Shown here: positions 1-64,000 of the stretch, piece after piece | Layout of the letters: each line of letters starts with the position of its first letter | How positions within the stretch are numbered: the stretch's first letter is position 1 | NCBI GenBank assembly: GCA_000703065.1 | Contig: JNLK01000001.1 | Coordinates: 3,370,001-3,434,000, forward strand | Length of the DNA: 64,000 nt | Origin: Lachnospiraceae bacterium AC2029 | GTDB taxonomy: Bacteria > Bacillota > Clostridia > Lachnospirales > Lachnospiraceae | Direction: 5' to 3' | Made by a program: the position numbers and the translations under genes | The notes under the pieces: model-generated | Seen by the model: only the letters and a program-made list of their open reading frames with translations | What the model was told of the DNA's origin: nothing | The model's database searches: none

Positions 1-471
1 GTCACCATATTTGAACTGAAGATCCTTCACATGGAGTTTCCAAAGGTGACCTATTCCGTTCGTTGCTCCAAAGGGACCTATATCCGCAGTCTTTGCAGAG
101 ATGTGGGAGAGAAGCTGAAGACCGGTGCCATTATGACGGCACTGACCCGAAGATATACCGGTGGGTTTTCGCTGGACCGGGCAGTAACGCTTTCCGAACT
201 GGAAGCGGCGAAGGAAGAGGGACGTCTGTCCGAGTTCGTACTTCCCATGGATGTCCTTTTACAGGATTATCCGGCGCTTCAGTGTACGGAGTATGGAAGA
301 AAGCTTCTTCTGAACGGAAATGCACTCCGTTCCACCTGTGTTACAGATGAAGAGCTGAAGAAGGATCAGATGTACCGGGTTTATCTGGACGGACAGCTTG
401 CGGCCCTGTATCGCTATGATGCAAAGCAGCGACTTTTAAAAAACGAAAAAATGCTATTGGAAAGAGGATAA
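1..471 (+). CDS. truB: tRNA pseudouridine(55) synthase TruB, C-terminal part
   Basis: The open frame runs in from the left edge, so the N-terminal half, with the catalytic Asp, is outside the window. The visible 156 residues carry the TruB signature CSKGTYIRSLCRDVGEKL near the start, then TGAIMTALTRRYTGGF and a divergent C-terminal domain. The family isomerises uridine 55 in the T-loop of tRNAs in the cytoplasm. It ends 4 bp before ribF, and truB-ribF adjacency is a common Firmicutes arrangement, which supports the call. The first ATG in the window (31) is internal and is not the real start. Confidence 0.93.
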   Translation, partial: VTIFELKILHMEFPKVTYSVRCSKGTYIRSLCRDVGEKLKTGAIMTALTRRYTGGFSLDRAVTLSELEAAKEEGRLSEFVLPMDVLLQDYPALQCTEYGRKLLLNGNALRSTCVTDEELKKDQMYRVYLDGQLAALYRYDAKQRLLKNEKMLLERG

Positions 472-475
472 ACAG

Positions 476-1312
476 TTGAATGCGGTAACCATCGGAAAAT
501 TCGACGGCTTTCATAAGGGTCATCAGAAGCTTCTTCAGGAGATGCTGAAAACCGACGTGGACGAAACCATCGTATGCAAGATCGATTTTCCGGGAGCCGG
601 ACTCCTCACAAGGCAGGAACAGGAAGACTATCTGAAGCAGCTGGGGATCCAAAGGCTGGTAAGACTTCCCTTTACAAAGGAATTTGCTGGTAAGACGCCG
701 GAGGAATTTGTCCGGCAGGTGCTTGTGGAAGAACTGGATGCACGACATGTGATCGTGGGTTCGGATTTCCGGTTCGGCTGTAATCGAATCGGAAATGTGG
801 AAACCCTGAGCATGCTTGGAAAGCATTACGGCTTTCAGGTGCATTCCGTGGATAAGCTTCAGATGGACGGAGATCCGGTCAGCTCTACCAGGATCAGGGC
901 GGCCTACGAAGCAGGAGAGATCGAGACGGCAGAAAGGCTGCTGGGACATGAGATCACATTTTCCGGAGTGGTCCTTCACGGAAAGAAGCAGGGGAGGACC
1001 ATAGGATTTCCCACGGTGAACCTGGTCCCCGGGGAAGAGAAGCTTCTTCCGGCATTTGGCGCCTATGGCACATCCGTGACTACGCCCTTCGGAGAGTTCC
1101 GGGCCATAGCCAATATCGGGATACGGCCCACCTTTGATGATGGAGATCAGGTGACCATAGAGGCTCATCTGAAGGATTTTGACGGGGATCTGTATGATCA
1201 GAAGATCCGGATACGGCTCTTAACGTATCTTCGGCCGGAACGGCATTTTGATTCAGTGGAGGATCTTCAGCAGCAGATCCAAAAAGATTTATTATTTTTC
1301 GATTTTACTTGA
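476..1312 (+). CDS. ribF: Bifunctional riboflavin kinase/FAD synthetase RibF
   Basis: RibF makes FMN from riboflavin and then FAD from FMN. The N-terminal nucleotidyltransferase has the GKFDGFHKGHQ motif (residues about 7-17) and SSTRIRAAYEAGE (near 137-149). The riboflavin kinase domain follows with GRTIGFPTVNL (about 174-184). The start is a TTG preceded by AGAGGA inside the last codons of truB, implying translational coupling. At 278 residues it is about 25-30 shorter than typical RibF because the usual leader before the first strand is missing; the nucleotide-binding motif itself is intact, so it should be functional. Confidence 0.93.
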   Translation: MNAVTIGKFDGFHKGHQKLLQEMLKTDVDETIVCKIDFPGAGLLTRQEQEDYLKQLGIQRLVRLPFTKEFAGKTPEEFVRQVLVEELDARHVIVGSDFRFGCNRIGNVETLSMLGKHYGFQVHSVDKLQMDGDPVSSTRIRAAYEAGEIETAERLLGHEITFSGVVLHGKKQGRTIGFPTVNLVPGEEKLLPAFGAYGTSVTTPFGEFRAIANIGIRPTFDDGDQVTIEAHLKDFDGDLYDQKIRIRLLTYLRPERHFDSVEDLQQQIQKDLLFFDFT

Positions 1313-1375
1313 AATCTGCACCAAAAACGGCTATAGTATATAAGGTTGAGTCAATATGACTCGTCCGGTTTAGAA

Positions 1376-1447
1376 GCGCCTGTAGCTCAGTGGATAGAGC
1401 GGTGGCCTCCGGAGCCGCGTGCGTAGGTTCGATTCCTATCAGGCGCA
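1376..1447 (+). tRNA. tRNA-Arg, anticodon CCG
   Basis: All four stems fold: a 7-bp acceptor stem (GCGCCTG with CAGGCGC), a GCTC/GAGC D stem, a 5-bp anticodon stem with loop CTCCGGA (anticodon CCG, reads CGG), a 4-base variable loop and a T stem with loop TTCGATT. The discriminator base is A and CCA is not encoded. A small GAGTCA-ATA-TGACTC hairpin lies just upstream (1348-1362). The gene sits in the 3' flank of ribF. Confidence 0.95.
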
Positions 1448-1524
1448 TCTATAGTCTCAGGGCAGCAGATATGCCTTGGGACTTTTATTTTAATCAAGTG
1501 TTTTCGTACTTATGGAGGATTTCT

Positions 1525-2322
1525 ATGAGCGAGAGTTCAAATAAGTCAAGAGCAAAGCAGTTAAAGATGAGGAAGACCCTGCTGATCATGTGGGCGATCT
1601 TCATTCCGGTTCTGATCGTCGTGATCATTTTCTTTGTGAAGAACAAGGATGAGGTCATGGAGGACATGGGGCTGAAGGAAGCCTATGTCTATGAGGTGGA
1701 TGCGAATCCGGAGATCAACCAGCTGATCAGGAATTATTTCACGGCATATGCTGCCTGTGATCAGATGACCCTGAAGAGTCTGGTGGTGGATCCGTCACAG
1801 TACGATGATATGACGATCGTGGAAAAGAAAGCCTCCGTCGTTACCGGATATAACAACATCAAGTGTTATACGATCCAGGGTCTGACAGAGGATGCGACAG
1901 TAGTATATGTGGTTGCAAATATTTCCATAGCCAATGTGGTAAGCACACCGTTGGATATGAATCCTGCGCTTTACGTTGTGAAAAAGGACGGCAAATATTT
2001 GATCGATAATTCCGCGCTCAGCAAGGAGGTTTCCGACTATATCGCGTCCATGAACCAGAAGGCGGATATTCAGGACCTGATGCAGATGGTCAAGGATGAT
2101 CAGGAGAAATGCGTTGCACAGGATGAAACCTTTCGGATCTTCTATAATCGTCTGACGGATAATCAGAGCGGTTCAGGTCAGTCCTCCGAACAGGCTTCGA
2201 CAGAAGCCGTATCGTCAGAGCAGGCATCCTCCGAACAGGCTTCGACGGAAGCTGCATCGACGGAGCAGGCCTCATCTGAGGAGGCTTCTTCCGAAAAGCC
2301 TGCTGACGGGGCACAGGAATAA
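1525..2322 (+). CDS. Membrane-anchored extracytoplasmic protein with Ser/Gln/Ala/Glu repeats
   Basis: The ATG at 1525 has GGAGG 8 bp upstream and is preferred over an earlier in-frame codon that lies inside the tRNA. The 265-residue protein has a short basic N-terminus, one hydrophobic segment (about residues 22-42), an extracytoplasmic domain of about 160 residues and a tail of imperfect repeats of the type SEQASTEA, SSEQASSEQ, EEASSE. The topology suggests a type-II anchored domain on a flexible low-complexity tail. I do not recognise the folded part and assign no function. The repeat DNA is prone to length change, so the tail may vary between strains. Confidence 0.75.
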   Translation: MSESSNKSRAKQLKMRKTLLIMWAIFIPVLIVVIIFFVKNKDEVMEDMGLKEAYVYEVDANPEINQLIRNYFTAYAACDQMTLKSLVVDPSQYDDMTIVEKKASVVTGYNNIKCYTIQGLTEDATVVYVVANISIANVVSTPLDMNPALYVVKKDGKYLIDNSALSKEVSDYIASMNQKADIQDLMQMVKDDQEKCVAQDETFRIFYNRLTDNQSGSGQSSEQASTEAVSSEQASSEQASTEAASTEQASSEEASSEKPADGAQE

Positions 2323-2331
2323 CAGTTTGGA

Positions 2332-2808
2332 TTAACTGTCTGTTTCTTCCGACTCAACAGCTTCGCCGAACAGCTGCTCCACATCTATTCCGCGATAGGG
2401 GACCGGTGTGGAGAACACGATCTGTGTCTCGGTCTTTCCGAAGGCCTGGAGATGTCCGATGAAGGTATCCAGTTCCTGAGTGCTGGGGAAACAGACCTTG
2501 ATATGCATGGAGAATGCACCCGTCACGCAGTCACACTCCAGTACGTTGGGGCATGCGGCAATGAAGGGATAGAATTCGGGCTTCTGCTTCGGATCCAGAG
2601 ACAGGTTGATAAATGCCGTGATATGGAATCCGAGGGAGAGGGGTTCTACATTTGCATGATAGCCTCCGATGATCCCCTGCTTTTCCAGGCGCTCCAGTCG
2701 TGCGGAGACAGCCGGTGAAGAGAGATAGACCTGGCTTGCCAGATACTTCAACGGATAGCGTGCATTTTCCTGTAACAGGGATAGCAGTTTTATATCGATT
2801 TTATCCAT
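2332..2808 (-). CDS. Lrp/AsnC family transcriptional regulator
   Basis: The 158-residue protein begins MDKIDIKLLSLLQENAR, the standard Lrp/AsnC opening, followed by a helix-turn-helix (YLASQVYLSSPAVSARLERL, residues about 27-46) and a RAM/AsnC ligand-binding half with GAFSMHIKV. Such proteins assemble as dimers to octamers and respond to amino acids. The start at 2808 has AGAGGTG at the right distance; a longer frame upstream lacks a ribosome site. It is transcribed divergently from the pseudouridine synthase gene, with a 98-bp intergenic space that probably holds both promoters. The target is not evident from neighbours. Confidence 0.88.
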   Translation of the reverse strand: MDKIDIKLLSLLQENARYPLKYLASQVYLSSPAVSARLERLEKQGIIGGYHANVEPLSLGFHITAFINLSLDPKQKPEFYPFIAACPNVLECDCVTGAFSMHIKVCFPSTQELDTFIGHLQAFGKTETQIVFSTPVPYRGIDVEQLFGEAVESEETDS

Positions 2809-2906
2809 AATGGCACCTCTGCTTAAATTTATAAACTTTTTCAACATGTTTACTTCACTATTATATAGTGAATCTTTTATTATTGCCAGTATTTTTTAAT
2901 ATTATT

Positions 2907-3611
2907 ATGAATGAGCAGATCAGAATAAATAAATACCTGAGTTCTGCAGGTGTTCTGTCCCGCAGAAAGGCAGATGAAGCGATCGCTGCCGGTGAGGTTG
3001 AGATCAACGGAATGAAAGCCACTATGGGCTCCCAGGTGGTCCCGGGAGATGTGGTGACCTACCGGGGGGAAACAGTGACACCCAGGGCCTCGGTTCATGT
3101 ATACGCATATAATAAACCATTGGGTCAGGTCTGTACCTCTAAGGAGGCTGATAAGGACAGTATTTTCCGGTCGCTGACGCTACCGGTTCCCTGTACCTAT
3201 GTGGGACGGCTGGATAAGAATTCCCAGGGGCTTCTGCTCCTAACAAATGACGGGGATCTGTCAAATGAACTGCAGAAGGCAAGAAACCATCATGAGAAGG
3301 AATATGTGGTTCGGGTAGATAAGCCCGTGACAGCGCAGTTTTTGAAACAGATGTCGGAGGGCGTGGAGATCCTGGATACTGTGACCCGGCCGTGTAAGGT
3401 CGTAAAACAGGGACAGAATACCTTTCGGATCATCCTTACACAGGGCCTGAACCGTCAGATCCGACGAATGTGTGATGCGCTGGATTATAAAGTCGTATTT
3501 CTGAAGCGGATCCGTGAGTGCAATATCCTTCTGGGTGAACTGAAGCCGGGAGAATACCGGGAGATTCAGGGAGAAGAGCTGAGGATCCTGAGAGGGCATG
3601 CGGCCCACTGA
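2907..3611 (+). CDS. RluF-like 23S rRNA pseudouridine synthase (RsuA/RluB/E/F family)
   Basis: An S4 RNA-binding domain opens the protein (INKYLSSAGVLSRRKADEAI), followed by the pseudouridine synthase core with the catalytic Asp in GRLDKNSQGLLLLTNDGD and the late motif QGLNRQIRRMCDAL. Spacing and the HHEKEYVVRVDKP segment resemble RluF (23S rRNA position 2604) more than RsuA or RluB, a judgement by eye. It has 234 residues from ATG 2907; an upstream TTG would add a hydrophobic leader atypical of the family. It probably acts on rRNA in the cytoplasm. Confidence 0.85.
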   Translation: MNEQIRINKYLSSAGVLSRRKADEAIAAGEVEINGMKATMGSQVVPGDVVTYRGETVTPRASVHVYAYNKPLGQVCTSKEADKDSIFRSLTLPVPCTYVGRLDKNSQGLLLLTNDGDLSNELQKARNHHEKEYVVRVDKPVTAQFLKQMSEGVEILDTVTRPCKVVKQGQNTFRIILTQGLNRQIRRMCDALDYKVVFLKRIRECNILLGELKPGEYREIQGEELRILRGHAAH

Positions 3612-3699
3612 GATATGAGAATACCGGAGTAAAAGCAGGAATGTCTCCGGACAATGATCCGAAGCAGGTAGAGCGAAAGATCTTTATGGGGAATTGATT

Positions 3700-5670
3700 A
3701 TGGCAGAAACAGAAAAAATGAATCGCATGAAGGAACTCGTGCAGATCCTGTCTGAGGCCTCAAAGGCTTATTACATGGAAGACAGGGAGATCATGAGTAA
3801 CTTTGAATATGATAAGCTGTACGATGAGCTTCTGGCGCTGGAGAAGGAGACCGGTGTCATCCTTTCGGACAGCCCGACCCAGAAGGTAGGTTACGAGGTG
3901 GTAAGCTCCCTCCCGAAGGAAGCGCATCCGTCCCCCATGCTTTCCCTGGATAAGACCAAAGAGGTAGAAGCACTGCAGGCCTGGCTGGGAGATCATGAGG
4001 GAGTGCTTTCCTGGAAACTGGACGGACTCACGGTAGTACTGACCTATGAGAACGGAGTCCTCACCAAGGCAGTGACCCGAGGTAACGGAGAGATCGGAGA
4101 GGTGATCACTCCAAATGCACGGACCTTTAAGAATATCCCCAAGAGCATTCCTGTAAACGGCAGGTTTACCGTTCGTGGGGAAGCCATCATTTTCTATTCG
4201 GACTTTAACGCCCTGAACGAGACCATCGCAGATGCGGAAGCAAAATACAAGAATCCCAGAAACCTCTGCAGTGGTTCCGTCCGCCAGTTGAACAGTGAGA
4301 TCACGGCACAGAGAAATGTTCGTTTCTTTGCTTTCTCCATGGTGGATCCCGAAGACGCGAAACTGGCAGAGAAGGTGGGAGGAACCATCAGGGAACGGTT
4401 TGAGTTCCTTCGCTCCATTGGATTTGATACCGTAGATTACAGAATGGTGACCATGAGTGATCTTCCCGAGAATGTACGTTGGTTCTCCGAAGCCATTGCA
4501 TCGAATGATTTTCCGTCGGATGGTCTGGTCCTGTCCTATAATGATATCGCCTATGGTCGTTCCCTCGGACGAACCGCCAAGTTCCCGCGGGATTCGATCG
4601 CATTTAAATGGCAGGATGAAGAGGCGGAGACCACGCTCCTGGATGTGGAGTGGAGCCCGTCCCGTACCGGACTCATCAATCCGGTTGCCATCTTTGAACC
4701 TGTTGAGTTGGAAGGAACCGTGGTTCAGCGCGCCAGCGTGCATAATATCAGCATCATGAAGGAACTGGCTCTGGGAAAGGGTGACAGGATCAAGGTCTAT
4801 AAGGCAAATATGATCATTCCCCAGATTTCCGAGAATCTGACCCGTTCCGGTTTGCTGACGATTCCGGATACCTGTCCCGCCTGTGGTCATCCGACAGTCA
4901 TAAAGAACGAAAATGATACAGAGACACTGAACTGTCCGAATCCGGAATGTCCGGCAAAGGACCTGAAAAGATTTTCTCTTTATGTATCCAGAAATGCCAT
5001 GAATATCGACGGAATCTCCGAGGCAACTTTGGAGCGCTTTATCGATCAGGGCTTCCTGAAACAGCTTTCGGATCTTTATCATCTGGACAGATATAAGGAC
5101 GAGATCGTAGCTATGGATAAGCTGGGAGAGAAGTCCTATGCGAATCTGATCGCCAGTGTGGAGGCTTCCAGATCCGCGCATCTGGCAAATCTGATCTACG
5201 CACTTGGGATTCCGAATGTGGGTCTTTCCAATGCCAAGCTGATCGTGAAGCATTTTGATCAGGATCCGGAGAACTGTTTTGATGCACCCTATGAGGAACT
5301 TTGTGAGATCGAAGGGATCGGAGCGGTGATCGCGGAAAGCTACGTGGCATTTTTCGCAGATGAAGGCCACAGATCCGAACTGGACAGCCTACTTAAGGAG
5401 CTTGTCCTGGTGAAGGAGGAGAGCAGTCTTCCCCAGGATCTGGCCGGTAAAACATTTGTGATCACCGGAAGTCTGGAATCCTATCCGAACAGAGATGCCC
5501 TGAAGAAGGAAATCGAAGACCGCGGCGGCAAGGTGGCCGGCTCTGTCAGTGCGAAGACCTCGTATCTGATCAATAACGATATCACCTCAACCTCCGGAAA
5601 GAATAAGAAAGCAAAGGAACTTGGGGTTCCGATCATCACCGAAGCAGACTATGTCTCCGGTAATCTGTAG
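3700..5670 (+). CDS. ligA: NAD-dependent DNA ligase LigA
   Basis: LigA seals nicks in DNA using NAD+. The 656-residue protein shows the Ia domain, the adenylation motif WKLDGLTVV (catalytic Lys about 106), an OB fold, a four-Cys zinc finger (CPACGHP and CPNPECPAKD, about 393-415), helix-hairpin-helix repeats around GIPNVGLSNAKL and a C-terminal BRCT domain (AGKTFVITGSLESYPNRDAL). ATG 3700 is chosen over TTG 3694 because GGGGA sits 7 bp before it. Length is normal for the family. It is an essential replication and repair gene and marks this stretch as core chromosome. Confidence 0.96.
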   Translation: MAETEKMNRMKELVQILSEASKAYYMEDREIMSNFEYDKLYDELLALEKETGVILSDSPTQKVGYEVVSSLPKEAHPSPMLSLDKTKEVEALQAWLGDHEGVLSWKLDGLTVVLTYENGVLTKAVTRGNGEIGEVITPNARTFKNIPKSIPVNGRFTVRGEAIIFYSDFNALNETIADAEAKYKNPRNLCSGSVRQLNSEITAQRNVRFFAFSMVDPEDAKLAEKVGGTIRERFEFLRSIGFDTVDYRMVTMSDLPENVRWFSEAIASNDFPSDGLVLSYNDIAYGRSLGRTAKFPRDSIAFKWQDEEAETTLLDVEWSPSRTGLINPVAIFEPVELEGTVVQRASVHNISIMKELALGKGDRIKVYKANMIIPQISENLTRSGLLTIPDTCPACGHPTVIKNENDTETLNCPNPECPAKDLKRFSLYVSRNAMNIDGISEATLERFIDQGFLKQLSDLYHLDRYKDEIVAMDKLGEKSYANLIASVEASRSAHLANLIYALGIPNVGLSNAKLIVKHFDQDPENCFDAPYEELCEIEGIGAVIAESYVAFFADEGHRSELDSLLKELVLVKEESSLPQDLAGKTFVITGSLESYPNRDALKKEIEDRGGKVAGSVSAKTSYLINNDITSTSGKNKKAKELGVPIITEADYVSGNL

Positions 5671-5743
5671 GAATCTCAGTCACATTTCCCGGTACGGGAG
5701 TGAGGGATTCTACCATAGTACATAATCAGGGGAGGAATTAAAA

Positions 5744-6664
5744 ATGCCCATTAGAATAGACAATGACCTGCCTGTAAAGAAAATCCTGGAAGATGAAAAT
5801 ATCTTCGTTATGGATGAGAACCGTTCCAACAGTCAGGATATCCGACCGATCGATATCCTGATCCTGAATCTTATGCCGTTAAAGGAGAATACGGAACTGG
5901 AGCTGCTCCGCAGTCTTTCGAATACACCACTGCAGGTAAATATCAACTTCATCCGTACATCCTCCTATGAATCGAAGCATACTTCCAAAGAGCATCTTCA
6001 TCAGTTCTATCGGAAGTTTAAGGAGGTTCGTTCTCATAGATGGGATGGTCTGATCATCACCGGTGCACCCGTGGAAAAGCTGGACTTTGAAGAAGTGGAG
6101 TACTGGCCGGAGCTTGTGGATATCATGGATTGGTCAGAGAAGGCGGTGACCTCTACATTCCATATCTGCTGGGGAGCACAGGCCGGACTCTATTATCGCT
6201 ATGGTATCCCGAAGTACGAAATGGAGAAGAAACTCTCCGGCGTATACAGGATGACGACTTTCCATAAGCGGACAGAGCTGATACGCGGATTCGATGATAC
6301 CTTCCTGATTCCTCAGTCACGTTATACCAGTGTGGACCGGGAGGCCGTCGAGAAGGATCCACGTCTTGAGATCGTTGCGGATTCCGAAGAGTGCGGACCC
6401 TGCATCATCATCGGAGACGGCGGGAAGAACATCTTTGTAACAGGACATCCGGAATATGATATCCTGACACTGGATTCCGAGTATCATCGTGATCTGGGCA
6501 AGGGACTCAATCCCGATATTCCGGTCAATTATTATCCGAATGACGACCCGACACAGAAGCCCATGAGATCCTGGCGGTGTCATGCGAACACACTTTATAC
6601 GAACTGGCTCAATTATTACGTGTACCAGCAAACTCCGTACAACTGGACGAACGAGAAGGCGTAG
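5744..6664 (+). CDS. metA: Homoserine O-acetyltransferase (MetA family)
   Basis: MetA acylates homoserine in methionine synthesis. The 306 residues align along the whole E. coli MetA, with the nucleophile Cys in FHICWGAQAGL (about 142), His/Glu in GHPEYDILTL and the conserved end NYYVYQQTPYNW. Residue 111 is Glu (GAPVEKL). In this family Glu111 is reported to go with acetyl-CoA and Gly111 with succinyl-CoA, so acetyl transfer is expected. GGGGAGG precedes the ATG. The last four codons (Asn-Glu-Lys-Ala) appear to be supplied by the inserted island: a second copy of this gene end with a different tail lies at 46456. Confidence 0.94.
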   Translation: MPIRIDNDLPVKKILEDENIFVMDENRSNSQDIRPIDILILNLMPLKENTELELLRSLSNTPLQVNINFIRTSSYESKHTSKEHLHQFYRKFKEVRSHRWDGLIITGAPVEKLDFEEVEYWPELVDIMDWSEKAVTSTFHICWGAQAGLYYRYGIPKYEMEKKLSGVYRMTTFHKRTELIRGFDDTFLIPQSRYTSVDREAVEKDPRLEIVADSEECGPCIIIGDGGKNIFVTGHPEYDILTLDSEYHRDLGKGLNPDIPVNYYPNDDPTQKPMRSWRCHANTLYTNWLNYYVYQQTPYNWTNEKA

Positions 6665-6830
6665 AAGCCTTGAAATACCAGTGTTTATGCGGGTTGCAGG
6701 GGATCGGAGAGTGGGTTAAACCGAAGGGCGGATTTTCACGTAAAATCACGTATTTTCACTTTTTACACCAAAAAATGGTGTAGTAAATGGTGTAGTAAAA
6801 TAAAAAAATGGTGTAGTTAACATAACGTAA
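6613..6830. repeat. Left attachment site (attL) and arm-type repeats of island 1
   Basis: The metA-end repeat spans 6613-6649. After the metA stop, 6668-6695 (CTTGAAATACCAGTGTTTAT and following) and 6727-6758 (GGGCGGATTTTCACG and following) also recur beside the right repeat. Then come three direct AAATGGTGTAG units (6773-6783, 6785-6795, 6806-6816) and one inverted copy (about 6763-6770). Direct short repeats beside a core are typical arm-type binding sites of Tn916/lambda-like integrases. The unit AAATGGTGTA also occurs twice at the end of the integrase gene (46348-46367), which ties both ends to the same integrase. Confidence 0.8.
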
Positions 6831-6856
6831 AATTAGCTATTCACTGCATTGCAATT

Positions 6857-6913
6857 AAGAAGGCGTTTGTCTCATGCTTCACGTATGGCATTTGGCGATT
6901 GCCTTCTTTTTTT
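6857..6913 (+). terminator. Rho-independent terminator downstream of metA/attL
   Basis: AAGAAGGC (6857-6864) pairs with GCCTTCTT (6901-6908), closing a long loop, and is followed by a T run. A terminator of similar placement, with the same downstream TCCTTTATAAT promoter box, follows the second attachment site at 46678, so the whole block is paralogous. Confidence 0.65.
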
Positions 6914-6983
6914 GTGCCTCAAAATCCTTTATAATGTCATATGACGACGGATAACTAATCATCAAGGGAAGGAGAGGACGCAT

Positions 6984-7589
6984 ATGTGTTGTCGGTACTA
7001 TATCGAGGAAACAAATGAGATGCAGGCAATCGTGAGTGACATGATGCGGTCCTCCCTTGTTCGGAAATGGAACGAGCTGTATCCGATAAAGACCTATGGG
7101 GAGATGAGTCCTACCGACATCGTGCCGGTGATCGCTTCGAATCGGAACCGACAGCGGGCAGTCTTTCCGATGAAATGGGGATTTACCGGAAAGACGCTGC
7201 TGATGAACGCCCGTGTAGAGACAGCTTCAGTAAAACCAACATTCAGGGATTCTTGGAAGAGTCACAGGTGTATTGTCCCTGCTTCGTATTATTATGAGTG
7301 GGAGCATCTGATCGGAAATAACGGGAAGACGAAGACTGGGGATAAATACGCAATCCAGCCCCGGGGCAGCAGTATGACATGGCTTTGTGGGCTGTATCGA
7401 TTTGAGAATAATATGCCGTTCTTCGTTATTCTGACCAGAGAACCAGGAGAGCAGATCCGTTTCATCCATGACCGGATGCCGCTGATCCTGCCGGAGCATC
7501 TGGTGAATACATGGATTGATCCAGATGAGGATCCGGAAGAACTGGTTAAGGAAGCGTTGACGGATGTGGTGGCGGAGAAGGCGGGATGA
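6984..7589 (+). CDS. SOS response-associated peptidase (SRAP; YedK/HMCES family)
   Basis: The protein opens with Met-Cys-Cys-Arg-Tyr. Cys2, exposed after Met removal, is the residue that forms the thiazolidine crosslink to abasic sites in single-stranded DNA in this family. The remaining active-site pieces are present: Asn in NARVETASVKPTFRDSW, Glu in ASYYYEWEH and His in IHDRMPLIL. The length of 201 residues is normal. GGAAGGAG lies upstream and a TATAAT box at 6930-6935. It is the first gene of the island and fits with the SOS-controlled polymerase operon further in, though no SOS box is visible directly upstream of it. Confidence 0.92.
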   Translation: MCCRYYIEETNEMQAIVSDMMRSSLVRKWNELYPIKTYGEMSPTDIVPVIASNRNRQRAVFPMKWGFTGKTLLMNARVETASVKPTFRDSWKSHRCIVPASYYYEWEHLIGNNGKTKTGDKYAIQPRGSSMTWLCGLYRFENNMPFFVILTREPGEQIRFIHDRMPLILPEHLVNTWIDPDEDPEELVKEALTDVVAEKAG

Positions 7590-7601
7590 TTGGAGGTTAA
7601 C

Positions 7602-8111
7602 ATGGCAAAGGTATTTCTTATGTGCGGAAAGATCTGCAGTGGAAAGTCTACTCATGCTGAAGAACTTAGAAAGGAACATAGGGCTGTAGTTTTATCCGTG
7701 GATGAGATTACTTTGGCACTTTTTGGTGGCAATCCCGGGGAGAAACTTGATGAGTACGTGGAAAAGTCAGAAGAGTATCTTTATCGAAAGTCTCTGGATA
7801 TCCTTGAAATGGGGATCAATGTGGTTTTGGATTGGGGGTTCTGGACAAAGAGGGAACGTGATTATGCAAGGAACTACTATGGATCCAGGGACATTGCCTA
7901 TGAATTCCACTATATCGACATCAGTGATCAGGAGTGGCATCGTCGTTTGCAGAAAAGAAATCAGGATATAAAGGAACATAAGATCGAAGCATATTTTGTG
8001 GATGATGGGCTGGCAGCGAAGTTTGAGGCTATCTTTGAGAAGCCGGATGATATTGAAATGGATCAGATGTTATCAGAAGCAGATAATAAAACGACTCTCC
8101 ATCAGGAATAG
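7602..8111 (+). CDS. P-loop AAA-type ATPase/kinase-like protein
   Basis: The protein has 169 residues with a Walker A motif near the N-terminus (MCGKICSGKST), an SVDE segment suited to a phospho-acceptor site and LDWGFWTKRERD as a probable second motif. This pattern is that of AAA_33-type small kinases (polynucleotide kinase, zeta toxin and chloramphenicol phosphotransferase relatives). The substrate cannot be told. ATG 7602 is chosen because GGAGG (7592-7596) precedes it; the earlier TTG overlaps that site. It begins 12 bp after the SRAP stop and is likely cotranscribed with it. No antitoxin-like neighbour is visible, so a toxin role is not supported. Confidence 0.75.
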   Translation: MAKVFLMCGKICSGKSTHAEELRKEHRAVVLSVDEITLALFGGNPGEKLDEYVEKSEEYLYRKSLDILEMGINVVLDWGFWTKRERDYARNYYGSRDIAYEFHYIDISDQEWHRRLQKRNQDIKEHKIEAYFVDDGLAAKFEAIFEKPDDIEMDQMLSEADNKTTLHQE

Positions 8112-8121
8112 GTTGGATTGT

Positions 8122-8162
8122 TCTCTCGACAGGGCAAAAATGCCTTGTCGGGAGATTTTTTT
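8122..8162 (+). terminator. Rho-independent terminator after the P-loop gene
   Basis: TCTCTCGACAGGGCA pairs with TGCCTTGTCGGGAGA across an AAAA loop, with two weak pairs, followed by a run of T. Confidence 0.85.
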
Positions 8163-8238
8163 GTTTCCGGATCTAAATTTGAGATTTTTTCATTGTGATT
8201 ATCGTGAGAAACAGAAGGAAATAAGGGTGGGGAATTAG

Positions 8239-8280
8239 TGCTCGGATGGCGTTCTTGCTGTCCGAGCATTTTTTTTTGTT
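8239..8280 (+). terminator. Second rho-independent terminator
   Basis: TGCTCGGA (8239-8246) and TCCGAGCA (8261-8268) form a perfect stem with a 14-base loop, followed by about nine T. It lies in the 583-bp gene-free stretch 8112-8694, which otherwise holds only the hairpin cluster and the TetR promoter. Confidence 0.85.
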
Positions 8281-8428
8281 TCTGTGCAAGGATTCTGCAA
8301 GAGTCGGTGGTGTATTCTATGTGCAGAAACAGGGAAACAACTTGAAATATAGGAAAGCGAGGTAAGCCAAATGAATAGATTGATCGAGATTTATGATGTA
8401 ATTCGAAATTGTATTTAGGATACTTTTT

Positions 8429-8487
8429 TTCCGGCAAAGGATGGCCGGAACAAAACCCCGCTTCGCGGGGCAACTTCTTCGGAGTTG
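8429..8487 (+). repeat. Cluster of three adjacent hairpins
   Basis: Three perfect or near-perfect hairpins follow one another: TTCCGGC/GCCGGAA (8429-8450), CCCCGC-TTC-GCGGGG (8456-8470) and CAACTTC-TTC-GGAGTTG (8471-8487). No gene covers them. A similar series (long GC hairpin, CGCTTCGC element, TTC-loop hairpin) occurs at 56350-56411. This may be a small repeated element or a structured RNA; I do not recognise a named family. Confidence 0.5.
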
Positions 8488-8624
8488 GGCGCCTATACCT
8501 TCCCCAACGAGCAGGCTTTGTATTGGAGCTTGCTCGTTTACATTATAGACCGGAATGTGGACTGCATATATCACGCAGAAAACTTTCCGGGCTTTGTGTT
8601 TCCTTCAAGCTGAAAGAAGTATGA

Positions 8625-8676
8625 TTGACAAGCATAACTCATAGAATTATAATTGTAGTTATATAACGGCAATTAT
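8625..8676 (+). promoter_or_regulatory. Consensus promoter with nested palindromic TetR operator
   Basis: TTGACA (8625-8630), a 17-bp spacer and TATAAT (8648-8653) form a consensus sigma-A promoter. A 28-bp dyad starts in the -10 box: ATAATTG (8649-8655) with CAATTAT (8670-8676), sharing its centre with the inner palindrome GTTATATAAC (8658-8667). Position and symmetry fit autorepression by the TetR gene that starts at 8695. Confidence 0.75.
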
Positions 8677-8694
8677 TAAATAGGAGACAGAGTA

Positions 8695-9261
8695 ATGCCA
8701 CCAAAACCAAGGATTAATAAACAGATGATTTTGGATGCATCGTTTGAGATAGTCCGAGAACAGGGACATGAGATGATCAATGCCAGATCTATCGCAGAAA
8801 AACTGGGCTGTTCTACACAACCAGTAATGTATAACTTCAAGACCATTGAAGAAATCCGGGAAGAGACTTATAAGATAGCAGATGAGTATCATACCGGTTT
8901 TATTATGCCAAAAGGTGATAAGGGATATAATCCGCTTCTGGAACTGGGACTGAACTATATTCGCTTCGGATACGAAGAGAAAAATCTATTCCGATTCCTG
9001 TTTCAGACTAATAGTTTTGATGGGTTAAATGTTGCTGATCTAATGTCGGATCCGAGACTTACAGAAATGCTGGGGATGCTTTCAGCAGGGTTTAAGTGCA
9101 CAGCGGATGAAGCTAAAGATGCGTTCTTCAACTTATTTGTCTCAGCACACGGAATTGCAAGTTTGATTGCGAATAATTCTATAGAATATGAAGAAGAGTC
9201 TTTTCGGAGAGTACTAGAAAACACTTATATCAATCTTATGAATAGAGGTCGAAACGAATGA
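8695..9261 (+). CDS. TetR/AcrR family regulator
   Basis: The 188-residue protein has the N-terminal TetR helix-turn-helix (ILDASFEIVREQGHEMINAR, then SIAEKLGCSTQPVMYNF) and a divergent all-helical ligand domain with the YEEKNLFRFLFQTN segment common in Clostridia TetR proteins. GGAGAC precedes the ATG. A nested palindrome overlaps its promoter, so autorepression is likely. Its stop overlaps the start of the CAAX-type protease gene by ATGA, giving an operon TetR-protease-cupin. Confidence 0.88.
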   Translation: MPPKPRINKQMILDASFEIVREQGHEMINARSIAEKLGCSTQPVMYNFKTIEEIREETYKIADEYHTGFIMPKGDKGYNPLLELGLNYIRFGYEEKNLFRFLFQTNSFDGLNVADLMSDPRLTEMLGMLSAGFKCTADEAKDAFFNLFVSAHGIASLIANNSIEYEEESFRRVLENTYINLMNRGRNE

Positions 9262-9989
9262 AAAGATTATATGAGAAAAATGAAATACTGTTTGCGGTGC
9301 TTTGGATTCTTGTGTATTGTTTTACAACGATTCCAATAAGAGGGAATTTGGGTGATGAGAGCATCTGGATGACAATCGTCCTTATAGTTATAGCGGTTAG
9401 TGCTACAGTTTTTATAAAGATAAATCATTTGGAGAAGAAGTATGGTCTTACGAGATGGCCTCGAAATACGAAGAGGTACCTATACTTTATTCCGATGTGG
9501 ATTCTGGTTACCGGAAATCTCTGGGGCGGATTTGGAGTAGCTTATGAGGGATCGAGTCAGGTATTTGCTATAGTCTCCATGTTGCTTATTGGATATGTTG
9601 AGGAAGTGCTTTTCAGAGGTTTCCTCTTTAAGGCGCTTATCCCAAAGGATGGAATCAAGCTGGCGGTTATTATTTCATCGGTTACATTTGGAATTGGGCA
9701 TATCATAAATCTATTTGCCGGGCAGGCCAGTATAGAAACGGTTATACAGGTTTTCTTTGCGATTGCATGGGGCTTCATCTTTACATTTGTTTTCTATAAA
9801 TGTGAAAGCTTGCTTCCGTGTATCATCGCACACAGCCTGGTAGATGCATTTTCCAAGTTTGCAAACGAAAGCAATAGTGACGTGTCAGGATGGATCTATA
9901 TGGGTGCTACCATACTGGTTGCGATTGTATATGGTATATATCTTGCCAAATTACCAAGAGCAGAGGCTGAATCAGAAGAATACTCCTGA
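9258..9989 (+). CDS. CPBP family intramembrane metalloprotease
   Basis: The 243-residue protein has about seven hydrophobic segments. The family motifs are present: EEVLFRGFLFKAL (Glu-Glu and Arg), a following FGIGHI with the metal-binding His, and a later HSLVDAF with a third conserved His. Members (CAAX protease/bacteriocin self-immunity, ABI) cleave membrane substrates; some give bacteriocin immunity. It is translationally coupled to the TetR gene by ATGA. The substrate is unknown and no bacteriocin gene is visible nearby. Confidence 0.87.
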   Translation: MKRLYEKNEILFAVLWILVYCFTTIPIRGNLGDESIWMTIVLIVIAVSATVFIKINHLEKKYGLTRWPRNTKRYLYFIPMWILVTGNLWGGFGVAYEGSSQVFAIVSMLLIGYVEEVLFRGFLFKALIPKDGIKLAVIISSVTFGIGHIINLFAGQASIETVIQVFFAIAWGFIFTFVFYKCESLLPCIIAHSLVDAFSKFANESNSDVSGWIYMGATILVAIVYGIYLAKLPRAEAESEEYS

Positions 9990-10018
9990 TCAGGAAGATA
10001 TAAGTGAGGTAATAGAAA

Positions 10019-10384
10019 ATGGAATTCATAAACCGTCAAAATATCATTGAGTTGTCAAATCCCGGAGTTGTTTCAAGACAACTTTTAAACCCGGAGAACT
10101 CTTCCAGTACAAGGGTGACCATAACAGAAGTCCATCTCGAAAAGGGGGCCTGCCAGCCAAGGCACACGCACGAAGCATCGGAACAGATCTGGTATGCTGT
10201 ACAAGGCACAGGTAAATTGCTACTTGCTGATGATGTTGAGAAGGAGTTTGCGGCTGGAGATGTAGTAAGGTTTGCCGAGAAGGATGTTCACGGTCTGTTA
10301 AACGACGGTAATGATGAATTTGTATATGTGTCGGTAACGGCACCGCCGATCAATTTCGGGTATGCATATCAGAATAAGAAATAA
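10019..10384 (+). CDS. Small cupin-domain protein
   Basis: A single cupin barrel of 121 residues. Motif 1 reads CQPRHTHEASEQIWYAVQG (about residues 43-61) with His-His-Glu metal ligands, and motif 2 follows around FAAGDVVRFAEKDVHGLLN with the last His. Small stand-alone cupins are metal-binding enzymes or sensors with varied substrates. It lies 29 bp after the protease gene and probably belongs to the same TetR-controlled unit. Function cannot be narrowed. Confidence 0.85.
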   Translation: MEFINRQNIIELSNPGVVSRQLLNPENSSSTRVTITEVHLEKGACQPRHTHEASEQIWYAVQGTGKLLLADDVEKEFAAGDVVRFAEKDVHGLLNDGNDEFVYVSVTAPPINFGYAYQNKK

Positions 10385-10392
10385 TCATACAG

Positions 10393-10650
10393 TTATGGAT
10401 AATCCTCGATTGGTTCATTCTTTTCTTTAAAGGCGTTAGTATTTTCTTTCTCAGCCTTTGCAAGCTCATCACTGAATCCTTTCAGTGCGTCAAAGGGGCT
10501 GAAGATCTTGGCCCGTCTGGAGAGTTCCATGGGTGGGTGTTTCACTGAGAAGCTGTCATTTTTCTCATGGACCGGTTTCCCTTTCTCATAGACTTCTCTG
10601 TATCTGAAAGAGGAAAGAGAACCGGTATCGGTTATAGTGTTCATAGGCAT
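10393..10650 (-). CDS. Small protein associated with Y-family polymerase (YolD/UvrX-linked type)
   Basis: The 85-residue protein contains PPMELSRRAKIFSPFDALKG, a motif of small proteins that accompany UvrX-type polymerases in Firmicutes; the match is by recall. It is the last gene of an SOS-box-controlled operon (HAD-like, polymerase, this gene), 34 bp after the polymerase stop. Charged, with no membrane segment. It is likely an accessory factor of the polymerase, but the biochemical role is unknown. Confidence 0.65.
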   Translation of the reverse strand: MPMNTITDTGSLSSFRYREVYEKGKPVHEKNDSFSVKHPPMELSRRAKIFSPFDALKGFSDELAKAEKENTNAFKEKNEPIEDYP

Positions 10651-10684
10651 TCCTCCGGTAGTTTAACAGACCGGAGGGGAGAGC

Positions 10685-12088
10685 CTAGGCTCTGTGCCCG
10701 CCGATCTGTTGATTTCTTTCGATTGTAGTAGCTCCTTCCATAAGGTTCATTCCCTTCAGGAGTGCATTTGCTCCGTATTTGGTCCGCACTTCCAGCAAGG
10801 CAGCATATAGTTGTCTTTCTTTATTCAGAGCATCGTAGTCCGTAAAAAGATCCATTTGATACATTCCGTCGTCGGATTTTACGTCACAGGCGCAGATTCC
10901 GAGTCGTCGGAAGAGGAGCCGGTGGTCGCTTTTCTTTTTTACATCCTGCATGATCAGTTCACTGACCTGGCTTGAGATGTTGGTTGCAGAAGGTATGTGT
11001 ACGGTTCCATTCGAGTGAGCCGGGTGAAGTCTTCCGTACCAGTCGATGGAAATAGGACCGTCATAGTTCGGGCAGTGCTCCAGGCTCTTGTAATCATAAC
11101 TGATCCACCAGGTGAATCTGGATGAAATCAGGTTTTTCTTATACATGTCACAGCAGAGAATGTCGATCATTTCCCGGAGAACAAGGCATGCTTCCTCGTA
11201 TTTGTAGGGGCGTGGCAGCACCTGTCCATTGGAAAGAGAGTGGTTATCACTCTTGTAATGCTTGATATCGTACATGGAGACGGGTTCGATCCCCCAGGCA
11301 TGGTCGATCAGGATCTCTGCATCTATCCCAAAGGTCTTATAGAACCATTCCTCATCCCACTGGGTACGTTCGGCAATATCCCCCATGGTATACATGTGAT
11401 TCCGTTCCAGTCTGCCGGCTTTGCCGTGACCGATCTGCCAGAAGTCCGTAAGGGGTTTATGATCCCATAAGAGGAACTTGTAAGAATCCTCCGTAAGTGA
11501 AGCAATCCGGACACCGTCTTTATCCGCCGGGGCTTTCTTGGCAACAATATCCATGGCAACCTTTGCCAGATAGAGGTTTGTCCCGATGCCGACTGTAGCT
11601 GTGATCCCGGTACTCCGTAAGACATCCCGGATCATCGTCATCGCCATAACATGTGCAGATGAACTGCCCCATTTATCTGCTTCAGTTTTGTAGAGGTGAA
11701 GATAAGGGGTACAGTCGATAAAGCATTCATCGATACTGTATACGTGAACATCCTCGGGGGAGACATATTTCAGATAGATTCCGTATATTTGAGCAGAGAC
11801 TTCTTCGTACATGGCCATACGGGGAACGGCGGTTATATAGGAAACCGTAGTAAGGTGCGTCTGCTCGTATTTCCGGATCGCCTGCTTTGCTTCGAACAAT
11901 CTCGGCCGGCTAGGAACACCAATGGCTTTCAGGGAAGGAGAGACCGCAAGGCATATGGTCTGATCCGACCTGCTGGAATCAGCCACAAGCAGGTTCGTCC
12001 TCAGGGGATCCATTCCCCTGGCAACGCATTCCGCAGACGCATAGAAACTTTTCATGTCAATGGCGATATAGGTATGAGTGTCAGCCAC
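10685..12088 (-). CDS. Y-family DNA polymerase (UvrX/UmuC-like)
   Basis: The 467-residue protein starts with the Y-polymerase metal motif (YIAIDMKSFYASAECV) and has the catalytic YSIDECFIDCTPYL (about 116-129), then TGITATVGIGTNLYLAKVAM and a little-finger domain. It inserts nucleotides opposite damaged bases and is error-prone. GTG 12088 is the start; it overlaps the HAD-like gene by 8 bp, implying coupling. The SOS box 86 bp upstream of the operon indicates LexA control. The sequence resembles mobile-element UvrX more than chromosomal DinB. Confidence 0.92.
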   Translation of the reverse strand: MADTHTYIAIDMKSFYASAECVARGMDPLRTNLLVADSSRSDQTICLAVSPSLKAIGVPSRPRLFEAKQAIRKYEQTHLTTVSYITAVPRMAMYEEVSAQIYGIYLKYVSPEDVHVYSIDECFIDCTPYLHLYKTEADKWGSSSAHVMAMTMIRDVLRSTGITATVGIGTNLYLAKVAMDIVAKKAPADKDGVRIASLTEDSYKFLLWDHKPLTDFWQIGHGKAGRLERNHMYTMGDIAERTQWDEEWFYKTFGIDAEILIDHAWGIEPVSMYDIKHYKSDNHSLSNGQVLPRPYKYEEACLVLREMIDILCCDMYKKNLISSRFTWWISYDYKSLEHCPNYDGPISIDWYGRLHPAHSNGTVHIPSATNISSQVSELIMQDVKKKSDHRLLFRRLGICACDVKSDDGMYQMDLFTDYDALNKERQLYAALLEVRTKYGANALLKGMNLMEGATTIERNQQIGGHRA

Positions 12089-12410
12089 AGGCTCTCACCG
12101 CCTCGGGCAGCACAGCCTTGTCGTCAATGTAGTAATCGCAGGTGATCTTCCGGGAGTTGTTGCCGTATTTCTCGATAATCTCAGGGAGATTATCGTTGAC
12201 AGCATCAAATTCCAAATGAAGTTCCCTGCACCAGGAGACAGCGTTTTCCAAGGCCTCGCCGGCGCGACAGGTCCAAAGGATGAGCTTGTTCCCAGATTTT
12301 TTCTGAGCACGCAGATATTCGATTAATGTCATATTTGGCTCGCCGAGTTCTGGCCAGTTGCTGTAGCAAAGGGTTCCATCAAAGTCCACGGCGATGATCC
12401 TGTAGTTCAT
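12081..12410 (-). CDS. Small HAD-like phosphatase
   Basis: The 109-residue protein opens with the HAD motif I, VDFDGTLCYSNWP (Asp nucleophile and Asp+2), then LILWTCRAGEAL as motif II (Thr) and CDYYIDDKAV as the acidic motif. It lacks a cap domain, a compact form often found in phages and mobile elements. It is the first gene of the SOS operon and overlaps the polymerase start. A role in nucleotide or DNA-end dephosphorylation is possible but not shown. Confidence 0.8.
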   Translation of the reverse strand: MNYRIIAVDFDGTLCYSNWPELGEPNMTLIEYLRAQKKSGNKLILWTCRAGEALENAVSWCRELHLEFDAVNDNLPEIIEKYGNNSRKITCDYYIDDKAVLPEAVRACG

Positions 12411-12495
12411 AAAATCATCTCCTCATGAATAATATAGTTGAAATATACGAAATATAGTTGTGGGCGGTCCGTCATGATCATAATATAGCACAAAT

Positions 12496-12509
12496 CGAAC
12501 ATATGTTCA
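12496..12509. promoter_or_regulatory. LexA/SOS box
   Basis: CGAACATATGTTCA matches the Gram-positive SOS consensus CGAACRNRYGTTYG at 13 of 14 positions. It lies 86 bp upstream of the HAD-polymerase-small-protein operon on the minus strand. The gene to the right (12635) reads the other way and could share it, but the polymerase makes the left operon the natural target. Confidence 0.85.
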
Positions 12510-12634
12510 ACGCCAAAATGAGGATTAATTGTTTTTTAATCTTTGTTCAAAGATGAATTCATTTTTCTCTGATAGTATGCACATTGTAAGGACGACAACG
12601 GATGAACAGTCCGGTAACAGATCGGAGGAAGATT

Positions 12635-13000
12635 ATGAACGAGACGAGAGAAAGAAAAAGCACATTCTGGCAGGGCGTTGGAAATATCATTAAGAAAAGC
12701 CTGGAGAATTATATCGTTGTATCTCATGAAGGAGTGACGAAATTCAAGGTATCCATCTTCACATTTGTCCTTCTGTTCCTTCTTCTTCATGGGGCAGTTC
12801 TGGTGGCCATGGCTGTATCGTTATTCTTTGGAGTGAAGTACAGCTTTGCAGGCAAGGATGATCTCTCCAGGGTAAACCGTGTGATGGAGACCGCCGGTGA
12901 CCGCGCATCCGAGTGGTGGAGCGGACATCGTTACAGCACCTACAGCGAAAAGGAAGTAAATGATCTCTGCAGGAAATATGATGAAAAGAAAGACGAATGA
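12635..13000 (+). CDS. Small membrane protein, possibly DUF4342-like
   Basis: The start at 12635 has GGAGGAAG 8 bp upstream. The 121-residue protein has an N-terminal region with NYIVVSHEGVTKFKVSIF, a hydrophobic stretch (about residues 41-67) and a charged C-terminus. The order resembles DUF4342 proteins, a weak match from memory. No enzyme motif is seen. It lies alone between the SOS operon and the TetR/GNAT pair; the 180 bp after it hold only short frames I do not recognise. Confidence 0.55.
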   Translation: MNETRERKSTFWQGVGNIIKKSLENYIVVSHEGVTKFKVSIFTFVLLFLLLHGAVLVAMAVSLFFGVKYSFAGKDDLSRVNRVMETAGDRASEWWSGHRYSTYSEKEVNDLCRKYDEKKDE

Positions 13001-13179
13001 CAGGGAAGAAATGATGGACGGTTTGATTAAGTCAAAGTACCGGAACAGAGGATTTGTCAAAGCGGAGAGGATATGCGGCCGAGTGAAGCATATACCAGAA
13101 ATGGAATTGATAATAGTCAGACACTGATGGCTCAGCGGATTTTCAATGAAATGCTGGATGAAGGGAGGGGGAATACGGG

Positions 13180-13761
13180 TTACAGACATAGAAGATCCAC
13201 GGTATTGCTGATCAGGGCGTCTATCATTTCATCGAAGTATTCGCTGATGAATACATTTTTCATGGTAAGACTACCCGCAATCAGCTTCATGTAGTTACAG
13301 GCAAGCTGCCAGTCCGGGTTTTCTGCGGGTTTCTCCAAAAGGGAGATGAGCATATGCATGGTTTTTTTGTCATTGTTTTCATCTTCGATATAACGATCAG
13401 CCCATACCGATATGAGTCTTTTTTTCTCACCCTCAGAGAGATATGCAAATACATTTGGATTCTCGGCGACCAGCCAGGAAAGGTAGGTGCGCAGGGAATC
13501 CTTTGTTATTTTTCCGCAGTCATTCAGGAATGAGAGAAGCTTCTCCTTGGCGCGGTTCCTCTCGTGGATCATCATATGATACATAAATTCATATTTGTTT
13601 TCAAACAGATTGTAGAAGGTGCCCTTTGCTATATAGGAGTCCATTGTGAGTTGATCGATATTTACGGCGGACAGTCCACCGGATTTGAGCATGAGAAATC
13701 CAGCGTCAAGAAGTCTGAGACGCAATTCATTCCTGTATTCGTCAGAAAAGATCTTTGGCAT
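13180..13761 (-). CDS. TetR/AcrR family regulator
   Basis: The 193-residue protein has a TetR helix-turn-helix (LLDAGFLMLKSGGLSAVNID then KGTFYNLFENKYEFMYHMM). ATG 13761 has AGAGGTG upstream, and the longer open frame beyond it covers the promoter region. It is divergent from the GNAT gene, with a dyad between them, so it probably regulates both. A 46-bp scrap of a close relative (the LKSGGLSAVNID part) lies at 22337-22383, showing that this gene family has been copied and lost within the island. Confidence 0.87.
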   Translation of the reverse strand: MPKIFSDEYRNELRLRLLDAGFLMLKSGGLSAVNIDQLTMDSYIAKGTFYNLFENKYEFMYHMMIHERNRAKEKLLSFLNDCGKITKDSLRTYLSWLVAENPNVFAYLSEGEKKRLISVWADRYIEDENNDKKTMHMLISLLEKPAENPDWQLACNYMKLIAGSLTMKNVFISEYFDEMIDALISNTVDLLCL

Positions 13762-13781
13762 GGTACACCTCTGAAAAAGAT

Positions 13782-13826
13782 AAATGACTTTGAAAGTGTT
13801 GATAGTCATTTTATAACGATTATACT
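13782..13826. promoter_or_regulatory. Divergent promoter and dyad between TetR and GNAT genes
   Basis: AAATGACT (13782-13789) and AGTCATTT (13804-13811) form an 8-bp-arm dyad. On the plus strand TTGATA (13799-13804), a 16-bp spacer and TATACT (13821-13826) make a good promoter whose -35 end and spacer are covered by the right arm. This is a probable operator for the TetR protein at 13180-13761. It differs from the GTTAG operator used elsewhere in the island. Confidence 0.65.
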
Positions 13827-13857
13827 TGGATTCATCGAAGAATTCAAGGAGGTTGTC

Positions 13858-14466
13858 ATGCTGCAGAAGGTGAAACTGACGAAAAAGGAAATGAAGGAAT
13901 TTGCTGAGGCTTTTGCATATTATGATTACGGAGAGGAAGAGATCGGCATGGTTCCACTTTATCCCGGATATCCTGACAGAACAAAACTGGTAAAGTATCT
14001 GTTGGCGATGATCGGAACGGCGAATGAGTATGATGCGGTGTACGTCACATCGGCTAGAAAGGAAGGAATCATTATTCTCACGGATACGACGCACCCGTAT
14101 CCCCGTGGGGCCATGATAAAAATGGTTTGGAGGATGGCCAAAGCGCTTGGGTTTAGAGATTTCCGAAGGATCATGAAGAAATTTCAGGCAGGAGGCGCAA
14201 GTCTTGAGAAGAAGTACAGAGACGAAAAACGGTCATTTGTTCAGATTGAGCTTCTTGCTGTCAGAACAAAGTATCAGGGGAAGGGGTTCATGCGTCCGCT
14301 GGTAGAAACCGCCTTTGAAGTGGCGGAGAAGGCACATTTGCCGGTGATCGTTTCAACGGATGCAAAGCTGAAGAAGGATAAGTATGAGCATCTTGGGCTG
14401 AAGCATGTAAATACAAGAACGCTTGCGGAAAAGAGTTTTATGTACGACCTGGTGAGAGAAGCATAG
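13858..14466 (+). CDS. GNAT family N-acetyltransferase
   Basis: The 202-residue protein carries the acetyl-CoA binding signature LAVRTKYQGKGFMRPLVETA (about 139-158; Q-x-x-G-K-G) and a typical end with KYEHLGLKHVNTRTL. AAGGAGG precedes ATG 13858; a longer frame upstream runs through the TetR gene and is rejected. The acceptor cannot be predicted. It is divergently paired with a TetR gene and likely repressed by it, which suggests a resistance or detoxification role by analogy. A terminator follows directly. Confidence 0.82.
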   Translation: MLQKVKLTKKEMKEFAEAFAYYDYGEEEIGMVPLYPGYPDRTKLVKYLLAMIGTANEYDAVYVTSARKEGIIILTDTTHPYPRGAMIKMVWRMAKALGFRDFRRIMKKFQAGGASLEKKYRDEKRSFVQIELLAVRTKYQGKGFMRPLVETAFEVAEKAHLPVIVSTDAKLKKDKYEHLGLKHVNTRTLAEKSFMYDLVREA

Positions 14467-14471
14467 GCGAT

Positions 14472-14518
14472 TGAGCGAAGGAATGGGCTTACGTAACCGT
14501 TCTTTCGCTCATTTTTTG
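14472..14518 (+). terminator. Rho-independent terminator after the GNAT gene
   Basis: TGAGCGAAG (14472-14480) pairs with TTTCGCTCA (14503-14511), then a T-rich tract follows. It separates the GNAT unit from the next promoter. Confidence 0.8.
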
Positions 14519-14519
14519 T

Positions 14520-14567
14520 TTGATAAGACGAGTTAGTGTGTTATACTTATGGTTAGCATTTGCTAAC
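14520..14567 (+). promoter_or_regulatory. Promoter with GTTAG-N6-CTAAC operator, copy 1
   Basis: TTGATA (14520-14525), 16-bp spacer, TATACT (14542-14547). The operator GTTAGCATTTGCTAAC lies at 14552-14567, just after the -10 box, within an 18-bp palindrome. A half-site GTTAG at 14532 lies exactly 20 bp upstream. The 17-mer GTTAGTGTGTTATACTT here is identical to the one at 30608-30624. It drives the hydrolase/methyltransferase operon 14639-18585. Confidence 0.82.
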
Positions 14568-14638
14568 CGCGTGTATTTGTACACTGTTCAAATAATGGAA
14601 GACGTCGTGAAATCAATATCCGTATTATGGGGAGCACT

Positions 14639-15646
14639 ATGAAACACGAAGATTTTATTTTCAGAGAACACGGGTTTGTCGGACATCTGGCTGAACCGGA
14701 CGAGGGAAGTGACAGGGCTGTTATCGTGATTATGGGCGGTGAACAGAGTCTGCTTCCGGGTATAAAATTTGCTGAAAGATTTGCAGACTATGGGTTAACG
14801 GGACTGTCGGTTTCTCTGTTTGGTGCGGAAGGGATTCCTGACTCGCCAAATCAGATTCCGTTGGATATGTTTGTACCGGCTGTAAAATACCTCAAAGAAG
14901 AGAAGAAGATAGAGCATCTAAGTGTATATGGTCAGTCTATGGGCTCTATCTTTGCTGTGCTTGCAGCACAGTATATCGGAGGTTTTGATAATCTGATCAT
15001 GGTTTCTCCAACGCATGTACCATTTGAAGGGACATTGAAGGATAAGAAGACGATGACCGGCAGGAGCGTGGCGACATGGCAGGGTGAGGATATTCCCTTT
15101 GTCAAGGCGGATTTCTCGAAAGTGAAAGCAACCAAATATCAGCATCACGATGAGGCAAAATGCAAGGTCATGGGAATGTGGATTGCCTATCATGAAGCCT
15201 ATAGAAATGCTGATGCGGTAGAAAAAGCAAAACTGCATGTTGAGAATAGTGGAGCGAGAATTCTGCTTATTGCGGGAGATGAAGATGAAGCCTGGCCTTC
15301 TGAGTATTCCGTCAGAGAAATCGAGAAGAACCTGGCAGCTTCAGGTTACAACAGAGAAGTGAAAGTGATCGTATATCCGCATGGAAGCCATTTGAATGGA
15401 TTGATGCCGAATCGAGAAAGAGAGAAGAAACTATACAGAATGGTTCCGCTCATAGGACTTATGTACAGGACATTTGGAAAGTATCGTAAAGAAAATATGG
15501 AGTATTTTGAGAAGTCGGAAAAAGCGATCATAGCATGGATAACAGGAGGGAAAGAATACAGCGGAAGAGAAAAAGGTAGGGACGCTTTGAGGGAAGAACT
15601 GTACGAAACGAAAAAAAGAGGACGGTATAATGATGAAAAAATATGA
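14639..15646 (+). CDS. Alpha/beta hydrolase, BAAT/acyl-CoA thioester hydrolase C-terminal type
   Basis: The 335-residue protein has the nucleophile elbow YGQSMGSIFAVLAAQ (Ser in G-x-S-x-G), an acidic residue in IAGDEDEAWP and the His in YPHGSHLNGLMP. The layout matches the C-terminal catalytic domain of acyl-CoA thioesterases and bile-acid-CoA:amino-acid acyltransferases, but the natural acyl donor is unknown. ATG 14639 has GGGGAG upstream and matches the start of the decayed copy at 35980 (MKHEDF). It is the first gene of a GTTAG-operator operon and overlaps the next gene by 17 bp. No signal peptide is seen. Confidence 0.78.
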   Translation: MKHEDFIFREHGFVGHLAEPDEGSDRAVIVIMGGEQSLLPGIKFAERFADYGLTGLSVSLFGAEGIPDSPNQIPLDMFVPAVKYLKEEKKIEHLSVYGQSMGSIFAVLAAQYIGGFDNLIMVSPTHVPFEGTLKDKKTMTGRSVATWQGEDIPFVKADFSKVKATKYQHHDEAKCKVMGMWIAYHEAYRNADAVEKAKLHVENSGARILLIAGDEDEAWPSEYSVREIEKNLAASGYNREVKVIVYPHGSHLNGLMPNREREKKLYRMVPLIGLMYRTFGKYRKENMEYFEKSEKAIIAWITGGKEYSGREKGRDALREELYETKKRGRYNDEKI

Positions 15647-16832
15647 TACTACAAAACCGGTTGTTTTAAAGAAGGGCGTTTATCAACTGAATGATGAAAG
15701 TAACTTCAATTACCAGCTGAACCGCGTCATCAATTGGGATGGCGGACGGCTGGAGGATGTGGTGATGGTGGCCGGGAAGATTCACAACAGCGCGGATTGG
15801 AAACGCGCCATGATCACGTTGGGCAACCGGGCGATGAAGGAAGGCAGAACAGAGAATGCCATCGCCTATTACCGGATGAGCGAATTCTTCATGTATGACG
15901 GGGATCCGGATAAGAAGAAGTATTATGAGCGTGCAACAAAGCTCTTCTATCAGTATTATGCGGATTTTTTTGAAGGGGATCATCCGAGAGTCAGAAGATA
16001 TGAAGTGCCCTACCGGAATGTTAAGCTCCCGGTCATGCATGTGGTCCCGGAGGGGAAAAGCAGGGGGACGATCCTGATCCATGGCGGTAACGACAGCTAC
16101 TTTGAGGAGTTTCTCTTTACGGTCCTTTATATGCAGGAAAAGGGTTATGAAGTCTATATGTTTGAAGGCCCTGGACAGGGAGGAGTGATGCGCGTTCAGG
16201 GAATGCATTTCACACATGAATGGGAGAAGCCTGTTAAAGCGGTTCTTGACTATTTTCATCTTGATGATGTTACAATCATCGGGATTTCTCTGGGCGGTTA
16301 TCTTGCACCGAGAGCAGCGGCATTTGACAAGCGGATTCATAGGGTTGTGGCATGGTCGGTATTTCCCTGTTTTCAGGATGTGATCGTGGGTATGCAAAAG
16401 CCGGCAATTCAGAAGCTGTTCTATCTTCTGATGGGTCTTCACGCCAGACCGCTGATCAATTATGTCTTTGGGAAGAAAGCAAAAAAGGAACCGGTGATCG
16501 ACTGGGGGATCAAGCATGGCTGTTATGCGTATGAAGCAAAGGATGCTTACGGATATGCGCGGAAGCTGAAGCTTTATGATCTGGAACCTGTTGCGGACAG
16601 GATCACGCAGGATATGCTGATCGTGGGAGCAAATCAGGATCATTTTATTGACTATCGTATGGTGGGACGGGAGATCAATATGCTGAAGAATGTGAAGAGC
16701 CTGACCTTCCGCCTGTTCACGGATAAGGAGGATGCCCAGAACCACTGTAACGTCGGAAATGGAAAGCTGGTTATCGATACCATCTGCAACTGGATCGAGC
16801 AGATCAGCGCCGGTGATCCAAATGTGAGATGA
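15630..16832 (+). CDS. Alpha/beta hydrolase (FrsA/pseudooxynicotine-hydrolase-like)
   Basis: The 400-residue protein has an N-terminal helical cap of about 130 residues and a hydrolase core with an oxyanion loop at ILIHGGNDSYFEEF, nucleophile Ser in IIGISLGGYLAPRAAA (about 219), acid in GANQDHFID and His in DAQNHCNVG. The long cap and His-Cys ending resemble 2,6-dihydroxypseudooxynicotine-hydrolase-type and FrsA-like C-C or ester hydrolases. The substrate is unknown. It overlaps the previous gene, so the two are coupled. Intracellular, no signal peptide. Confidence 0.78.
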   Translation: MMKKYDTTKPVVLKKGVYQLNDESNFNYQLNRVINWDGGRLEDVVMVAGKIHNSADWKRAMITLGNRAMKEGRTENAIAYYRMSEFFMYDGDPDKKKYYERATKLFYQYYADFFEGDHPRVRRYEVPYRNVKLPVMHVVPEGKSRGTILIHGGNDSYFEEFLFTVLYMQEKGYEVYMFEGPGQGGVMRVQGMHFTHEWEKPVKAVLDYFHLDDVTIIGISLGGYLAPRAAAFDKRIHRVVAWSVFPCFQDVIVGMQKPAIQKLFYLLMGLHARPLINYVFGKKAKKEPVIDWGIKHGCYAYEAKDAYGYARKLKLYDLEPVADRITQDMLIVGANQDHFIDYRMVGREINMLKNVKSLTFRLFTDKEDAQNHCNVGNGKLVIDTICNWIEQISAGDPNVR

Positions 16833-16921
16833 AGAAGCGGGCTTCAAAACAATGGAACTGAAATTAGCCTTAAGAGCTAAAGAATTGGTAAAATGTTGTG
16901 TATGATGAGGAGGAAAATGAT

Positions 16922-17701
16922 ATGGGTTTAGAATTTGGAGATATTCAGGAAACAGCATTGATTCCGCTTGCAATAAAAGCTAGTGAAACATCGAGGCCAA
17001 ATGCAAGGATCAAAGATGAAAAAGCAAAGGAGATTATTGATTCTCTTGGGGTAGACGTGAGTAAATATGATCCGTTTATGTCACATGAAGGCGTAGTTGC
17101 GAGAACTATAATGTTCAGGAACAAATTAAACGCTTTTTTTAAGAGGTATCCTAATGCGACAGGAATAAATCTGGGATGTGGATTTGATGACAAGTTTGTG
17201 CAGGTTGATAACGGTACACTCAGATGGTTTGATGTTGATCTTCCGGATCAGATTGAAAAACGACGTAAGGTTTATGAGGATAGGGAGAGATGCATAATGC
17301 TTGAGGGGAGCGCCCTGGATGGTCAGTGGACAAGAAATATACCTGAAAGTAATATGTATATCATCGTGATGGAGGGCGTTCTTGAGTATTTTTCGAAAGA
17401 ACAGGTAAAGACATGTCTGAATATGCTATGTGACAGCTTTCCACACGGATATCTTCTGGCAGAACTTCATTCTCCGATATTAGAAAAGAACAGTAAACAT
17501 CATGATGCAATTAAGCATACGAATGCGACATTTGGATGGGGAACAAAATCGGGAGAAGAATACATTGAACTTGAACCGAGGATGTCACTTATATCAGAGA
17601 CAAGTTATAACGAGGAGATGAAGAAATATACTTTACGAGGCAAGTTGTTTGCAATAATCGGGAAAAATCTTAATAACAGACTGGCTGTTTATAAGTGGTA
17701 A
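16922..17701 (+). CDS. TcmP/LCMT-like O-methyltransferase
   Basis: The 259-residue protein begins with QETALIPLAIKASETSRPNA and has INLGCGFDDKFVQVDNG (SAM motif I) and WFDVDLPDQIEKRRK (Asp for the ribose), the layout of the leucine carboxyl methyltransferase/TcmP family that methylates carboxyl or hydroxyl groups of small molecules. AGGAGG lies before ATG 16922. It is the third gene of the operon from promoter copy 1 and overlaps the next gene by 7 bp. A carboxylate produced by the neighbouring hydrolases is a possible substrate, an inference only. Confidence 0.82.
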   Translation: MGLEFGDIQETALIPLAIKASETSRPNARIKDEKAKEIIDSLGVDVSKYDPFMSHEGVVARTIMFRNKLNAFFKRYPNATGINLGCGFDDKFVQVDNGTLRWFDVDLPDQIEKRRKVYEDRERCIMLEGSALDGQWTRNIPESNMYIIVMEGVLEYFSKEQVKTCLNMLCDSFPHGYLLAELHSPILEKNSKHHDAIKHTNATFGWGTKSGEEYIELEPRMSLISETSYNEEMKKYTLRGKLFAIIGKNLNNRLAVYKW

Positions 17702-18585
17702 ATACAGGAAAAAAGAGGATTAAGAAGGCATCATTCGAAGAAGGCGTGGATTACTGTGTTGGCTTAAAAATGATTGCGTTGTTACAGCAAATGGATGGTG
17801 AAATGACTATCCGAATTAAAGGAGTAAAGATGAGATTTCTGACGTATGGACAAAAATCCAACAGATCGCTTATGCTGATTCATGGAATGGCAAATACATC
17901 CAGCCTGTTTGACGATATTCTTCCTTTTCTGACGGATTACTTTGTTATCGTCTGTGAACTGGACGGCCATTCGGATCAGGAGCAAGGTACATTCATTTCT
18001 GTATCGGATTCAAGCGAGAAGATTGAGCAGTATGTGAATGAGCATCTTGACGGGAGCCTGTATGGCCTTCTGGGTTTTTCACTTGGAGGAACCATTGCTA
18101 CGGAGTTGATCAGTCGAGGAAGGATAAAGGTAGAGAAGACAATCCTTGATGCGGCATTTACTATCAGGATGGGGATAATGACATATCCATTTAAATTTGT
18201 TTTTCAGGGTTCGATCTGGTGCATAAAAAAAGGCGTTCCTATTCCAAAGGCGCTCGTGGAGAGTATCATGGGAAAGGGAAACAGTGGTATAGTGAATACG
18301 TTGTATAAGGGAGTTTCCTTGCAATCGGTAGGAAATGCAGCACTTTCCTGCTATAAGTACAAGATTAAGGAAGGTTTGAGAGAATACAAAAATCCGATTG
18401 TATTCTGGCATGGAGAAAATGAACCCTACCCGGTGAAGAGCGCAAAACTACTTAAGCAGTATCTGCCGCAAATGAAAAAACGTGTTTATAAGAATATGGG
18501 GCATGGGCAGATTTTACATGAATACCCGAGGGCTTATGCAAAAAGAATCAGATCATTTATGAAGGAAAATGGATCGGGATGCTAA
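17695..18585 (+). CDS. Alpha/beta hydrolase
   Basis: The 296-residue protein has an oxyanion loop LMLIHGMANTSSLFDD, nucleophile Ser in LLGFSLGGTIATE and His in NMGHGQILHEYP, a complete hydrolase set. The start is uncertain: GTG 17695 overlaps the methyltransferase stop by 7 bp without a clear ribosome site, and ATG 17770 is an alternative that removes 25 residues. It is the last gene of the operon, giving three alpha/beta hydrolases around one methyltransferase. The substrate is unknown. Confidence 0.78.
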   Translation: MVNTGKKRIKKASFEEGVDYCVGLKMIALLQQMDGEMTIRIKGVKMRFLTYGQKSNRSLMLIHGMANTSSLFDDILPFLTDYFVIVCELDGHSDQEQGTFISVSDSSEKIEQYVNEHLDGSLYGLLGFSLGGTIATELISRGRIKVEKTILDAAFTIRMGIMTYPFKFVFQGSIWCIKKGVPIPKALVESIMGKGNSGIVNTLYKGVSLQSVGNAALSCYKYKIKEGLREYKNPIVFWHGENEPYPVKSAKLLKQYLPQMKKRVYKNMGHGQILHEYPRAYAKRIRSFMKENGSGC

Positions 18586-18612
18586 GAAGAATACGGTCAG
18601 GGAAGGGGATTA

Positions 18613-18755
18613 TTGACAAATGTATTTATTGGATATATACTGCTGAAAGTTAGACATAACTAACATCCTGTGGACAGTGCCGTCCGGAGGATCATATCTT
18701 TTAATACTCCGCTTAGGCGGAGTATAAAAAAACATAGAGGTTAGCGGCAACTAAC
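18613..18755 (+). promoter_or_regulatory. Promoter with two GTTAG-N6-CTAAC operators, copies 2 and 3
   Basis: TTGACA (18613-18618), 17-bp spacer and TATACT (18636-18641) form a near-consensus promoter. One operator (18649-18664, GTTAGACATAACTAAC) follows the -10 box, and a second (18740-18755, GTTAGCGGCAACTAAC) lies just before the gene's ribosome site. Between them is a perfect 9-bp hairpin ATACTCCGC-TTAG-GCGGAGTAT (18704-18725) in the leader. It drives the ABC exporter pair. Confidence 0.83.
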
Positions 18756-18777
18756 CATTAAAGACAGGAGGAGCATT

Positions 18778-20583
18778 GTGAAGAAGGAGAAGAAAAGATC
18801 TCCGCTATCCAGGCTTCTGGAGTATGCGGGGAACTACCGAAAACTGACGTTTCTCGGCCTGTTTCTTTCGGCCATCGCCATGATTGCAGGGATGATCCCG
18901 TATGTATGCATCTGGCTGGTGCTGAAGGAACTCATCAAGGCCGCACCGGATTTTGCATCAGCTTCTGAAATATCCGTCTATGGATGGATCGCTTTTGCTG
19001 CGGCTGTGGGAGGGATCCTTATCTATTTTGCCGCGCTGATGTGTACGCACCTTGCGGCGTTCAAGACAGCTTCCAACATCCGGAAAAGAGGTATGGAGCA
19101 TCTGATGAAGGCGCCGCTTGGTTTCTTCGACAGTCACGCATCCGGTCTGCTCAGAAACCGTCTGGATAATGCGTCTGCGGAGACGGAGACACTTCTGGCC
19201 CACAATCTGGCGGATATCGTGGGAACGGCAACCATGTTCGTATCCATGCTGGTGCTGATGTTTGTCTTTGACTGGCGCATGGGAGCGTCCTGTATGCTGG
19301 CGGCTGTGATTTCGATCGCTGCGATGTTCTCCATGATGGGCGGCAAGAACGCAAAGCTCATGATGGAATACCAGGGCGCGCAGGATGTGATGAGTAAGAC
19401 AGGAACCGAATATGTACGCGGGATCCCTGTGGTGAAGGTGTTCCAGCAGACGGTATATTCCTTCCGTGCATTTAAGGAATCCATCGAGGATTACAGCAAC
19501 AAGGCGGAGCGGTATACGGACGGCGTATGTCGACTCCCCCAGTCTATAAATCTGACGGTTACCGAAGGCGCATTTATCTTCCTTGTACCGGTCACTCTTT
19601 TTCTGGCGCCGAAGGCCCTGGAGTCAGGGGACTTTGCCGGATTTATCACGGACTTTGCTTTTTATGCGGTATTTTCAGCCATCATTTCCACGGCACTGGC
19701 CAAGATCATGTTTGCAGCCAGCGGAACCATGCTTGCGAATACAGCTCTTGCTCGGATCGAAACGGTAATGAATGCTCCGATCCTTGAGCAACCGGCGTAT
19801 CCGAAGGAACCCTCCGGAAACCGCGTGGAGTTTAAGGATGTGTCCTTTACCTATGAAGGTGCGGAGACAGCAGCTCTGGATCACGTGTCCTTTGTAGCGG
19901 AGAGCGGACAGACACTTGCATTCGTCGGCCCCTCCGGAGGAGGCAAAACCACGGCGGCCAGTCTGATCCCCCGGTTCTGGGATGTGACCTCAGGTGAGGT
20001 TTTGGTGGGAGGCGTGAATGTGAAGGACATTTCCTCCCGGGTTCTGATGGACAGGATCGCATTTGTATTCCAGAATAACAGGTTGTTCAAAACATCGATT
20101 CTGGAAAATGTGCGTGCGGCCAGACCGGACGCCACTGAAGATGAGGTAATGAAGGCCCTTGAGGCCGCACAGTGTATGGATATCATCGAGAAGCTGCCGA
20201 AGGGTGTGGATACGGTGATCGGAGCGGAAGGTACATATCTTTCCGGCGGTGAACAGCAGCGGATTGCTCTGGCCCGGGCCATCCTGAAGGATGCACCGGT
20301 GGTGGTTCTGGATGAAGCAACTGCCTTTGCGGATCCGGAAAATGAGATGCTGATCCAGAAGGCAATGAAGCACCTGACACAGGGAAAAACCGTGATCATG
20401 ATCGCCCACAGACTTTCCGCCGTAGTAGGAGCCGATAAGATCATTGTTCTTGCAGACGGACGGATCGTTGAAGAAGGATCTCATGCGGAACTGGTTAATG
20501 CCGGCGGCATGTATTCCTCCATGTGGAATGACTATAACCGGGCTGTGGAATGGAAAATCTCTTCGGAAGGAGGTGCCAGATAG
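18778..20583 (+). CDS. ABC exporter half-transporter A (membrane + ATPase)
   Basis: The 601-residue protein has six membrane segments in residues 1-310, then an ATPase domain with Walker A GPSGGGKTTAAS (about 385), signature LSGGEQQRIALARAIL (about 490), Walker B VVVLDEATAFADPE and the switch His in IMIAHRLSAV. The start is GTG with AGGAGGAG upstream. It is followed without a gap by a second half-transporter, so the two likely form a heterodimer that exports a small molecule, lipid or siderophore-like compound. It is controlled by GTTAG operators together with hydrolase and methyltransferase operons, pointing to efflux of their substrate or product. Confidence 0.92.
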   Translation: MKKEKKRSPLSRLLEYAGNYRKLTFLGLFLSAIAMIAGMIPYVCIWLVLKELIKAAPDFASASEISVYGWIAFAAAVGGILIYFAALMCTHLAAFKTASNIRKRGMEHLMKAPLGFFDSHASGLLRNRLDNASAETETLLAHNLADIVGTATMFVSMLVLMFVFDWRMGASCMLAAVISIAAMFSMMGGKNAKLMMEYQGAQDVMSKTGTEYVRGIPVVKVFQQTVYSFRAFKESIEDYSNKAERYTDGVCRLPQSINLTVTEGAFIFLVPVTLFLAPKALESGDFAGFITDFAFYAVFSAIISTALAKIMFAASGTMLANTALARIETVMNAPILEQPAYPKEPSGNRVEFKDVSFTYEGAETAALDHVSFVAESGQTLAFVGPSGGGKTTAASLIPRFWDVTSGEVLVGGVNVKDISSRVLMDRIAFVFQNNRLFKTSILENVRAARPDATEDEVMKALEAAQCMDIIEKLPKGVDTVIGAEGTYLSGGEQQRIALARAILKDAPVVVLDEATAFADPENEMLIQKAMKHLTQGKTVIMIAHRLSAVVGADKIIVLADGRIVEEGSHAELVNAGGMYSSMWNDYNRAVEWKISSEGGAR

Positions 20584-22325
20584 TGTTTGGAGAGAAGTTT
20601 AAGAGAAAATACGCGCTTTCCGATGCGGGAGTCTCCAATACGAAGAAGGGAATGATCTGGACCATCATCGTGAATCTGACGGTCATGGGAGGTATGGGCA
20701 TCCTGTATTTCCTCATGGATCATTTCATGAAGACACTGACGGGAGGAGATCCTCTGCCGAACGCATGGATATTCATCGGACTTGTGATCGGGTTTCTGAT
20801 CCTGTCCCTTATCACACATATCCAGCAGTACAGAACCACCTACGGTCTTGTGTACAGAGAGATCTTGACCATGCGGATCGGCCTGGCAGAGCGGCTTCGG
20901 AAGCTGCCCCTCAGTTTCTTCGGAAAGAGAGATCTGGCGGATCTGACGGAAACCATGATGAGCGACGTGAACCGGATGGAACATGTGTGGTCCCATGTTC
21001 TGGGATATCTCTACGGGTCCTATGTATCTACCGCCATCATCGCGGTCATGTTCTTTATCATGGACTGGAGACTGGCTATTGCATGTCTCTGGGGCGTTCC
21101 GGTGGCGTTCGGTCTTCTGTTCGGCAGCCGGAAGATGGCAAAGAAAAATGCGGCGGCAGCCAAGGCAGCAGCACTTCGTGCTTCCGACGGCATGCAGGAG
21201 ACGATAGAAAATATCCGGGAGATCCATGCCACCAATCAGGAGGATCGGTTCCTGAAGGAGCTTTTTAATAAGATCGACAACCATGAAAAGACGAATATTC
21301 ACGGGGAATTATCCACGGGTATTTTTGTAAATGCAGCCAGTGTGATCATGCGTCTCGGTGTTGCAACCACCATCCTTGCGGGGGCAAACCTGATACTTTC
21401 AGGACAGGTGGACTTTATGATCCTGTTCATGTTCCTTCTTGTGATCACCAGGATCTATGCACCCTTTGATCAGAGCCTGGCCCTCATTGCCGAGGTATTC
21501 CTGTCTGAGGTTTCCGCAAAGCGATTGATGGAGATCTATGATACCCCCGCGGCCTCCGGTAAAGCGGAGTATCAGCCAAAAGGTCATGACATCACATTTG
21601 AAAACGTCTCTTTTGCTTACGATGACGAGCAGGTTCTTCACGGAGTCAGCTTTACTGCAAAGGAGGGCGAGGTTACTGCGCTGGTGGGACCCTCCGGTTC
21701 AGGAAAGAGTACTTGTGCCCGTCTGGCAGCCAGGTTATGGGATGCTTCCTCCGGAACGATAAGCGTCGGCGGCGTGGATGTCAGTACGGTAGAGCCGGAA
21801 ACCCTGCTTTCCGATTACGCGGTGGTCTTTCAGGATGTAGTTCTTTTTGATGATACCGTTATGGAGAATATCCGGCTGGGAAAGCACGGAGCGACCGATG
21901 AAGAGGTCCTGGCTGCGGCAAAGGCGGCCAACTGTGATGAATTCGTCGGGAAGCTGCCGGAGGGTTATGCAACACCTATCGGAGAAAACGGAGCGAAGCT
22001 GTCCGGCGGTGAGAGGCAGCGGATATCCATCGCTCGGGCTCTTCTTAAGGATGCGCCCATCGTACTTCTGGATGAAGCAACCGCTTCTCTGGATGTGGAA
22101 AATGAAACGAAGGTCCAGGGCGCCTTGTCAAGACTGCTGAAAGATAAAACTGTGCTTGTGATAGCGCACCGTATGCGTACCGTGGAAGCGGCAGATAAGA
22201 TCGTGGTGCTGAAGGACGGAAAGGTGGCAGAAGAGGGCACTCCTGCAGAACTGAAAAACAGGCAGGGAAGCATATTCAGCCGCATGCTTACACTGCAGAC
22301 GGAAGGCGCAGGGTGGAGTATATAA
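20583..22325 (+). CDS. ABC exporter half-transporter B (membrane + ATPase)
   Basis: A GTG start overlaps the previous stop by one base, with AAGGAGG 9 bp before it; an earlier in-frame ATG lies before that site. The 580-residue protein has six membrane segments, then Walker A GPSGSGKSTCAR, signature LSGGERQRISIARALL, Walker B IVLLDEATASLDVE and VIAHRMRTVEAADK. It is the partner of half-transporter A; coupled translation supports equal amounts. Substrate unknown. Confidence 0.92.
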   Translation: MFGEKFKRKYALSDAGVSNTKKGMIWTIIVNLTVMGGMGILYFLMDHFMKTLTGGDPLPNAWIFIGLVIGFLILSLITHIQQYRTTYGLVYREILTMRIGLAERLRKLPLSFFGKRDLADLTETMMSDVNRMEHVWSHVLGYLYGSYVSTAIIAVMFFIMDWRLAIACLWGVPVAFGLLFGSRKMAKKNAAAAKAAALRASDGMQETIENIREIHATNQEDRFLKELFNKIDNHEKTNIHGELSTGIFVNAASVIMRLGVATTILAGANLILSGQVDFMILFMFLLVITRIYAPFDQSLALIAEVFLSEVSAKRLMEIYDTPAASGKAEYQPKGHDITFENVSFAYDDEQVLHGVSFTAKEGEVTALVGPSGSGKSTCARLAARLWDASSGTISVGGVDVSTVEPETLLSDYAVVFQDVVLFDDTVMENIRLGKHGATDEEVLAAAKAANCDEFVGKLPEGYATPIGENGAKLSGGERQRISIARALLKDAPIVLLDEATASLDVENETKVQGALSRLLKDKTVLVIAHRMRTVEAADKIVVLKDGKVAEEGTPAELKNRQGSIFSRMLTLQTEGAGWSI

Positions 22326-22336
22326 CCGAAACAAAA

Positions 22337-22383
22337 ACTTTGTTTATCGATGTTTACTGCAGATAGTCCGCCGGACTTAAGCA
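22337..22383 (-). pseudogene. Scrap of a TetR gene
   Basis: Read on the minus strand this 46-bp piece encodes LKSGGLSAVNID, matching the helix-turn-helix start of the TetR gene at 13180-13761 with several base changes. Flanking sequence does not continue the match. It is a relic of a second copy, now in the gap between the ABC exporter and the DUF3793-like gene. Confidence 0.65.
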
Positions 22384-22419
22384 TACAGGATACGGTTTCT
22401 TATCATTTTGGAGATTACG

Positions 22420-22803
22420 ATGTCTGAAGAACTGATCATAGAGCATTGCTCCCCGACACTTGCGGGAATAAAAACCGGCAGTCTGTTTTCGGTAAAGACA
22501 AAAGAGATGAGGGATCTGTTCTCGGAGATCCGTGAATTGAACCAAACACTTCGAAAGTGCGGTATACGTGTGATCCCGATGAAAAGAACAGTGGATAACA
22601 CGTTGATCTACCTGTATCGTCCGGAGAATCTTAAGAAAGATCTGGATGATCCGCAGGCTTTAAAGATTTTAAAGAACAGGGGTTACAGTGTTGAAAGCCC
22701 TGAATGCTGTGTTGTTCAACTTGCACAACATTTAAAAAACGATGCGGCATTTCCGCATAAACAGTTTTATGGTTATTTACGGGAAACGAGAGGCGGAAGA
22801 TGA
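22420..22803 (+). CDS. DUF3793 family protein, C-terminally shortened
   Basis: The protein starts MSEELIIEHCSPTLAGIKTG, the DUF3793 opening, and continues with LNQTLRKCGIRVIP and LIYLYRPENLKKDL. In the family the usual end is a FPHEIGLFLGYP-like stretch; here the frame goes from FPHKQF directly to a short foreign tail and stops at 127 residues. The conserved end appears to be lost, so activity is doubtful. Function of the family is unknown; it is often near redox or iron genes in Clostridia. ATG 22420 has GGAG upstream and the stop overlaps the next gene by ATGA. Confidence 0.72.
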   Translation: MSEELIIEHCSPTLAGIKTGSLFSVKTKEMRDLFSEIRELNQTLRKCGIRVIPMKRTVDNTLIYLYRPENLKKDLDDPQALKILKNRGYSVESPECCVVQLAQHLKNDAAFPHKQFYGYLRETRGGR

Positions 22804-23423
22804 GAAATTCAAAATGGAAGAAGGAAAACAAGTCGATTCGCAGTAACAGTAAGGTGTACAAAAAGGCACTGGTTGCCGCGGAAATAAAGGATGGATCTGT
22901 GCAGGATTACAGAAAAAGACTGGCAAAGATGTATTTGTCCCCCAGATACAAAGAGCATAATATCTATCCGTCGACGGACACAACTCACGTATACGCAGTG
23001 ATAGCAATGTGTCTGGAGTTAAAGAAATTCGGACTGTCCGACTCGGAAATTATTGATGCTATCAATCGAGGCTTTGTGAAGCGAAGGGCATTCTTTAAGG
23101 CTCTGATATATCTCGTGGATCTTTTTCCGAACAGTTTTGAAATTGCGAAGAAGTGGAATATACAGGATCATGAAAAACGTGTCTGTGACGGGAGTATTAC
23201 CTACGATTATTTTAATGTCAGTGATAATAAGGTAGAGTACAGCGTCTCAAAATGTATGTATGTTGAAATGTTTCAAAGCTACGGGATACGAGGCCTGTGT
23301 AAGATATTCTGTATGACTGATGAGACTGCTTACGCCGGACTGACAAGACATGTACAGTTTATACGTCATTCGGATCTTTCGGACGGGGAATCGTGTACGG
23401 ATGAAGTAATGCGAAAAAAATGA
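22800..23423 (+). CDS. ATC-hydrolase-family protein (L-2-amino-thiazoline-4-carboxylate hydrolase-like), copy 1
   Basis: The 207-residue protein ends with the family pattern: a Cys (CMYVEMFQSYG), then LCKIFCMTDETAYAGL and a later Cys in GESCTDEV, resembling the C-x-xx-G-xx-EL-xx-FC-xx-D pattern of Pfam ATC_hydrolase. The N-terminal half is helical. The assignment is by eye and the reaction is unproven. It is coupled to the DUF3793 gene by ATGA and is the last gene of the operon from promoter copies 2/3. Two further family members lie at 31301 and 32618. Confidence 0.6.
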   Translation: MRNSKWKKENKSIRSNSKVYKKALVAAEIKDGSVQDYRKRLAKMYLSPRYKEHNIYPSTDTTHVYAVIAMCLELKKFGLSDSEIIDAINRGFVKRRAFFKALIYLVDLFPNSFEIAKKWNIQDHEKRVCDGSITYDYFNVSDNKVEYSVSKCMYVEMFQSYGIRGLCKIFCMTDETAYAGLTRHVQFIRHSDLSDGESCTDEVMRKK

Positions 23424-23460
23424 TCATTTAAAACGAAGGAGTGGAGGTGTACCGGCAATT

Positions 23461-23514
23461 ATGGATATTATGAAACCGACAGCGGTTATAGGTACAAATG
23501 CATACAATCTGTGA
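23461..23514 (+). pseudogene. Scrap of an aldo/keto reductase start
   Basis: The frame MDIMKPTAVIGTNAYNL then stop matches the first 13-14 residues of the aldo/keto reductase at 33297 (MDIMKPAGVIGTNAW) and even keeps a ribosome site upstream. The rest of the gene is gone. Confidence 0.75.
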
Positions 23515-23635
23515 CTGGATTCAGCAGATAGACGCCAGAGAATGAGAGACGGCATTTAAGGTTGAATCGAAAAATATAGGATTATCCACGGCTGAAGTTG
23601 ATGATATTTTAAGGCGGATAGAGGATTGAGAAAGA

Positions 23636-23698
23636 ATGCTAAAGGTACTAATGATCATAGCTTGTCTTGGCAATGTGTTATCTCGGACAGTTGCTTAA
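23636..23698 (+). pseudogene. Scrap of the DUF6796-like membrane protein start
   Basis: MLKVLMIIACLGNVL matches the start of the membrane protein at 37413 (MLKVLMIIACLGHVL), with one residue change and near-identical DNA to about 23680, then diverges and stops. It is a relic of a second copy. Confidence 0.75.
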
Positions 23699-23759
23699 CT
23701 ATAGTTACCATATTTTCATTCGGTTGATAGGCTGGAATCAGAATTGTGGTTTTTAACAT
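23655..23759 (-). pseudogene. Scrap of a family-2 glycosyltransferase start
   Basis: On the minus strand an AGGAGGTGATCTCAT ribosome site is followed by ATG 23759 and MLKTTILIPAYQPNENMVTI, the classical opening of GT2 glycosyltransferases (nucleotide-sugar strand). After about 26 residues the frame runs into the DUF6796 scrap and stops. The junction at about 23681 joins two unrelated gene starts head to head. The 520-bp stretch 23424-23943 holds only these relics and promoter copy 4/5. Confidence 0.65.
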
Positions 23760-23848
23760 ATGAGATCACCTCCTTTGCTCGTGATTCTATGCAGACAAAC
23801 TGAAACAATTCTGAAAATATTTGAGATTTTGCGATAGAATAAAACAAC

Positions 23849-23901
23849 TTGACATGTTAGCCGGCTCTAACTATAATGCGGTTAGGTTAGTAGATGCTAA
23901 C
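23849..23901 (+). promoter_or_regulatory. Consensus promoter with two GTTAG-N6-CTAAC operators, copies 4 and 5
   Basis: TTGACA (23849-23854), exactly 17 bp, TATAAT (23872-23877): a perfect sigma-A promoter. Operator GTTAGCCGGCTCTAAC (23856-23871) fills the spacer, and a second, GTTAGTAGATGCTAAC (23886-23901), starts 30 bp further, on the same helix face. A repressor here would directly exclude RNA polymerase. It drives the P-type ATPase unit. Confidence 0.87.
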
Positions 23902-23943
23902 TGTGGTTATGGGCTGAAAACATAGACAAAGGAGGACGGAGAA

Positions 23944-24261
23944 ATGAGTTGGTCAAAGGTTGGTCTTTTTGCGCTTGGAACGTTGTTTGGTTCGGCAGGA
24001 ATTAAATTGCTTTCCTCGAGAGATGCAAAAAAGGTATATACACACTGTACAGCAGGGGTGCTTCGCGCAAAGGATGCAGTGATGGATCAGGTTACCACAT
24101 TGCAGGAGAACTGCTCGGACATTTATGCGGATGCGAAAGCCATCAATGAGGAACGTAGAGCAAAGGATGAGGAAGCGGTGATCGAGGATGAGATCATAGA
24201 GAATAACGATGAAGAAACCTCTGATGAGGCCGTTGCAGAGGAGAATGCTGTTACAGAGTGA
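23944..24261 (+). CDS. DUF6110-like membrane-associated small protein
   Basis: The 105-residue protein begins with a short hydrophobic segment (VGLFALGTLFGSAGIKLL), then SSRDAKKVYTHCTAGVLRAK and a very acidic tail. This layout recurs directly upstream of metal P-type ATPases in Clostridia (DUF6110, from memory). The Cys/His in VYTHCTAG and the acidic tail might bind metal, which is an inference. AAAGGAGG precedes the ATG. It is the first gene of the unit and lies 47 bp before the ATPase. Confidence 0.7.
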   Translation: MSWSKVGLFALGTLFGSAGIKLLSSRDAKKVYTHCTAGVLRAKDAVMDQVTTLQENCSDIYADAKAINEERRAKDEEAVIEDEIIENNDEETSDEAVAEENAVTE

Positions 24262-24308
24262 AGACGATATGATTTGAGATCGTCATACGATATTAGGTAG
24301 AGGCTGTT

Positions 24309-26414
24309 ATGAAATACCGTATATTACATGAATCAAGAGGACGGATCCGGGTACATCTGCCGATGCAGAGAATGACCTTCCGGCAGGCGGATACGCTAGA
24401 TTATTATCTGGAAGGATTTCCGGAGATACAGGAACGAAAGGTATATGAACGGACGGCGGATGCGGTCCTTCGCTATTCCTGCAGCCGGGATCGGGTGATC
24501 GAGATCCTGAGAGGATTTTCATTTGAAAAAGTACAGGTGCCGGAAAGCGTCTATGAATCTTCCGGTCGAGAAGTGGCTGCAAAATATCGTGAGAAGATCG
24601 TCATGACAACGATCCTGCACTACGGAAAGAGGCTGATCGTTCCGCTTCCGATCCGTAAGCTCTGGGTCATGGCGAAGGCACTACGCTTTGTATGGCGCGG
24701 CTTGAAAACCATACCTAGCGGACATCTGAAGGTGGAACTTCTGGATGCAGCGGCTATCACTGCGGCGATCCTGACAAAGGATCATAAGACGGCTTCCGGT
24801 GTCATGTATCTGCTGAAGATCGGAGACACACTGGAAGAGTGGACTCATAAAAGGTCAGTGGATGATCTGGCACGGCGGATGTCCCTGAACATTGATAAGG
24901 TATGGCTGATCACGGAGCAGGGAGAGGTCCTGACGGAGGCTACGAAGGTCGCTTTAAATGACCGGGTTGTGGTACGAATGGGGAACCTTATTCCTTTTGA
25001 CGGAGAGGTAGACAGCGGAGAAGGTATGGTCAATCAGGCTTCCATGACGGGAGAAGCGATCCCGGTCAGCAAGGGGCCCGGTTCGGCTGTCTTTGCCGGA
25101 ACGGTTGTGGAGGAGGGCGAACTGATCGTCCGGGTTACGAAGACCAGTGGATGTGGACGGTTTGATAAGATCGTGAAAATGATCGAAGAGTCTGAGAAGC
25201 TGAAATCTGCACTGGAAAGTAAGGCGGAAAGAATGGCGGATCGACTGGTTCCCTATACTCTTTTAGCCTCCGCACTCACCGGTCTCATCAGCAGAAATAT
25301 CACCAAGGCAGTTTCTGTCCTGATGGTGGATTATTCCTGTGCGCTCAAAATGTCCATGCCCATTTCGGTTCTGTCTGCGATCCGGGAGGCGGCAGACTAT
25401 GACATCACGGTGAAGGGCGGGCGTTTCCTGGAGGCAGTGGCAGAAGCAGATACCATCGTATTCGATAAGACGGGAACGCTCACAAAGGCCAGTCCGAAAC
25501 TGGTGAAGGTTGTCTCCTTTAACGGCGAATCCGAGGATGAACTGCTGAGACAGGCAGCCTGCCTGGAGGAACATTTCCCACATTCCGTGGCACGGGCGGT
25601 AGTGATTGCTGCAGAAGAAAAAGGCCTTACGCACGAGGAAATGCATACAAAGGCAGAGTATATCGTTGCCCACGGCATCGCTTCGGAGATCGACGGCGAG
25701 AAGGCGGTGATCGGAAGCTTCCATTTTGTTTTTGAGGATGAAGGAGTGATCATTCCGGAAGGAAAGGAGAAGGAGTTCTGGGATCTTCCGGTAATGTATT
25801 CCCATCTGTACTATGCAAAAGGCGGAAAACTGGCGGCTTGTCTTCTGATCGAGGATCCTATGCGGGAAGAAGCCGGAGAAGTTGTCAGAAGTTTAAGAGA
25901 TCTGGGCTTCAAACATATCGTGATGATGACGGGAGACAGTGAGCGGACGGCAGCGGCTATAGCTAAGGCAGCGGGAATTGAAGAGTATTATTCAGAGGTG
26001 CTGCCGGAGGATAAGGCAGGCTTTGTAGAGCGGGCGAAGGCGGAAGGAAAGCACGTCATCATGGTAGGCGATGGGATCAATGACTCCCCGGCACTTTCTG
26101 CGGCGGATGCAGGCATCGCCATCAGTGAAGGGGCGGAGATCGCACGCCAGATTGCGGATATCACAGTGAATTCCTCACATCTGGAAAGCATCGTGACACT
26201 TCGAAAGATCAGCACACAGCTCATGAAGCGGATTCGGTTCAATTACCGGACCATCGTGGGCTTCAACACGGCACTGATCATGCTTGGTATCGCAGGGATT
26301 CTCCCCCCGGCTACATCGGCGCTTCTGCATAACGGTTCCACCATTGCGCTGGGACTGAAGAGCATGACGCCGCTTCTCAGCGACAGGAAGGAGAAAACAG
26401 ATGAAAAAGCATAA
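24309..26414 (+). CDS. P1B-type heavy-metal-translocating ATPase without CPx motif
   Basis: The 701-residue protein has an N-terminal domain without CxxC, an actuator loop (NQASMTGEAIPVSKG), phosphorylation site DKTGTLTKASPK, HP locus in EEHFPHSVARAVV and hinge GDGINDSPALSAADAG. In the membrane helix where CPC/SPC is usual it reads DYSCALKMSMP, so the metal is not predicted by the classical rules; related CtpC-like pumps without CPC handle Mn or Zn. It sits between a DUF6110-like gene and a 26-residue peptide, a conserved trio. It is controlled by two GTTAG operators. Confidence 0.9.
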   Translation: MKYRILHESRGRIRVHLPMQRMTFRQADTLDYYLEGFPEIQERKVYERTADAVLRYSCSRDRVIEILRGFSFEKVQVPESVYESSGREVAAKYREKIVMTTILHYGKRLIVPLPIRKLWVMAKALRFVWRGLKTIPSGHLKVELLDAAAITAAILTKDHKTASGVMYLLKIGDTLEEWTHKRSVDDLARRMSLNIDKVWLITEQGEVLTEATKVALNDRVVVRMGNLIPFDGEVDSGEGMVNQASMTGEAIPVSKGPGSAVFAGTVVEEGELIVRVTKTSGCGRFDKIVKMIEESEKLKSALESKAERMADRLVPYTLLASALTGLISRNITKAVSVLMVDYSCALKMSMPISVLSAIREAADYDITVKGGRFLEAVAEADTIVFDKTGTLTKASPKLVKVVSFNGESEDELLRQAACLEEHFPHSVARAVVIAAEEKGLTHEEMHTKAEYIVAHGIASEIDGEKAVIGSFHFVFEDEGVIIPEGKEKEFWDLPVMYSHLYYAKGGKLAACLLIEDPMREEAGEVVRSLRDLGFKHIVMMTGDSERTAAAIAKAAGIEEYYSEVLPEDKAGFVERAKAEGKHVIMVGDGINDSPALSAADAGIAISEGAEIARQIADITVNSSHLESIVTLRKISTQLMKRIRFNYRTIVGFNTALIMLGIAGILPPATSALLHNGSTIALGLKSMTPLLSDRKEKTDEKA

Positions 26415-26481
26415 ATTCTTTGCATGGGCAATGATCTTCTGTCTTTTGATGACGGTGATCACCGGCTACAGAAAGAAATAA
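26401..26481 (+). CDS. 26-residue single-span membrane peptide
   Basis: ATG 26401 lies inside the last codons of the ATPase gene (14-bp overlap). The peptide has Lys/His at its start, one hydrophobic segment (FFAWAMIFCLLMTVITGY) and a basic Arg-Lys-Lys end. Small peptides of this type follow such ATPases in other Lachnospiraceae, as I recall, which makes a real gene likely. It may be a subunit or regulator of the pump. Confidence 0.6.
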   Translation: MKKHKFFAWAMIFCLLMTVITGYRKK

Positions 26482-26501
26482 GATTTTAATTTATTCAGAA
26501 A

Positions 26502-26549
26502 AACCGTGTTATCGGCGAGTCGGACTCGCTGATAACACGGTTCTTTTTT
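26502..26549. terminator. Bidirectional rho-independent terminator
   Basis: AACCGTGTTATC...GCGAGT pairs with ACTCGC...GATAACACGGTT around a 3-base loop, a 19-bp stem with one weak pair, followed by T on the plus strand and preceded by A-rich sequence. It lies between the convergent ATPase and ABC permease genes and can serve both. Confidence 0.88.
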
Positions 26550-26573
26550 GATTAATTACGAATAGCTCGCGGT

Positions 26574-28877
26574 TTATTCCCGATTCTTCAATACTTCTGA
26601 CGGAACGATCTTCTTGATCTTATGTGTTAGGATGGTACTGATGATCAGGTATACAGCCAGGATTCCCAGGAATACACCTACATACAGATACCATTCAAAA
26701 TGCAGATTCATGCCCATGGCTGTATTTGCGATAAAGAAGGGATAGATAGAGTCGGCAGCCAGCTTTACCAGGGGGATGATGATGCATGCCCCCAGCATGA
26801 CAGCGTAGAAGTTTCCGTCCAGATAGACCTTTCGGATCTCATTCATCCGGTATCCGAAGATTTTGACAAGAGAGATACCGAAGGATGCCCGGTCGATCAT
26901 AACATTCAGCATAAGATACATGACAGCGATAAATATGAGCACGGATACTGTGATGAGGATGATGACCAGTGACATCATCTGATCCACAAAGATCCCGGCT
27001 GCATTTTCCACATCGCTTCGCTGCGTAATGGAATACACATGGGAGCTCTCAATGGAAAGGGATTTATCGGAGAGGAGCATATTGTAATAATCCTTACTTT
27101 CGCCAAACAGCTCCCGCATGGAGTCGATATCCATATAGGCAGTCAGTCCGATGGAGTAAGGTACAATTTCAGATACATTGAAAGCGTACCGGATATCCTC
27201 AGCGGTATCGTCCATGATGAAGGTATCCCCGACGGAGAGATCATACTTCTGGGCGGTGGAGGATGCGATCACAAGATCCTTCTTATTACCGCTGGTGCGG
27301 AACGGATAGTAGGGATTGTCCTGATCGATACCGATCACATTTACATCCAGCGAATAATCCAGATAGTTCACGGACAGGTTCTTTACCAGACAGGGCTCGG
27401 CTCCTTCGGGTACCTGCTCGGTGGGATATTTTAACAGGTACATATATTCGTAATTGATGTCCGCCAGATTCTCCGTCTTCACATTGTTGCAGAGAACAGA
27501 GCAGTTGAGACCGATCATGAAGATCAGTAGGGCAACGGTCATTCCGATCACTACCGTAAATACACCTCTTTTTTCGCGGGACATCTGACGTCCGGTGAAT
27601 TGAAGTAAAAATGCGCGCCCTTTCTTGTTGTTTCGTGAATTACTCCGTGCGGTTCCGTGATTCCGCTTCAGAAGGTGCTCCTGCTCATTTTTAATGAGAG
27701 AGAGTGCTGTCCGGGAAAGCTTCTTTCGGATCACAAGGGCATTTACGAGGATGGAAATGAGCGGCGGCATCACAATACAGTAGAGGATGATGTAAAGCGG
27801 GTAAACCTGTTTCATCTTCGGAATGCTGTAATAGAGATAGCTGTCCTGCATCTGAAAATCAACGCCGATGGGAGAGAAGCCCAGGAGCATTCCAATCAGA
27901 CCGGCGATGAAGGTGATCACTGTCGGAAGCAGGATGTAATGAAGCGTGAGAGTGGACCTTTTCACACCCATGGAATAAAGGGTTCCGATGACGCTGCTTT
28001 CCTCGTTGATCTGGTGGATGATGAATACGGAGATCACGTAGGCGAAGAGCATGACCAGGATCGCACCGGCCACAAGGCTCACCAGCCGCTTCAGGATCAC
28101 GTCGCTGGCAGCATCGCTGGCGATCCGCGGATTGTCCTTGTTTTCGCTGAAGCTCTCCAGGTTGGACATTTTCATAACGGAATCTGTACCGGGAACCTTC
28201 GAGTCTATGGTGAGCTCCTTTAGTGCATCCTTCAGTGTGCGGTGTGTCGCACCGTCCTTTAGGCGGTATGCGTAGGTAAAGGTTTCTCCGCCGGTCTTTC
28301 CCGAGATGATGAGTTTGTCATATGTATCCTTGCTGACAATGGCAATGCCGAAATTCTCCGGATCTGCGGTCATATCGGAGAAGCTCTTTACCGGAAGATT
28401 GTAATCCGGAATGCAGCCGATCCCGGATACTGTGAATTCTTCGCCGGCAAGTGAAATGCGGTCTCCAACGCTGAGCTTATTTCGATCCGCATAGAGATTC
28501 ATGATCACGATATCATGGTCTGCGGTGGGAGCGGATCCTTCATCTGTCTTCAGAAGATCGATATTCTCACGTGGTTTAAATACCCGCAGTGTCCCTTTCT
28601 CTGCATTGATTTCTACGCTGAAGATCGATTCAATCTCACATTTTCCATCTTCCAGTTCCAGGATCTGAGCATCGGTAAGCGGAGTGAATACGGTGAACTG
28701 TCCGTCCTGCAGACGGCACTCTTCGTTATAGGCATCGCTTCCCTGGATGGTGGTTTCCGCCATGCCGGCGATACTCACCACCAGATACATCCCCATGACG
28801 ATCATGAAGAAAAGCGCTAGGTATCTTCCCAGATGAGCCTTTAGTTCTCTTGGGATTCTTGCATTTAATTCTTTCAT
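26574..28877 (-). CDS. FtsX/MacB-like ABC transporter permease
   Basis: The 767-residue protein starts with a cytoplasmic segment and a first membrane helix (YLALFFMIVMGMYLVVSI), a large extracytoplasmic domain, three helices near the middle (AGAILVMLFAYVISVFI onward), a second extracytoplasmic domain and a last helix set (LVIILITVSVLIFIAVMY). This doubled FtsX plan is that of large Gram-positive permeases for peptide or lipid export. ATG 28877 starts 2 bp after the ATPase stop. It forms a unit with the ATPase at 28879 and is controlled by operator copy 6. Confidence 0.88.
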   Translation of the reverse strand: MKELNARIPRELKAHLGRYLALFFMIVMGMYLVVSIAGMAETTIQGSDAYNEECRLQDGQFTVFTPLTDAQILELEDGKCEIESIFSVEINAEKGTLRVFKPRENIDLLKTDEGSAPTADHDIVIMNLYADRNKLSVGDRISLAGEEFTVSGIGCIPDYNLPVKSFSDMTADPENFGIAIVSKDTYDKLIISGKTGGETFTYAYRLKDGATHRTLKDALKELTIDSKVPGTDSVMKMSNLESFSENKDNPRIASDAASDVILKRLVSLVAGAILVMLFAYVISVFIIHQINEESSVIGTLYSMGVKRSTLTLHYILLPTVITFIAGLIGMLLGFSPIGVDFQMQDSYLYYSIPKMKQVYPLYIILYCIVMPPLISILVNALVIRKKLSRTALSLIKNEQEHLLKRNHGTARSNSRNNKKGRAFLLQFTGRQMSREKRGVFTVVIGMTVALLIFMIGLNCSVLCNNVKTENLADINYEYMYLLKYPTEQVPEGAEPCLVKNLSVNYLDYSLDVNVIGIDQDNPYYPFRTSGNKKDLVIASSTAQKYDLSVGDTFIMDDTAEDIRYAFNVSEIVPYSIGLTAYMDIDSMRELFGESKDYYNMLLSDKSLSIESSHVYSITQRSDVENAAGIFVDQMMSLVIILITVSVLIFIAVMYLMLNVMIDRASFGISLVKIFGYRMNEIRKVYLDGNFYAVMLGACIIIPLVKLAADSIYPFFIANTAMGMNLHFEWYLYVGVFLGILAVYLIISTILTHKIKKIVPSEVLKNRE

Positions 28878-28878
28878 C

Positions 28879-29580
28879 TTACAGATCCTCCAGTTCGGCT
28901 GCGGGGATGCGGGTTTCATTCTGATAGCATTTCCGGATCTCCCCATCCTTCATGATCACTACCTGCTGAACCATATTCTTGATTGCGTTGTTGTGGGTTA
29001 CGATCAACATGGTAGTGCCATAGGTCTGATTTACTTTTTCAAGCAGAACCAGGATATCCCGGGATGTCTTGGAGTCCAGGGCACCGGTGGGTTCATCGCA
29101 GAGCAGCAGTTTCGGATTCTTTACCAGGGCCCGGGCGATGGCGCAGCGCTGCTGCTGACCGCCGGAGAGCTGGGACGGAAATTTGTTCTGATGCTCCATA
29201 AGACCAAGAATCTCCAGCAACTCATCCAAATCCATGGGGTTATCGGTGAGGTACTCACACACTTTGATATTCTCCCGAACGGTCAGATTCGGAACCAGGT
29301 TGTAGAACTGGAAGATGAAGCCCAGGCTTTGCCGCCGGTATTCCGACAGTGCGCTACCCTTTAATCCTACGATCTCCTGCCCCTCGATCCGGATGGATCC
29401 GGAATCTACCGTGTCCAGTCCGCCGATGCAGTTAAGCAATGTGGACTTTCCGGAACCGCTGGTTCCCTGGATCACGCACATGATCCCTTTTTCAACGGAC
29501 AGGTCGATGCCCTTCAGAACCTGGATATAGCTTCCGCCTTCGCCATAGCTTTTTTTGATGCCTTTTACTTCAAGATACAT
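28879..29580 (-). CDS. ABC transporter ATP-binding protein (MacB/LolD type)
   Basis: The 233-residue protein has Walker [18 protein letters not shown]-loop [18 protein letters not shown], signature [15 protein letters not shown], Walker [17 protein letters not shown] and switch HNNAI. These are typical of the MacB/LolD/SalX class, which power FtsX-like permeases. ATG 29580 has GGAAGG upstream; a longer frame crosses the promoter. Divergent from the TetR gene at 29903 with a 322-bp operator-rich spacer, so it is under at least two controls. Confidence 0.92.
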
Positions 29581-29680
29581 AGTATGCCTTCCTTTCAGAT
29601 TTGTATCATGACTGCAGTATGGATCATTTTGGTTACGATCATGGAAACGATCCATAAGCTGAATGGTTGTATTATCTTAA

Positions 29681-29732
29681 CATGAGCAACTGCTCATGTT
29701 TGCATATTAGCACCGACTAACCGCATTGTCAA
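29681..29732 (-). promoter_or_regulatory. Promoter with GTTAG operator (copy 6) and TGAGCA dyad
   Basis: On the minus strand TTGACA (29732-29727), a 17-bp spacer and TAATAT (29709-29704) form the promoter. GTTAG-N6-CTAAT, one mismatch to the GTTAG-N6-CTAAC operator, fills the spacer (29706-29721), as at the ATPase promoter. At the expected transcript start lies an 18-bp palindrome CATGAGCA-AC-TGCTCATG (29681-29698), probably bound by the neighbouring TetR. Two different repressors may thus act on this ABC exporter. Confidence 0.78.
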
Positions 29733-29740
29733 TAGAAATG

Positions 29741-29790
29741 TGAGCAATTACTCATATTTGTGTTGATTTACTTTTTTATTGTGTTATACT
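29741..29790 (+). promoter_or_regulatory. TetR promoter with second TGAGCA dyad
   Basis: TTGATT (29763-29768), 16-bp spacer, TATACT (29785-29790) point toward the TetR gene at 29903. A second dyad TGAGCAATTACTCA (29741-29754), one mismatch, lies upstream of the -35 box. Together with 29681-29698 it suggests that the TetR protein binds both sides of the divergent region. Confidence 0.65.
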
Positions 29791-29902
29791 GAATATGAAT
29801 TGTGAATTATAACCATGATCGAAGAACGAAACAATTCTGCATAGATCAGATTATGAGATAAATCAATCTGCGATGATTATCCGGAGCAGGAGGAGAATAC
29901 AC

Positions 29903-30514
29903 ATGACAGAAAAGGATATACGAATACCGAAACAGAAGAGAAGCATGGAGAAGAAGCAGAAGATCAAGGATGCTGCCATCCGGCTTATGTCCGAGCGGGG
30001 CTATCATAAGACCAGTTCCAATGAAATCGCGAAGGAAGCGGGAGTCTCCATCGGTACATTTTATTCCTACTTTAAGGACAAGAAGGAACTCTATAAAGAA
30101 CTGGTGGCGGATATCTACAATGTGGTGCTGTCTCCGATCGATCTGGAAGAGCTGCCGGCGGATGTGCCTGTCCGGGATACTGTGTATCTCTATATATCCA
30201 CTGTTTTCCGGGGACATGAGTATGAGACGGCATTCCAACGGGAAATCGCATCCTTGTCCGAACAGTCGGATGAGTTCCGGGAGATTGAGATGCAGTACAA
30301 GGCAAATCTCACACTGCTTTTCTCAAACATTCTGGGACAGTACAGGGAAGAGCTTAGAACAGAAGATTTGAAGACAGCATCTTATCTGATCTTAACGGCG
30401 GTGGAAGCAGTGGTGCATGATACCACATTCCATAACGGAGGGAAGAATAAGAAAGCTGTGATCGAAGAGCTTACGGATATGATCGTGAGGTATCTGTTCC
30501 GGGAAAATTTTTGA
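29903..30514 (+). CDS. TetR/AcrR family regulator
   Basis: The 203-residue protein has a clear helix-turn-helix: IKDAAIRLMSERGYHKTSSN, EIAKEAGVSIGTFYSYFKDK. The C-terminal ligand domain is that of multidrug-type AcrR proteins. AGGAGGAG precedes ATG 29903, preferred over ATG 29873. It is divergent from the MacB-like exporter, with TGAGCA dyads between them, so it most likely represses the exporter and itself. A strong terminator follows. Confidence 0.9.
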   Translation: MTEKDIRIPKQKRSMEKKQKIKDAAIRLMSERGYHKTSSNEIAKEAGVSIGTFYSYFKDKKELYKELVADIYNVVLSPIDLEELPADVPVRDTVYLYISTVFRGHEYETAFQREIASLSEQSDEFREIEMQYKANLTLLFSNILGQYREELRTEDLKTASYLILTAVEAVVHDTTFHNGGKNKKAVIEELTDMIVRYLFRENF

Positions 30515-30554
30515 GAGAAAATGTCAGTGAATAGGAAAAAAAGATGCAGAAAAG

Positions 30555-30592
30555 TGTCATGCCACAGAAACAGGGGGCATGGCATTTTTTTT
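30555..30592 (+). terminator. Rho-independent terminator after TetR
   Basis: TGTCATGCC (30555-30563) pairs with GGCATGGCA (30576-30584), one G-T pair, followed by eight T. Confidence 0.88.
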
Positions 30593-30593
30593 G

Positions 30594-30643
30594 TTGGATT
30601 ATATTCGGTTAGTGTGTTATACTTTGCGTTAGCGAATGCTAAC
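30594..30643 (+). promoter_or_regulatory. Promoter with GTTAG-N6-CTAAC operator, copy 7
   Basis: TTGGAT (30594-30599), 18-bp spacer, TATACT (30618-30623). The operator GTTAGCGAATGCTAAC (30628-30643) follows the -10 box, and a half-site GTTAG (30608) lies exactly 20 bp upstream, the same design as at 14532/14552. It likely drives the long operon 30690-38764, since no other strong promoter with an operator is visible in it. Confidence 0.82.
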
Positions 30644-30689
30644 CGCGGGGGCGAAATCTGTAAGATCAGGGAGGCAAAGGATAAGTATA

Positions 30690-31196
30690 ATGCTGGTAAC
30701 GATATTACTTGGAATCATGATGATGGCAGGTCTGTTCCTGCTCCTTCTGGGAGGTGTAGACTTTATACAGCAAAAGAAATTCTTCTCCTCAGCGCCGCAG
30801 GAGGTGCAGGATGTGGTGCCGGACACTATGCCTGAGCGCTTTGCCGGACAGCATGCGTTGGGCTGGGTGATGATCGTTGTTGCGATTCTCATGATGCTGG
30901 GTGCCATGGTGCTGGGAGCCTGGGATGGCATAGAGAATGGTTTCACATTCTGGCAGTTCTTTGTTCGATTCGTAATTATGCTTCTTATGCTGAAAGCATA
31001 TGACATTTTGTTCTTTGACTGGGTTCTGCTTTGCAATGCGGGATTCAACTTTTTTCCGCATTTTTATCCCGAGACAAAGGCTGTGCTCGGGCATTACCTC
31101 TTCGGATACAACAAGAAGACGCATATCACGCATATCATCTGTGGGTTCCCGCTTTCCGCGCTGCTGGCGTGGATATGCACGCTATTCATGAAATGA
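30690..31196 (+). CDS. Four-span membrane protein, unknown function
   Basis: The 168-residue protein starts directly with a hydrophobic helix and has three more, with a WDGIENGFTFWQFFVRF segment between helices. No enzyme motif is seen. ATG 30690 follows AAAGGA; the longer frame upstream overlaps the operator. It is the first gene after operator copy 7 and may anchor or help the enzymes encoded downstream. I do not recognise the family. Confidence 0.7.
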   Translation: MLVTILLGIMMMAGLFLLLLGGVDFIQQKKFFSSAPQEVQDVVPDTMPERFAGQHALGWVMIVVAILMMLGAMVLGAWDGIENGFTFWQFFVRFVIMLLMLKAYDILFFDWVLLCNAGFNFFPHFYPETKAVLGHYLFGYNKKTHITHIICGFPLSALLAWICTLFMK

Positions 31197-31300
31197 AAAT
31201 TCTGATAACATCGCTCACTATAATTAAAGCAGTGCCGGAAGTCGCGAAGCGATAATCTACGGAGTGCGTCCCGGTGCTAAGTATGGAATGGAGGAAACAA

Positions 31301-32560
31301 ATGAAATATACAGGTATGCCGGCAGGTATGTGGAAGATCTTCAGGAAGTCTTTCAGAAAGGCGTTGGTAACGGATCTCGGATATGATTCGGAGAATGCAT
31401 CGGAGATCATGAAGAAGGCGTGCTCAAGGTATAAGGAAATCATTGAGAAGCTTCCGGAGTTCGAGAAGGAGGACCGGTTCAAGACCAATATCCTGAGCTG
31501 CGCCATGTTCGTTTCGGTGCTTCTCAGTGTGTATCGTCGTCCGACACTTCAGGAGGCTACGGATTATTATGAGCATGCCATGACAACGAAGGCGACGAAA
31601 TGGTTCTGCAAAAGGGCCGGGAAGACAAAGTTCTCTGAGAAGGATATTGAAGCCCAGAAGAAGACGGAGGCACTCCGGGCAGGAGATCGTAATCCCTATT
31701 CCTGGAATATGGAGTACCTTCCCTACGAGGATGGTAGCGGATATGAGGCAAGGTTTACCACCTGTGGGATCTGCGTGCTCATGAGAGAGTATGGCTTCGG
31801 AGATCTGATCCCGGCCATGTGCCATTTGGATTACACCATGAGTGAGATGGGTGGAGCGTCTGAATTTGTTCGTGAATACACGCTTGCGGGTGGCGGACCA
31901 TACTGCGACTGCGGATATAAGAAAAAGAAAGATGGTGAAGGAGAAAAACAGGTGAAGAAAAGGAAGAGATCCTTCTCGGATAATTTTGGAAATCCTCAGG
32001 GACTGCTGGGACGGATGATGCTTACGACCATGGATAAGGAACACCTGCCTATGGCGGAGTGGAGTTTTACACAGTTTGAATTCCCGGCACAGGGAAATGT
32101 GCTGGATATCGGCTGCGGTGGTGGCTACAACATAAAACGTATGCTGCAGAAGCTTCCGAAGGGCAAGATCGTCGGACTGGATATCTCTGAGGAAAGCGTC
32201 AGAAAGGCGAAGAAGGTAAATAAGGATGAGCTTGGAAAGAGGGTGAAGATCCTGAAGGGCAGTGTAGATAAGATGCCTTTTAAGGATGAACGTCTCGATC
32301 TGGTGACGGCATTTGAAACAGTATTTTTTTGGCCGGATGTGGAAAGCAACATCTCTGAGGTGTACCGGATCGTGAAACCCGGCGGACAGTTCGTGGTGAT
32401 CAATAACTACGGAGATCCGAAGATCGACTGGGAGAAGAAGGTTCCCTGCATGAAGCGCCATACAGCAGAGGAAATAGGTTTATATATGGGGAATGCAGGA
32501 TTCAGGGGAATTCGCATATCAAAGAAGGATAATCTGTTCTGTGTTGTCGGAGTTCGGTAG
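31301..32560 (+). CDS. Fusion: ATC-hydrolase-like domain + SAM methyltransferase
   Basis: The N-terminal half (residues 1 to about 215) has the ATC-hydrolase pattern TTCGICVLMREYGFGDLIPA then MCHLDYTMSEMGG and a Cys pair near its end. The C-terminal half is a class I methyltransferase with motif I VLDIGCGGGYNIKRM, GLDISEESVRKAKK and an acidic FETVFFWPD strand. The methyltransferase half closely resembles the stand-alone enzyme at 38141. ATG 31301 has GGAGG before it. It suggests hydrolysis or ring opening coupled to methylation of the same molecule. The fusion is uninterrupted, with no sign of frameshift. Confidence 0.75.
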   Translation: MKYTGMPAGMWKIFRKSFRKALVTDLGYDSENASEIMKKACSRYKEIIEKLPEFEKEDRFKTNILSCAMFVSVLLSVYRRPTLQEATDYYEHAMTTKATKWFCKRAGKTKFSEKDIEAQKKTEALRAGDRNPYSWNMEYLPYEDGSGYEARFTTCGICVLMREYGFGDLIPAMCHLDYTMSEMGGASEFVREYTLAGGGPYCDCGYKKKKDGEGEKQVKKRKRSFSDNFGNPQGLLGRMMLTTMDKEHLPMAEWSFTQFEFPAQGNVLDIGCGGGYNIKRMLQKLPKGKIVGLDISEESVRKAKKVNKDELGKRVKILKGSVDKMPFKDERLDLVTAFETVFFWPDVESNISEVYRIVKPGGQFVVINNYGDPKIDWEKKVPCMKRHTAEEIGLYMGNAGFRGIRISKKDNLFCVVGVR

Positions 32561-32617
32561 AAGCATTAGAAAACGACAGTTCAAAATGATGGATTTGTAA
32601 AGAGGGAGTTTACGACT

Positions 32618-33229
32618 ATGAAAACAGCCGGGAAGTTGATGAAGAAGAAAGCATTTATCAAGGACGAATTGGATAAGGTTGTGCCGAAGGAACAAAGCGA
32701 TTATCTGTGGAAGGTTGCCACGAAAAAACTGAATGCAATTTTAAATAAATATGGTGATTTGCCGAAGGGTGTACAGTCACATACCAACAGTATTTTCCCG
32801 GCTGCCGCGGTGTATTTAACGGTGAAGAGAAAATGCGGGAATGATCTGGCGTATAGCGTTATAGAGAATGCAGCCATAAATCTATGCGCTAAGGCACAGC
32901 CCACATTGGCAAAATGTATGAAATTACCGGGGGTGGCGAGTCTTTTTGTAAAAGTATGGGATCCTATGACAAAAAAGAAATTCGGACCAAAGTGTGGATT
33001 TAAAAATAGATTCTATCCCAAAACGAAGGGAGAATATCGAATGGATATACTTGCATGTCCGTATTTCCGGTATTTCAGCGAACTTGGATGTCCGGAACTG
33101 ACAAAGATTTACTGTGAAAATGATGAGCGTATGTATGGCAACCTTCCGGGGCTGAAATTTGAAAGAACCGGTACGATCGGGAAAGAATCGGATCACTGTG
33201 ATTTTTATCTTCGCAGGGTAAAGGGATAG
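32618..33229 (+). CDS. ATC-hydrolase-family protein, copy 2
   Basis: The 203-residue protein ends with CPYFRYFSELGCPELTKIYC, ENDERMYGNLPG and CDFYLRR, a full match to the C-terminal Cys pattern of the L-2-amino-thiazoline-4-carboxylate hydrolase family (Pfam ATC_hydrolase). The founding enzyme opens the thiazoline ring on a route to L-cysteine, but most members are uncharacterised. AGAGGGAG lies before the ATG. It follows the fusion gene by 57 bp in the same operon and is the third family member in the island. Confidence 0.75.
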   Translation: MKTAGKLMKKKAFIKDELDKVVPKEQSDYLWKVATKKLNAILNKYGDLPKGVQSHTNSIFPAAAVYLTVKRKCGNDLAYSVIENAAINLCAKAQPTLAKCMKLPGVASLFVKVWDPMTKKKFGPKCGFKNRFYPKTKGEYRMDILACPYFRYFSELGCPELTKIYCENDERMYGNLPGLKFERTGTIGKESDHCDFYLRRVKG

Positions 33230-33296
33230 CAGATCAGCTTAATAGAATGAGAGGCGGAAGAAGGAATTAAAAAAAGATGAAGGAGTAATGATCATC

Positions 33297-34235
33297 ATGG
33301 ATATTATGAAACCAGCAGGGGTCATAGGTACAAACGCCTGGGGCGGAAAGCTTTATGGAAAAGCCATGCGAGGCAGCTATGTTGAAGATGAAGTGATCAG
33401 GAACGCTATGAAAACGGCAAAAGAGCAGGATATCTGTATTTATGATCTTGCCCGGGATTATGGACTCGGAAAAGCGGAAAAGATGATCGGAGAATTTGGA
33501 ACAAAAGACATCTTCCTTTCTGCAAAGTATACGCCGTTTACGCATTATAAGCCGGGGTGTGTCAGGAAGTCTCTGATGAAGGACCTCAGAGATTTTAGAA
33601 GGGATTATGTAGATATTTACTGGTTGCACCTTCCCACTGATATAGATGAGCATTTAAGGGAAATCGCCGTACTCTACAGAGAAGGAAAGATCAGGCATGT
33701 AGGGGTATCCAATTTCACATTGGAAGAATGTATAAGGTCGAAGAAGATTCTTGATCGGGCGGGAATCCCACTATATGGGGTTCAGAATCATTACAGCATT
33801 ATCTGCAGGGAATGGGAGAAGAATGGTCTTCTTCAGTGGTGCAAAGAGAATGATATCCTGTTTTGGGGGTGGGCTGTACTGGAAGAGGGACTTCTGGTGG
33901 ATCCGCGTATCAAAAAGAAATCGTTGGTCAAAAGAATATTCAGTCGAAAGATTCGAAAGATGAAACCTCTTTACAGGATTATGATCAAGGTCGCCGAACG
34001 CCATGACATAAAGGTTCCGCAGGTCGCCATGGCCTTCTGTTCCACAAAGGGTGTAGTCCCGATGTGCGGCTGTCGAAAACCTGAACAGGTTGAGGAACTG
34101 GCACAGGCGGCGAAGATCAGGCTGACAAAGGGTGAAGTCAGAAGATTGGAGGAGGCGGCAGATAAGGTTAATGTGAAGATTATGGGGGCGGATCTGTTCA
34201 GACCGTTCGTGTTAAAGGAGAGAAGATCAAAATGA
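33297..34235 (+). CDS. Aldo/keto reductase
   Basis: The 312-residue TIM-barrel reductase carries the catalytic Tyr in DLARDYGLGKAEKMIG (Asp-Tyr pair), Lys in FLSAKYTPFTHYKPG, and an Asp-Tyr-Val-Asp-Ile-Tyr-Trp-Leu-His strand. The NADPH-binding Ser/Arg region lies near FCSTKGVVPMCGCRKPEQ. ATG 33297 is chosen over ATG 33288 because the scrap at 23461 keeps the same start. It overlaps the next gene by ATGA. The carbonyl substrate is unknown. Confidence 0.88.
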   Translation: MDIMKPAGVIGTNAWGGKLYGKAMRGSYVEDEVIRNAMKTAKEQDICIYDLARDYGLGKAEKMIGEFGTKDIFLSAKYTPFTHYKPGCVRKSLMKDLRDFRRDYVDIYWLHLPTDIDEHLREIAVLYREGKIRHVGVSNFTLEECIRSKKILDRAGIPLYGVQNHYSIICREWEKNGLLQWCKENDILFWGWAVLEEGLLVDPRIKKKSLVKRIFSRKIRKMKPLYRIMIKVAERHDIKVPQVAMAFCSTKGVVPMCGCRKPEQVEELAQAAKIRLTKGEVRRLEEAADKVNVKIMGADLFRPFVLKERRSK

Positions 34236-35977
34236 GAGTGTTGGTATTCGGAGTAGGGGCAATCGGGTCACTTATGGTGCATTATCTATGCAAGGCAGGA
34301 AATGACGTCACTGTAGTGGCTAGGTCGACTTATGAGGAGCTGAAAGAAAATGGATTAGTTATCAGGCATTATCTGCAAAGGAAGACAACGGTGGATCATC
34401 CTCGCGTGATCTGTGAGGCTGACAATACTCATTATGATATTGTTTTTTCGGTCATGCAGGGGCAGCAGCAGCTGGCACTTCTTCCGACACTCACGAAAGT
34501 TGATACAGACCTCTTGGTTCTTGTTGGAAACAACATGGATACGGATATCTGCAGCAGGGAACTGAAGGGTCAGAATGTGGTATATGGTTTTCAGGGATCT
34601 GCCGGTCACAGAGAAGGCGGAATGGCTGTTGTCGGGCAACTTCCGATAACAGAGCTGGTGATTGGAGGTTTGCATGAACCTGCGAATCCGGAAAATGTTC
34701 GCATGATTCAGGACGCTTTACAGGTGAAGGGGTACAAAGTGACGCCGGTGGACAGCATGTACGCTTATTACATGTATCATTTTGCCGAGGTCATGCCGTA
34801 TTGTTATCTTAGTTATCATACGGGTTGCAATCTGAAGAAGGCAACAAAAAAAGAAATACAGATGGTTGTTAAAGCCACAAAGGAGTGTTTCGATTTTCTG
34901 AAAGCCCAGGGTATTCCTGTCATGCCACCGGGAGAGGATGCATATTATGAAAAGGGTGCGAAGGGAACCTCCATGTACCTGTTATACAGACTCATGGGGA
35001 AGACGGTGCTCGGACGATTGATGGTATCCGATCATTGTGAGAACGGGGTACGGGAAATGGCATACCTGGACAGACGATTTGAGGAATACCGCAGATTGAA
35101 TCCGGGAAATGAGATGCCTGTATGGGATGAAATGAGAAAATGGGCTGTGCCTGCATATGCAAAGGAGGATCCTATGGGAGGAAGAAGGAAAGCAGATTAT
35201 AAGAACTGGGTACCGAAGGGAATGATCTATGGTTTTGCAGCCGGAACGGGAGTCCTTGCTGCGGGATACGCGGTTGCAGCAAAAAAGATGAAGGGTTCTT
35301 CGGCGAAACTTCGGATCGGGACAAAAGCCGTACTCGGAGCCGGGGCTGCAGCCTGTGGAGCGGCGACTCTCTGGTCTGTTCTGGCGTATAGGAAGTTTTC
35401 CTATGATGGAAAAAGACAGTTATCCAAACAGATCATTGACGGGACAGCAGATTACATTACCCTTCCGGAGGGCGGAGTCGGATTGGATGTAGGATGCGGA
35501 AGCGGAGCATTGACCATCGCGTGTGCGAAAAGGTTCCCGGAAGCCCGGATGGTAGGGATCGACCGCTGGGGAAAGGAATATGCATCCTTCTCAAAATCGC
35601 TGTGCGAGGATAATGCAACGGCTGAAGGGGTAAGCAATACAGGCTTTGAACAGGGAGATGCGGTACATCTGGATTTTGAAGATGAAACCTTTGATGCAGT
35701 GACCAGCAACTATGTCTATCATAATGTGGTTGGTGCAGATAAGCAGGAACTATTGCTGGAGACACTGCGTGTGCTGAAAAAGGGCGGTTGTTTTGCTATT
35801 CATGACATTATGTCGAAATCTCGATATGGAGATATGCAGGAGTTTGCGGATAAGCTTAGAGCGATGGGGTATGAAGAGGTGAAACTGATTCCCACGGATG
35901 ACGGGCTTTTCATGTCAAAGGCAGAGGCGAAATGGATGGGACTTTCAGGATCAACCCTTCTTGTCGGAAAGAAGTAA
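34232..35977 (+). CDS. Fusion: ketopantoate-reductase-like + two-span membrane linker + SAM methyltransferase
   Basis: Residues 1 to about 310 form an ApbA/PanE-like reductase with a Rossmann start VLVFGVGAIGSLMVHYLCKA. Two hydrophobic segments follow (MIYGFAAGTGVLAAGYAVAA and AVLGAGAAACGAATLWSVLA). Residues from about 405 are a class I methyltransferase with GLDVGCGSGALTIACAKRFP, MVGIDRWGKEY and DAVTSNYVYHNV. Such reductase and membrane-methyltransferase genes are usually separate. The frame is continuous over 581 residues. It would place a reductase and a methyltransferase on the same membrane patch. It is coupled to the aldo/keto reductase by ATGA. Confidence 0.8.
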   Translation: MRVLVFGVGAIGSLMVHYLCKAGNDVTVVARSTYEELKENGLVIRHYLQRKTTVDHPRVICEADNTHYDIVFSVMQGQQQLALLPTLTKVDTDLLVLVGNNMDTDICSRELKGQNVVYGFQGSAGHREGGMAVVGQLPITELVIGGLHEPANPENVRMIQDALQVKGYKVTPVDSMYAYYMYHFAEVMPYCYLSYHTGCNLKKATKKEIQMVVKATKECFDFLKAQGIPVMPPGEDAYYEKGAKGTSMYLLYRLMGKTVLGRLMVSDHCENGVREMAYLDRRFEEYRRLNPGNEMPVWDEMRKWAVPAYAKEDPMGGRRKADYKNWVPKGMIYGFAAGTGVLAAGYAVAAKKMKGSSAKLRIGTKAVLGAGAAACGAATLWSVLAYRKFSYDGKRQLSKQIIDGTADYITLPEGGVGLDVGCGSGALTIACAKRFPEARMVGIDRWGKEYASFSKSLCEDNATAEGVSNTGFEQGDAVHLDFEDETFDAVTSNYVYHNVVGADKQELLLETLRVLKKGGCFAIHDIMSKSRYGDMQEFADKLRAMGYEEVKLIPTDDGLFMSKAEAKWMGLSGSTLLVGKK

Positions 35978-35979
35978 TC

Positions 35980-36347
35980 ATGAAACACGAAGATTTTAAC
36001 ATGAAGATTATCTGTAGAAAAAAACGGGTACAAGGGTGCTGCTGATCGCAGGCGATGAGGACGAGGCCTGGCCGGCGATGTATTCAGTAAGAAAGATAGG
36101 AGAGCAGCTTCGGGCGGTTCATTATGATAAAGATGTAAAGATAATTGTCTACCCGCATGGAAGTCATCTAAACGGTCTTATGCCAAATCGAGTAAGAGAA
36201 AAGAAACTATATCGGATAATTCCTTTGATTGGGTTTGTATACAAGACCTTTGGAAAGTATCGAAAGGAAAATATTTCGTATTTAAAGCAATCGGAACGGG
36301 AAATCATCCGATGGATACAAAAGAACGATGGAGGTTGGATAAAGTGA
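35980..36347 (+). pseudogene. Internally deleted copy of the BAAT-type hydrolase
   Basis: The first codons (MKHEDFN) match the hydrolase at 14639, then about 220 codons, including the catalytic Ser, are missing. The match resumes at LLIAGDEDEAWP and continues through YPHGSHLNGLMPN and TFGKYRKEN to the end. The two parts are out of frame, so only a C-terminal fragment could be made, and it lacks the nucleophile. Its stop overlaps the next gene by GTGA, so it still serves as a translational lead-in. Confidence 0.85.
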
Positions 36348-37252
36348 GCATTAAATATGAAGTCCTGAAAAGGCTTGTAAAAGCCTTGGGATTAAAGAAT
36401 GCCTGGAGCGGAAAAAGCGCGGAAGAGATCGTGGCGAGGAAAAAGATTGAAAATGAAAAGAACCGGATCCCGAGACTCAATGATCCGGAGTTTGAGATCA
36501 TAAAAACAAAGATCATGGGCTGCCCCGTGATCAAGATGATCCACAAAAAGAAGGTCTCTAGGGCGAATCTCTTTATCATCGGAGGTGGTATGGTATCGGC
36601 GCCCCGACCGGGTTCAATCAAAAAGGCATTGAAGTTTGCGAAGGAAACCGGGGTTGATCTCTATGTACCTTACTATCCGCTTTGTACGGAGCATCCCATT
36701 ACCAAGGCGTATGCAATGATCCATGAAACCTACAAAAGAATGCTGCGGCATTATAAGGCCGAGGACATTTCCGTGCTCGGGACCTCTTCGGGCGGAAATC
36801 TTGCACTGGGAATGGTTCCCTATATTAACGATGGACATGGGGATACGCCGATGCCTGGTTATATTCTTACTATTTCACCCGGGACCTGTGTTGATACAGA
36901 TGAGGAGTGGCAGAGGATGCTGGAACTGGATCAGAAGGACATTATCATCCCCGCCCAGTATATGAAGACGGCGGAGGAGATTATGAAGCATGGAGATGAT
37001 AATGTTCCGGACTACATGATTTGGCTTCAAAAAGGGGATTTTACTAACTGCCCGAAGGTAACATTCATGTATGGTTCTGATGAAACCCTCTACGCCTGTG
37101 CCCCGTCCTTCGAAAAGAAAATGAAGGAGTTTGGTGTGGATTACGAAATGATCGTGGGGGATGGTATGTTGCATTGCTACCCGGTATTCCCCATCGTTAA
37201 GGAAGCGAAAGAAGGCTGGGATCAGATGATCGGATTGGTGAAGAATGCATAG
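36344..37252 (+). CDS. Alpha/beta hydrolase, HSL/Aes esterase type
   Basis: The 302-residue protein has an oxyanion region LFIIGGGMVSAPRPG (first His of HGGG replaced by Ile), nucleophile Ser in VLGTSSGGNLALGM and His in GDGMLHCYPVFP. Hormone-sensitive-lipase-like esterases act on short acyl esters. The start is GTG 36344 with GGAGG 8 bp upstream, coupled to the pseudogene stop. The Ile for His change in the first motif may alter the oxyanion hole, but the triad is complete. Confidence 0.83.
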   Translation: MSIKYEVLKRLVKALGLKNAWSGKSAEEIVARKKIENEKNRIPRLNDPEFEIIKTKIMGCPVIKMIHKKKVSRANLFIIGGGMVSAPRPGSIKKALKFAKETGVDLYVPYYPLCTEHPITKAYAMIHETYKRMLRHYKAEDISVLGTSSGGNLALGMVPYINDGHGDTPMPGYILTISPGTCVDTDEEWQRMLELDQKDIIIPAQYMKTAEEIMKHGDDNVPDYMIWLQKGDFTNCPKVTFMYGSDETLYACAPSFEKKMKEFGVDYEMIVGDGMLHCYPVFPIVKEAKEGWDQMIGLVKNA

Positions 37253-37267
37253 AACCATCGGAACAGG

Positions 37268-37375
37268 ATGATGAGTCCGGAAAGGAAAGAAAAAATATTT
37301 GTTAAACTGTTCCCGTTTTCTATTCCTGTAGCTGTAATAGTGGGCGGCATTATTGGGGAATTGGTTTGTAATTAG
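37268..37375 (+). CDS. Possible 35-residue membrane peptide
   Basis: A short frame in the 160-bp gap after the esterase. It encodes a basic start (MMSPERKEKIF) and one hydrophobic segment (FPFSIPVAVIVGGIIGELV). The ribosome site is weak (ACAGG). Composition suits a small membrane protein, but there is no homolog evidence and it may be chance. Confidence 0.35.
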   Translation: MMSPERKEKIFVKLFPFSIPVAVIVGGIIGELVCN

Positions 37376-37412
37376 GATAGCGTTCATACAAGAAAAAGAG
37401 GATTAAGAAACG

Positions 37413-38024
37413 ATGCTAAAGGTACTGATGATCATAGCTTGTCTTGGCCATGTGTTGTGCGGAATTACCGATTGCATGATGGCATATACAAAGGACGGCA
37501 GATTCGAGTTTACTGATACAAAGGATCCTGCCGGAATGCGCAAACTGTTTCAATCCATGACGACAAAAAGATTGGAAATTGCTATGCTGGGAGGAATATT
37601 TGCATTATTCATGTCCAGCCTCGGATATGTATCTCTGTCGAAATGGATGACAGACTATTCTGATATTGCAGGGAAAATTATGATGGTATCCGGTCTGTTC
37701 TTTCTGATTCTGATCGCAACGCATCATGTGCTTTGCGGAACCGTTGAATGGTTCTATGTAAGGCTTGGAAGAACAGACGAAGCTTTAGCGGTCGTAATGG
37801 AGTTTTTCAGGAGAACTGCGATTTCAGCAGTGGCTTATGTCGGACTTCTTTGTTTTGCGCTAACCTTTGGAATCGTGGTGCTGATCGGGAAAACCAGTCT
37901 GCCTCCATGGGCATGTGTATTTAATACGTTCCCGATATTTCTTGTGCTGGCTCCGACGAAAGTACCGGCAAAGGGAAATCTGGCTAATGCAGTGATGTTT
38001 TTGGGTATGAGTATTCTGTTATAA
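37413..38024 (+). CDS. DUF6796-like multi-span membrane protein
   Basis: The 203-residue protein has six hydrophobic segments, including an N-terminal helix MLKVLMIIACLGHVLCG, a middle segment with His-His (IATHHVLCGTVEWFYVRLG) and a short PTKVPAKGNLANA loop before the last helix. I recall this layout as DUF6796, function unknown. A scrap of a second copy lies at 23636. It is in the operon of operator copy 7 between esterase and methyltransferase genes. Confidence 0.65.
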   Translation: MLKVLMIIACLGHVLCGITDCMMAYTKDGRFEFTDTKDPAGMRKLFQSMTTKRLEIAMLGGIFALFMSSLGYVSLSKWMTDYSDIAGKIMMVSGLFFLILIATHHVLCGTVEWFYVRLGRTDEALAVVMEFFRRTAISAVAYVGLLCFALTFGIVVLIGKTSLPPWACVFNTFPIFLVLAPTKVPAKGNLANAVMFLGMSILL

Positions 38025-38140
38025 AAGTAGTTGACAATATTATTAAAATCCGGTTTCGTAAAAAGAATTCGTAGAAATAAAGGAAAGTGATGGGTTGATC
38101 ATATTTCAAATCTAAGAAATGACGGAGGCTTGTATATAGG

Positions 38141-38764
38141 ATGGGAATTTATAAGAGATTTGTAAATCAGACAAGAAAACCGGAGGGCTATCTCGGGAAA
38201 ATGATGGTAAATGGGATGAATAGCGGTCATGCCAAAATGGCGGATTGGGGTCTTTCTCATTTATCAAAGGTAAATCCTGAAAACATCGTTGATATTGGTT
38301 GCGGTGGTGGACGGAACGCAGCAGAACTGATGATGAAATATCCGTCGGCAAAAGTAACAGCCATCGATTATTCTGAGGTTTCGGTAGACAAGGCGAAGGA
38401 GTATAATAAGGAGATGATCGAAGCCGGCAGATGTGTTGTAAAGCAGGGTGATGTATCTGCTTTGGATATTGCTGATGGGGAATATGAATTGGCTACGGCT
38501 TTTGAAACTATCTACTTCTGGCCGGGCTTGGAGAAATGCTTTGCTGAGGTCGCAAGGATCCTTAAACCCGGCGGTATTTTTATGATCGTCAATGAATCGG
38601 ACGGGACTGATGCGACAAGTCTTAAATTCGAAAAGATTATTGAAGGGATGAAATGCCATACTGTGGAGGAGATTACAGAAGCTCTAAAGAAGGCAGGTTT
38701 TTCCAAGGTGAAAGCTGACCATCATTCGAAGAAGGCGTGGATAACCGTGCTAGCTAAAAAGTAG
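38141..38764 (+). CDS. Class I SAM-dependent methyltransferase
   Basis: The 207-residue protein has motif I IVDIGCGGGRNAAELMMKYP, VTAIDYSEVSVDKAKEY and a FETIYFWPGLEKCF post-motif strand, then LKPGGIFMIVNE. It is closely similar to the C-terminal half of the fusion at 31301 (same YFWP/FFWP strand and CHTVEEI or RHTAEEI region), so the two are paralogs. Substrate unknown. It is the last gene before a 771-bp gene-free stretch and probably ends the operon of copy 7. Confidence 0.85.
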   Translation: MGIYKRFVNQTRKPEGYLGKMMVNGMNSGHAKMADWGLSHLSKVNPENIVDIGCGGGRNAAELMMKYPSAKVTAIDYSEVSVDKAKEYNKEMIEAGRCVVKQGDVSALDIADGEYELATAFETIYFWPGLEKCFAEVARILKPGGIFMIVNESDGTDATSLKFEKIIEGMKCHTVEEITEALKKAGFSKVKADHHSKKAWITVLAKK

Positions 38765-38915
38765 TGGAGTTTAATGCGGTAAGAAGAGGTGTGGTACTAT
38801 GTTCTAGATGATGCGGGGGATTGGGTGGCGGAGCCCCCAACAAGCTGCTTCCGTGGACAAATTGTTCATGGAAGCGTTGCTTGTCAGAACTTCAGATTTT
38901 TTGGCATGAGTTGAA

Positions 38916-39039
38916 TTGCCCCAGAAACGTGAATGGGCGGAAAAGCTGGGGCAATGCCCCAGAAACGGAAAAGCGCGGAAAAGCTGGGGCAATGCCCCAG
39001 AAATGTGAATGGGCGGAAAAAGCTGGGGCAATGCCCCAG
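38916..39039. repeat. Tandem 38-39-bp repeats, each with a 17-bp palindrome
   Basis: Three copies of the palindrome CTGGGGCA-A-TGCCCCAG (about 38946, 38984 and 39023) are spaced 38 and 39 bp, plus a partial TTGCCCCAG at 38916. Between them lie variants of AAACGTGAATGGGCGGAAAAG. The unit contents are too similar to be CRISPR spacers. The rest of the gene-free stretch 38765-39535 holds one long hairpin at 39243-39278. Confidence 0.8.
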
Positions 39040-39242
39040 AAAAGAGAAACGGCAGATGATCGGCAGCGAGGAGGAGTATGCGCCGGTTGTCTGCCGCTTT
39101 TCATTATTCTGAAATGCGGGTACATCCATTGTTGGAAAGGCTGATTCCTGAACAAATTGTTCTGTGCTTATGTGCCAATCGTGGAGGGATAGTTTGATAC
39201 GAATAAGGTGATCGGATAATTCTGACATTACCCATGATGTCA

Positions 39243-39278
39243 AGCTTGGTCACTGGGGACCAGGCTAGTGACCAAGCT
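39243..39278. repeat. Perfect 11-bp inverted repeat
   Basis: AGCTTGGTCAC (39243-39253) and GTGACCAAGCT (39268-39278) with a 14-base loop, followed by a further GTGACCAGGCT-like copy. No T run follows, so it is not a standard terminator. Could be a protein site or a mobile-element trace. Confidence 0.55.
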
Positions 39279-39535
39279 GTGACCAGGCTGATGGCTTTTG
39301 GATTTTTGCTCTGAACCCAGGAGTGAAAAGGAAATCAAAGGGGATTTATTGATTAGTTCGGACAGATATGTTCGGTAAATGGTTATTTTATGTCATAGGT
39401 GATATAAGTGATCGGGGGCAAATCTTACATAATTGGTGTCGGTTTCTTATCTGAGTTTTTATGGTGGGAGGCTCACAGTTATGGTAGAATAAGGCCATGG
39501 GATGGAAAGATGAACAATGAGAAGGAGACGTCGAA

Positions 39536-40144
39536 GTGGGTGGATCAAAACCGACAGGTACAGATAAGGATCTTGAGTGGGAAGAAATTGAGATGGAACA
39601 TATAGTCCGGGATCAGTGGATTGATTTCAGAAAGTCCACATATAGATATCCGGATGGGCGGGTGTTCTCTCCGTATTATAGTTATAGCCGGCGGGATTAT
39701 ACGGTAATCGTTGCTACCGATGAAGAAGGAAATTATATTTGTGTCCGTCAGTTTCGGCAGGGAATTAAAGAAGTTACCACGGAGTTTCCGGCAGGAGGGA
39801 TTGAACGTACAGATGGTAAGGAGTATGGCAATAAGGATGCCGCGGAAACGGCACTTGATTGTGCGAAAAGAGAGCTGGAGGAAGAAACCGGATATATTTC
39901 TTCGGATTGGACGCATTTGATAACGGTACCTTCCAATGCTACGATAGCAGATAATTATGCCTATATTTTTATGGCGAAGAATTGCCGGAAGACCGGAGAA
40001 CAGCATCTCGATGAGACGGAATACCTGAATGTTGTAAAACATACAGAAGATGAGATTGAGTCCATGATTTTTAGTGGAAAATTCCAGCAGTCCGTTCATG
40101 TTATGGCATGGCTTCTGGCTAAAGATGCTAAGTCAACATTTTAA
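39536..40144 (+). CDS. NUDIX hydrolase
   Basis: The 202-residue protein has a Nudix box split by a short insertion: GGIERTDG then AKRELEEETGYIS (Glu metal ligands). The upstream VRQFRQGIKEVTTEFPAGG is typical of ADP-ribose pyrophosphatase-like members. GTG 39536 is chosen because AAGGAG precedes it; an ATG just upstream is in another frame. It probably cleaves a nucleoside diphosphate linked to another group; the substrate is not determined. Confidence 0.85.
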   Translation: MGGSKPTGTDKDLEWEEIEMEHIVRDQWIDFRKSTYRYPDGRVFSPYYSYSRRDYTVIVATDEEGNYICVRQFRQGIKEVTTEFPAGGIERTDGKEYGNKDAAETALDCAKRELEEETGYISSDWTHLITVPSNATIADNYAYIFMAKNCRKTGEQHLDETEYLNVVKHTEDEIESMIFSGKFQQSVHVMAWLLAKDAKSTF

Positions 40145-40158
40145 GAGGATGGGACAGA

Positions 40159-41100
40159 ATGAAAATGATGAATAATGATATAGTTTTGTTTGAGACAAAA
40201 GATAAGGAAATAAAATTATCTGTATCTGTGGATAATGATACAGTTTGGTTAAGTGCAAATCAAATGGCTTTATTATTTGACCGGGATGAAAAAACCATTC
40301 GTAAGCATATAAATAATGTTTTTAATGAGAATGAACTTGATCGAACCAACAACACGCAAAAAATGCGTGTTGTTGGTGTTAAGCAAAAAGTACCATTTTA
40401 TACTTTGGATGTTATTATTTCAGTAGGATATCGTGTAAAATCACAACGAGGTACGGAATTTCGACAGTGGGCTAATGGAGTACTTAAGCAGTATATTATT
40501 CAGGGCTATGCAATCAATGAAAAGAGACTACAGGCTCTTGAGAAGACCGTAGAAATTCAGACCAAAATGCTTGCGGATGCGTTGGATGTAGAAGAGGCAG
40601 ATATTCTGAAGGCAGTAAATCAATATACCGAGGCACTTACGCTGCTCGATCAGTATGACCATCAGGTTGTGCCTAGGCCAGAGGGGAATACACCCGTTTA
40701 TAGAATTACATATGAAGAGTGTAAGACAATGGTAAATGCCATGAGAGATTCCTTCCAGACAGATGTATTTGGGGTTGAAAAAGAAAAAGGCAAGGTCGAA
40801 GGAATAATAGCAGCTGTATACCAGAGTGCATTTGGCGAGGATTGTTATCCGTCATTAGAAGAAAAAGCAGCAAATCTCCTTTACTTTATGATAAAGGATC
40901 ACCCTTATGCAGATGGATGCAAACGTATAGCTGCGTCTTTATTTTTGGAATTTCTGGAAAAGAACAATGCACTTTTTAGAAATGGTCAGAAGATAATCAG
41001 CGATGGCGCTCTCGTCGCAATTACACTTATGATTGCTGAATCAAGACCGGAAGAAAAGGATATAATGGTAGCGCTTGTTATGAATTTTCTGACGATTTAG
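40159..41100 (+). CDS. RhuM-Fic/Doc protein
   Basis: The N-terminal part (residues 1 to about 130) is a RhuM/virulence-protein domain with VWLSANQMALLFDRDEKTI and VGYRVKSQRGTEFRQWA. The C-terminal Fic/Doc domain has the motif HPYADGCKRIAASLFLEFL (about 254-272), with Cys where Fic/Doc proteins usually have Asn (HPF-x-x-GN-K-R). Such proteins are toxin-like or regulators that modify targets with AMP or phosphate; the Asn to Cys change could lower activity. The coding DNA at 40346-40378 forms a strong hairpin (CCAACAACACGCA/TGCGTGTTGTTGG). Confidence 0.8.
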   Translation: MKMMNNDIVLFETKDKEIKLSVSVDNDTVWLSANQMALLFDRDEKTIRKHINNVFNENELDRTNNTQKMRVVGVKQKVPFYTLDVIISVGYRVKSQRGTEFRQWANGVLKQYIIQGYAINEKRLQALEKTVEIQTKMLADALDVEEADILKAVNQYTEALTLLDQYDHQVVPRPEGNTPVYRITYEECKTMVNAMRDSFQTDVFGVEKEKGKVEGIIAAVYQSAFGEDCYPSLEEKAANLLYFMIKDHPYADGCKRIAASLFLEFLEKNNALFRNGQKIISDGALVAITLMIAESRPEEKDIMVALVMNFLTI

Positions 41101-41150
41101 ATATGGAATTAGCAAATCAAATCGCAGTTTACTGAAAAGAGGACGAAGGA

Positions 41151-41543
41151 ATGACTATATCAGAAAGAGCAGATAAAGCAGTACAGCTTAAAATGTTTGG
41201 AGGTTACAACTGTTCGCAGGCTGTAACAGCAGCCCTTGCTGACCAGACCGGGCTTTCTGAAGAACAGCTAAAGAGTGTGGCGGCAGGCTTTTGTGCCGGG
41301 ATGGGTAATCTGGAAGCTACCTGTGGTGCATTGATTGGAGCCGTGATGGTTGCCGGCCTAAAGACAGAGGGGAAGGGAACCTTACAGATGGCGAGGCGGA
41401 TCCAGGAAGCCTTCCGCGACCGCTGCGGGGCGATTAAGTGCAGGGATCTTAAAACGATGACAGATGGAAAACCTCTCTGTCCGTGTGAAGAGTGTGTAAG
41501 GAATGCCGTGCTGATCTACGGCAAAATAATGAATCTGGAGTAA
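41151..41543 (+). CDS. C_GCAxxG_C_C family redox-type protein
   Basis: The 130-residue protein has all family elements: Cys in GGYNCSQAV, AGFCAGMGNLEATCGALIGA and the late Cys cluster LCPCEECVRNAV. Members are small Cys-rich proteins, possibly metal or redox carriers, function unknown. It lies near TOBE and DUF523 genes, possibly forming a small unit with them. Confidence 0.9.
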   Translation: MTISERADKAVQLKMFGGYNCSQAVTAALADQTGLSEEQLKSVAAGFCAGMGNLEATCGALIGAVMVAGLKTEGKGTLQMARRIQEAFRDRCGAIKCRDLKTMTDGKPLCPCEECVRNAVLIYGKIMNLE

Positions 41544-41557
41544 AGGAGGAAGAACAA

Positions 41558-41770
41558 ATGAAGTTAAGTGCAAGAAATCAGTTTAAGGGAACTATCGTTG
41601 ATATTCAGGAAGGTGCTGTGAATGGAATCGTTAAGATCGATATCGGTGGAGGCAATGTCATCTCTTCCACGATTTCCATGAACGCCATAAAGGAACTGGA
41701 ACTGGAGGTCGGTAAGGAAGCCTATGCCGTGATCAAGGCGACATCTGTTATGGTGGGAGTGGATGAGTGA
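41558..41770 (+). CDS. TOBE-domain molybdopterin/molybdate-binding protein (Mop)
   Basis: The single TOBE domain of 70 residues begins MKLSARNQFKGTIVDIQEG and has NGIVKIDIGGG and ISSTISMNAIKEL, the molbindin pattern. Mop proteins bind molybdate or tungstate as hexamers. AAAGGAGG precedes ATG 41558. Its stop overlaps the DUF523 start. No molybdate transporter is visible in the window. Confidence 0.88.
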   Translation: MKLSARNQFKGTIVDIQEGAVNGIVKIDIGGGNVISSTISMNAIKELELEVGKEAYAVIKATSVMVGVDE

Positions 41771-42206
41771 TATGATCCTGATCAGCGAATGTCTTGCAGG
41801 TATCCCATGCAGGATGGACGGGAAAAGCAAGATGATTCCGGAGCTGAAGGCTCTTCTTGATTCCGGAGAGGCAGTTGCTGCCTGCCCGGAGGTTCTCGGG
41901 GGGCTGCCTACACCCAGGGATCCCAGTGAGCGGCAAGGCGAAAGAGTAGTCAGCTGTACGGGGAGAGATGTGACTGAAGAATTCCGCAGGGGTGCTGAAG
42001 AGGCGCTCAGGATCTATAGGGAGAATGGTTGTACCATGGCGGTGCTGAAATCCGGCAGTCCTTCCTGCGGATGTGGATTGATCCACAACGGGAAGTTTGA
42101 CGGAGGAATGATTTCCGGAAATGGCATCTGCACAGAGCTCTTCTTGGAAAATGGAATTAAAGTCATCACAGAACAGGAGTATATGGACCAGTATGGAGGA
42201 AACTGA
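41763..42206 (+). CDS. DUF523 family protein
   Basis: The 147-residue protein reads ILISECLAGIPCRMDGKSK, AACPEVLGGLPTPRDPSE and LKSGSPSCGCGLIHNGKF, the three Cys motifs of DUF523. Function is unknown; the Cys positions suggest a metal or sulfur site. ATG 41763 overlaps the previous gene by 8 bp; ATG 41772 is an alternative. It is coupled with the TOBE gene. Confidence 0.88.
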   Translation: MSDMILISECLAGIPCRMDGKSKMIPELKALLDSGEAVAACPEVLGGLPTPRDPSERQGERVVSCTGRDVTEEFRRGAEEALRIYRENGCTMAVLKSGSPSCGCGLIHNGKFDGGMISGNGICTELFLENGIKVITEQEYMDQYGGN

Positions 42207-42207
42207 T

Positions 42208-43482
42208 ATGCCCCGTATAAAGAAAAAAAGAATAATTGGCGGTGGACTGATCAGTATGATGATTGTCATGATGTTCTCAGGTTGTGTTTCCAAAGGTAAT
42301 CCAGAAGGAGCATCAGGGGAAAATATCTCCGAAACAGCATCGATGGATGATTTTATAACAGAGTTAGAAGGACGGGAGAATGTATTTCAGATCAAATATG
42401 AATCAGAACAAAAATTCAAATCGGACACTCCAAAACAGGCAAAAGAAGGGGAAAGAGTTGAAATAAAAGCATCGATTATTATTGATGGTGGTTGGCATGT
42501 TTTTGTTGATGGAAATGAGATTGAAAGGTCTTCTTATACCAGTTCTTATTGGGGCTATTCTTTCGTTATGCCGGCAAAAGATGTTTTGGTAACGATAAAA
42601 CCTTTTTCAAAAAAGGAGGTTTACGAGAAAAACACCGACGCAGTAATAACGGAAGATATAATATCAGAAGAAGAACAGATGGTTCCGAGTGAAATGGAAA
42701 GAACGGGAGCTATTGGTGGATATTTTTTTATTCCGATAGAAGGTAAAGTGTTTCGGTATAATGTGTCATCCGGAGTTGTGGGTGCGAAGAAGAATAAACT
42801 GATCTTTTCATTTGTTGAGGATGCTTCAGGAACAAGCTATGAGCATTCCATTTATAGTCTGGAAGGGCATGATGATTATCGCACATTAGCCGACTGTTAC
42901 AAAGAAAGCGGAAGCGATTTTACTGATGAGGTACAGCTCGAATACATGCCGGCTTTGAAGTCTGAAGAGGGTGAACTTGATAAGGCTATAGAGAGTGGCT
43001 TTGTGATTATGGAGAATGGAAGCGTGATCAATGGTAAGGAAAAATGGATCAGCTTTTACGAGAAAGTTACGGCCGGAGAAACGGCTGAAATAAAGCTGGG
43101 ATACTATTATCCCCTTGAGGGACAAGGGCAAATGTCCAGTGATCTTTATGAGGCGACTAAAGAGGATTACCCAACGTTTTATTTGCGGGAATTGTGCTAT
43201 GATGGAGCGAAATTTGTCATTCGTCCGTTACATAGAGGAGAGAACGGTTACTTCGTATATGAACAGAAGGGCATTGATACACCGGAGACATCGTGGAAAT
43301 ATTTGAAACATTTCACAGGAGAGCCGGATTCTACGGATGCCCGATACTGGACTTACGATATGTATGTGTTGGTAAATGCTGATGATGTCACATGGAAAAA
43401 AATATTCCATGGTTCGATAAGCAGTACACCCGGAGACTACATTCCCTATGATACTGTGTTCTGTGAATATGAGTGGAAATGA
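42208..43482 (+). CDS. Lipoprotein, unknown function
   Basis: The start MPRIKKKRI, a hydrophobic segment and the lipobox MMFSGC (Cys near residue 26) mark a lipoprotein. The rest (424 residues in all) has a small beta-rich domain with GWHVFVDGNEIERSSYTSSY and MPAKDVLVTIKP, then a second domain that I do not recognise. TATGGAGG lies before the ATG. It is probably displayed on the outer side of the membrane. No catalytic motif is seen. Confidence 0.82.
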   Translation: MPRIKKKRIIGGGLISMMIVMMFSGCVSKGNPEGASGENISETASMDDFITELEGRENVFQIKYESEQKFKSDTPKQAKEGERVEIKASIIIDGGWHVFVDGNEIERSSYTSSYWGYSFVMPAKDVLVTIKPFSKKEVYEKNTDAVITEDIISEEEQMVPSEMERTGAIGGYFFIPIEGKVFRYNVSSGVVGAKKNKLIFSFVEDASGTSYEHSIYSLEGHDDYRTLADCYKESGSDFTDEVQLEYMPALKSEEGELDKAIESGFVIMENGSVINGKEKWISFYEKVTAGETAEIKLGYYYPLEGQGQMSSDLYEATKEDYPTFYLRELCYDGAKFVIRPLHRGENGYFVYEQKGIDTPETSWKYLKHFTGEPDSTDARYWTYDMYVLVNADDVTWKKIFHGSISSTPGDYIPYDTVFCEYEWK

Positions 43483-43497
43483 TCGGAGGATAAAACA

Positions 43498-43980
43498 ATG
43501 GCAAAGACATTGGTAGCATATTTCTCAGCAACCGGAACAACCGGCATTGCAGCAACTGCTCTGGCAGAAGCTGCGGGTGCGGATCTTCATGAGATCCAGC
43601 CAGAGGTTCCCTATACGAATGATGACCTGAACTGGCGTAATGAGCAGTCCAGAAGTTCTGTGGAGATGAATGATCCGGCTGGAAGACCGGCCATCGGAGG
43701 GGAAAAGGTTTCGAACATGGAGCAGTACGATACGATTTTCCTCTGTTTTCCGATCTGGTGGTATGTGGCTCCCACAATCGTAAATTCGTTCCTGGAGAGT
43801 TACGATATGCACGGAAAGAAGATCGTGCTCTTTGCTACGTCAGGAGGATCCGGATTTGGGAAGACTCTGGAAAGGTTGGAGGATAGTGCACCGGGTGCGG
43901 CGGAGATCATGGAAGGCGTAATGCTGAACGGGGAGTGGTCAAAAGACGGACTGGCTGAGATGGTCAAGGAGTATCTGTAA
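43498..43980 (+). CDS. Flavodoxin
   Basis: The 160-residue protein has the FMN phosphate loop LVAYFSATGTTGIAATALAE, then FLCFPIWWYVAPTIVNSFLE and LFATSGGSGFGKTLERL, characteristic of long Clostridia-type flavodoxins acting as single-electron carriers. GGAGG lies upstream. It follows the lipoprotein gene by 15 bp. Confidence 0.92.
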   Translation: MAKTLVAYFSATGTTGIAATALAEAAGADLHEIQPEVPYTNDDLNWRNEQSRSSVEMNDPAGRPAIGGEKVSNMEQYDTIFLCFPIWWYVAPTIVNSFLESYDMHGKKIVLFATSGGSGFGKTLERLEDSAPGAAEIMEGVMLNGEWSKDGLAEMVKEYL

Positions 43981-44017
43981 AGAACAAGTAGAGTAAAATG
44001 ATCCGGGGAGGCGATTC

Positions 44018-44623
44018 ATGAGTTCATGCGACTGGGGCTTCAGCTTTGAGGCGATGAAAACATATCATGATACTGAATGGGGAATTCCGCTTCATGATGA
44101 TCAGAAACAGTTTGAGTTTCTAATGATGGAAGCCATGCAATGCGGTCTTTCCTGGGATCTTATGATCAAGAAACGGGAGATATTCCGCAGTTGTTTTGAT
44201 GGCTTTGATTTTGACCGCATAGCGGCCTATGATGAAGCTGATGTGGACCGCATCATGAATACTGAGGGGATGATCCGTTCCCGGCGGAAGATCGAAGCTA
44301 TCATCAATAATGCTAAATGCTTCCAGCAGATTCGGAAAGAGTACGGCAGTTTTGATCAATGGTTATGGTCTTTCTCGGGCGGAAAGACCATTCTCTACAT
44401 AGGACACGAGAAAGGAAGTATACCTGTGAGCAATGGACTATCAGATCAGATTGCCAGGGAACTGAAGAAGCGTGGATTTAAGTTCCTGGGAACAGTGACC
44501 GTTTATTCTCATCTGCAGGCGTGTGGGATCATCAATGACCACGGAAAGGACTGTCCTCGTTATAAGTATATCGTAGACAATTATCCGACTGTCCGGAAAC
44601 GGAGATTCATGGAGAAACCGTGA
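44018..44623 (+). CDS. tag: DNA-3-methyladenine glycosylase I (Tag)
   Basis: The 201-residue protein has the Tag pattern throughout: CDWGFSFEAMKTYHDTEWG (first zinc-binding Cys), CGLSWDLMIKKREIFRSCF, NTEGMIRSRRKIEAIINNA, and late HLQACGIINDH with C-terminal His/Cys ligands. It removes 3-methyladenine from DNA by base excision. It adds to the DNA-repair cargo of the island. GGGGAGG precedes the ATG. A terminator follows. Confidence 0.92.
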   Translation: MSSCDWGFSFEAMKTYHDTEWGIPLHDDQKQFEFLMMEAMQCGLSWDLMIKKREIFRSCFDGFDFDRIAAYDEADVDRIMNTEGMIRSRRKIEAIINNAKCFQQIRKEYGSFDQWLWSFSGGKTILYIGHEKGSIPVSNGLSDQIARELKKRGFKFLGTVTVYSHLQACGIINDHGKDCPRYKYIVDNYPTVRKRRFMEKP

Positions 44624-44669
44624 TGAAATAATAAAATGTGAAATGGTTTGAAAATGATGATAAGGCTTT

Positions 44670-44702
44670 GAGGTTATCTTAAACAGATAGCCTCTTTTTT
44701 TT
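44670..44702 (+). terminator. Rho-independent terminator after tag
   Basis: GAGGTTATCT (44670-44679) pairs with AGATAGCCTC (44685-44694), one G-T pair, followed by about eight T. It isolates the recombination module that follows. Confidence 0.88.
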
Positions 44703-44845
44703 ATGAAAGGATTGTGCATGTATGGCGTGTTATCTCCATTCCATAGTAGGAGATGGATGACCATAGGAGTAATGAAGATAATGCCGGGCATGGGTATTCT
44801 TCGTGTTGTCTTCTTCAAATCACAGAAAGGAGGAGGGCGGACGCC

Positions 44846-45049
44846 ATGAAATTGAAACCTGATTTGAATCAGATGATGACTTTATCAGCGGAAGAGGCCA
44901 GTCTGCTGAGTGGCATTGGGATCCGAACAATTTATCGGATGATGAATAACCCCCAGTATGATTTTGTGTTGTGGATCGGGAAGAAACGTCGGATCAAAAG
45001 AGAAGCATTTGAAAAAATGATTAGCGAAACGACTTATATTGATGATTAA
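44846..45049 (+). CDS. Excisionase (Xis), Tn916-like
   Basis: The 67-residue basic protein has a winged helix-turn-helix pattern, LSAEEASLLSGIGIRTIYRM and FVLWIGKKRRIKREAFEKMI, as in Tn916-type excisionases. ATG 44846 follows AAAGGAGGAGG. It lies 45 bp before the integrase and is likely cotranscribed. It directs excision of the island together with integrase. Confidence 0.85.
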   Translation: MKLKPDLNQMMTLSAEEASLLSGIGIRTIYRMMNNPQYDFVLWIGKKRRIKREAFEKMISETTYIDD

Positions 45050-45094
45050 AACATGCTATAATGTGAGTGATATATGATCGCGGAAAGGAGGATC

Positions 45095-46348
45095 ATGGGA
45101 AAGGACCTAAAGGGTAGAGAACTTGGAAAAGGTATTTTACAGAGGAAAAATGGAAAATACTGTGCACGTTATACAAATGCTTTTGGAAAGCGGATTATGC
45201 TTTATGGATGGGACCTGAAAGAACTCAAAAAGCAGTATAATGAAAAGATTTACGAATTGGATCATCACTTGAACCAGATCGATGAGAGTATTACAGTTGA
45301 TGAATGGTATGAAAAGTGGCTCAGTGTTTACAAAAAGGATACAGTCAGAGAGAGTACATTGAGGATATATAAAGACATTTTTCGTCGTTTGATCTCTCCC
45401 AAAATAGGAAGAATGAAGCTGAATTCTGTCGGGAAGATACATGTACAGAAGCTGATCAATGAACTGTATAAAGAGAAAAATTATTCCTGGCAGGTACTTG
45501 ATAAGGTTCGCCGAATTCTGAGTGATATGTATGGGAGAGCTATTGAAGATGATTATGCCCTTAAGAACCCTACAAGAGGTGTTCGAATTCCTCAGGAAAA
45601 AAGTGAAGAACATCATGTCCTTAGTGCAGAAGAGCATGCGTTATTTTTTGAAACAGCAGCAGGAACTTTTTATGAGAATCTGTTTAATGTAGCGGTTAAC
45701 ACTGGTCTTAGGCCAGGTGAACTATTCGCTTTGACAAAAGCAGATATTGACTTGAAGAAAAAATTAATTCATGTAAATAAGACATTGCTCTATGCTACAT
45801 TTGAAGGGGAGAATCAGAAGTCCTTCCGTTTCGGGCCACCCAAAACGAAATCAAGCGTTCGAGATGTTCCAATCAATAGTATTTGTGAGAAGTATCTTTA
45901 CAGGCAGTTTACCCTGAAAAATATGGTTAGTTTAAAGTTTCCTAGAGAAGATGAGTTTGCAAATCTGTTGTTTGTGACGAAACACAATACTCCGATTAAC
46001 GTACAGATTTGTAATGATGCGATCCGTCGTATCATTGATATCCGGAATGAGATGCTGGATGATATAGAAAAGCTACAGCCCTTTGGCGGACATACCTTCA
46101 GGCACACATTTGCAACGCGATGTTTGGAGGCAGGAGTAAAGCCCAAAACCATCCAAAGCTATCTCGGACATGCAACGTTAGAAATGACGATGAATCTTTA
46201 TGTTCATACTACAGATAGCGTAAAGCAGGAAGAGATAGAGTTACTTGAACAGAATATCAATGTGCTGAACTCACCGGAATTCATCGATACGGCTTATCAG
46301 AGAGCATCAAATGACAACATTATCAGAATGCCATCCACAAAATTGTAA
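45095..46348 (+). CDS. Tyrosine recombinase/integrase (Tn916/ICE type)
   Basis: The 417-residue protein has an N-terminal arm-binding domain, a core-binding SAM-like domain and a catalytic domain with Arg in NTGLRPGELFALTKAD, HTFRHTFATRC (His-x-x-Arg) and the Tyr in LGHATLEMTMNLYVH. GGAAAGGAGG precedes ATG 45095. The last bases carry two AAATGGTGTA repeats, and the metA-end repeat begins 108 bp after the stop. It should integrate and excise island 1 at metA. It appears intact. Confidence 0.93.
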   Translation: MGKDLKGRELGKGILQRKNGKYCARYTNAFGKRIMLYGWDLKELKKQYNEKIYELDHHLNQIDESITVDEWYEKWLSVYKKDTVRESTLRIYKDIFRRLISPKIGRMKLNSVGKIHVQKLINELYKEKNYSWQVLDKVRRILSDMYGRAIEDDYALKNPTRGVRIPQEKSEEHHVLSAEEHALFFETAAGTFYENLFNVAVNTGLRPGELFALTKADIDLKKKLIHVNKTLLYATFEGENQKSFRFGPPKTKSSVRDVPINSICEKYLYRQFTLKNMVSLKFPREDEFANLLFVTKHNTPINVQICNDAIRRIIDIRNEMLDDIEKLQPFGGHTFRHTFATRCLEAGVKPKTIQSYLGHATLEMTMNLYVHTTDSVKQEEIELLEQNINVLNSPEFIDTAYQRASNDNIIRMPSTKL

Positions 46349-46658
46349 AATGGTGTAAAATGGTGTCAGACGATGTTTTTTCAGGAAAGTGAATCCCTTG
46401 AAACCCTTTATTTATAAGGAGTTTGAGACTTTCGGCGGTGTGTTGCGCCAAAGCCTTATTACGTCTATCAGCAAACTCCGTACAACTGGACGGAAGAGGG
46501 GGTATAAAACCCTTGAAATACCAGTGTTTATGCGGGTTTTGGGAGTTCGGAGACGGACGAAAATGAGAGGGCGGATTTTCACGTAAAATCACGTATTTTC
46601 ACGTTGTACGCCACAAAATGGCGTACAAAATGGCTTACAGAAACAAAAAATGGCGTAC
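46348..46658. repeat. Right attachment site (attR of island 1) joined to left end of a second element
   Basis: Two AAATGGTGTA repeats (46348-46367) lie on the island side. The 37-bp metA-end repeat (46456-46492) encodes YYVYQQTPYNWT and continues to a stop as Glu-Glu-Gly-Val, another metA tail. Beyond it the sequence follows the left site in layout (46514-46541 and 46570-46603), but the arm repeats are AAATGGCGTAC (46616-46626, 46628-46638, 46648-46658) with one inverted copy at 46605-46612. This indicates a second related element starting here. Confidence 0.78.
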
Positions 46659-46677
46659 AAACTATATTGCAAAGAAA

Positions 46678-46733
46678 GAGGGCAAATCCACAGTTAAGTT
46701 AACCACATGACCATGGATTCAGCCCTCTTTTTT
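46678..46733 (+). terminator. Rho-independent terminator, start of second element
   Basis: GAGGGC-AAATCCA pairs with TGGATTCAGCCCTC, with a small bulge, and is followed by a T run. Position and following TCCTTTATAAT match the terminator/promoter block at 6857-6935. Confidence 0.7.
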
Positions 46734-46777
46734 TGTTCCTCGAAATCCTTTATAATGACATCCAGGAGGAGTGGCAG

Positions 46778-47428
46778 ATGAAGGTATTCGAATTTGGAAA
46801 TGAGCAGTCTAATTTGATCCTGATCCAGATGGTAGACAGCCATAGTATCAAAATGATGGATTCAGAAGTGGAGCTGATCCGGAATCTGTCCGGCAGGGAT
46901 GATTTCCGGCTGGTGGCGTGTCAGGTGGATGACTGGAACCGGGATCTGTCACCCTGGGAGGCACCTCCTGTGTTCGGTAAGGAAGGATTTGGTGGCAAGG
47001 CTGAGAAAACGCTTGTGGAGCTCAAGGAGTGCGTTTTAAGCCGATTTGGACCTGCAGACAGGATAATCATCGGCGGTTATTCTTTGGCCGGCCTTTTTGC
47101 TCTCTGGGCGGCTTACAGGGATGATAGGTTTGACGGAGTGGCTGCAACATCTCCTTCGGTATGGTTCCCGGGGTTCGTGGATATGGCAGAACGAGAGCGG
47201 ATACTGACGAAAAAGGTGTATCTCAGTTTGGGGGATAAAGAAGAGAAAACAAAGAATCCGGTCATGGCAATGGTAGGAGATTCCATCCGGAGGGTACACC
47301 AGATTTACGAGGGGACAGAAGATATAGACACTATTTTGGAATGGAACGAAGGAAATCATTTTCGGGAGCCGGAGCTTCGGATGGCGAAGGGGTTTGCGTG
47401 GGTGATGAAATCAACACATCTGCATTGA
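46778..47428 (+). CDS. Alpha/beta hydrolase (esterase-like)
   Basis: The 216-residue protein has a nucleophile elbow IIGGYSLAGLFALWAAY (Ser in G-x-S-x-A-G) and a His in EWNEGNHFREPE. A PVFGKEGFGGKAEKTL loop precedes it. AGGAGGAG precedes ATG 46778 and TATAAT lies at 46750-46755. It is the first gene beyond the second attachment site, placed like the SRAP gene of island 1. The substrate is unknown. Confidence 0.78.
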   Translation: MKVFEFGNEQSNLILIQMVDSHSIKMMDSEVELIRNLSGRDDFRLVACQVDDWNRDLSPWEAPPVFGKEGFGGKAEKTLVELKECVLSRFGPADRIIIGGYSLAGLFALWAAYRDDRFDGVAATSPSVWFPGFVDMAERERILTKKVYLSLGDKEEKTKNPVMAMVGDSIRRVHQIYEGTEDIDTILEWNEGNHFREPELRMAKGFAWVMKSTHLH

Positions 47429-47449
47429 TGCGAAGAGGAGAGGTTACAA

Positions 47450-47905
47450 ATGGGAGAGCTTAAGGGTAACAGTACCGGTTCTGACCGGCGGTATTCCTTC
47501 ATGACGCATTCAGAAGGACGGACTGATGCTAATTTTTTCGAAGCCCCCGTAGATTTGCTGTCCTATGCCTGCTTGATTCAGAACGCAGGATATGATTTCC
47601 GGCAGTTTAACCTGGTGTCTCTCTCCGGGATTTCTGGGACAGGATCCGGAGTGGAAGTGAAGCTGCCAATGGGGATGGAAGAATATCTGGACCGGTATCC
47701 GGAAACGACACGGGTGTATATTCACTTCGATAACGATAATCCGGGGCGTGTTGCAGGACAGAGACTACAGGAAGCGTTGGAGCAGAATGGAATCCAGGCA
47801 GTACAGCAGTATCCGCCTGCCGGATGCAAGGACGTGAATGATTATCTTGTGGGGATGAACAGGCTTCAGACTGATAGAGGAAAAAAGCTTGAAGCGGGAT
47901 TATAG
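47450..47905 (+). CDS. TOPRIM-domain protein, C-terminal remnant
   Basis: The 151 residues contain EAPVDLLSYACLIQNAG and VYIHFDNDNPGRVAGQRLQE (Asp-x-Asp of TOPRIM) then GCKDVNDYLVGMN. These match the C-terminal TOPRIM half of DUF3991-type mobilisation/primase proteins of Firmicutes conjugative elements. The N-terminal zinc-finger part is missing, so this is probably a remnant, although the frame has its own ribosome site (GAGGAGAGG). It marks the second element as formerly mobile. Confidence 0.72.
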   Translation: MGELKGNSTGSDRRYSFMTHSEGRTDANFFEAPVDLLSYACLIQNAGYDFRQFNLVSLSGISGTGSGVEVKLPMGMEEYLDRYPETTRVYIHFDNDNPGRVAGQRLQEALEQNGIQAVQQYPPAGCKDVNDYLVGMNRLQTDRGKKLEAGL

Positions 47906-48030
47906 AAAAGCTGTTTTATGGTGTGAGGCCGTGATATAATGCAGAGGAGTGGAGTCGTTCAGTTTTGTTTGGAGAGTTTTTATTTCAGTTTTATAGACGA
48001 TGACAAATCGCAATTTGAAGAGGTGAAGCC

Positions 48031-48438
48031 ATGGCATGGAAATGTCCGAAATGCGGCAGAGAGTTCAGCAGACAAAACCAGGATCATTACTGTGTGAAAC
48101 CGCAGAATATTGATGAATACATTGCTGTCCAGGATGAGAAATATAAGCCCAGATTAATGGAGATCCGGGAGATCCTTCGTGATGCACTGCCGGACGCGGA
48201 GGAACGGATCTCCTGGTCGATGCCTACTTATTGGAAAGGTCGTAATATCATTCATTTCGCAGCATCAAAGAAACATCTGGGCATTTATCCCGGTGATGAG
48301 GCTATAGCTGTATTTACGGAGGAACTCTCCGATTATGACGTAAGCAAGGGCACGATACGGATCCCCTATGATCAGCCTTTACCGGAAGCACTGATCATAA
48401 GGATCGCAAAATGGTGCTTTGAGAACTATTCCAAATAA
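48031..48438 (+). CDS. DUF1801-family protein with N-terminal zinc finger
   Basis: The 135-residue protein begins with MAWKCPKCGREFSRQNQDHYC, a probable zinc finger, then a DUF1801 domain: LMEIREILRDALPDAEERIS, WSMPTYWKGRNIIHFAA and KHLGIYPG. DUF1801 is a small alpha/beta fold of unknown function, sometimes linked to iron or stress. GAGGTG precedes the ATG. Confidence 0.85.
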   Translation: MAWKCPKCGREFSRQNQDHYCVKPQNIDEYIAVQDEKYKPRLMEIREILRDALPDAEERISWSMPTYWKGRNIIHFAASKKHLGIYPGDEAIAVFTEELSDYDVSKGTIRIPYDQPLPEALIIRIAKWCFENYSK

Positions 48439-48452
48439 GGTGTAAAGATGGT

Positions 48453-48728
48453 ATGAAGAACGCAATAGAGATCCGTTGTATTCGGGAAAACGAACTCGGC
48501 CGTCTCAAAGACTTTTTATATGAAGCCATATTCATTCCGGAAGGTGTGGAGCCGCCTTCGAGAGATATTGTAGAGAAACCGGAGCTGCGCGTATACACTG
48601 ATGGTTTCGGTACAAAGTCTGGAGACAACTGCCTCGTCGCGATCCACGACGGAAAAAAAGTTGGGGCTGTCTGGACGAGGATCATGAATGAAAATGATGA
48701 GGAATTCATCATGGTATGTGAGCTTTAG
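48453..48728 (+). pseudogene. GNAT acetyltransferase, truncated by the transposon
   Basis: The first 91 residues (IEIRCIRENELGRLKDFLYE, GDNCLVAIHDGKKVGAVWTR) are the N-terminal half of a GNAT protein. The frame ends at a stop in the base next to the transposon end at 48729, so the acetyl-CoA motif is missing. The right flank of the transposon does not resume the gene, so sequence was lost as well. Confidence 0.75.
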
Positions 48729-49005
48729 AAATCGTTAAGGAAAGAATCGAAGATGATGCAAACGAAAAAGCAGTCTTACATTTTTCGATAACTGCCCCTT
48801 CGTTTGCATCAATTTCGATTTTTCCTGGTTGAACAAAGCGCGTCCGGGGTACCACCACATATGGGATTTCAATCTTTTCGCTCTTTGTCAATCAATATAT
48901 CACATGTTGAGAAAAATGAATATCAAATACTCAGATATTCTTTTTTAAGGCAACACAAATAAGCCTCACGAGGAAGCTTTTTTTGAAGTATTCAGTTTCC
49001 GCTTC

Positions 49006-50181
49006 TCAACATAGCATATGAGGAATCGGCGATGTAAAATACTTTTCCGCAGGCAATGGGATAATATTCCCACCACAGGAAGAGCATTTACACACATCTT
49101 TGTTGTAAAGCAACTTGATAATATCCGGTGCATCAAGATTCTTAAGCCGTGATATGTATTGCCTGCATCCCAATAGGTTGCGGCATAAGGTTATCTTCCT
49201 GCTTTTGTTGCGTGATGACAGCAATCCATAATGCCGTATTCGGACGAAACGTTTGGGAGGAACATGCATCAAGAACCTGCGAATGAATTCTTCTCCGGAA
49301 AGACTAAGTTCTTTCCACTGACCATGGTTCTTGTAATCTTTAACCGTAAATGTAACGGTTGAATCAGTCATGCATTTAATACGATAGTTGCTTATGGCTA
49401 TACGGTGGGTGTACTTGCCAAGATATTTGATCACGGATTCAGCACCCTTAAAAGGTTTTTTGCAATAAGGAATCCATTCTTTGGCATAGCAAGTATCCAA
49501 AAGTTCCTTGAAAACATAATGATTTTTAAGCGGTTCCGCTGTGCCATGGAATTCCAGCTTTCCATCTGACCAAAGCTGTTTTAATTCCGCGAGATACTTA
49601 CCGCGGAATACTTTCGAGATAACCTTGATGGGAAGAAAGAAATCTTCTCCGTTATCCTTCCAATGATTCTTAGGATCAAGTCCTCCGCCAAGTACTATGG
49701 AGTGTATATGCGGATGGAAATTCATCTCGCTCCCCCAGGTATGAAGGATACATATATAGCCTATGTCGGATCCGAGATGTTTTTTATCTGACGCCAGCTC
49801 ACTTAAGGTATCGGATGCAGCGTGGTACAGAGCGTTGTAAAGAAGCTTCTGGTTGCTGTATATGACTGGATTCAGCTCTTCCGGAACAGTAAAGACTACA
49901 TGAAAGTATGGTGCATCCAAGACATCCTCTCTGCGGGCATCTACCCACTTTTCCTTCGGGAATTCCTGGCACATGGGACAACACCTATCCCGGCAGGAAT
50001 TATAATGGATAGAAACGCAGCCACAGTCTTCACATACGCTTATGTTTACGCCAAAGGCACCTGTCTTGCAATTCATGATGTGATAAGCGGCTTTTCTCTG
50101 AACTGCGGAAAGTACATGACTTTTTTCATAAGAAGGATAAAAGCGATTGAACACATCCTGAATTGTACAGTCGGCGCTCAT
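49006..50181 (-). CDS. IS91-family transposase, left copy
   Basis: The 391-residue protein has an N-terminal zinc-binding region (CEDCGCVSIHYNSCRDRCC) and the HUH motif MNFHPHIHSIVLGGGLD, then KYTHRIAISNYRI and the catalytic region with VPPKRFVRIRHYG. These are features of IS91/Y2-type rolling-circle transposases. It overlaps the recombinase gene start by ATGA. It has six more C-terminal residues than the right copy. Confidence 0.92.
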   Translation of the reverse strand: MSADCTIQDVFNRFYPSYEKSHVLSAVQRKAAYHIMNCKTGAFGVNISVCEDCGCVSIHYNSCRDRCCPMCQEFPKEKWVDARREDVLDAPYFHVVFTVPEELNPVIYSNQKLLYNALYHAASDTLSELASDKKHLGSDIGYICILHTWGSEMNFHPHIHSIVLGGGLDPKNHWKDNGEDFFLPIKVISKVFRGKYLAELKQLWSDGKLEFHGTAEPLKNHYVFKELLDTCYAKEWIPYCKKPFKGAESVIKYLGKYTHRIAISNYRIKCMTDSTVTFTVKDYKNHGQWKELSLSGEEFIRRFLMHVPPKRFVRIRHYGLLSSRNKSRKITLCRNLLGCRQYISRLKNLDAPDIIKLLYNKDVCKCSSCGGNIIPLPAEKYFTSPIPHMLC

Positions 50182-51026
50182 GCTTCGTCACCCCTCGGAT
50201 TATCAAAAGGACTGCGAATTCCAAGCAGACTCTTGTTGCTGACATGGATATATACTTCTGTAGATCTCGGGTCCACATGTCCGAGCAGTGCCTGAATATA
50301 TTTAATGTCAACACCGTTTTCAAACAGATGGCTGGCAAAACTGTGTCGGCAACAATGACTGGAGACATGTCTGGTAATGCCGGCTCTGGCTGCACTTTTT
50401 TTAAAGTACTGGTTGATACTGTTCTTATTCAGATACGTCCCGGTCCATGAACTGGGGAAGAGAATGCCTCTGGGTTTTCCGCACTTAAACCAGTATTCGG
50501 TCAGGAGATCGAGGTTACGGTCAGAGAGGATCGTATACCGATCCCTCCTGCTCTTGCTTTCGCGGACATGGATAGTCCTGTTGGTGCGAGATATATTGTC
50601 ATAATGAAGATGTACAACTTCCGACACTCTCAGGCCGGAAGAATACATGGTAGCGATGATCGCTTTGTGTTTAAGATTAGGCGTATGGTCTATGATACTC
50701 TGTATCTCCTCCCTTGACAGGACCGTGGGCAGGGTATGATCCAGCTTCATTCTGGGGATATCCTCATCGTCCCAGTTCATCTTCAGGATCCGTTTATAGA
50801 AGAAGCGGATCGAAGAATGATAATGGTTATAAGTCTGGGGAGCCAGTCCGCTAAGTCGTTTTTCAGTAAGGAACGCTTCAACGTCGTCTGTTGTAAGAGA
50901 GGAAATGTCTTTGTTAACAATGCGCAGGAAATAATCTACAGAGTTGCAGTAAGCATCAATCGTAGATTCCTTCAGGTTCCGCTTCTGTGCTTCATTGCGG
51001 ATCTGAGCAAAAATATCTTCGTACAT
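50178..51026 (-). CDS. Tyrosine recombinase of IS91-like element, left copy
   Basis: The 282-residue XerC/D-like protein has a core-binding domain (FLTEKRLSGLAPQTYNHYHS) and catalytic residues Arg in YSSGLRVSEVVHLH, HCCRHSFASHLFENG (His-x-x-Arg) and the Tyr in LGHVDPRSTEVYIHVS. It is encoded directly before the IS91-type transposase, an association known in Firmicutes IS91-like elements. AAGGAGG precedes the ATG. Confidence 0.92.
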   Translation of the reverse strand: MYEDIFAQIRNEAQKRNLKESTIDAYCNSVDYFLRIVNKDISSLTTDDVEAFLTEKRLSGLAPQTYNHYHSSIRFFYKRILKMNWDDEDIPRMKLDHTLPTVLSREEIQSIIDHTPNLKHKAIIATMYSSGLRVSEVVHLHYDNISRTNRTIHVRESKSRRDRYTILSDRNLDLLTEYWFKCGKPRGILFPSSWTGTYLNKNSINQYFKKSAARAGITRHVSSHCCRHSFASHLFENGVDIKYIQALLGHVDPRSTEVYIHVSNKSLLGIRSPFDNPRGDEA

Positions 51027-51351
51027 AAAAACCTCCTTGAAAGTAGTGTTTACAGAGACAACTACCCATCAGGAGGTGCATTGGCATCATAATTCCGGTT
51101 GCGGAAGACGCCTGAAAATGTTATTCTTTTCATAGGCAGTGGGGCTTTCCGTATTTATTTGTTTTGTGTGGTAACTTAACAATATCGGATTACGAAAAGA
51201 ATTTCCACTGCTTTTTATTTTTCAATAAAGTAAAACTGCGCCATAGCCCTGGCAGGCCATCGCGCAGCGATTTTGTTCAATCGGGATTTATCTTAGAGAT
51301 AATTGATGGACGAGAATTACTAGAATATATGACAATGAATAAGGGGAAGAT

Positions 51352-52218
51352 ATGTGGCTGATCATGGCGGCTTTGTCCGCGCTCTTTGCCGGACTTACGG
51401 CGATACTTGCGAAATGCGGGATCAAAAAGACAGATTCAGACGTGGCGACTGCTCTGCGGACGGTCGTTGTCCTCCTTTTTGCCTGGATCATGGTGTTTAT
51501 CGTTGGCTCTGCTGGAACGATCACGGAAATATCGGCAAAATCTATCCTCTTCTTAATTCTGTCCGGCTTTGCGACAGGAGCCTCGTGGATCTGCTATTTT
51601 AAAGCCCTGTCCGTCGGCGATGTGAACAAGGTCGTTCCCGTCGACAAATCCAGCACGGTTCTGACAGTGCTTATCGCAATCATCCTTTTCAGTGAGACAG
51701 AACATCTGGCGGTCAAGCTGATCGGTACTGCACTTCTTGCGGCAGGCGTGTTTCTGATGATCGAAAAGAAGAAAACTGAAGCAAAGGACACAAAGAGCAC
51801 GTGGCTGCCCTACGCGATCGGTTCCGCTGTTTTTGCTGCCCTGACCTCTATTCTGGGAAAGATCGGCATAACGGATGTAGAATCAAATCTCGGGACGGCA
51901 ATCCGTACTGGTGTTGTTCTTGTTATGGCTTGGCTGATCGTCTTCGTTAAAGGCAAAGGCGCTGAACTGAAAAATACTGATTCCAAAGAACTTGTATTCA
52001 TAGCTCTGTCCGGGATTGCCACAGGTGCATCATGGCTCTGTTACTATTACTCCATACAGAACGGCGTCGTCAGCGTTGTCGTACCGATCGATAAGCTCAG
52101 CATTATCGTTTCTGTCGCTTTTTCCTATTTCGTATTCAAAGAAAAGTTGAGCAGAAAGGCGCTTGCCGGGTTGATTCTGATTGTTGTCGGCACTTTGGCG
52201 ATGGCGATCTGGGCATAG
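51352..52218 (+). CDS. EamA/DMT-family transporter
   Basis: The 288-residue protein has ten hydrophobic segments in two homologous halves, with matching motifs SGFATGASWICYFKALSVGD and SGIATGASWLCYYYSIQNGV, and VPVDKSS / VPIDKLS after each. This is the EamA drug/metabolite transporter pattern. It is cargo between the inverted IS91-like copies. The substrate is unknown; export of a small metabolite or drug is typical. Confidence 0.9.
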   Translation: MWLIMAALSALFAGLTAILAKCGIKKTDSDVATALRTVVVLLFAWIMVFIVGSAGTITEISAKSILFLILSGFATGASWICYFKALSVGDVNKVVPVDKSSTVLTVLIAIILFSETEHLAVKLIGTALLAAGVFLMIEKKKTEAKDTKSTWLPYAIGSAVFAALTSILGKIGITDVESNLGTAIRTGVVLVMAWLIVFVKGKGAELKNTDSKELVFIALSGIATGASWLCYYYSIQNGVVSVVVPIDKLSIIVSVAFSYFVFKEKLSRKALAGLILIVVGTLAMAIWA

Positions 52219-52259
52219 GAAACAAATAACGGCAAATTTAGGTTTATGGAGGAAAAACA

Positions 52260-52745
52260 ATGCGACGTAGTGATAGAGAGGTTACAAAGTTCTCAGACAT
52301 AATTGCAATAATTGAAAAATGTGATGTGTGCAGACTTGCTTTGAATGATGAGGATTATCCATATATACTGCCACTTAACTTTGGAATCAATATTACAGAG
52401 GATAATAATTTAGAACTTTATTTCCATGGAGCATCAGAGGGAACAAAACTCAAACTAATTGCAAAAGATAATCGGGCAAGTTTTGAAATGGATTGTGAAC
52501 ATAATTTGGTATCGGAAATTGAACGTGGAAGCTGCACAATGGAATATCAAAGTGTGATTGGGCATGGACATATCGAGATGATACCTGATGAAGAAAAGTA
52601 TAATGCCTTGTGTATTTTAATGAAGCATTATCACATGGAGCATTTTCCATTCAATAAGGCTGTCATGCCTCGAACAACAGTTTACAAACTAGTTGTAGAA
52701 CATATGACTGGGAAAATAAGGCTAAAAAGAAACGATAAGCATTAA
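52260..52745 (+). CDS. Pyridoxamine-5'-phosphate-oxidase-like flavoprotein (Nim-like)
   Basis: The 161-residue protein opens MRRSDREVTKFSDIIAIIEK and has YPYILPLNFGINI, LELYFHGASEGTKLKLIAK and CTMEYQSVIGHGHIEMI. This is the split-barrel FMN family that includes nitroimidazole-reductase NimA proteins. Most family members do not confer resistance, so a drug link is not established. AT-richer than the EamA gene next to it. GGAGG lies before the ATG. It is cargo of the inverted IS91-like pair. Confidence 0.83.
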   Translation: MRRSDREVTKFSDIIAIIEKCDVCRLALNDEDYPYILPLNFGINITEDNNLELYFHGASEGTKLKLIAKDNRASFEMDCEHNLVSEIERGSCTMEYQSVIGHGHIEMIPDEEKYNALCILMKHYHMEHFPFNKAVMPRTTVYKLVVEHMTGKIRLKRNDKH

Positions 52746-53009
52746 ATTCGGATTGAACAAAATCGCTGCGCGATGGCCTGCCAAGGCTGTAGCGCAGTTT
52801 TGCTTTATTGATATAAAAAAGCAGTGGAAATACTCTTCATAATTCGGTATTGTTAAGTTACCACACAAAACAACTGAATACGGAGAGCCCCACTGCCTAT
52901 GAAAAGAATAGCATTTTTAAGCGTCTTCCGCAATCGGAATTATGATGCCAACGCACCTCCTGATAGGTAGTTGTCACTGCAAAACAACTACTTTGAAGGA
53001 GGTTTCATT

Positions 53010-53858
53010 ATGTATGATAATATTTTTGCCCAGATCCGCATTGAAGCTGAAAAGCGGAACCTGAAGGATTCTACAATTGATGCTTACTGCAATGCTGTAG
53101 GCTATTTTTTACGCACTGTAAATAAGGAAGTTACTATCCTAACGACGGATGATGTCGATGCATTTCTCACAGAAAAGAGGCTATGTGGCCTGGCTCCCCA
53201 AACCTACAACCACTATCATTCCTCGATCCGGTTCTTCTACAAGCGGATACTGAAGATGAACTGGGATGATGAGGACATCCCCAGAATGAAACTTGATCGC
53301 TCGCTTCCAACAGTTCTGTCCAGGGAAGAAATGCAGCGCATCATTGATGCAACACCGAATCTTAAACATAAGGCGATTATAGCCACGATGTATTCATCCG
53401 GATTAAGAGTGTCTGAAGTCGCTCATCTTCATTATGATGACATATCCCGCTCCAAAAAGACCATTCATATCCGTGAAAGCAAGAGCAGGCATGACCGGTA
53501 TACGATCCTTTCCGACCGAAACCTTGATCTTTTGACAGAGTACTGGTTCAAGTGCGGCAGGCCCAGGAACATTCTTTTCCCCAGTTCTTGGACCGGCACC
53601 TATCTTGATACGAACAGCATCAACCAGTACTTCAAAAAAAGCGCGGCCAAGGCTGGCATTACTCGACATGTTTCCAGTCATTGCTGCCGCCACAGCTTTG
53701 CTAGCCATCTGTTTGAAAGTGGCGTTGACATCAAATACATCCAAGCGCTGCTCGGCCATGTAGATCCCAAATCCACCGAGGTATATATCCATGTCAGCAA
53801 CAAGGCGCTTCTCGGTATTCGTAGTCCTTTTGACACTTTGGAAGGCGGTGAAGCATGA
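53010..53858 (+). CDS. Tyrosine recombinase of IS91-like element, right copy
   Basis: The 282 residues are colinear with the left copy: FLTEKRLCGLAPQTYNHYHS, YSSGLRVSEVAHLH, HCCRHSFASHLFESG and LGHVDPKSTEVYIHVS. All catalytic residues are present. ATG 53010 corresponds to the left start and follows AAGGAGG. Its stop overlaps the transposase start by ATGA. Confidence 0.92.
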   Translation: MYDNIFAQIRIEAEKRNLKDSTIDAYCNAVGYFLRTVNKEVTILTTDDVDAFLTEKRLCGLAPQTYNHYHSSIRFFYKRILKMNWDDEDIPRMKLDRSLPTVLSREEMQRIIDATPNLKHKAIIATMYSSGLRVSEVAHLHYDDISRSKKTIHIRESKSRHDRYTILSDRNLDLLTEYWFKCGRPRNILFPSSWTGTYLDTNSINQYFKKSAAKAGITRHVSSHCCRHSFASHLFESGVDIKYIQALLGHVDPKSTEVYIHVSNKALLGIRSPFDTLEGGEA

Positions 53859-55012
53859 GTACTGAATGTACCATTCAGGATGTCTTCCAGCGCTTTTATC
53901 AGGATTACGAAAAGAACCATGCTCTGTCTGGGGCTCAGCGGAAGGCAGCTTATCACATCATGAACTGCAAGACCGGTGCCTTCGGTGTCAACATAAGTGT
54001 GTGTGAGGATTGCGGTTGCATTTCCGTCCATTACAATTCGTGTCGTGACCGATGCTGTCCCATGTGCCAGGAGTTTCCAAAAGAAAAGTGGGTAGACGCA
54101 CGCCGGGAGGATGTGCTGGACACTCCATACTTCCACGTGGTTTTCACTGTTCCAGAAGAACTGAACCCTGTCATCTACAGCAATCAGAAACTTCTTTACA
54201 ACGCCCTTTATCATGCTTCATCTGCTACACTCTGTGAACTGGCTTCTGACAATAAGTATCTCGGCGCCAATATCGGATACATTTGTATCCTCCACACTTG
54301 GGGCAGTGAAATGAATTTTCATCCGCATATTCATGCGATTGTCCTTGGCGGCGGTCTTGATCCCAATAATCACTGGAAGGATAACGGAGAGGAGTTCTTT
54401 CTTCCGATTCGTGTTATTTCACGTTTGTTCCGCGGTAAATATCTGGCGGAACTGAAGAAACTGTGGGAAGACGATAAGCTTGAGTTTCATGGAACAGCTG
54501 AGCCCTATCGCAATCATTATGTTTTCAAAGAACTTATAGATTCCTGTTACAGCAGGGAATGGATTCCTTATTGTAAAAAGCCTTTTAACGGCGCGGAATC
54601 CGTGATCCGGTACCTGGGAAAATATACCCATAGGATCGCAATCAGCAACTACCGTATAAAAAGCATGACTGACAGCACTGTTACTTTTACCGCCAAGGAC
54701 TACAAGAATCAAGGGCGCTGGAAAGAAGTCGCGATCTCCGGAGAAGAGTTCATTCGACGGTTTCTGATGCATGTCCCGCCCAAAAGGTTCGTCCGGATCC
54801 GGCATTATGGCCTGCTGTCCTCACGTAACAAAAGAAGCAAGATCACTCTATGCCGGAACTTACTGGGCAGTAAGAAGTATCTATCCAGGCTCAAGGATTT
54901 GGAGGCACCGGCGATCATCCGCTTTCTTTACAATAAGGATGTCTGCAAGTGCTCATCCTGTGGTGGGAAGATCATTCCACTTAATGCTGAACGATACTAT
55001 CTACTCTGTTGA
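53855..55012 (+). CDS. IS91-family transposase, right copy
   Basis: The 385-residue protein is colinear with the left copy, including CEDCGCISVHYNSCRDRCC, MNFHPHIHAIVLGGGLD and the region KYTHRIAISNYRI. Differences concentrate in the first 25 residues and at the C-terminus. It appears intact. It is in inverted orientation relative to the left copy. Confidence 0.92.
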   Translation: MSTECTIQDVFQRFYQDYEKNHALSGAQRKAAYHIMNCKTGAFGVNISVCEDCGCISVHYNSCRDRCCPMCQEFPKEKWVDARREDVLDTPYFHVVFTVPEELNPVIYSNQKLLYNALYHASSATLCELASDNKYLGANIGYICILHTWGSEMNFHPHIHAIVLGGGLDPNNHWKDNGEEFFLPIRVISRLFRGKYLAELKKLWEDDKLEFHGTAEPYRNHYVFKELIDSCYSREWIPYCKKPFNGAESVIRYLGKYTHRIAISNYRIKSMTDSTVTFTAKDYKNQGRWKEVAISGEEFIRRFLMHVPPKRFVRIRHYGLLSSRNKRSKITLCRNLLGSKKYLSRLKDLEAPAIIRFLYNKDVCKCSSCGGKIIPLNAERYYLLC

Positions 55013-55306
55013 TACGCAAAAAACTGAATACGGATTCTCCCGAAGCCTGATGAAGGCTTGTTTCTGCTGCATTGATTTCCGTTTTTTCGCATAAAACGGT
55101 ACAGTTTTCAGAGAATCCGTGCTAAACTTTGGGTAGAAGCGGTCCGATTGAAAGCCCATATATAATTGCTCCGTGGACGCGCTTTGTTCAACCAGGAAAA
55201 ATCGAAATTGATGCAAACGAAAGGGCAGTTATCGAATAGTTTTAGGCTGCTTTTTCGTTTGCACCACCTTCGATTCTTTCCTTAACGATTTGGCAGAGGT
55301 ATTGGT

Positions 55307-55894
55307 ATGAAAGTGTTTATTGTATATTGCCATCCTTCAAAAGATAGTTTTACGAATGTTGTATATAAATCTTTTGAACGAGGTTTAAGAGATGCAGGTC
55401 ATGAGATTATTATTTCTGATTTATATGAAATGAATTTTAAAACGGATATAAGTGAAGAAGAATATTTACGAGAAACCTATTACAGAGCTGATGGAATAAA
55501 ATCAAAAGATGTTTTGATTGAACAGGAAAAAATACAGAACAGTGATGCAATTGTGTTTATTTATCCTGTATTTTGGACAGAAGCACCCGCAAAGCTTGTG
55601 GGTTGGTTTGATCGGATTTGGACAACAGGATTTGCTTATAAGCCAGATCCTACTATGAAGCTTCTTGAAAAAGCATTATTTATAGTTTGTGCAGGAAAAT
55701 CAATGGAATCTCTCATTGAAACAGGGGAAAAGAGTGCTATGGAAACAGTAATGTTGGGAGATAGAATTCGTGATAGAGCAAAAGAGAAAGAAATGGTTAT
55801 TTTTGATAGTATGACGCATTGGAATGAAGAAGCACGAAGTGAGAATATTGCTCGACATCTTTCCAAGGCGTATGAAATGGGTATAAAATTTTGA
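55307..55894 (+). CDS. NAD(P)H-dependent quinone reductase-like flavoprotein
   Basis: The 195-residue protein has the flavodoxin-like start VFIVYCHPSKDSFTNVVYKS, then IVFIYPVFWTEAPAKLVGWF and DRIWTTGFAYKPDPT. These match the KefF/NQO1-type family that reduces quinones or nitro compounds with FMN/FAD. The gene is AT-rich compared with neighbours, suggesting separate acquisition. AGAGG lies before the ATG. It starts 16 bp after the transposon end. Confidence 0.88.
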   Translation: MKVFIVYCHPSKDSFTNVVYKSFERGLRDAGHEIIISDLYEMNFKTDISEEEYLRETYYRADGIKSKDVLIEQEKIQNSDAIVFIYPVFWTEAPAKLVGWFDRIWTTGFAYKPDPTMKLLEKALFIVCAGKSMESLIETGEKSAMETVMLGDRIRDRAKEKEMVIFDSMTHWNEEARSENIARHLSKAYEMGIKF

Positions 55895-55972
55895 GACACT
55901 CAAAACTTCCAGGTTGTCGTGCCGATGTGTTAGGGCGTTATCTCGGAATTGTACAAAGAATGGTGGTGACTG

Positions 55973-56344
55973 ATGAAAGGTAAACGCGAGCCTGAAATGT
56001 GTTTTTGGATGGCACTGTATGGCAAAAATATCAATTTGCCTGGAATCGAGGAATTACTTCAGATAAAACTTGATAATAACCGTATCGGTGTACCTGAAGA
56101 TTTACCGGAAGATTTATCGGAAGATCCGGATGGACCTGTTTTTTATGAAGAAATTGCATGGCTTCTGGATCTGGCGGAAAAAAACAGGAATGAACTTATC
56201 GAGTTGGGAGTTGATTTCTCTGATTCACAGATATGGATGATTTACTATTACGATAAGCAATGCAACATGGAGTTTGATTCTGGCTTGATGGAGCGCATGG
56301 GAAAACTTGGTTTGAAACTCTGTGTTTCTTGTCAGGAAATATAA
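55973..56344 (+). CDS. Small protein, possibly DUF4279-like
   Basis: The 123-residue protein has an acidic middle with a PEDLPEDLSEDPDGP repeat and an end QIWMIYYYDKQCNMEFDSGL followed by LGLKLCVSC. The strand/helix order resembles DUF4279 proteins, a weak match. No function can be assigned. A hairpin cluster follows directly. Confidence 0.5.
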   Translation: MKGKREPEMCFWMALYGKNINLPGIEELLQIKLDNNRIGVPEDLPEDLSEDPDGPVFYEEIAWLLDLAEKNRNELIELGVDFSDSQIWMIYYYDKQCNMEFDSGLMERMGKLGLKLCVSCQEI

Positions 56345-56349
56345 ATTTT

Positions 56350-56411
56350 GTTGCCGCCCAAGGAAGGCGGCAACAAACCCTCGCTTCGCTCGGGCAGTTC
56401 CTTCGGAACTG
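56350..56411 (+). repeat. Hairpin cluster similar to that at 8429
   Basis: GTTGCCGCC-CAAGGAA-GGCGGCAAC (56350-56374) is followed by a CTCGCTTCGCTCGGG element and CAGTTCC-TTC-GGAACTG (56395-56411), then a further TTCCACC-TGA-TGGTGGAA-like hairpin downstream. The order mirrors 8429-8487. Confidence 0.5.
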
Positions 56412-56517
56412 AATGCGTATGGTTCTCGTTCCACCTGATGGTGGAACGGACACGGAACATAAGGATTAACTTTCAGAATAATGCACGATGGTAAGTGCAA
56501 CTAAACATGAGGTAAAA

Positions 56518-57282
56518 ATGTTCAGACTTATTCTTTCAGACTTGGATCACACTTTGTTAAGACAGGACGGGAGCGTTTCTGATGAGACACTTCGCGTATT
56601 GGATGTATGCAGAAAACAAGGTGTTGTTTTCGCAATCGCGACAGCAAGATACTGGATCGGTGCTGAAAAATACATAGATATGTTAAATCCTGACTATGAG
56701 ATAACTACGGACGGAACTCTTATACATTCAGGCCGTGAATGCTTGTATTCCTGCGAGTTTTCAGAAGAAGACACCGAACATATAGTAAGGAGTCTTTTAA
56801 ATGCCGTGCCCGGGTCGGAGATTACCGTTGCCCACGGAAAGACGGTTTACTGGAACAGCCTTCACATCGCCGAATCAGAGAAACTTCATAAGGCTACATA
56901 TAACGATTATTCTGCAGCGCTTAACGTCAAAGCAAATAAGATCGTGGCTGAACTGCCGAATGAGACTATAGCCCGGAAAATAGCAGAACAGTCAGGTTGT
57001 AAACTGCAGTGTTATCGCGGCGAGAAGTGGTATTCTTTCCTTCCTTCAGGTTCCGGAAAGACTGCTGCCATTGAAGCATTGTCCAAGATCAGCGGAATAA
57101 GCATCGAAGATATTGTTGCTTTCGGTGACGACAGCAACGATGTGGAAATGCTGAAGTTGTGCGGAAAAGGAATAGCAGTGGCTAATGCAGTTCCCGCAGC
57201 ATTAGCTGCAGCAGACGATATAACTATGTCAAACGATGAAGATGGCGTGGCTCATTGGCTTAAAGTAAACTGTATCGGATAG
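56518..57282 (+). CDS. HAD-superfamily Cof-type phosphatase
   Basis: The 254-residue protein has motif I LILSDLDHTLLRQDGSVSDE, motif II AIATARYW and motif III/IV Lys then DIVAFGDDSNDVEMLKLCG, the Cof/YbiV-type HAD IIB subclass with a large cap. Members dephosphorylate sugar phosphates or nucleotides such as FMN or PLP. ATG 56518 has GAGG upstream. The substrate is not predictable. Confidence 0.9.
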   Translation: MFRLILSDLDHTLLRQDGSVSDETLRVLDVCRKQGVVFAIATARYWIGAEKYIDMLNPDYEITTDGTLIHSGRECLYSCEFSEEDTEHIVRSLLNAVPGSEITVAHGKTVYWNSLHIAESEKLHKATYNDYSAALNVKANKIVAELPNETIARKIAEQSGCKLQCYRGEKWYSFLPSGSGKTAAIEALSKISGISIEDIVAFGDDSNDVEMLKLCGKGIAVANAVPAALAAADDITMSNDEDGVAHWLKVNCIG

Positions 57283-57335
57283 AACGGAAAATCGGAATAC
57301 AAAACTGTATTAAGAAATCGGTAAGAAAAAAGGAG

Positions 57336-57372
57336 AAGTACTCTGGATAGTATTCAGGGTACTTTTTCTTTT
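57336..57372 (+). terminator. Rho-independent terminator after the HAD gene
   Basis: AAGTACTCTG (57336-57345) pairs with CAGGGTACTT (57355-57364), followed by T-rich sequence. In the rest of 57283-57666 one frame reads DILHGGIAGASYETVRRFG without a start, perhaps a decayed gene I do not recognise; a GCCGCC/GGCGGC hairpin lies at 57633-57651. Confidence 0.75.
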
Positions 57373-57666
57373 ACTTCAAAACGGGAGGGATGATTTTTAT
57401 GAGGAAATGTTCATTTTGATTGGCGGAGATGGTATAATTAAGATGTTGTTGCATGATGGGAGCTAAACGACATTATTTGTTGGGGGATTATGGACGAAAA
57501 AGAGAAACGATAAAGAAGATATACTGCATGGCGGGATTGCTGGGGCTTCGTACGAAACAGTACGGCGATTTGGGTCTGCGGTAAAAGAGCATACGGAAAC
57601 TGAAAGGTGGAAACACTTTCGTTACTATTTGTGCCGCCAGCCCAAGGCGGCGGAATGGAGATTAAT

Positions 57667-57951
57667 ATGATAGTTCAAATATGTGTGGGTTCATCCTGCC
57701 ACTTAAAAGGATCAGAAAAGATTGTTGAACTCTTTCAGAAGGTTATTGAAAATCGCAAACTTGACAACGATATTACATTGGCCGGCAGCTTTTGCACCGG
57801 ACAGTGCAATCGTGTCGGAGTCACGATTACACTAAACGACGATGTTTACACCGGCATAACCCCCGAAACGTTTGAAAGATTCTTTACTGACAAGCTAATG
57901 CCTGCTTTAGAGAAGGAAAGGACGGAGTTCAATGGAGTGTTTGATTCTTAA
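57667..57951 (+). CDS. Thioredoxin-like [2Fe-2S] ferredoxin domain protein (NuoE/HydC-like)
   Basis: The 94-residue protein has Cys ligands in QICVGSSCHLKGSEKIVELF and AGSFCTGQCNRVGVTI (Cys-x4-Cys and Cys-x3-Cys), the [2Fe-2S] thioredoxin-like pattern of NuoE C-terminal domains. The start at 57667 follows GGAGA. It overlaps the sensory hydrogenase gene by 20 bp. It likely delivers electrons to or from that protein. Confidence 0.87.
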   Translation: MIVQICVGSSCHLKGSEKIVELFQKVIENRKLDNDITLAGSFCTGQCNRVGVTITLNDDVYTGITPETFERFFTDKLMPALEKERTEFNGVFDS

Positions 57952-59605
57952 AAAATCCAACTGCAAAAACTGCTATAAATGTATTCGTCAGTGTCCTGTA
58001 AAATCGATCCGTTTTTCCGGAAATCAGGCGTATATCATCGAGAATGAATGTATTCTGTGCGGACAATGCTTTGTGGTTTGTCCTCAGGATGCAAAGCAAA
58101 TAGTTGACGAGACGGAAAAAGCAAAAGTTTTGCTTCAAAGCGGTGATCCGGTTGTGGTCAGTCTTGCTCCCTCTTTCGTTGCGAATTATGAGGGTGTCGG
58201 CATTGAATCTATGCGTGAGGCACTGAAAAAACTCGGCTTTTATGATGTGGAAGAAACCGCAATCGGAGCCACGATCGTTAAAAACGAGTATGATCGTATG
58301 GCGAACGAAGGAACGAGAGATGTTATCATCACGTCATGCTGTCATTCGGTAAACCTGCTGATCCAGAAGTATTTTCCGACGCTGCTACCGTATTTGGCAG
58401 ATGTTCTCTCTCCCATGCAGGCACATTGTACAGATATAAAAAAACGTATTCCAAATGCAAAAACCGTTTTTATCGGTCCCTGTGTTGCAAAAAAAGATGA
58501 AGCACAGCTCTACGAAGGAATCGTTGATGCAGTTCTCACATTCGATGAGTTGACGGCATGGCTTAAAACAGAAAAAATCGTTCCTGAGCAAAAGAAAGAT
58601 TCCAATGAAAACAGCCGTGCAAGATTCTTCCCTACCACCGGCGGAATTCTCAAAACGATGGCGATGAACAACCCTCAATACAGTTATATGGCAATTGACG
58701 GCACGGAAAACTGTATTGCCGCGCTTAAAGATATTGAGAGCGGTAATGTACATAACTGTTTCATTGAAATGTCCGCCTGCGTCGGCAGCTGTGTGGGAGG
58801 CCCCGTCATGGAAAAATTCCACTGCTCTCCTGTTAAGGATTATCTGTCTGTATCTGATTATGCAGGTAAAGCGGATTTTGACGTGTCTCAACCCAAATCC
58901 GACGAACTCGTAAAGCACTTTGAAGTCATTGACCGTTGTGCCGCTGTCCCGGGCGAATTCGAGATTACCGAGACCCTTCGTCAGATGGGCAAAATGAAGC
59001 CCGCTGACGAGCTCAACTGCGGCTCCTGCGGTTACAACACATGCCGCGAAAAAGCAATTGCAATTCTGCAGGGCAAGGCGGAAATCTCTATGTGCCTGCC
59101 GTATCTAAAGGATAAGGCAGAAAACTTCTCGGATACGATTGCCCGAAACTCACCCAACGGTCTGATCGTACTAAATGAGAAATTGGAAGTGCAGCAGGTG
59201 AATACAGCCGCACAGAGAATTCTTAATCTTCGCACTCCGGGTGATATTCTCGGAGACCAGGTTGTCCGTGTCCTTGACCCCACCGATTTTAATGAGGTGC
59301 TTTCGGATGGAAGAGCGATTCATGAAAAACGGGAATATCTGGCTGAATATGGTAAATATGTTGATAAGACCATTGTGTATGATAGAGAATACCGTCTGAT
59401 CCTTGGTATTCTGCGTGATGTTACCGAAGAAGAGACACAGCGTGAACGGAAAGAGACAATCCGTCGTCAGACCGTTGAAATCGCGGATAAAGTCGTTGAC
59501 AAGCAGATGAGGATTGTTCAGGAAATTGCTTCTCTTCTCGGAGAGACCGCAGCAGAGACCAAGATTGCGCTTACAAAGCTGAAGGAGTCGATCAGTCATG
59601 AATAA
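57932..59605 (+). CDS. Sensory [FeFe] hydrogenase with ferredoxin, H-cluster and PAS domains
   Basis: The 557-residue protein has an N-terminal 2[4Fe-4S] ferredoxin (CKNCYKCIRQCP, CILCGQCFVVCP), then H-cluster motifs: TSCCHSVNLL (L1), GPCVAKKDEA (L2) and IEMSACVGSCVGGPVM (L3). A further Cys group, CGSCGYNTC with a late MC, precedes a PAS domain (about 405-510) and a coiled helix. PAS plus missing metabolic-subunit domains fit the group C/D sensory hydrogenases, thought to sense H2 or redox state and signal by a phosphatase. Overlaps genes on both sides. Confidence 0.88.
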   Translation: MECLILKKSNCKNCYKCIRQCPVKSIRFSGNQAYIIENECILCGQCFVVCPQDAKQIVDETEKAKVLLQSGDPVVVSLAPSFVANYEGVGIESMREALKKLGFYDVEETAIGATIVKNEYDRMANEGTRDVIITSCCHSVNLLIQKYFPTLLPYLADVLSPMQAHCTDIKKRIPNAKTVFIGPCVAKKDEAQLYEGIVDAVLTFDELTAWLKTEKIVPEQKKDSNENSRARFFPTTGGILKTMAMNNPQYSYMAIDGTENCIAALKDIESGNVHNCFIEMSACVGSCVGGPVMEKFHCSPVKDYLSVSDYAGKADFDVSQPKSDELVKHFEVIDRCAAVPGEFEITETLRQMGKMKPADELNCGSCGYNTCREKAIAILQGKAEISMCLPYLKDKAENFSDTIARNSPNGLIVLNEKLEVQQVNTAAQRILNLRTPGDILGDQVVRVLDPTDFNEVLSDGRAIHEKREYLAEYGKYVDKTIVYDREYRLILGILRDVTEEETQRERKETIRRQTVEIADKVVDKQMRIVQEIASLLGETAAETKIALTKLKESISHE

Positions 59606-60770
59606 TCTTTGTGCCGATATCGGTTGGAAAAGCATTAACCACGAGGGTGAACAGCTTTGCGGCGACCACGTGGATATCGTTAACCAGGGTGAAGGTTCTC
59701 AGGTTATCGTGTTGGCTGATGGTCTTGGCAGTGGGGTAAAAGCAAGTATTCTTTCTACACTTACTTCCAGGATCATTTCAACGATGATGGCTGAGGGCCT
59801 TAAGATCGAGGACTGTGTTTCAACAATTGCAGCTACTTTGCCGATATGCTCGGTAAGAGGCGTCGCATATTCCACGTTTACGATTCTTCATATTATTGAA
59901 AACAGAACTGTCGAGATTATTCAATACGACAATCCTAAGGTCATCTTTTTCCGCAATTTTGAAGTATACAATTACCCTGCAACCGAACTGAATATTGAAG
60001 GCAAGAAGGTGCTGAAGTCCGTTATTGGTCTTCAGGAAGACGATTGTATGGTGGCAATGAGCGACGGCTGTCCGCATGCCGGAATCGGGCTTGCTTTCAA
60101 TTTCGGTTGGAAACTTGAAGATATCGCAGATTTTATGCGGCCATTGGTGGCTGCCGGGTATAATGCAAAGACGCTTGCCACAATGCTCGTGGATCAGTGC
60201 GATAAGGAATACGGTCATCATCCGGGAGATGATGCAACTGCCTGCGTTGTCAGGATACGTAAACGAAATCCGGTGAACATTCTTTTTGGACCGCCCCGTA
60301 ACCGTAACGACTGCGATCGTATGATGTCGTTGTTCTTCTCAAAAGAAGGAAAACATATCATCTGCGGCGGCACAACATCATCCATTGCCGCCAAATACCT
60401 TGGTCGGCCGGTAAAAGCCAGCCTTACTTATGAAAGAGGTGATGTACCGCCGGTTGCCGAGATTGAAGGGGTTGATTTGGTAACCGAGGGTGTTATTACT
60501 ATCAATAAAGTAATTGAATACGCCAAAGATGCCCTCGATAAAAACGAACTCTATGAAAAATGGAGTTTTCAGCGTGACGGTGCATCTCTTATTTGTCGTC
60601 TTCTTTTTGAAGAAGCCACCGATATAAACTTTTATGTCGGAAGAGCGGTAAATCCTGCACATCAAAACCCTGATCTGCCGATCACATTTAATATTAAGAT
60701 GAACCTCGTAGAGGAGTTGTCCGAGTGCCTCAAAAAAATGGGCAAGCGGATAAAATTAAGTTATTTCTAA
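59598..60770 (+). CDS. SpoIIE/PP2C-type serine phosphatase
   Basis: The 390-residue protein has the PP2C core: IVLADGLGSGVKASILSTLT (metal-binding Asp-Gly), VAMSDGCPHAGIG and DDATACVVRI with metal Asp residues. A second domain of about 170 residues follows (LFGPPRNRNDCDRMMSLFFS) that I do not recognise. It is coupled to the sensory hydrogenase (8-bp overlap) and is the probable output of that sensor, as described for PP2C partners of group C [FeFe] hydrogenases. Confidence 0.88.
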   Translation: MNNLCADIGWKSINHEGEQLCGDHVDIVNQGEGSQVIVLADGLGSGVKASILSTLTSRIISTMMAEGLKIEDCVSTIAATLPICSVRGVAYSTFTILHIIENRTVEIIQYDNPKVIFFRNFEVYNYPATELNIEGKKVLKSVIGLQEDDCMVAMSDGCPHAGIGLAFNFGWKLEDIADFMRPLVAAGYNAKTLATMLVDQCDKEYGHHPGDDATACVVRIRKRNPVNILFGPPRNRNDCDRMMSLFFSKEGKHIICGGTTSSIAAKYLGRPVKASLTYERGDVPPVAEIEGVDLVTEGVITINKVIEYAKDALDKNELYEKWSFQRDGASLICRLLFEEATDINFYVGRAVNPAHQNPDLPITFNIKMNLVEELSECLKKMGKRIKLSYF

Positions 60771-60834
60771 GGGGAAATCCGGATGGGAGTCCGAAAATTC
60801 GATAAAAAGTTCCAACACCTGAAATATTATATTC

Positions 60835-61119
60835 GTGAGGTATGAAAAAAATGTAAAAGATCAGAATAAGGCCGATGACGTGACTAAGCCCAAAAAGAAG
60901 AGGAGGTGGCTTCGCGTGTTGATCATAATCTTTTCATCCATCGCAGGAGTCATTCTTCTGGCATATATCTTCGTCATGCTCCATCCGGGTTTTGGCGGAA
61001 ATGTAACGGGCAAGGATAAAGAAGCCTACGCTTCCAGAACTGACGGTATGGATACTGGTTTTTTTGTTCTTACGGTTATCATGTATTATCATATCCAAAA
61101 TCAACAGAAAAGTGAATAA
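60835..61119 (+). pseudogene. N-terminal remnant of an MBL-fold hydrolase
   Basis: The 94-residue frame has a basic start, a membrane helix (VLIIIFSSIAGVILLAYIFV) and LHPGFGGNVTGKDKEAYASR, like the leader of membrane-anchored MBL-fold metallo-hydrolases (HP-x-FGG). The metal-binding His-x-His part is absent, so it is truncated. GTG 60835 is the only start in frame. Confidence 0.6.
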
Positions 61120-61209
61120 TGCCCTGCATAACGTCACCTTTTTGTGAGAGGGATGCTTTTTATGGAGATTACTTAGGGGCCTGGGGGCGATAGCCACCAG
61201 CATGCAGGT

Positions 61210-61297
61210 AAATAGGTCGTTCGGTGAAACCGGGCGGGCCTATTTACGTTGCTTGTCGGGATTATACCGAATTCGGTATAATCCTGACAAGCAACGT
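61210..61297. repeat. Two adjacent hairpins including a 52-bp near-perfect palindrome
   Basis: AAATAGG (61210-61216) and CCTATTT (61239-61245) enclose a first hairpin. Immediately next is a palindrome centred on GAATTC (61246-61297), left half ACGTTGCTTGTCGGGATTAT and onward, right half its reverse complement with one mismatched pair. There is no loop and no T run. It lies in the gene-free stretch 61120-61341. Confidence 0.8.
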
Positions 61298-61341
61298 CTC
61301 CATGTACATCTCGGAAACCGAGAGTACAGGAGACTGCTTCT

Positions 61342-61656
61342 GTGGACACCCCAGACCCCGTCGTACAGAAAAAGAACGAGCTTTTTTATAATAATGTGGA
61401 GAAGTTTGAAGTGGATCTCAGGGCGGAGTGCTCTGTGAATGCCAGTCTGGGCATTTTCCTTTGGCCTTGTCCGTCCAGTAATCATATCACTTCCTACTTT
61501 GGAAACCGTACGCCACCGAAACAGGGAGCATCTTCAGATCATAATGGCATCGATATCGGAGCAGTAGGAGGAACCGGGATTAGTACAGCACCGCATCTTC
61601 ACTTTGAGGTCCATGTGAATGGTACGCCGGTGGATCCGTTGCAGTTCTTTGAGTAA
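61342..61656 (+). pseudogene. M23 peptidase with internal deletion
   Basis: The 104-residue frame contains LWPCPSSNHITSYFGNRTPP and HNGIDIGAVGGTG, the first metal-binding part of an M23 lysostaphin-like endopeptidase, then jumps to ISTAPHLHFEVHVNG (the His-x-His motif). About 60 residues that normally lie between them are missing in frame, as are signal peptide and upstream domains. Both metal motifs remain but the fold cannot be complete. Confidence 0.75.
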
Positions 61657-61657
61657 G

Positions 61658-61691
61658 ATCCGGATGGCAAATCGCTGTCCGGATTTTTTTT
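61658..61691 (+). terminator. Rho-independent terminator after the M23 remnant
   Basis: ATCCGGA (61658-61664) and TCCGGAT (61678-61684), 13-base loop, then eight T. The following stretch to 62001 has a possible TATACT box near 61756 but no gene. Confidence 0.8.
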
Positions 61692-62001
61692 GTTTCTTGG
61701 GCATTTTTTCAAAAAAGAAAGCGTTAATTCTATTGTGCTTTCTGTTCAAATTTGCTATACTAAATCATACAGGTTGAACAAATGAAAGAAATGGATAATA
61801 GTGAGCGAATCCTATTCTGACATCATCAGACCGGGAAGTAAATACATTTAGAAAAATCATGGAAACGTGATGACTCAAAGCTAACAGGGCCTGTGAAATG
61901 GCAGCCAGCTGCACATTTATAAAACGGGCATCGTTTATCATTTTGATGCTTGTTTTTTTTATCTGAATTTTGATCGTAAACGACAGGGGGACTTGACAGC
62001 T

Positions 62002-62133
62002 ATGTGGATTGGAAATATGCTGTATACAGCACAGCACGGCGAAACAGGATTGACTGTTTCTTTTTATCATGCGTTGCGGATGAAGCGTGCACAAGTGATT
62101 ATTGTATCAGAAATGGATGACCGTCGGATTTGA
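62002..62133 (+). CDS. Possible 43-residue protein
   Basis: ATG 62002 follows AGGGGG. The frame reads MWIGNMLYTAQHGETGLTVS and onward to a stop. It has no membrane segment or known motif. It lies in an otherwise gene-free stretch (61657-62256) and may be chance. Confidence 0.3.
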   Translation: MWIGNMLYTAQHGETGLTVSFYHALRMKRAQVIIVSEMDDRRI

Positions 62134-62256
62134 AGGGACAGTATGTCCTCTGTCAGGTTTGGCGGCCTTTTTCTATGGAGCTGCACCTGCGGGTGAAAGT
62201 CAGTGAAGCCGGGCAGGCGTTATATGTGATCAGTTCATTTCTTGAGGAGACCGGTT

Positions 62257-63273
62257 ATGGATGGAGTAGTCAGAAGCAGAAAGGCTGTATTATACACGGT
62301 TTTGGATGGAATACTGTCCACCGCCGTTTTATTGATCGCTATTTTTGACATTACCCGATATCTGGAGGGGGATTATCAGGATTATTATTTCATGATCCTT
62401 TTCCTTATGGTAGCTGCCCAGAAGGTGGTTCATGCTCTTCTCAGGTATGAAAAGAAAGAAAAGAAAGTAGCACGTATATTCATGTCGGCAGGAATCTACC
62501 TGCTGTCGACGGTTTTTTACATTATTTCAGACGGCTCCATAGGGTCAATGAAATTACTGGTGGTTTTTCTTTTCATGGATCTGATCATCGGCAGAGTCTA
62601 TGCGACAATCAGCTGTATAAGATGGAGAACCAGGATTCTGAATATAATGATCGGTTTGTTTTGGACATATTGTGCGATATACTGCATGTTCTTCGTCAAA
62701 AGTGTGGATGAGATCGCATCGCTTGTCATGGTACTGCTTGGATATATCTGCCTGCAGTGTTTGTTTCATATCATCGCAATGTCCTTCTCCCAGATCAAGC
62801 TGAATATCCTGATGAAGATCATACGGAGAACCTATGCGTTGGAAATCCTGTTCGGACTGGGAATGCTGATCATTTCATTCTCCTATGTTTTGCAGTATTT
62901 TGACCAGGATACATTTCACTCATTTGGGGACGGACTCTGGTACTGCTTTGCAGTTGTAACGACGATCGGATTTGGTGATATCGCAGCGGGTTCTCTTGCG
63001 GGAAGGATCCTTTCCGTGATCCTCGGGATCTATGGGATCATCGTCGTATCATTGATCACATCGATCATCATCAATTTCTATACAGAAGTAAAGAATGATA
63101 CAGATGATACGGAAGAAACAGATGACAAGGCTGAGGAGAACGAGGAACAGAAGCTGGATGCAGAGATCCTGGAACTGCGTCAGAAACTGGAACTGCTGAC
63201 TGAGAAGAAACAAAGGATCACGGGGAAGGATAAATCTCTCCTCAAAGACAATGAAGGGAGTAATGCTGAGTAA
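62257..63273 (+). CDS. Ion-channel protein with K+-type selectivity filter
   Basis: The 338-residue protein has six to eight hydrophobic segments and a pore loop CFAVVTTIGFGDIAAGSLAG (about 241-260), where TTIGFGD is a K+ selectivity filter. A long coiled-coil acidic tail (AEENEEQKLDAEILELRQKL) follows. The plan is that of a six-span, one-pore voltage-gated-like channel, but the basic voltage-sensor pattern is not obvious. ATG 62257 has GAGGAG upstream. It precedes the incomplete membrane protein by 33 bp. Confidence 0.83.
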   Translation: MDGVVRSRKAVLYTVLDGILSTAVLLIAIFDITRYLEGDYQDYYFMILFLMVAAQKVVHALLRYEKKEKKVARIFMSAGIYLLSTVFYIISDGSIGSMKLLVVFLFMDLIIGRVYATISCIRWRTRILNIMIGLFWTYCAIYCMFFVKSVDEIASLVMVLLGYICLQCLFHIIAMSFSQIKLNILMKIIRRTYALEILFGLGMLIISFSYVLQYFDQDTFHSFGDGLWYCFAVVTTIGFGDIAAGSLAGRILSVILGIYGIIVVSLITSIIINFYTEVKNDTDDTEETDDKAEENEEQKLDAEILELRQKLELLTEKKQRITGKDKSLLKDNEGSNAE

Positions 63274-63306
63274 TACATGGGACGATAAATGGGGAGGATA
63301 TAAGTT

Positions 63307-64000
63307 ATGGGTGATGAAACAAAAACAATGACTGAGGTTGATGCCGTGACAGAGAAGGCTGAAGGAAAAGCAGAAGAGACTGCTTCAGTGGAGGAAAAGT
63401 CGGGGGAGATCGCCTCCGTAGAGGAAAAGGCGGGGGGGATCGCCTCTGTAGAAGAAAAGGATACGGTAAAGGAAGAGAAAAAGAAGAGTAAAAGGATCTC
63501 GATGTATGATGTGACTTCGGAGAATGACACCACTAAGTTCAAGGGGATCTTTTCCTATCGCCATTTCAGGATCGCAGGATGGGTATGTATGGCTATGACC
63601 GTGGCCAGTATCATGATCGGTTTGGGAATGAAAATGTCTTCACGTGTAACTGAGAAGTATTCCGGTGTTCATGAGGTATTATCCTTCTTTGCTGAATTGG
63701 GGGTTTTCCTTTTCCTCTTTGCCAACTTTGCAGTGATCATCGATAAGAAATCCGGCTATAAAAAGCTTTTCATCATGTATGGGGCTTTGGCAGGTGGATT
63801 CGTACTGCTTTTTGCTGATGTATATTATCGCTTTTTGGGCGGAATTATCGGATCGATCGGTGATGCAACAGGAAAGAGTATCAGTACTGCAGATCTGATG
63901 GGGGGAGGATTCAAGACTTTTAACGTTTTTTTGGATATGCTTCTCTGTACAGCCGTGATCTTCTTCATTGATTACAGGCCGACCAAATATTTCGTTGGAA
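63307..64000 (+). CDS. Multi-span membrane protein, incomplete at right edge
   Basis: ATG 63307 has GGAGG 8 bp upstream and the frame stays open to the window end (231 codons). The N-terminus is acidic with three repeats of the type ASVEEKSGEI, then ISMYDVTSENDTTKFKGIFS and at least four hydrophobic segments. I do not recognise the family. It probably forms a unit with the channel gene. Confidence 0.7.
   Translation, partial: MGDETKTMTEVDAVTEKAEGKAEETASVEEKSGEIASVEEKAGGIASVEEKDTVKEEKKKSKRISMYDVTSENDTTKFKGIFSYRHFRIAGWVCMAMTVASIMIGLGMKMSSRVTEKYSGVHEVLSFFAELGVFLFLFANFAVIIDKKSGYKKLFIMYGALAGGFVLLFADVYYRFLGGIIGSIGDATGKSISTADLMGGGFKTFNVFLDMLLCTAVIFFIDYRPTKYFVG

Follow-up and report, generated by a model that had tools for sequence, protein, structure and literature searches.

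The genome of Lachnospiraceae bacterium AC2029 encodes a single DtxR/MntR-family (PF02742) repressor, and the palindrome GTTAG-N6-CTAAC is very likely its operator; the transcription units that carry the palindrome are predicted to be derepressed in metal starvation. The palindrome came to attention in a stretch of 64,000 nucleotides (the window), and the gene island that lies there appears to belong to a wider metal-starvation response and not to be a private regulon.

Operators and transcription units in the window

Six exact palindromes lie in the window, at 14552, 18649, 18740, 23856, 23886 and 30628, and a seventh copy at 29706 has one mismatch; all seven are where the earlier note had placed them, and its statement that the motif occurs nowhere else in the window is true at zero or one mismatch. 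When the window was shuffled 100 times with its dinucleotides preserved, the exact pattern occurred 0.02 times on average and once at most. With up to two mismatches allowed, 10 places were found versus a shuffle mean of 14.86, which is not above chance, so the count by itself lends site 29706 no significance, and the two-mismatch places 10435, 41212 and 54870 were dropped. Site 29706 is preserved in the two nearest copies of its locus (L282 and L284), with a spacer base altered in one of them.

Promoter-like matches score highest at 23856 (12 of 12), 18649 (11), 14552 (10) and, on the minus strand, 29706 (10); the total between 14400 and 30800 (31, versus 24.8 in shuffles, sd 4.9) is barely above expectation. 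The operator GTTAGCATTTGCTAAC (14552..14567, plus strand) begins 4 bp past TTGATA-16-TATACT (14520-14547), and GTTAGACATAACTAAC (18649..18664, plus) lies 7 bp past the -10 box of TTGACA-17-TATACT (18613-18641). At GTTAGCCGGCTCTAAC (23856..23871, plus) the site occupies the 17-bp spacer of a TTGACA/TATAAT promoter (23849-23877) in the arrangement TTGACA-T-site-TATAAT, and the second operator GTTAGTAGATGCTAAC (23886..23901, plus) follows 30 bp downstream. The suggestion that site 29706 likewise fills a whole 17-bp spacer did not survive, as GTTAGTCGGTGCTAAT (29706..29721, minus) overlaps the -10 box TAATAT of TTGACA-17-TAATAT (29732-29704). Nor does every site have a recognisable promoter of its own: GTTAGCGGCAACTAAC (18740..18755, plus) lies in the leader of the unit already served by 18649, where the sole preceding plus-strand match (18671-18700, 9 of 12) is of chance grade, and GTTAGCGAATGCTAAC (30628..30643, plus) sits behind a TATACT box at which the promoter scan gave no match.

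The genes downstream make up a mixed set. Site 14552 precedes an operon on the plus strand that encodes an alpha/beta hydrolase with a BAAT_C domain (acyl-CoA thioester hydrolase-like; 14627..15646), a second alpha/beta hydrolase (15630..16832), an LCM-family SAM methyltransferase (16898..17701) and a third alpha/beta hydrolase (17695..18585). Sites 18649 and 18740 precede two type-IV (exporter-fold) ABC half-transporters (18778..20583 and its partner, 20583..22325), a DUF3793 protein (22420..22803) and an ATC_hydrolase-domain protein (22800..23423), all on the plus strand. The paired sites at 23856 and 23886 precede genes for a DUF6110 protein (23944..24261, plus) and a heavy-metal P-type ATPase (24309..26414, plus), of which a second copy, 92% identical, lies at C1:2841777-2843882 behind a like operator pair. 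On the minus strand, site 29706 precedes an ABC ATPase (28879..29655), named LolD-like from its pairing with an FtsX-like permease (26574..28946), and it adjoins a Pfam-confirmed TetR-family regulator gene (29873..30514, plus). Site 30628 precedes a 168-aa protein (30690..31196, plus) with no match in Pfam or NCBIfam and a fusion of an ATC_hydrolase domain with a SAM methyltransferase (31274..32560, plus).

The earlier note had described two ABC exporters. One of them, the pair of half-transporters, is by PDB rank nearest, among solved bacterial half-transporters, to the siderophore importers YbtPQ and IrtAB: the best bacterial matches were 6p6i_A (a YbtPQ entry) followed by IrtA for the first protein, and 6p6i_B / 8vsi_B (YbtQ) for the second. 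YbtPQ and IrtAB are described as having an exporter fold that serves import (PMC10967856, PMC10246721), and siderophore import by the window pair is suggested by analogy with them. In the same PDB search eukaryotic ABCB proteins scored above the bacterial ones, the top NCBIfam model was MsbA, below its cut-off, and Pfam found no extra siderophore-interaction domain.

Sites across the genome and in relatives

Across the 3.86-Mb genome there are 13 exact palindromes versus one for the reversed pattern, and seven of the 13 lie outside the window, so the motif is neither confined to the island nor the mark of an island-wide regulon. Three of these precede feoA-feoA-feoB, the genes of the ferrous-iron importer, consecutively, one precedes a gene for an HMA protein, two precede the second DUF6110/P-type ATPase pair, and one is on the promoter divergent from the genome's sole PF02742 (DtxR-family) gene. 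The earlier note had named scattering inside genes as the outcome that would count against a regulon; the exact sites are intergenic, at promoters or just behind them, at non-island promoters as well as those of the island. Its remark that the gene set matches no regulon known to its author overlooked the metal (feo) core.

Only nine further places in the genome have one mismatch, which over 30 one-mismatch patterns gives about 0.3 expected per exact pattern. At up to one mismatch the reversed control yields 65 places versus 22 for the pattern itself, so near-sites carry no weight without conservation. Two of the nine, 2144232 and 3399706, are promoter sites, and two more, 2381463 (pckA) and 1468974 (fba), were retained after a test across the genus. 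The remainder were rejected as operators: 824492 and 2804019 are internal to ORFs, 3265614 runs over a gene end, 848999 coincides with the beginning of what by eye is gpmI, and 2049060 is in the coding start of a feo neighbour. The near-sites at pckA and fba are conserved across the genus; in one further set of fba loci the near-site was present in two of five.

The motif is present in 37 of 41 genomes and absent in four. An exact palindrome lies within 400 bp upstream of 35 of 80 dtxR orthologues, and TTAG-N6-CTAA in 41 of 80, compared with six exact palindromes in the remaining 374,211 bp (binomial p 5e-33, a value that ignores relatedness); the other 45 orthologues have no exact site in that interval and 35 of the 80 not even a one-mismatch site. 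The divergent gene at the 35 linked loci encodes FeoA in seven, a small Cys-rich protein, by eye of the FeoB-associated type, in nine and DUF2325 in two; at the other 17 none was recognised. By our own tally, 21 of 40 operator regions from 16 relatives have a homologue of a site-associated protein within 300 bp downstream (FeoA seven, ZIP four, HMA two, the ABC pair two, DtxR in two more, and FeoB, DUF6110, hydrolase and LolD-like one each); the site lies inside an ORF in four of the 40, and the neighbour suggests no link in six. The spacer-filling promoter recurs in 22 of 392 genomes of the order (our own included; zero for the reversed control), its exact form being absent from the other 370, and FeoA is first downstream in 11 of the 27 loci that have it (our genome contributing three of the 27 and one of the 11). 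Tandem sites are 29-31 bp apart in 19 of 34 distinct pairs separated by no more than 60 bp. In L141 two sites are followed by a flavodoxin gene, and flavodoxin is reported to rise under iron starvation (PMC6311696).

Support differs among the units of the window. For the first ABC half-transporter, 12 of 29 homologue loci other than its own have an exact site within 1.5 kb upstream, five more have TTAG-N6-CTAA and two have an exact site elsewhere; both 18649 and 18740 are retained in L176, where the spacer of one site has changed, and in L177, where both spacers have. Exact operators in L131 and L211 likewise precede DUF3793 genes, and in the genus genome L146 a homologue of the hydrolase at 17695..18585 (73% identical) has an exact operator 66 bp upstream. 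Site 29706 is retained in two of 29 non-own homologue loci. From their position and conservation the window sites look like operators, and one regulator is very probably common to several units of the island, as the earlier note had proposed for them all. The units at 14552 and 30628 have little or no comparative support outside near-identical copies: no site was found in eight other loci with BAAT homologues and upstream sequence, and among nine other loci for 30628 only L249 (exact) and L243 (core), both near-identical copies, retain one. It might accordingly be that all the sites are genuine but only those of feo, the ABC pair, the P-type ATPases and perhaps the ABC-FtsX unit are functional, with 14552 and 30628 lineage-specific or inert. 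We consider this unlikely, with a real chance of being right nonetheless; against it, both of the latter sites are exact palindromes directly behind a TATACT box and they have a common upstream string, GTTAGTGTGTTATACTT.

The candidate regulator and its probable metal

The candidate regulator is a 128-aa protein (C1:63791-64177, minus strand) with two Pfam domains over cut-off, PF01325 (N-terminal, E 3.8e-10) and PF02742 (metal/dimerisation, E 8.5e-17), and it is the only PF02742 match found in the genome. The operator next to its gene is on the promoter that faces away from it, and dtxR has a separate promoter, read by eye as TTGCCA-17-TATAAT, an arrangement that does not by itself point to autoregulation. 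The only Fur-family protein found is encoded before a PF01297 (ZnuA) gene and may for that reason be a Zur; PF01297 also includes manganese binders.

We take the regulator to be, most likely, a metal-dependent DtxR/MntR-like repressor, and its metal to be probably Fe(II). The ligand columns of 80 orthologues hold Cys103, Glu106 and His107 in all 80 and Glu15 and His81 in 79. The primary-site criterion for the IdeR/DtxR iron subfamily is Met10, Cys102, Glu105 and His106; position 12, equivalent to Met10, is Asn in 72 orthologues, Asp in five and Met in three. DtxR has three ancillary ligands, and two of them, Glu83 and His98, are by our reading of the columns unconserved in the 80 orthologues.

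That the same repressor senses manganese, or both metals, in an MntR-type regulon whose FeoB may carry manganese, seems to us rather improbable. In its favour, the pckA gene, whose product is Mn-dependent, bears conserved near-sites, and targets such as ZIP, pckA and the P-type ATPases suggest more than iron. The closest PDB relatives of the regulator are MntRs, and its NCBIfam scores are higher for the MntR equivalogs (67.6, 91.1 and 41.8 bits) than for DtxR (40.7 bits), all being far under the cut-offs (138, 153 and 350 bits, and 290 bits). Like the MntRs of Bacillus subtilis and Escherichia coli, it is small and two-domained, has Asn or Asp at the Asp8 position (Asn there is listed for MntR in PMC10317159) and retains the positions of Glu11, His77, Glu102 and His103. 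PgMntR of Porphyromonas gingivalis, with Asp/Cys/Glu/His ligands that include Cys108 in place of Glu99, is a precedent for mixed ligands and for a link to FeoB, since it is reported to bind both Mn and Fe and to control an FeoB-type manganese transporter (PMC4805248); unlike PgMntR, the regulator here has no twin C-terminal FeoA domains. Against manganese, the Glu99 position of MntR is the invariant Cys103, a residue tied to Fe selectivity (PMC10317159), and the targets include flavodoxin, DUF3793 and the siderophore-importer-like pair. Having feoAAB among the targets is another difference from the MntRs of B. subtilis and E. coli.

Two other families of repressor are very improbable owners of the motif. 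An island TetR protein (29873..30514 or another) is suggested by the gene adjoining site 29706, but it is rejected because sites occur at feoAAB, the motif travels with dtxR and the TetR of 29873..30514, the one of the island's three that was considered in detail, has different dyads of its own, of the form TGAGCAAYTRCTCA (by eye, TGAGCAACTGCTCA at 29683-29696 and TGAGCAATTACTCA at 29741-29754), which flank 29706 and occur in looser form in L284. A MepR-type MarR-family repressor is suggested by a review according to which Staphylococcus aureus MepR recognises GTTAG and pseudo-palindromic sites (PMC3617543), but metal transporters make up most of the genes served, content that gives it no support, and both the linkage to dtxR and the TTAG-N6-CTAA spacing are of DtxR type.

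The actinobacterial iron box is among the closest described systems. IdeR and DtxR bind a 19-bp box, TTAGGTTAGSCTAACCTAA, as two dimers, and a single IdeR dimer binds the 14-bp half site TTAGGNNNNCCTAA (PMC8464063). The core and single-dimer spacing TTAG-N6-CTAA are the same here (PMC8464063), and iron-uptake targets and sites that cover the -10 box or the transcription start are likewise common to both (PMC8464063, PMC10317159); this spacing was found at the promoters, and binding is predicted from it. Unlike the iron box, each of the 13 sites holds one TTAG-N6-CTAA with no interleaved second site, and the conserved G is outside (GTTAG) rather than inside (TTAGG), an inner G occurring in one of 26 half-sites. 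The regulator also differs from IdeR and DtxR in having 128 aa and just the two Pfam domains. The gene content resembles the Fur regulons of Clostridioides difficile and Clostridium acetobutylicum, in which feo and flavodoxin are iron-controlled (PMC6311696), but the regulator family and operator are different, and the sole Fur-family gene adjoins the PF01297 gene.

Proposed circuit and its meaning

One repressor dimer would bind each palindrome, because TTAG-N6-CTAA has the spacing of one IdeR dimer. With plentiful metal, most likely Fe(II), the loaded repressor would block transcription by occupying the -35/-10 spacer, the -10 box or the region directly downstream; in many cases two dimers would be bound, separated by about 30 bp, or three helical turns. 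When metal is scarce, feoAAB, the HMA protein and the two DUF6110/P-type ATPase pairs would come on together. In the window the same would hold for DUF3793 and the ABC pair that resembles YbtPQ/IrtAB, and probably for the ABC-FtsX unit and the units of hydrolases and methyltransferases.

The operator promoter beside dtxR also carries a candidate small RNA with a predicted structure, at about C1:64321-64421. Rfam was searched with 20 loci, of which L018, L021 and L022 have the hairpin, and gave no family there. A model built on five training sequences (R1) was run on 161 sources, which left out L099-L115, L168-L204 and L232-L341; beyond the training set it found L150, at the same place as in L022, and otherwise weak matches in L041, L130 and L154 (13.9-17 bits). 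Three of the training hairpins were matched on their other strand as well (16.9-21.6 bits), because the stem is palindromic.

Taking these observations jointly, we suggest, tentatively and with more doubt than conviction, that Lachnospiraceae iron homeostasis may depend not on Fur but on an Fe(II) repressor of DtxR/MntR type that acts at single-dimer operators, and that in this genus the repressor may command a complete iron-sparing circuit. The circuit would comprise feoAAB, a siderophore-import island, weak near-consensus operators of pckA and fba, through which central carbon flow would be tied to the supply of metal, and a hairpin RNA of ~100 nt, conserved and with an anti-Shine-Dalgarno-like CCGGUACUCCCU loop, acting in the manner of RyhB or FsrA but under DtxR rather than Fur. 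According to one review, low-GC Gram-positive bacteria use Fur for iron and restrict DtxR regulators to manganese (PMC10317159). Among the papers listed in searches of the literature for a Lachnospiraceae DtxR or feo regulon and for the motif, none contained GTTAG-N6-CTAAC or TTAG-N6-CTAA as typed, and one contained TTAGGNNNNCCTAA. The occurrence and function of the IdeR "half site" are called open by the IdeR authors (PMC10317159), and the sites described here offer natural examples of it. If our reading is true, a common gut and rumen family appears to govern feo and related genes by a DtxR-type protein at single-dimer operators, which would change the annotation of its metal response, and the motif and target list could be used for testing in many genomes.

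Probable operator sites in the window and across the genome

The 16-bp palindrome GTTAGNNNNNNCTAAC was identified in six exact copies in the window, at 14552, 18649, 18740, 23856, 23886 and 30628, and the place at 29706 was the single one with one mismatch. These are the seven positions reported in the earlier note, and its statement that the motif occurs nowhere else in the window was borne out, as there was no further place with zero or one mismatch; 0.02 exact copies are expected per window shuffle. Genome-wide (a single contig, C1, of 3.86 Mb), there were 13 exact places versus one for the reversed pattern. Only nine further places had one mismatch and, on that basis, the chance expectation for an exact site genome-wide is ~0.3, with P(≥13) of ~2e-17. 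The reversed pattern had 65 places with up to one mismatch, a number that cannot serve as a like-for-like control for near-sites, since the stop-codon letters within TTAG and CTAA are likely to be uncommon in coding sequence.

The earlier note had proposed an island-wide regulon. Its sites stand, but the limit to the island does not, as seven of the 13 exact sites are beyond the window: C1:64302, 124 bp before the gene for a 128-aa DtxR-family protein; C1:2049281, 2049310 and 2049344, before feoA-feoA-feoB; C1:2144262, before the gene for an 83-aa HMA protein and with a one-mismatch partner 30 bp ahead; and C1:2841328 and 2841358, ahead of the second copy of the DUF6110/P-type ATPase pair. Spacing between tandem exact sites (within 60 bp) was 29–31 bp, or about three helical turns, in 19 of 34 distinct pairs. 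An identical string, GTTAGTGTGTTATACTT, begins 20 bp ahead of the operator at two window promoters (14532–14548 and 30608–30624), which suggests that the promoters at 14552 and 30628 are of common origin.

The proposed DtxR/MntR-family regulator, its probable metal and a candidate small RNA

The 128-aa protein (C1:63791–64177, minus strand), which we propose as the owner of the sites, is the sole PF02742 match in the genome; the sole PF01475 (Fur-family) match, which precedes a gene of PF01297 (ZnuA), is possibly a Zur. A scan of named genomes gave 205 relatives of the regulator, with titles mostly of Lachnospiraceae, Eubacterium, Roseburia and Pseudobutyrivibrio. Among the best 80 of the 205, which were kept, the exact palindrome was present within 400 bp upstream of dtxR in 35 orthologue loci and TTAG-N6-CTAA in 41, and the rest of those 80 loci (374,211 bp) had six exact palindromes. 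Spacer bases and site distances varied among the dtxR loci, which favors selection on the half-sites. When this genome was added to the 35 loci, a promoter on the site (TTGA-type -35, TATACT-type -10) was directed away from dtxR in 23 of the 36 sequences. The first recognised gene divergent from dtxR in the 35 loci encoded FeoA (seven), a Cys-rich small protein, by eye of the FeoB-associated type (nine), or DUF2325 (two), and none was recognised in 17.

According to PMC8464063, the 19-bp box of IdeR is occupied by two dimers, at repeats 1 and 3 and at repeats 2 and 4, respectively; a half site, proposed by those authors as TTAGGNNNNCCTAA, can also be bound, by one dimer. The sites here have the same spacing as that half site (TTAG-N6-CTAA), but in them the outer G/C is conserved (GTTAG). 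Of the 26 half-sites in this genome, a single one had an inner G after GTTAG, and among 197 distinct sites from the examined loci the frequency of this base was 8%.

The ligand columns of the regulator are N12, E15, H81, C103, E106 and H107, an arrangement shared with MntR (numbering by alignment) except for Cys at the position of Glu99. Fe(II) selectivity is raised by Met10 and Cys102, where MntRs carry Asp or Asn, and Glu, respectively (PMC10317159); the regulator has one position of the MntR kind and one of the Fe-selective kind. Flavodoxin, DUF3793 and the YbtPQ/IrtAB-like pair favor iron, and we consider it likely that iron is the metal sensed. That manganese, or both metals, are sensed seems rather unlikely given those same three, even though N12 is of the MntR kind and PgMntR, with Asp/Cys/Glu/His, is described in PMC4805248 as binding both metals and controlling a manganese-transporting FeoB.

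A hairpin without a recognised gene follows the operator promoter in this genome (beside dtxR, about C1:64321–64421 or, with the start taken at 64318, 6017–6120 of locus L014; plus strand, ends inferred) and in the related loci L021, L022 (the same place as L150), L122 and L144, with the invariant loop string CCGGTACTCCCT. In these five related sequences, which are few, the ten stem pairs had 96% of 50 cells paired (0/500 shuffles as high), four pairs changed on both sides (3/500) and a covariation score of 0.38 (0/500), and further pair types were not above shuffles (388/500). Slid versions of the stem reached no more than 42% pairing, with zero or one of their pairs showing changes on both sides, and RNAalifold returned the same stem, with 12 pairs. 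An A-run immediately follows the main hairpin, so the terminator would be a second hairpin; terminator-like hairpins were seen by eye downstream in this genome, L021, L022 and L144. An Rfam search, run on 20 loci of which three carry the hairpin, gave no match at gathering scores. The conserved, covarying hairpin is a candidate for a metal-regulated small RNA.

Probable targets in relatives and near-sites at pckA and fba

The motif was present in 37 of 41 genomes (this genome, 24 of the genus and 16 of the order). Among the sites listed, 40 site-bearing regions from 16 relatives were examined (not counting the listed sites of genome G026 and three from G027), and 21 had a homologue of a site-neighbour protein of this genome within 300 bp downstream: FeoA (seven), ZIP (four; here its gene is ~1.1 kb after feoB), DtxR (two further), HMA (two), the ABC pair (two), and FeoB, DUF6110, the hydrolase and the LolD-like protein (one each). 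Among the other 19 regions, sites were followed by flavodoxin (L141) and DUF3793 (L131), both confirmed by Pfam, the latter also in the window and L211; pckA (L129, as PEPCK by Pfam, and L138); fba (L132, by eye; the class-II aldolase of this genome, L171, is Pfam-confirmed); DUF2325 (L156, by eye); and, in two genus members, a SEC-C M24 peptidase, methionine aminopeptidase-like, 42 and 58 bp after exact operators (L128, M24 by Pfam, and L147, by eye). The site in L144 was accompanied by the candidate small-RNA hairpin, those in L155, L158, L159 and L161 were within an ORF, and the neighbours inspected in L130, L134, L148, L154, L162 and L166 had no evident link. A scan of 392 genomes of the order recovered a promoter with the site as its spacer in 22, this genome among them, and none with the reversed control pattern; in its 27 loci, three of them from this genome, FeoA was first downstream in 11 and none of the tested proteins in seven.

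Sites with up to one mismatch were present within 400 bp upstream of pckA (PEP carboxykinase; own near-site at C1:2381463) in 29 of 30 genus loci, own included (two exact, 27 one-mismatch; L252–L281, sampled from 55 places found), with none in the remainder of 16 of them (41,760 bp). For class-II fba (fructose-bisphosphate aldolase; own near-site at C1:1468974), they were upstream in 22 of 25 anchored loci (four exact) and in two of the five others (whole sample L312–L341), with none in 56,429 bp downstream. The mismatched base varies from species to species. The simple reading is that these would be weaker operators of the same repressor; alternatively, a separate regulator that recognises a similar sequence may act there.

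Window units as possible members of the proposed regulon

For the ABC pair (18649/18740), homologues were compared at 29 loci of the genus outside this genome, the best per genome among the matches listed: 12 had exact sites within 1.5 kb upstream, five more had the core TTAG-N6-CTAA and 12 had neither, with L178, L187 and L201 having <200 bp of upstream sequence; L200 and L201 had an exact site elsewhere. In another genus, a homologue of the first half-transporter (18778–20583), 72% identical and covered in part, had three sites upstream (L224). The DUF6110/P-type ATPase unit (23856/23886) also had a site in its own second copy, L152 and L225. In L225, from another genus, a DtxR-type protein, 40% identical, is encoded directly after the operator, ahead of the DUF6110/P-type ATPase genes.

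The site of the LolD-like ABC-FtsX unit (29706) was retained in L282 and L284 and absent at the remaining 27 loci of the genus that have a homologue; LolD-like genes of other genera had sites ahead in L163, L213 and L226. Dyads of TGAGCAAYTRCTCA flank this site (29683–29696 and 29741–29754) and are probably operators of the TetR encoded at 29873–30514; the ABC-FtsX promoter would be doubly controlled. The hydrolase at 17695 had a site-bearing homologue in L146. No site was found for the BAAT-like unit (14552) in any of the eight other loci with upstream sequence (L233 is without it), and the 30628 unit had an exact site in L249, the core in L243 and neither in seven further loci. Three ATC_hydrolase-domain proteins are encoded in the one island (22800–23423, 31274–32560 and 32618–33229), one with a methyltransferase fusion.

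The sites lie across the promoter or the start region, where IdeR also acts in repression (PMC10317159), so the metal-loaded repressor would block the units and starvation would release them. By comparative tests of sequence the sites are real, and they probably belong to a genome-wide DtxR/MntR-type regulon, with iron the probable metal. The island would contribute members to it: support is strongest for the ABC and P-type ATPase units, weaker for the ABC-FtsX unit and that of the hydrolase at 17695, and weakest for the 14552 and 30628 units.
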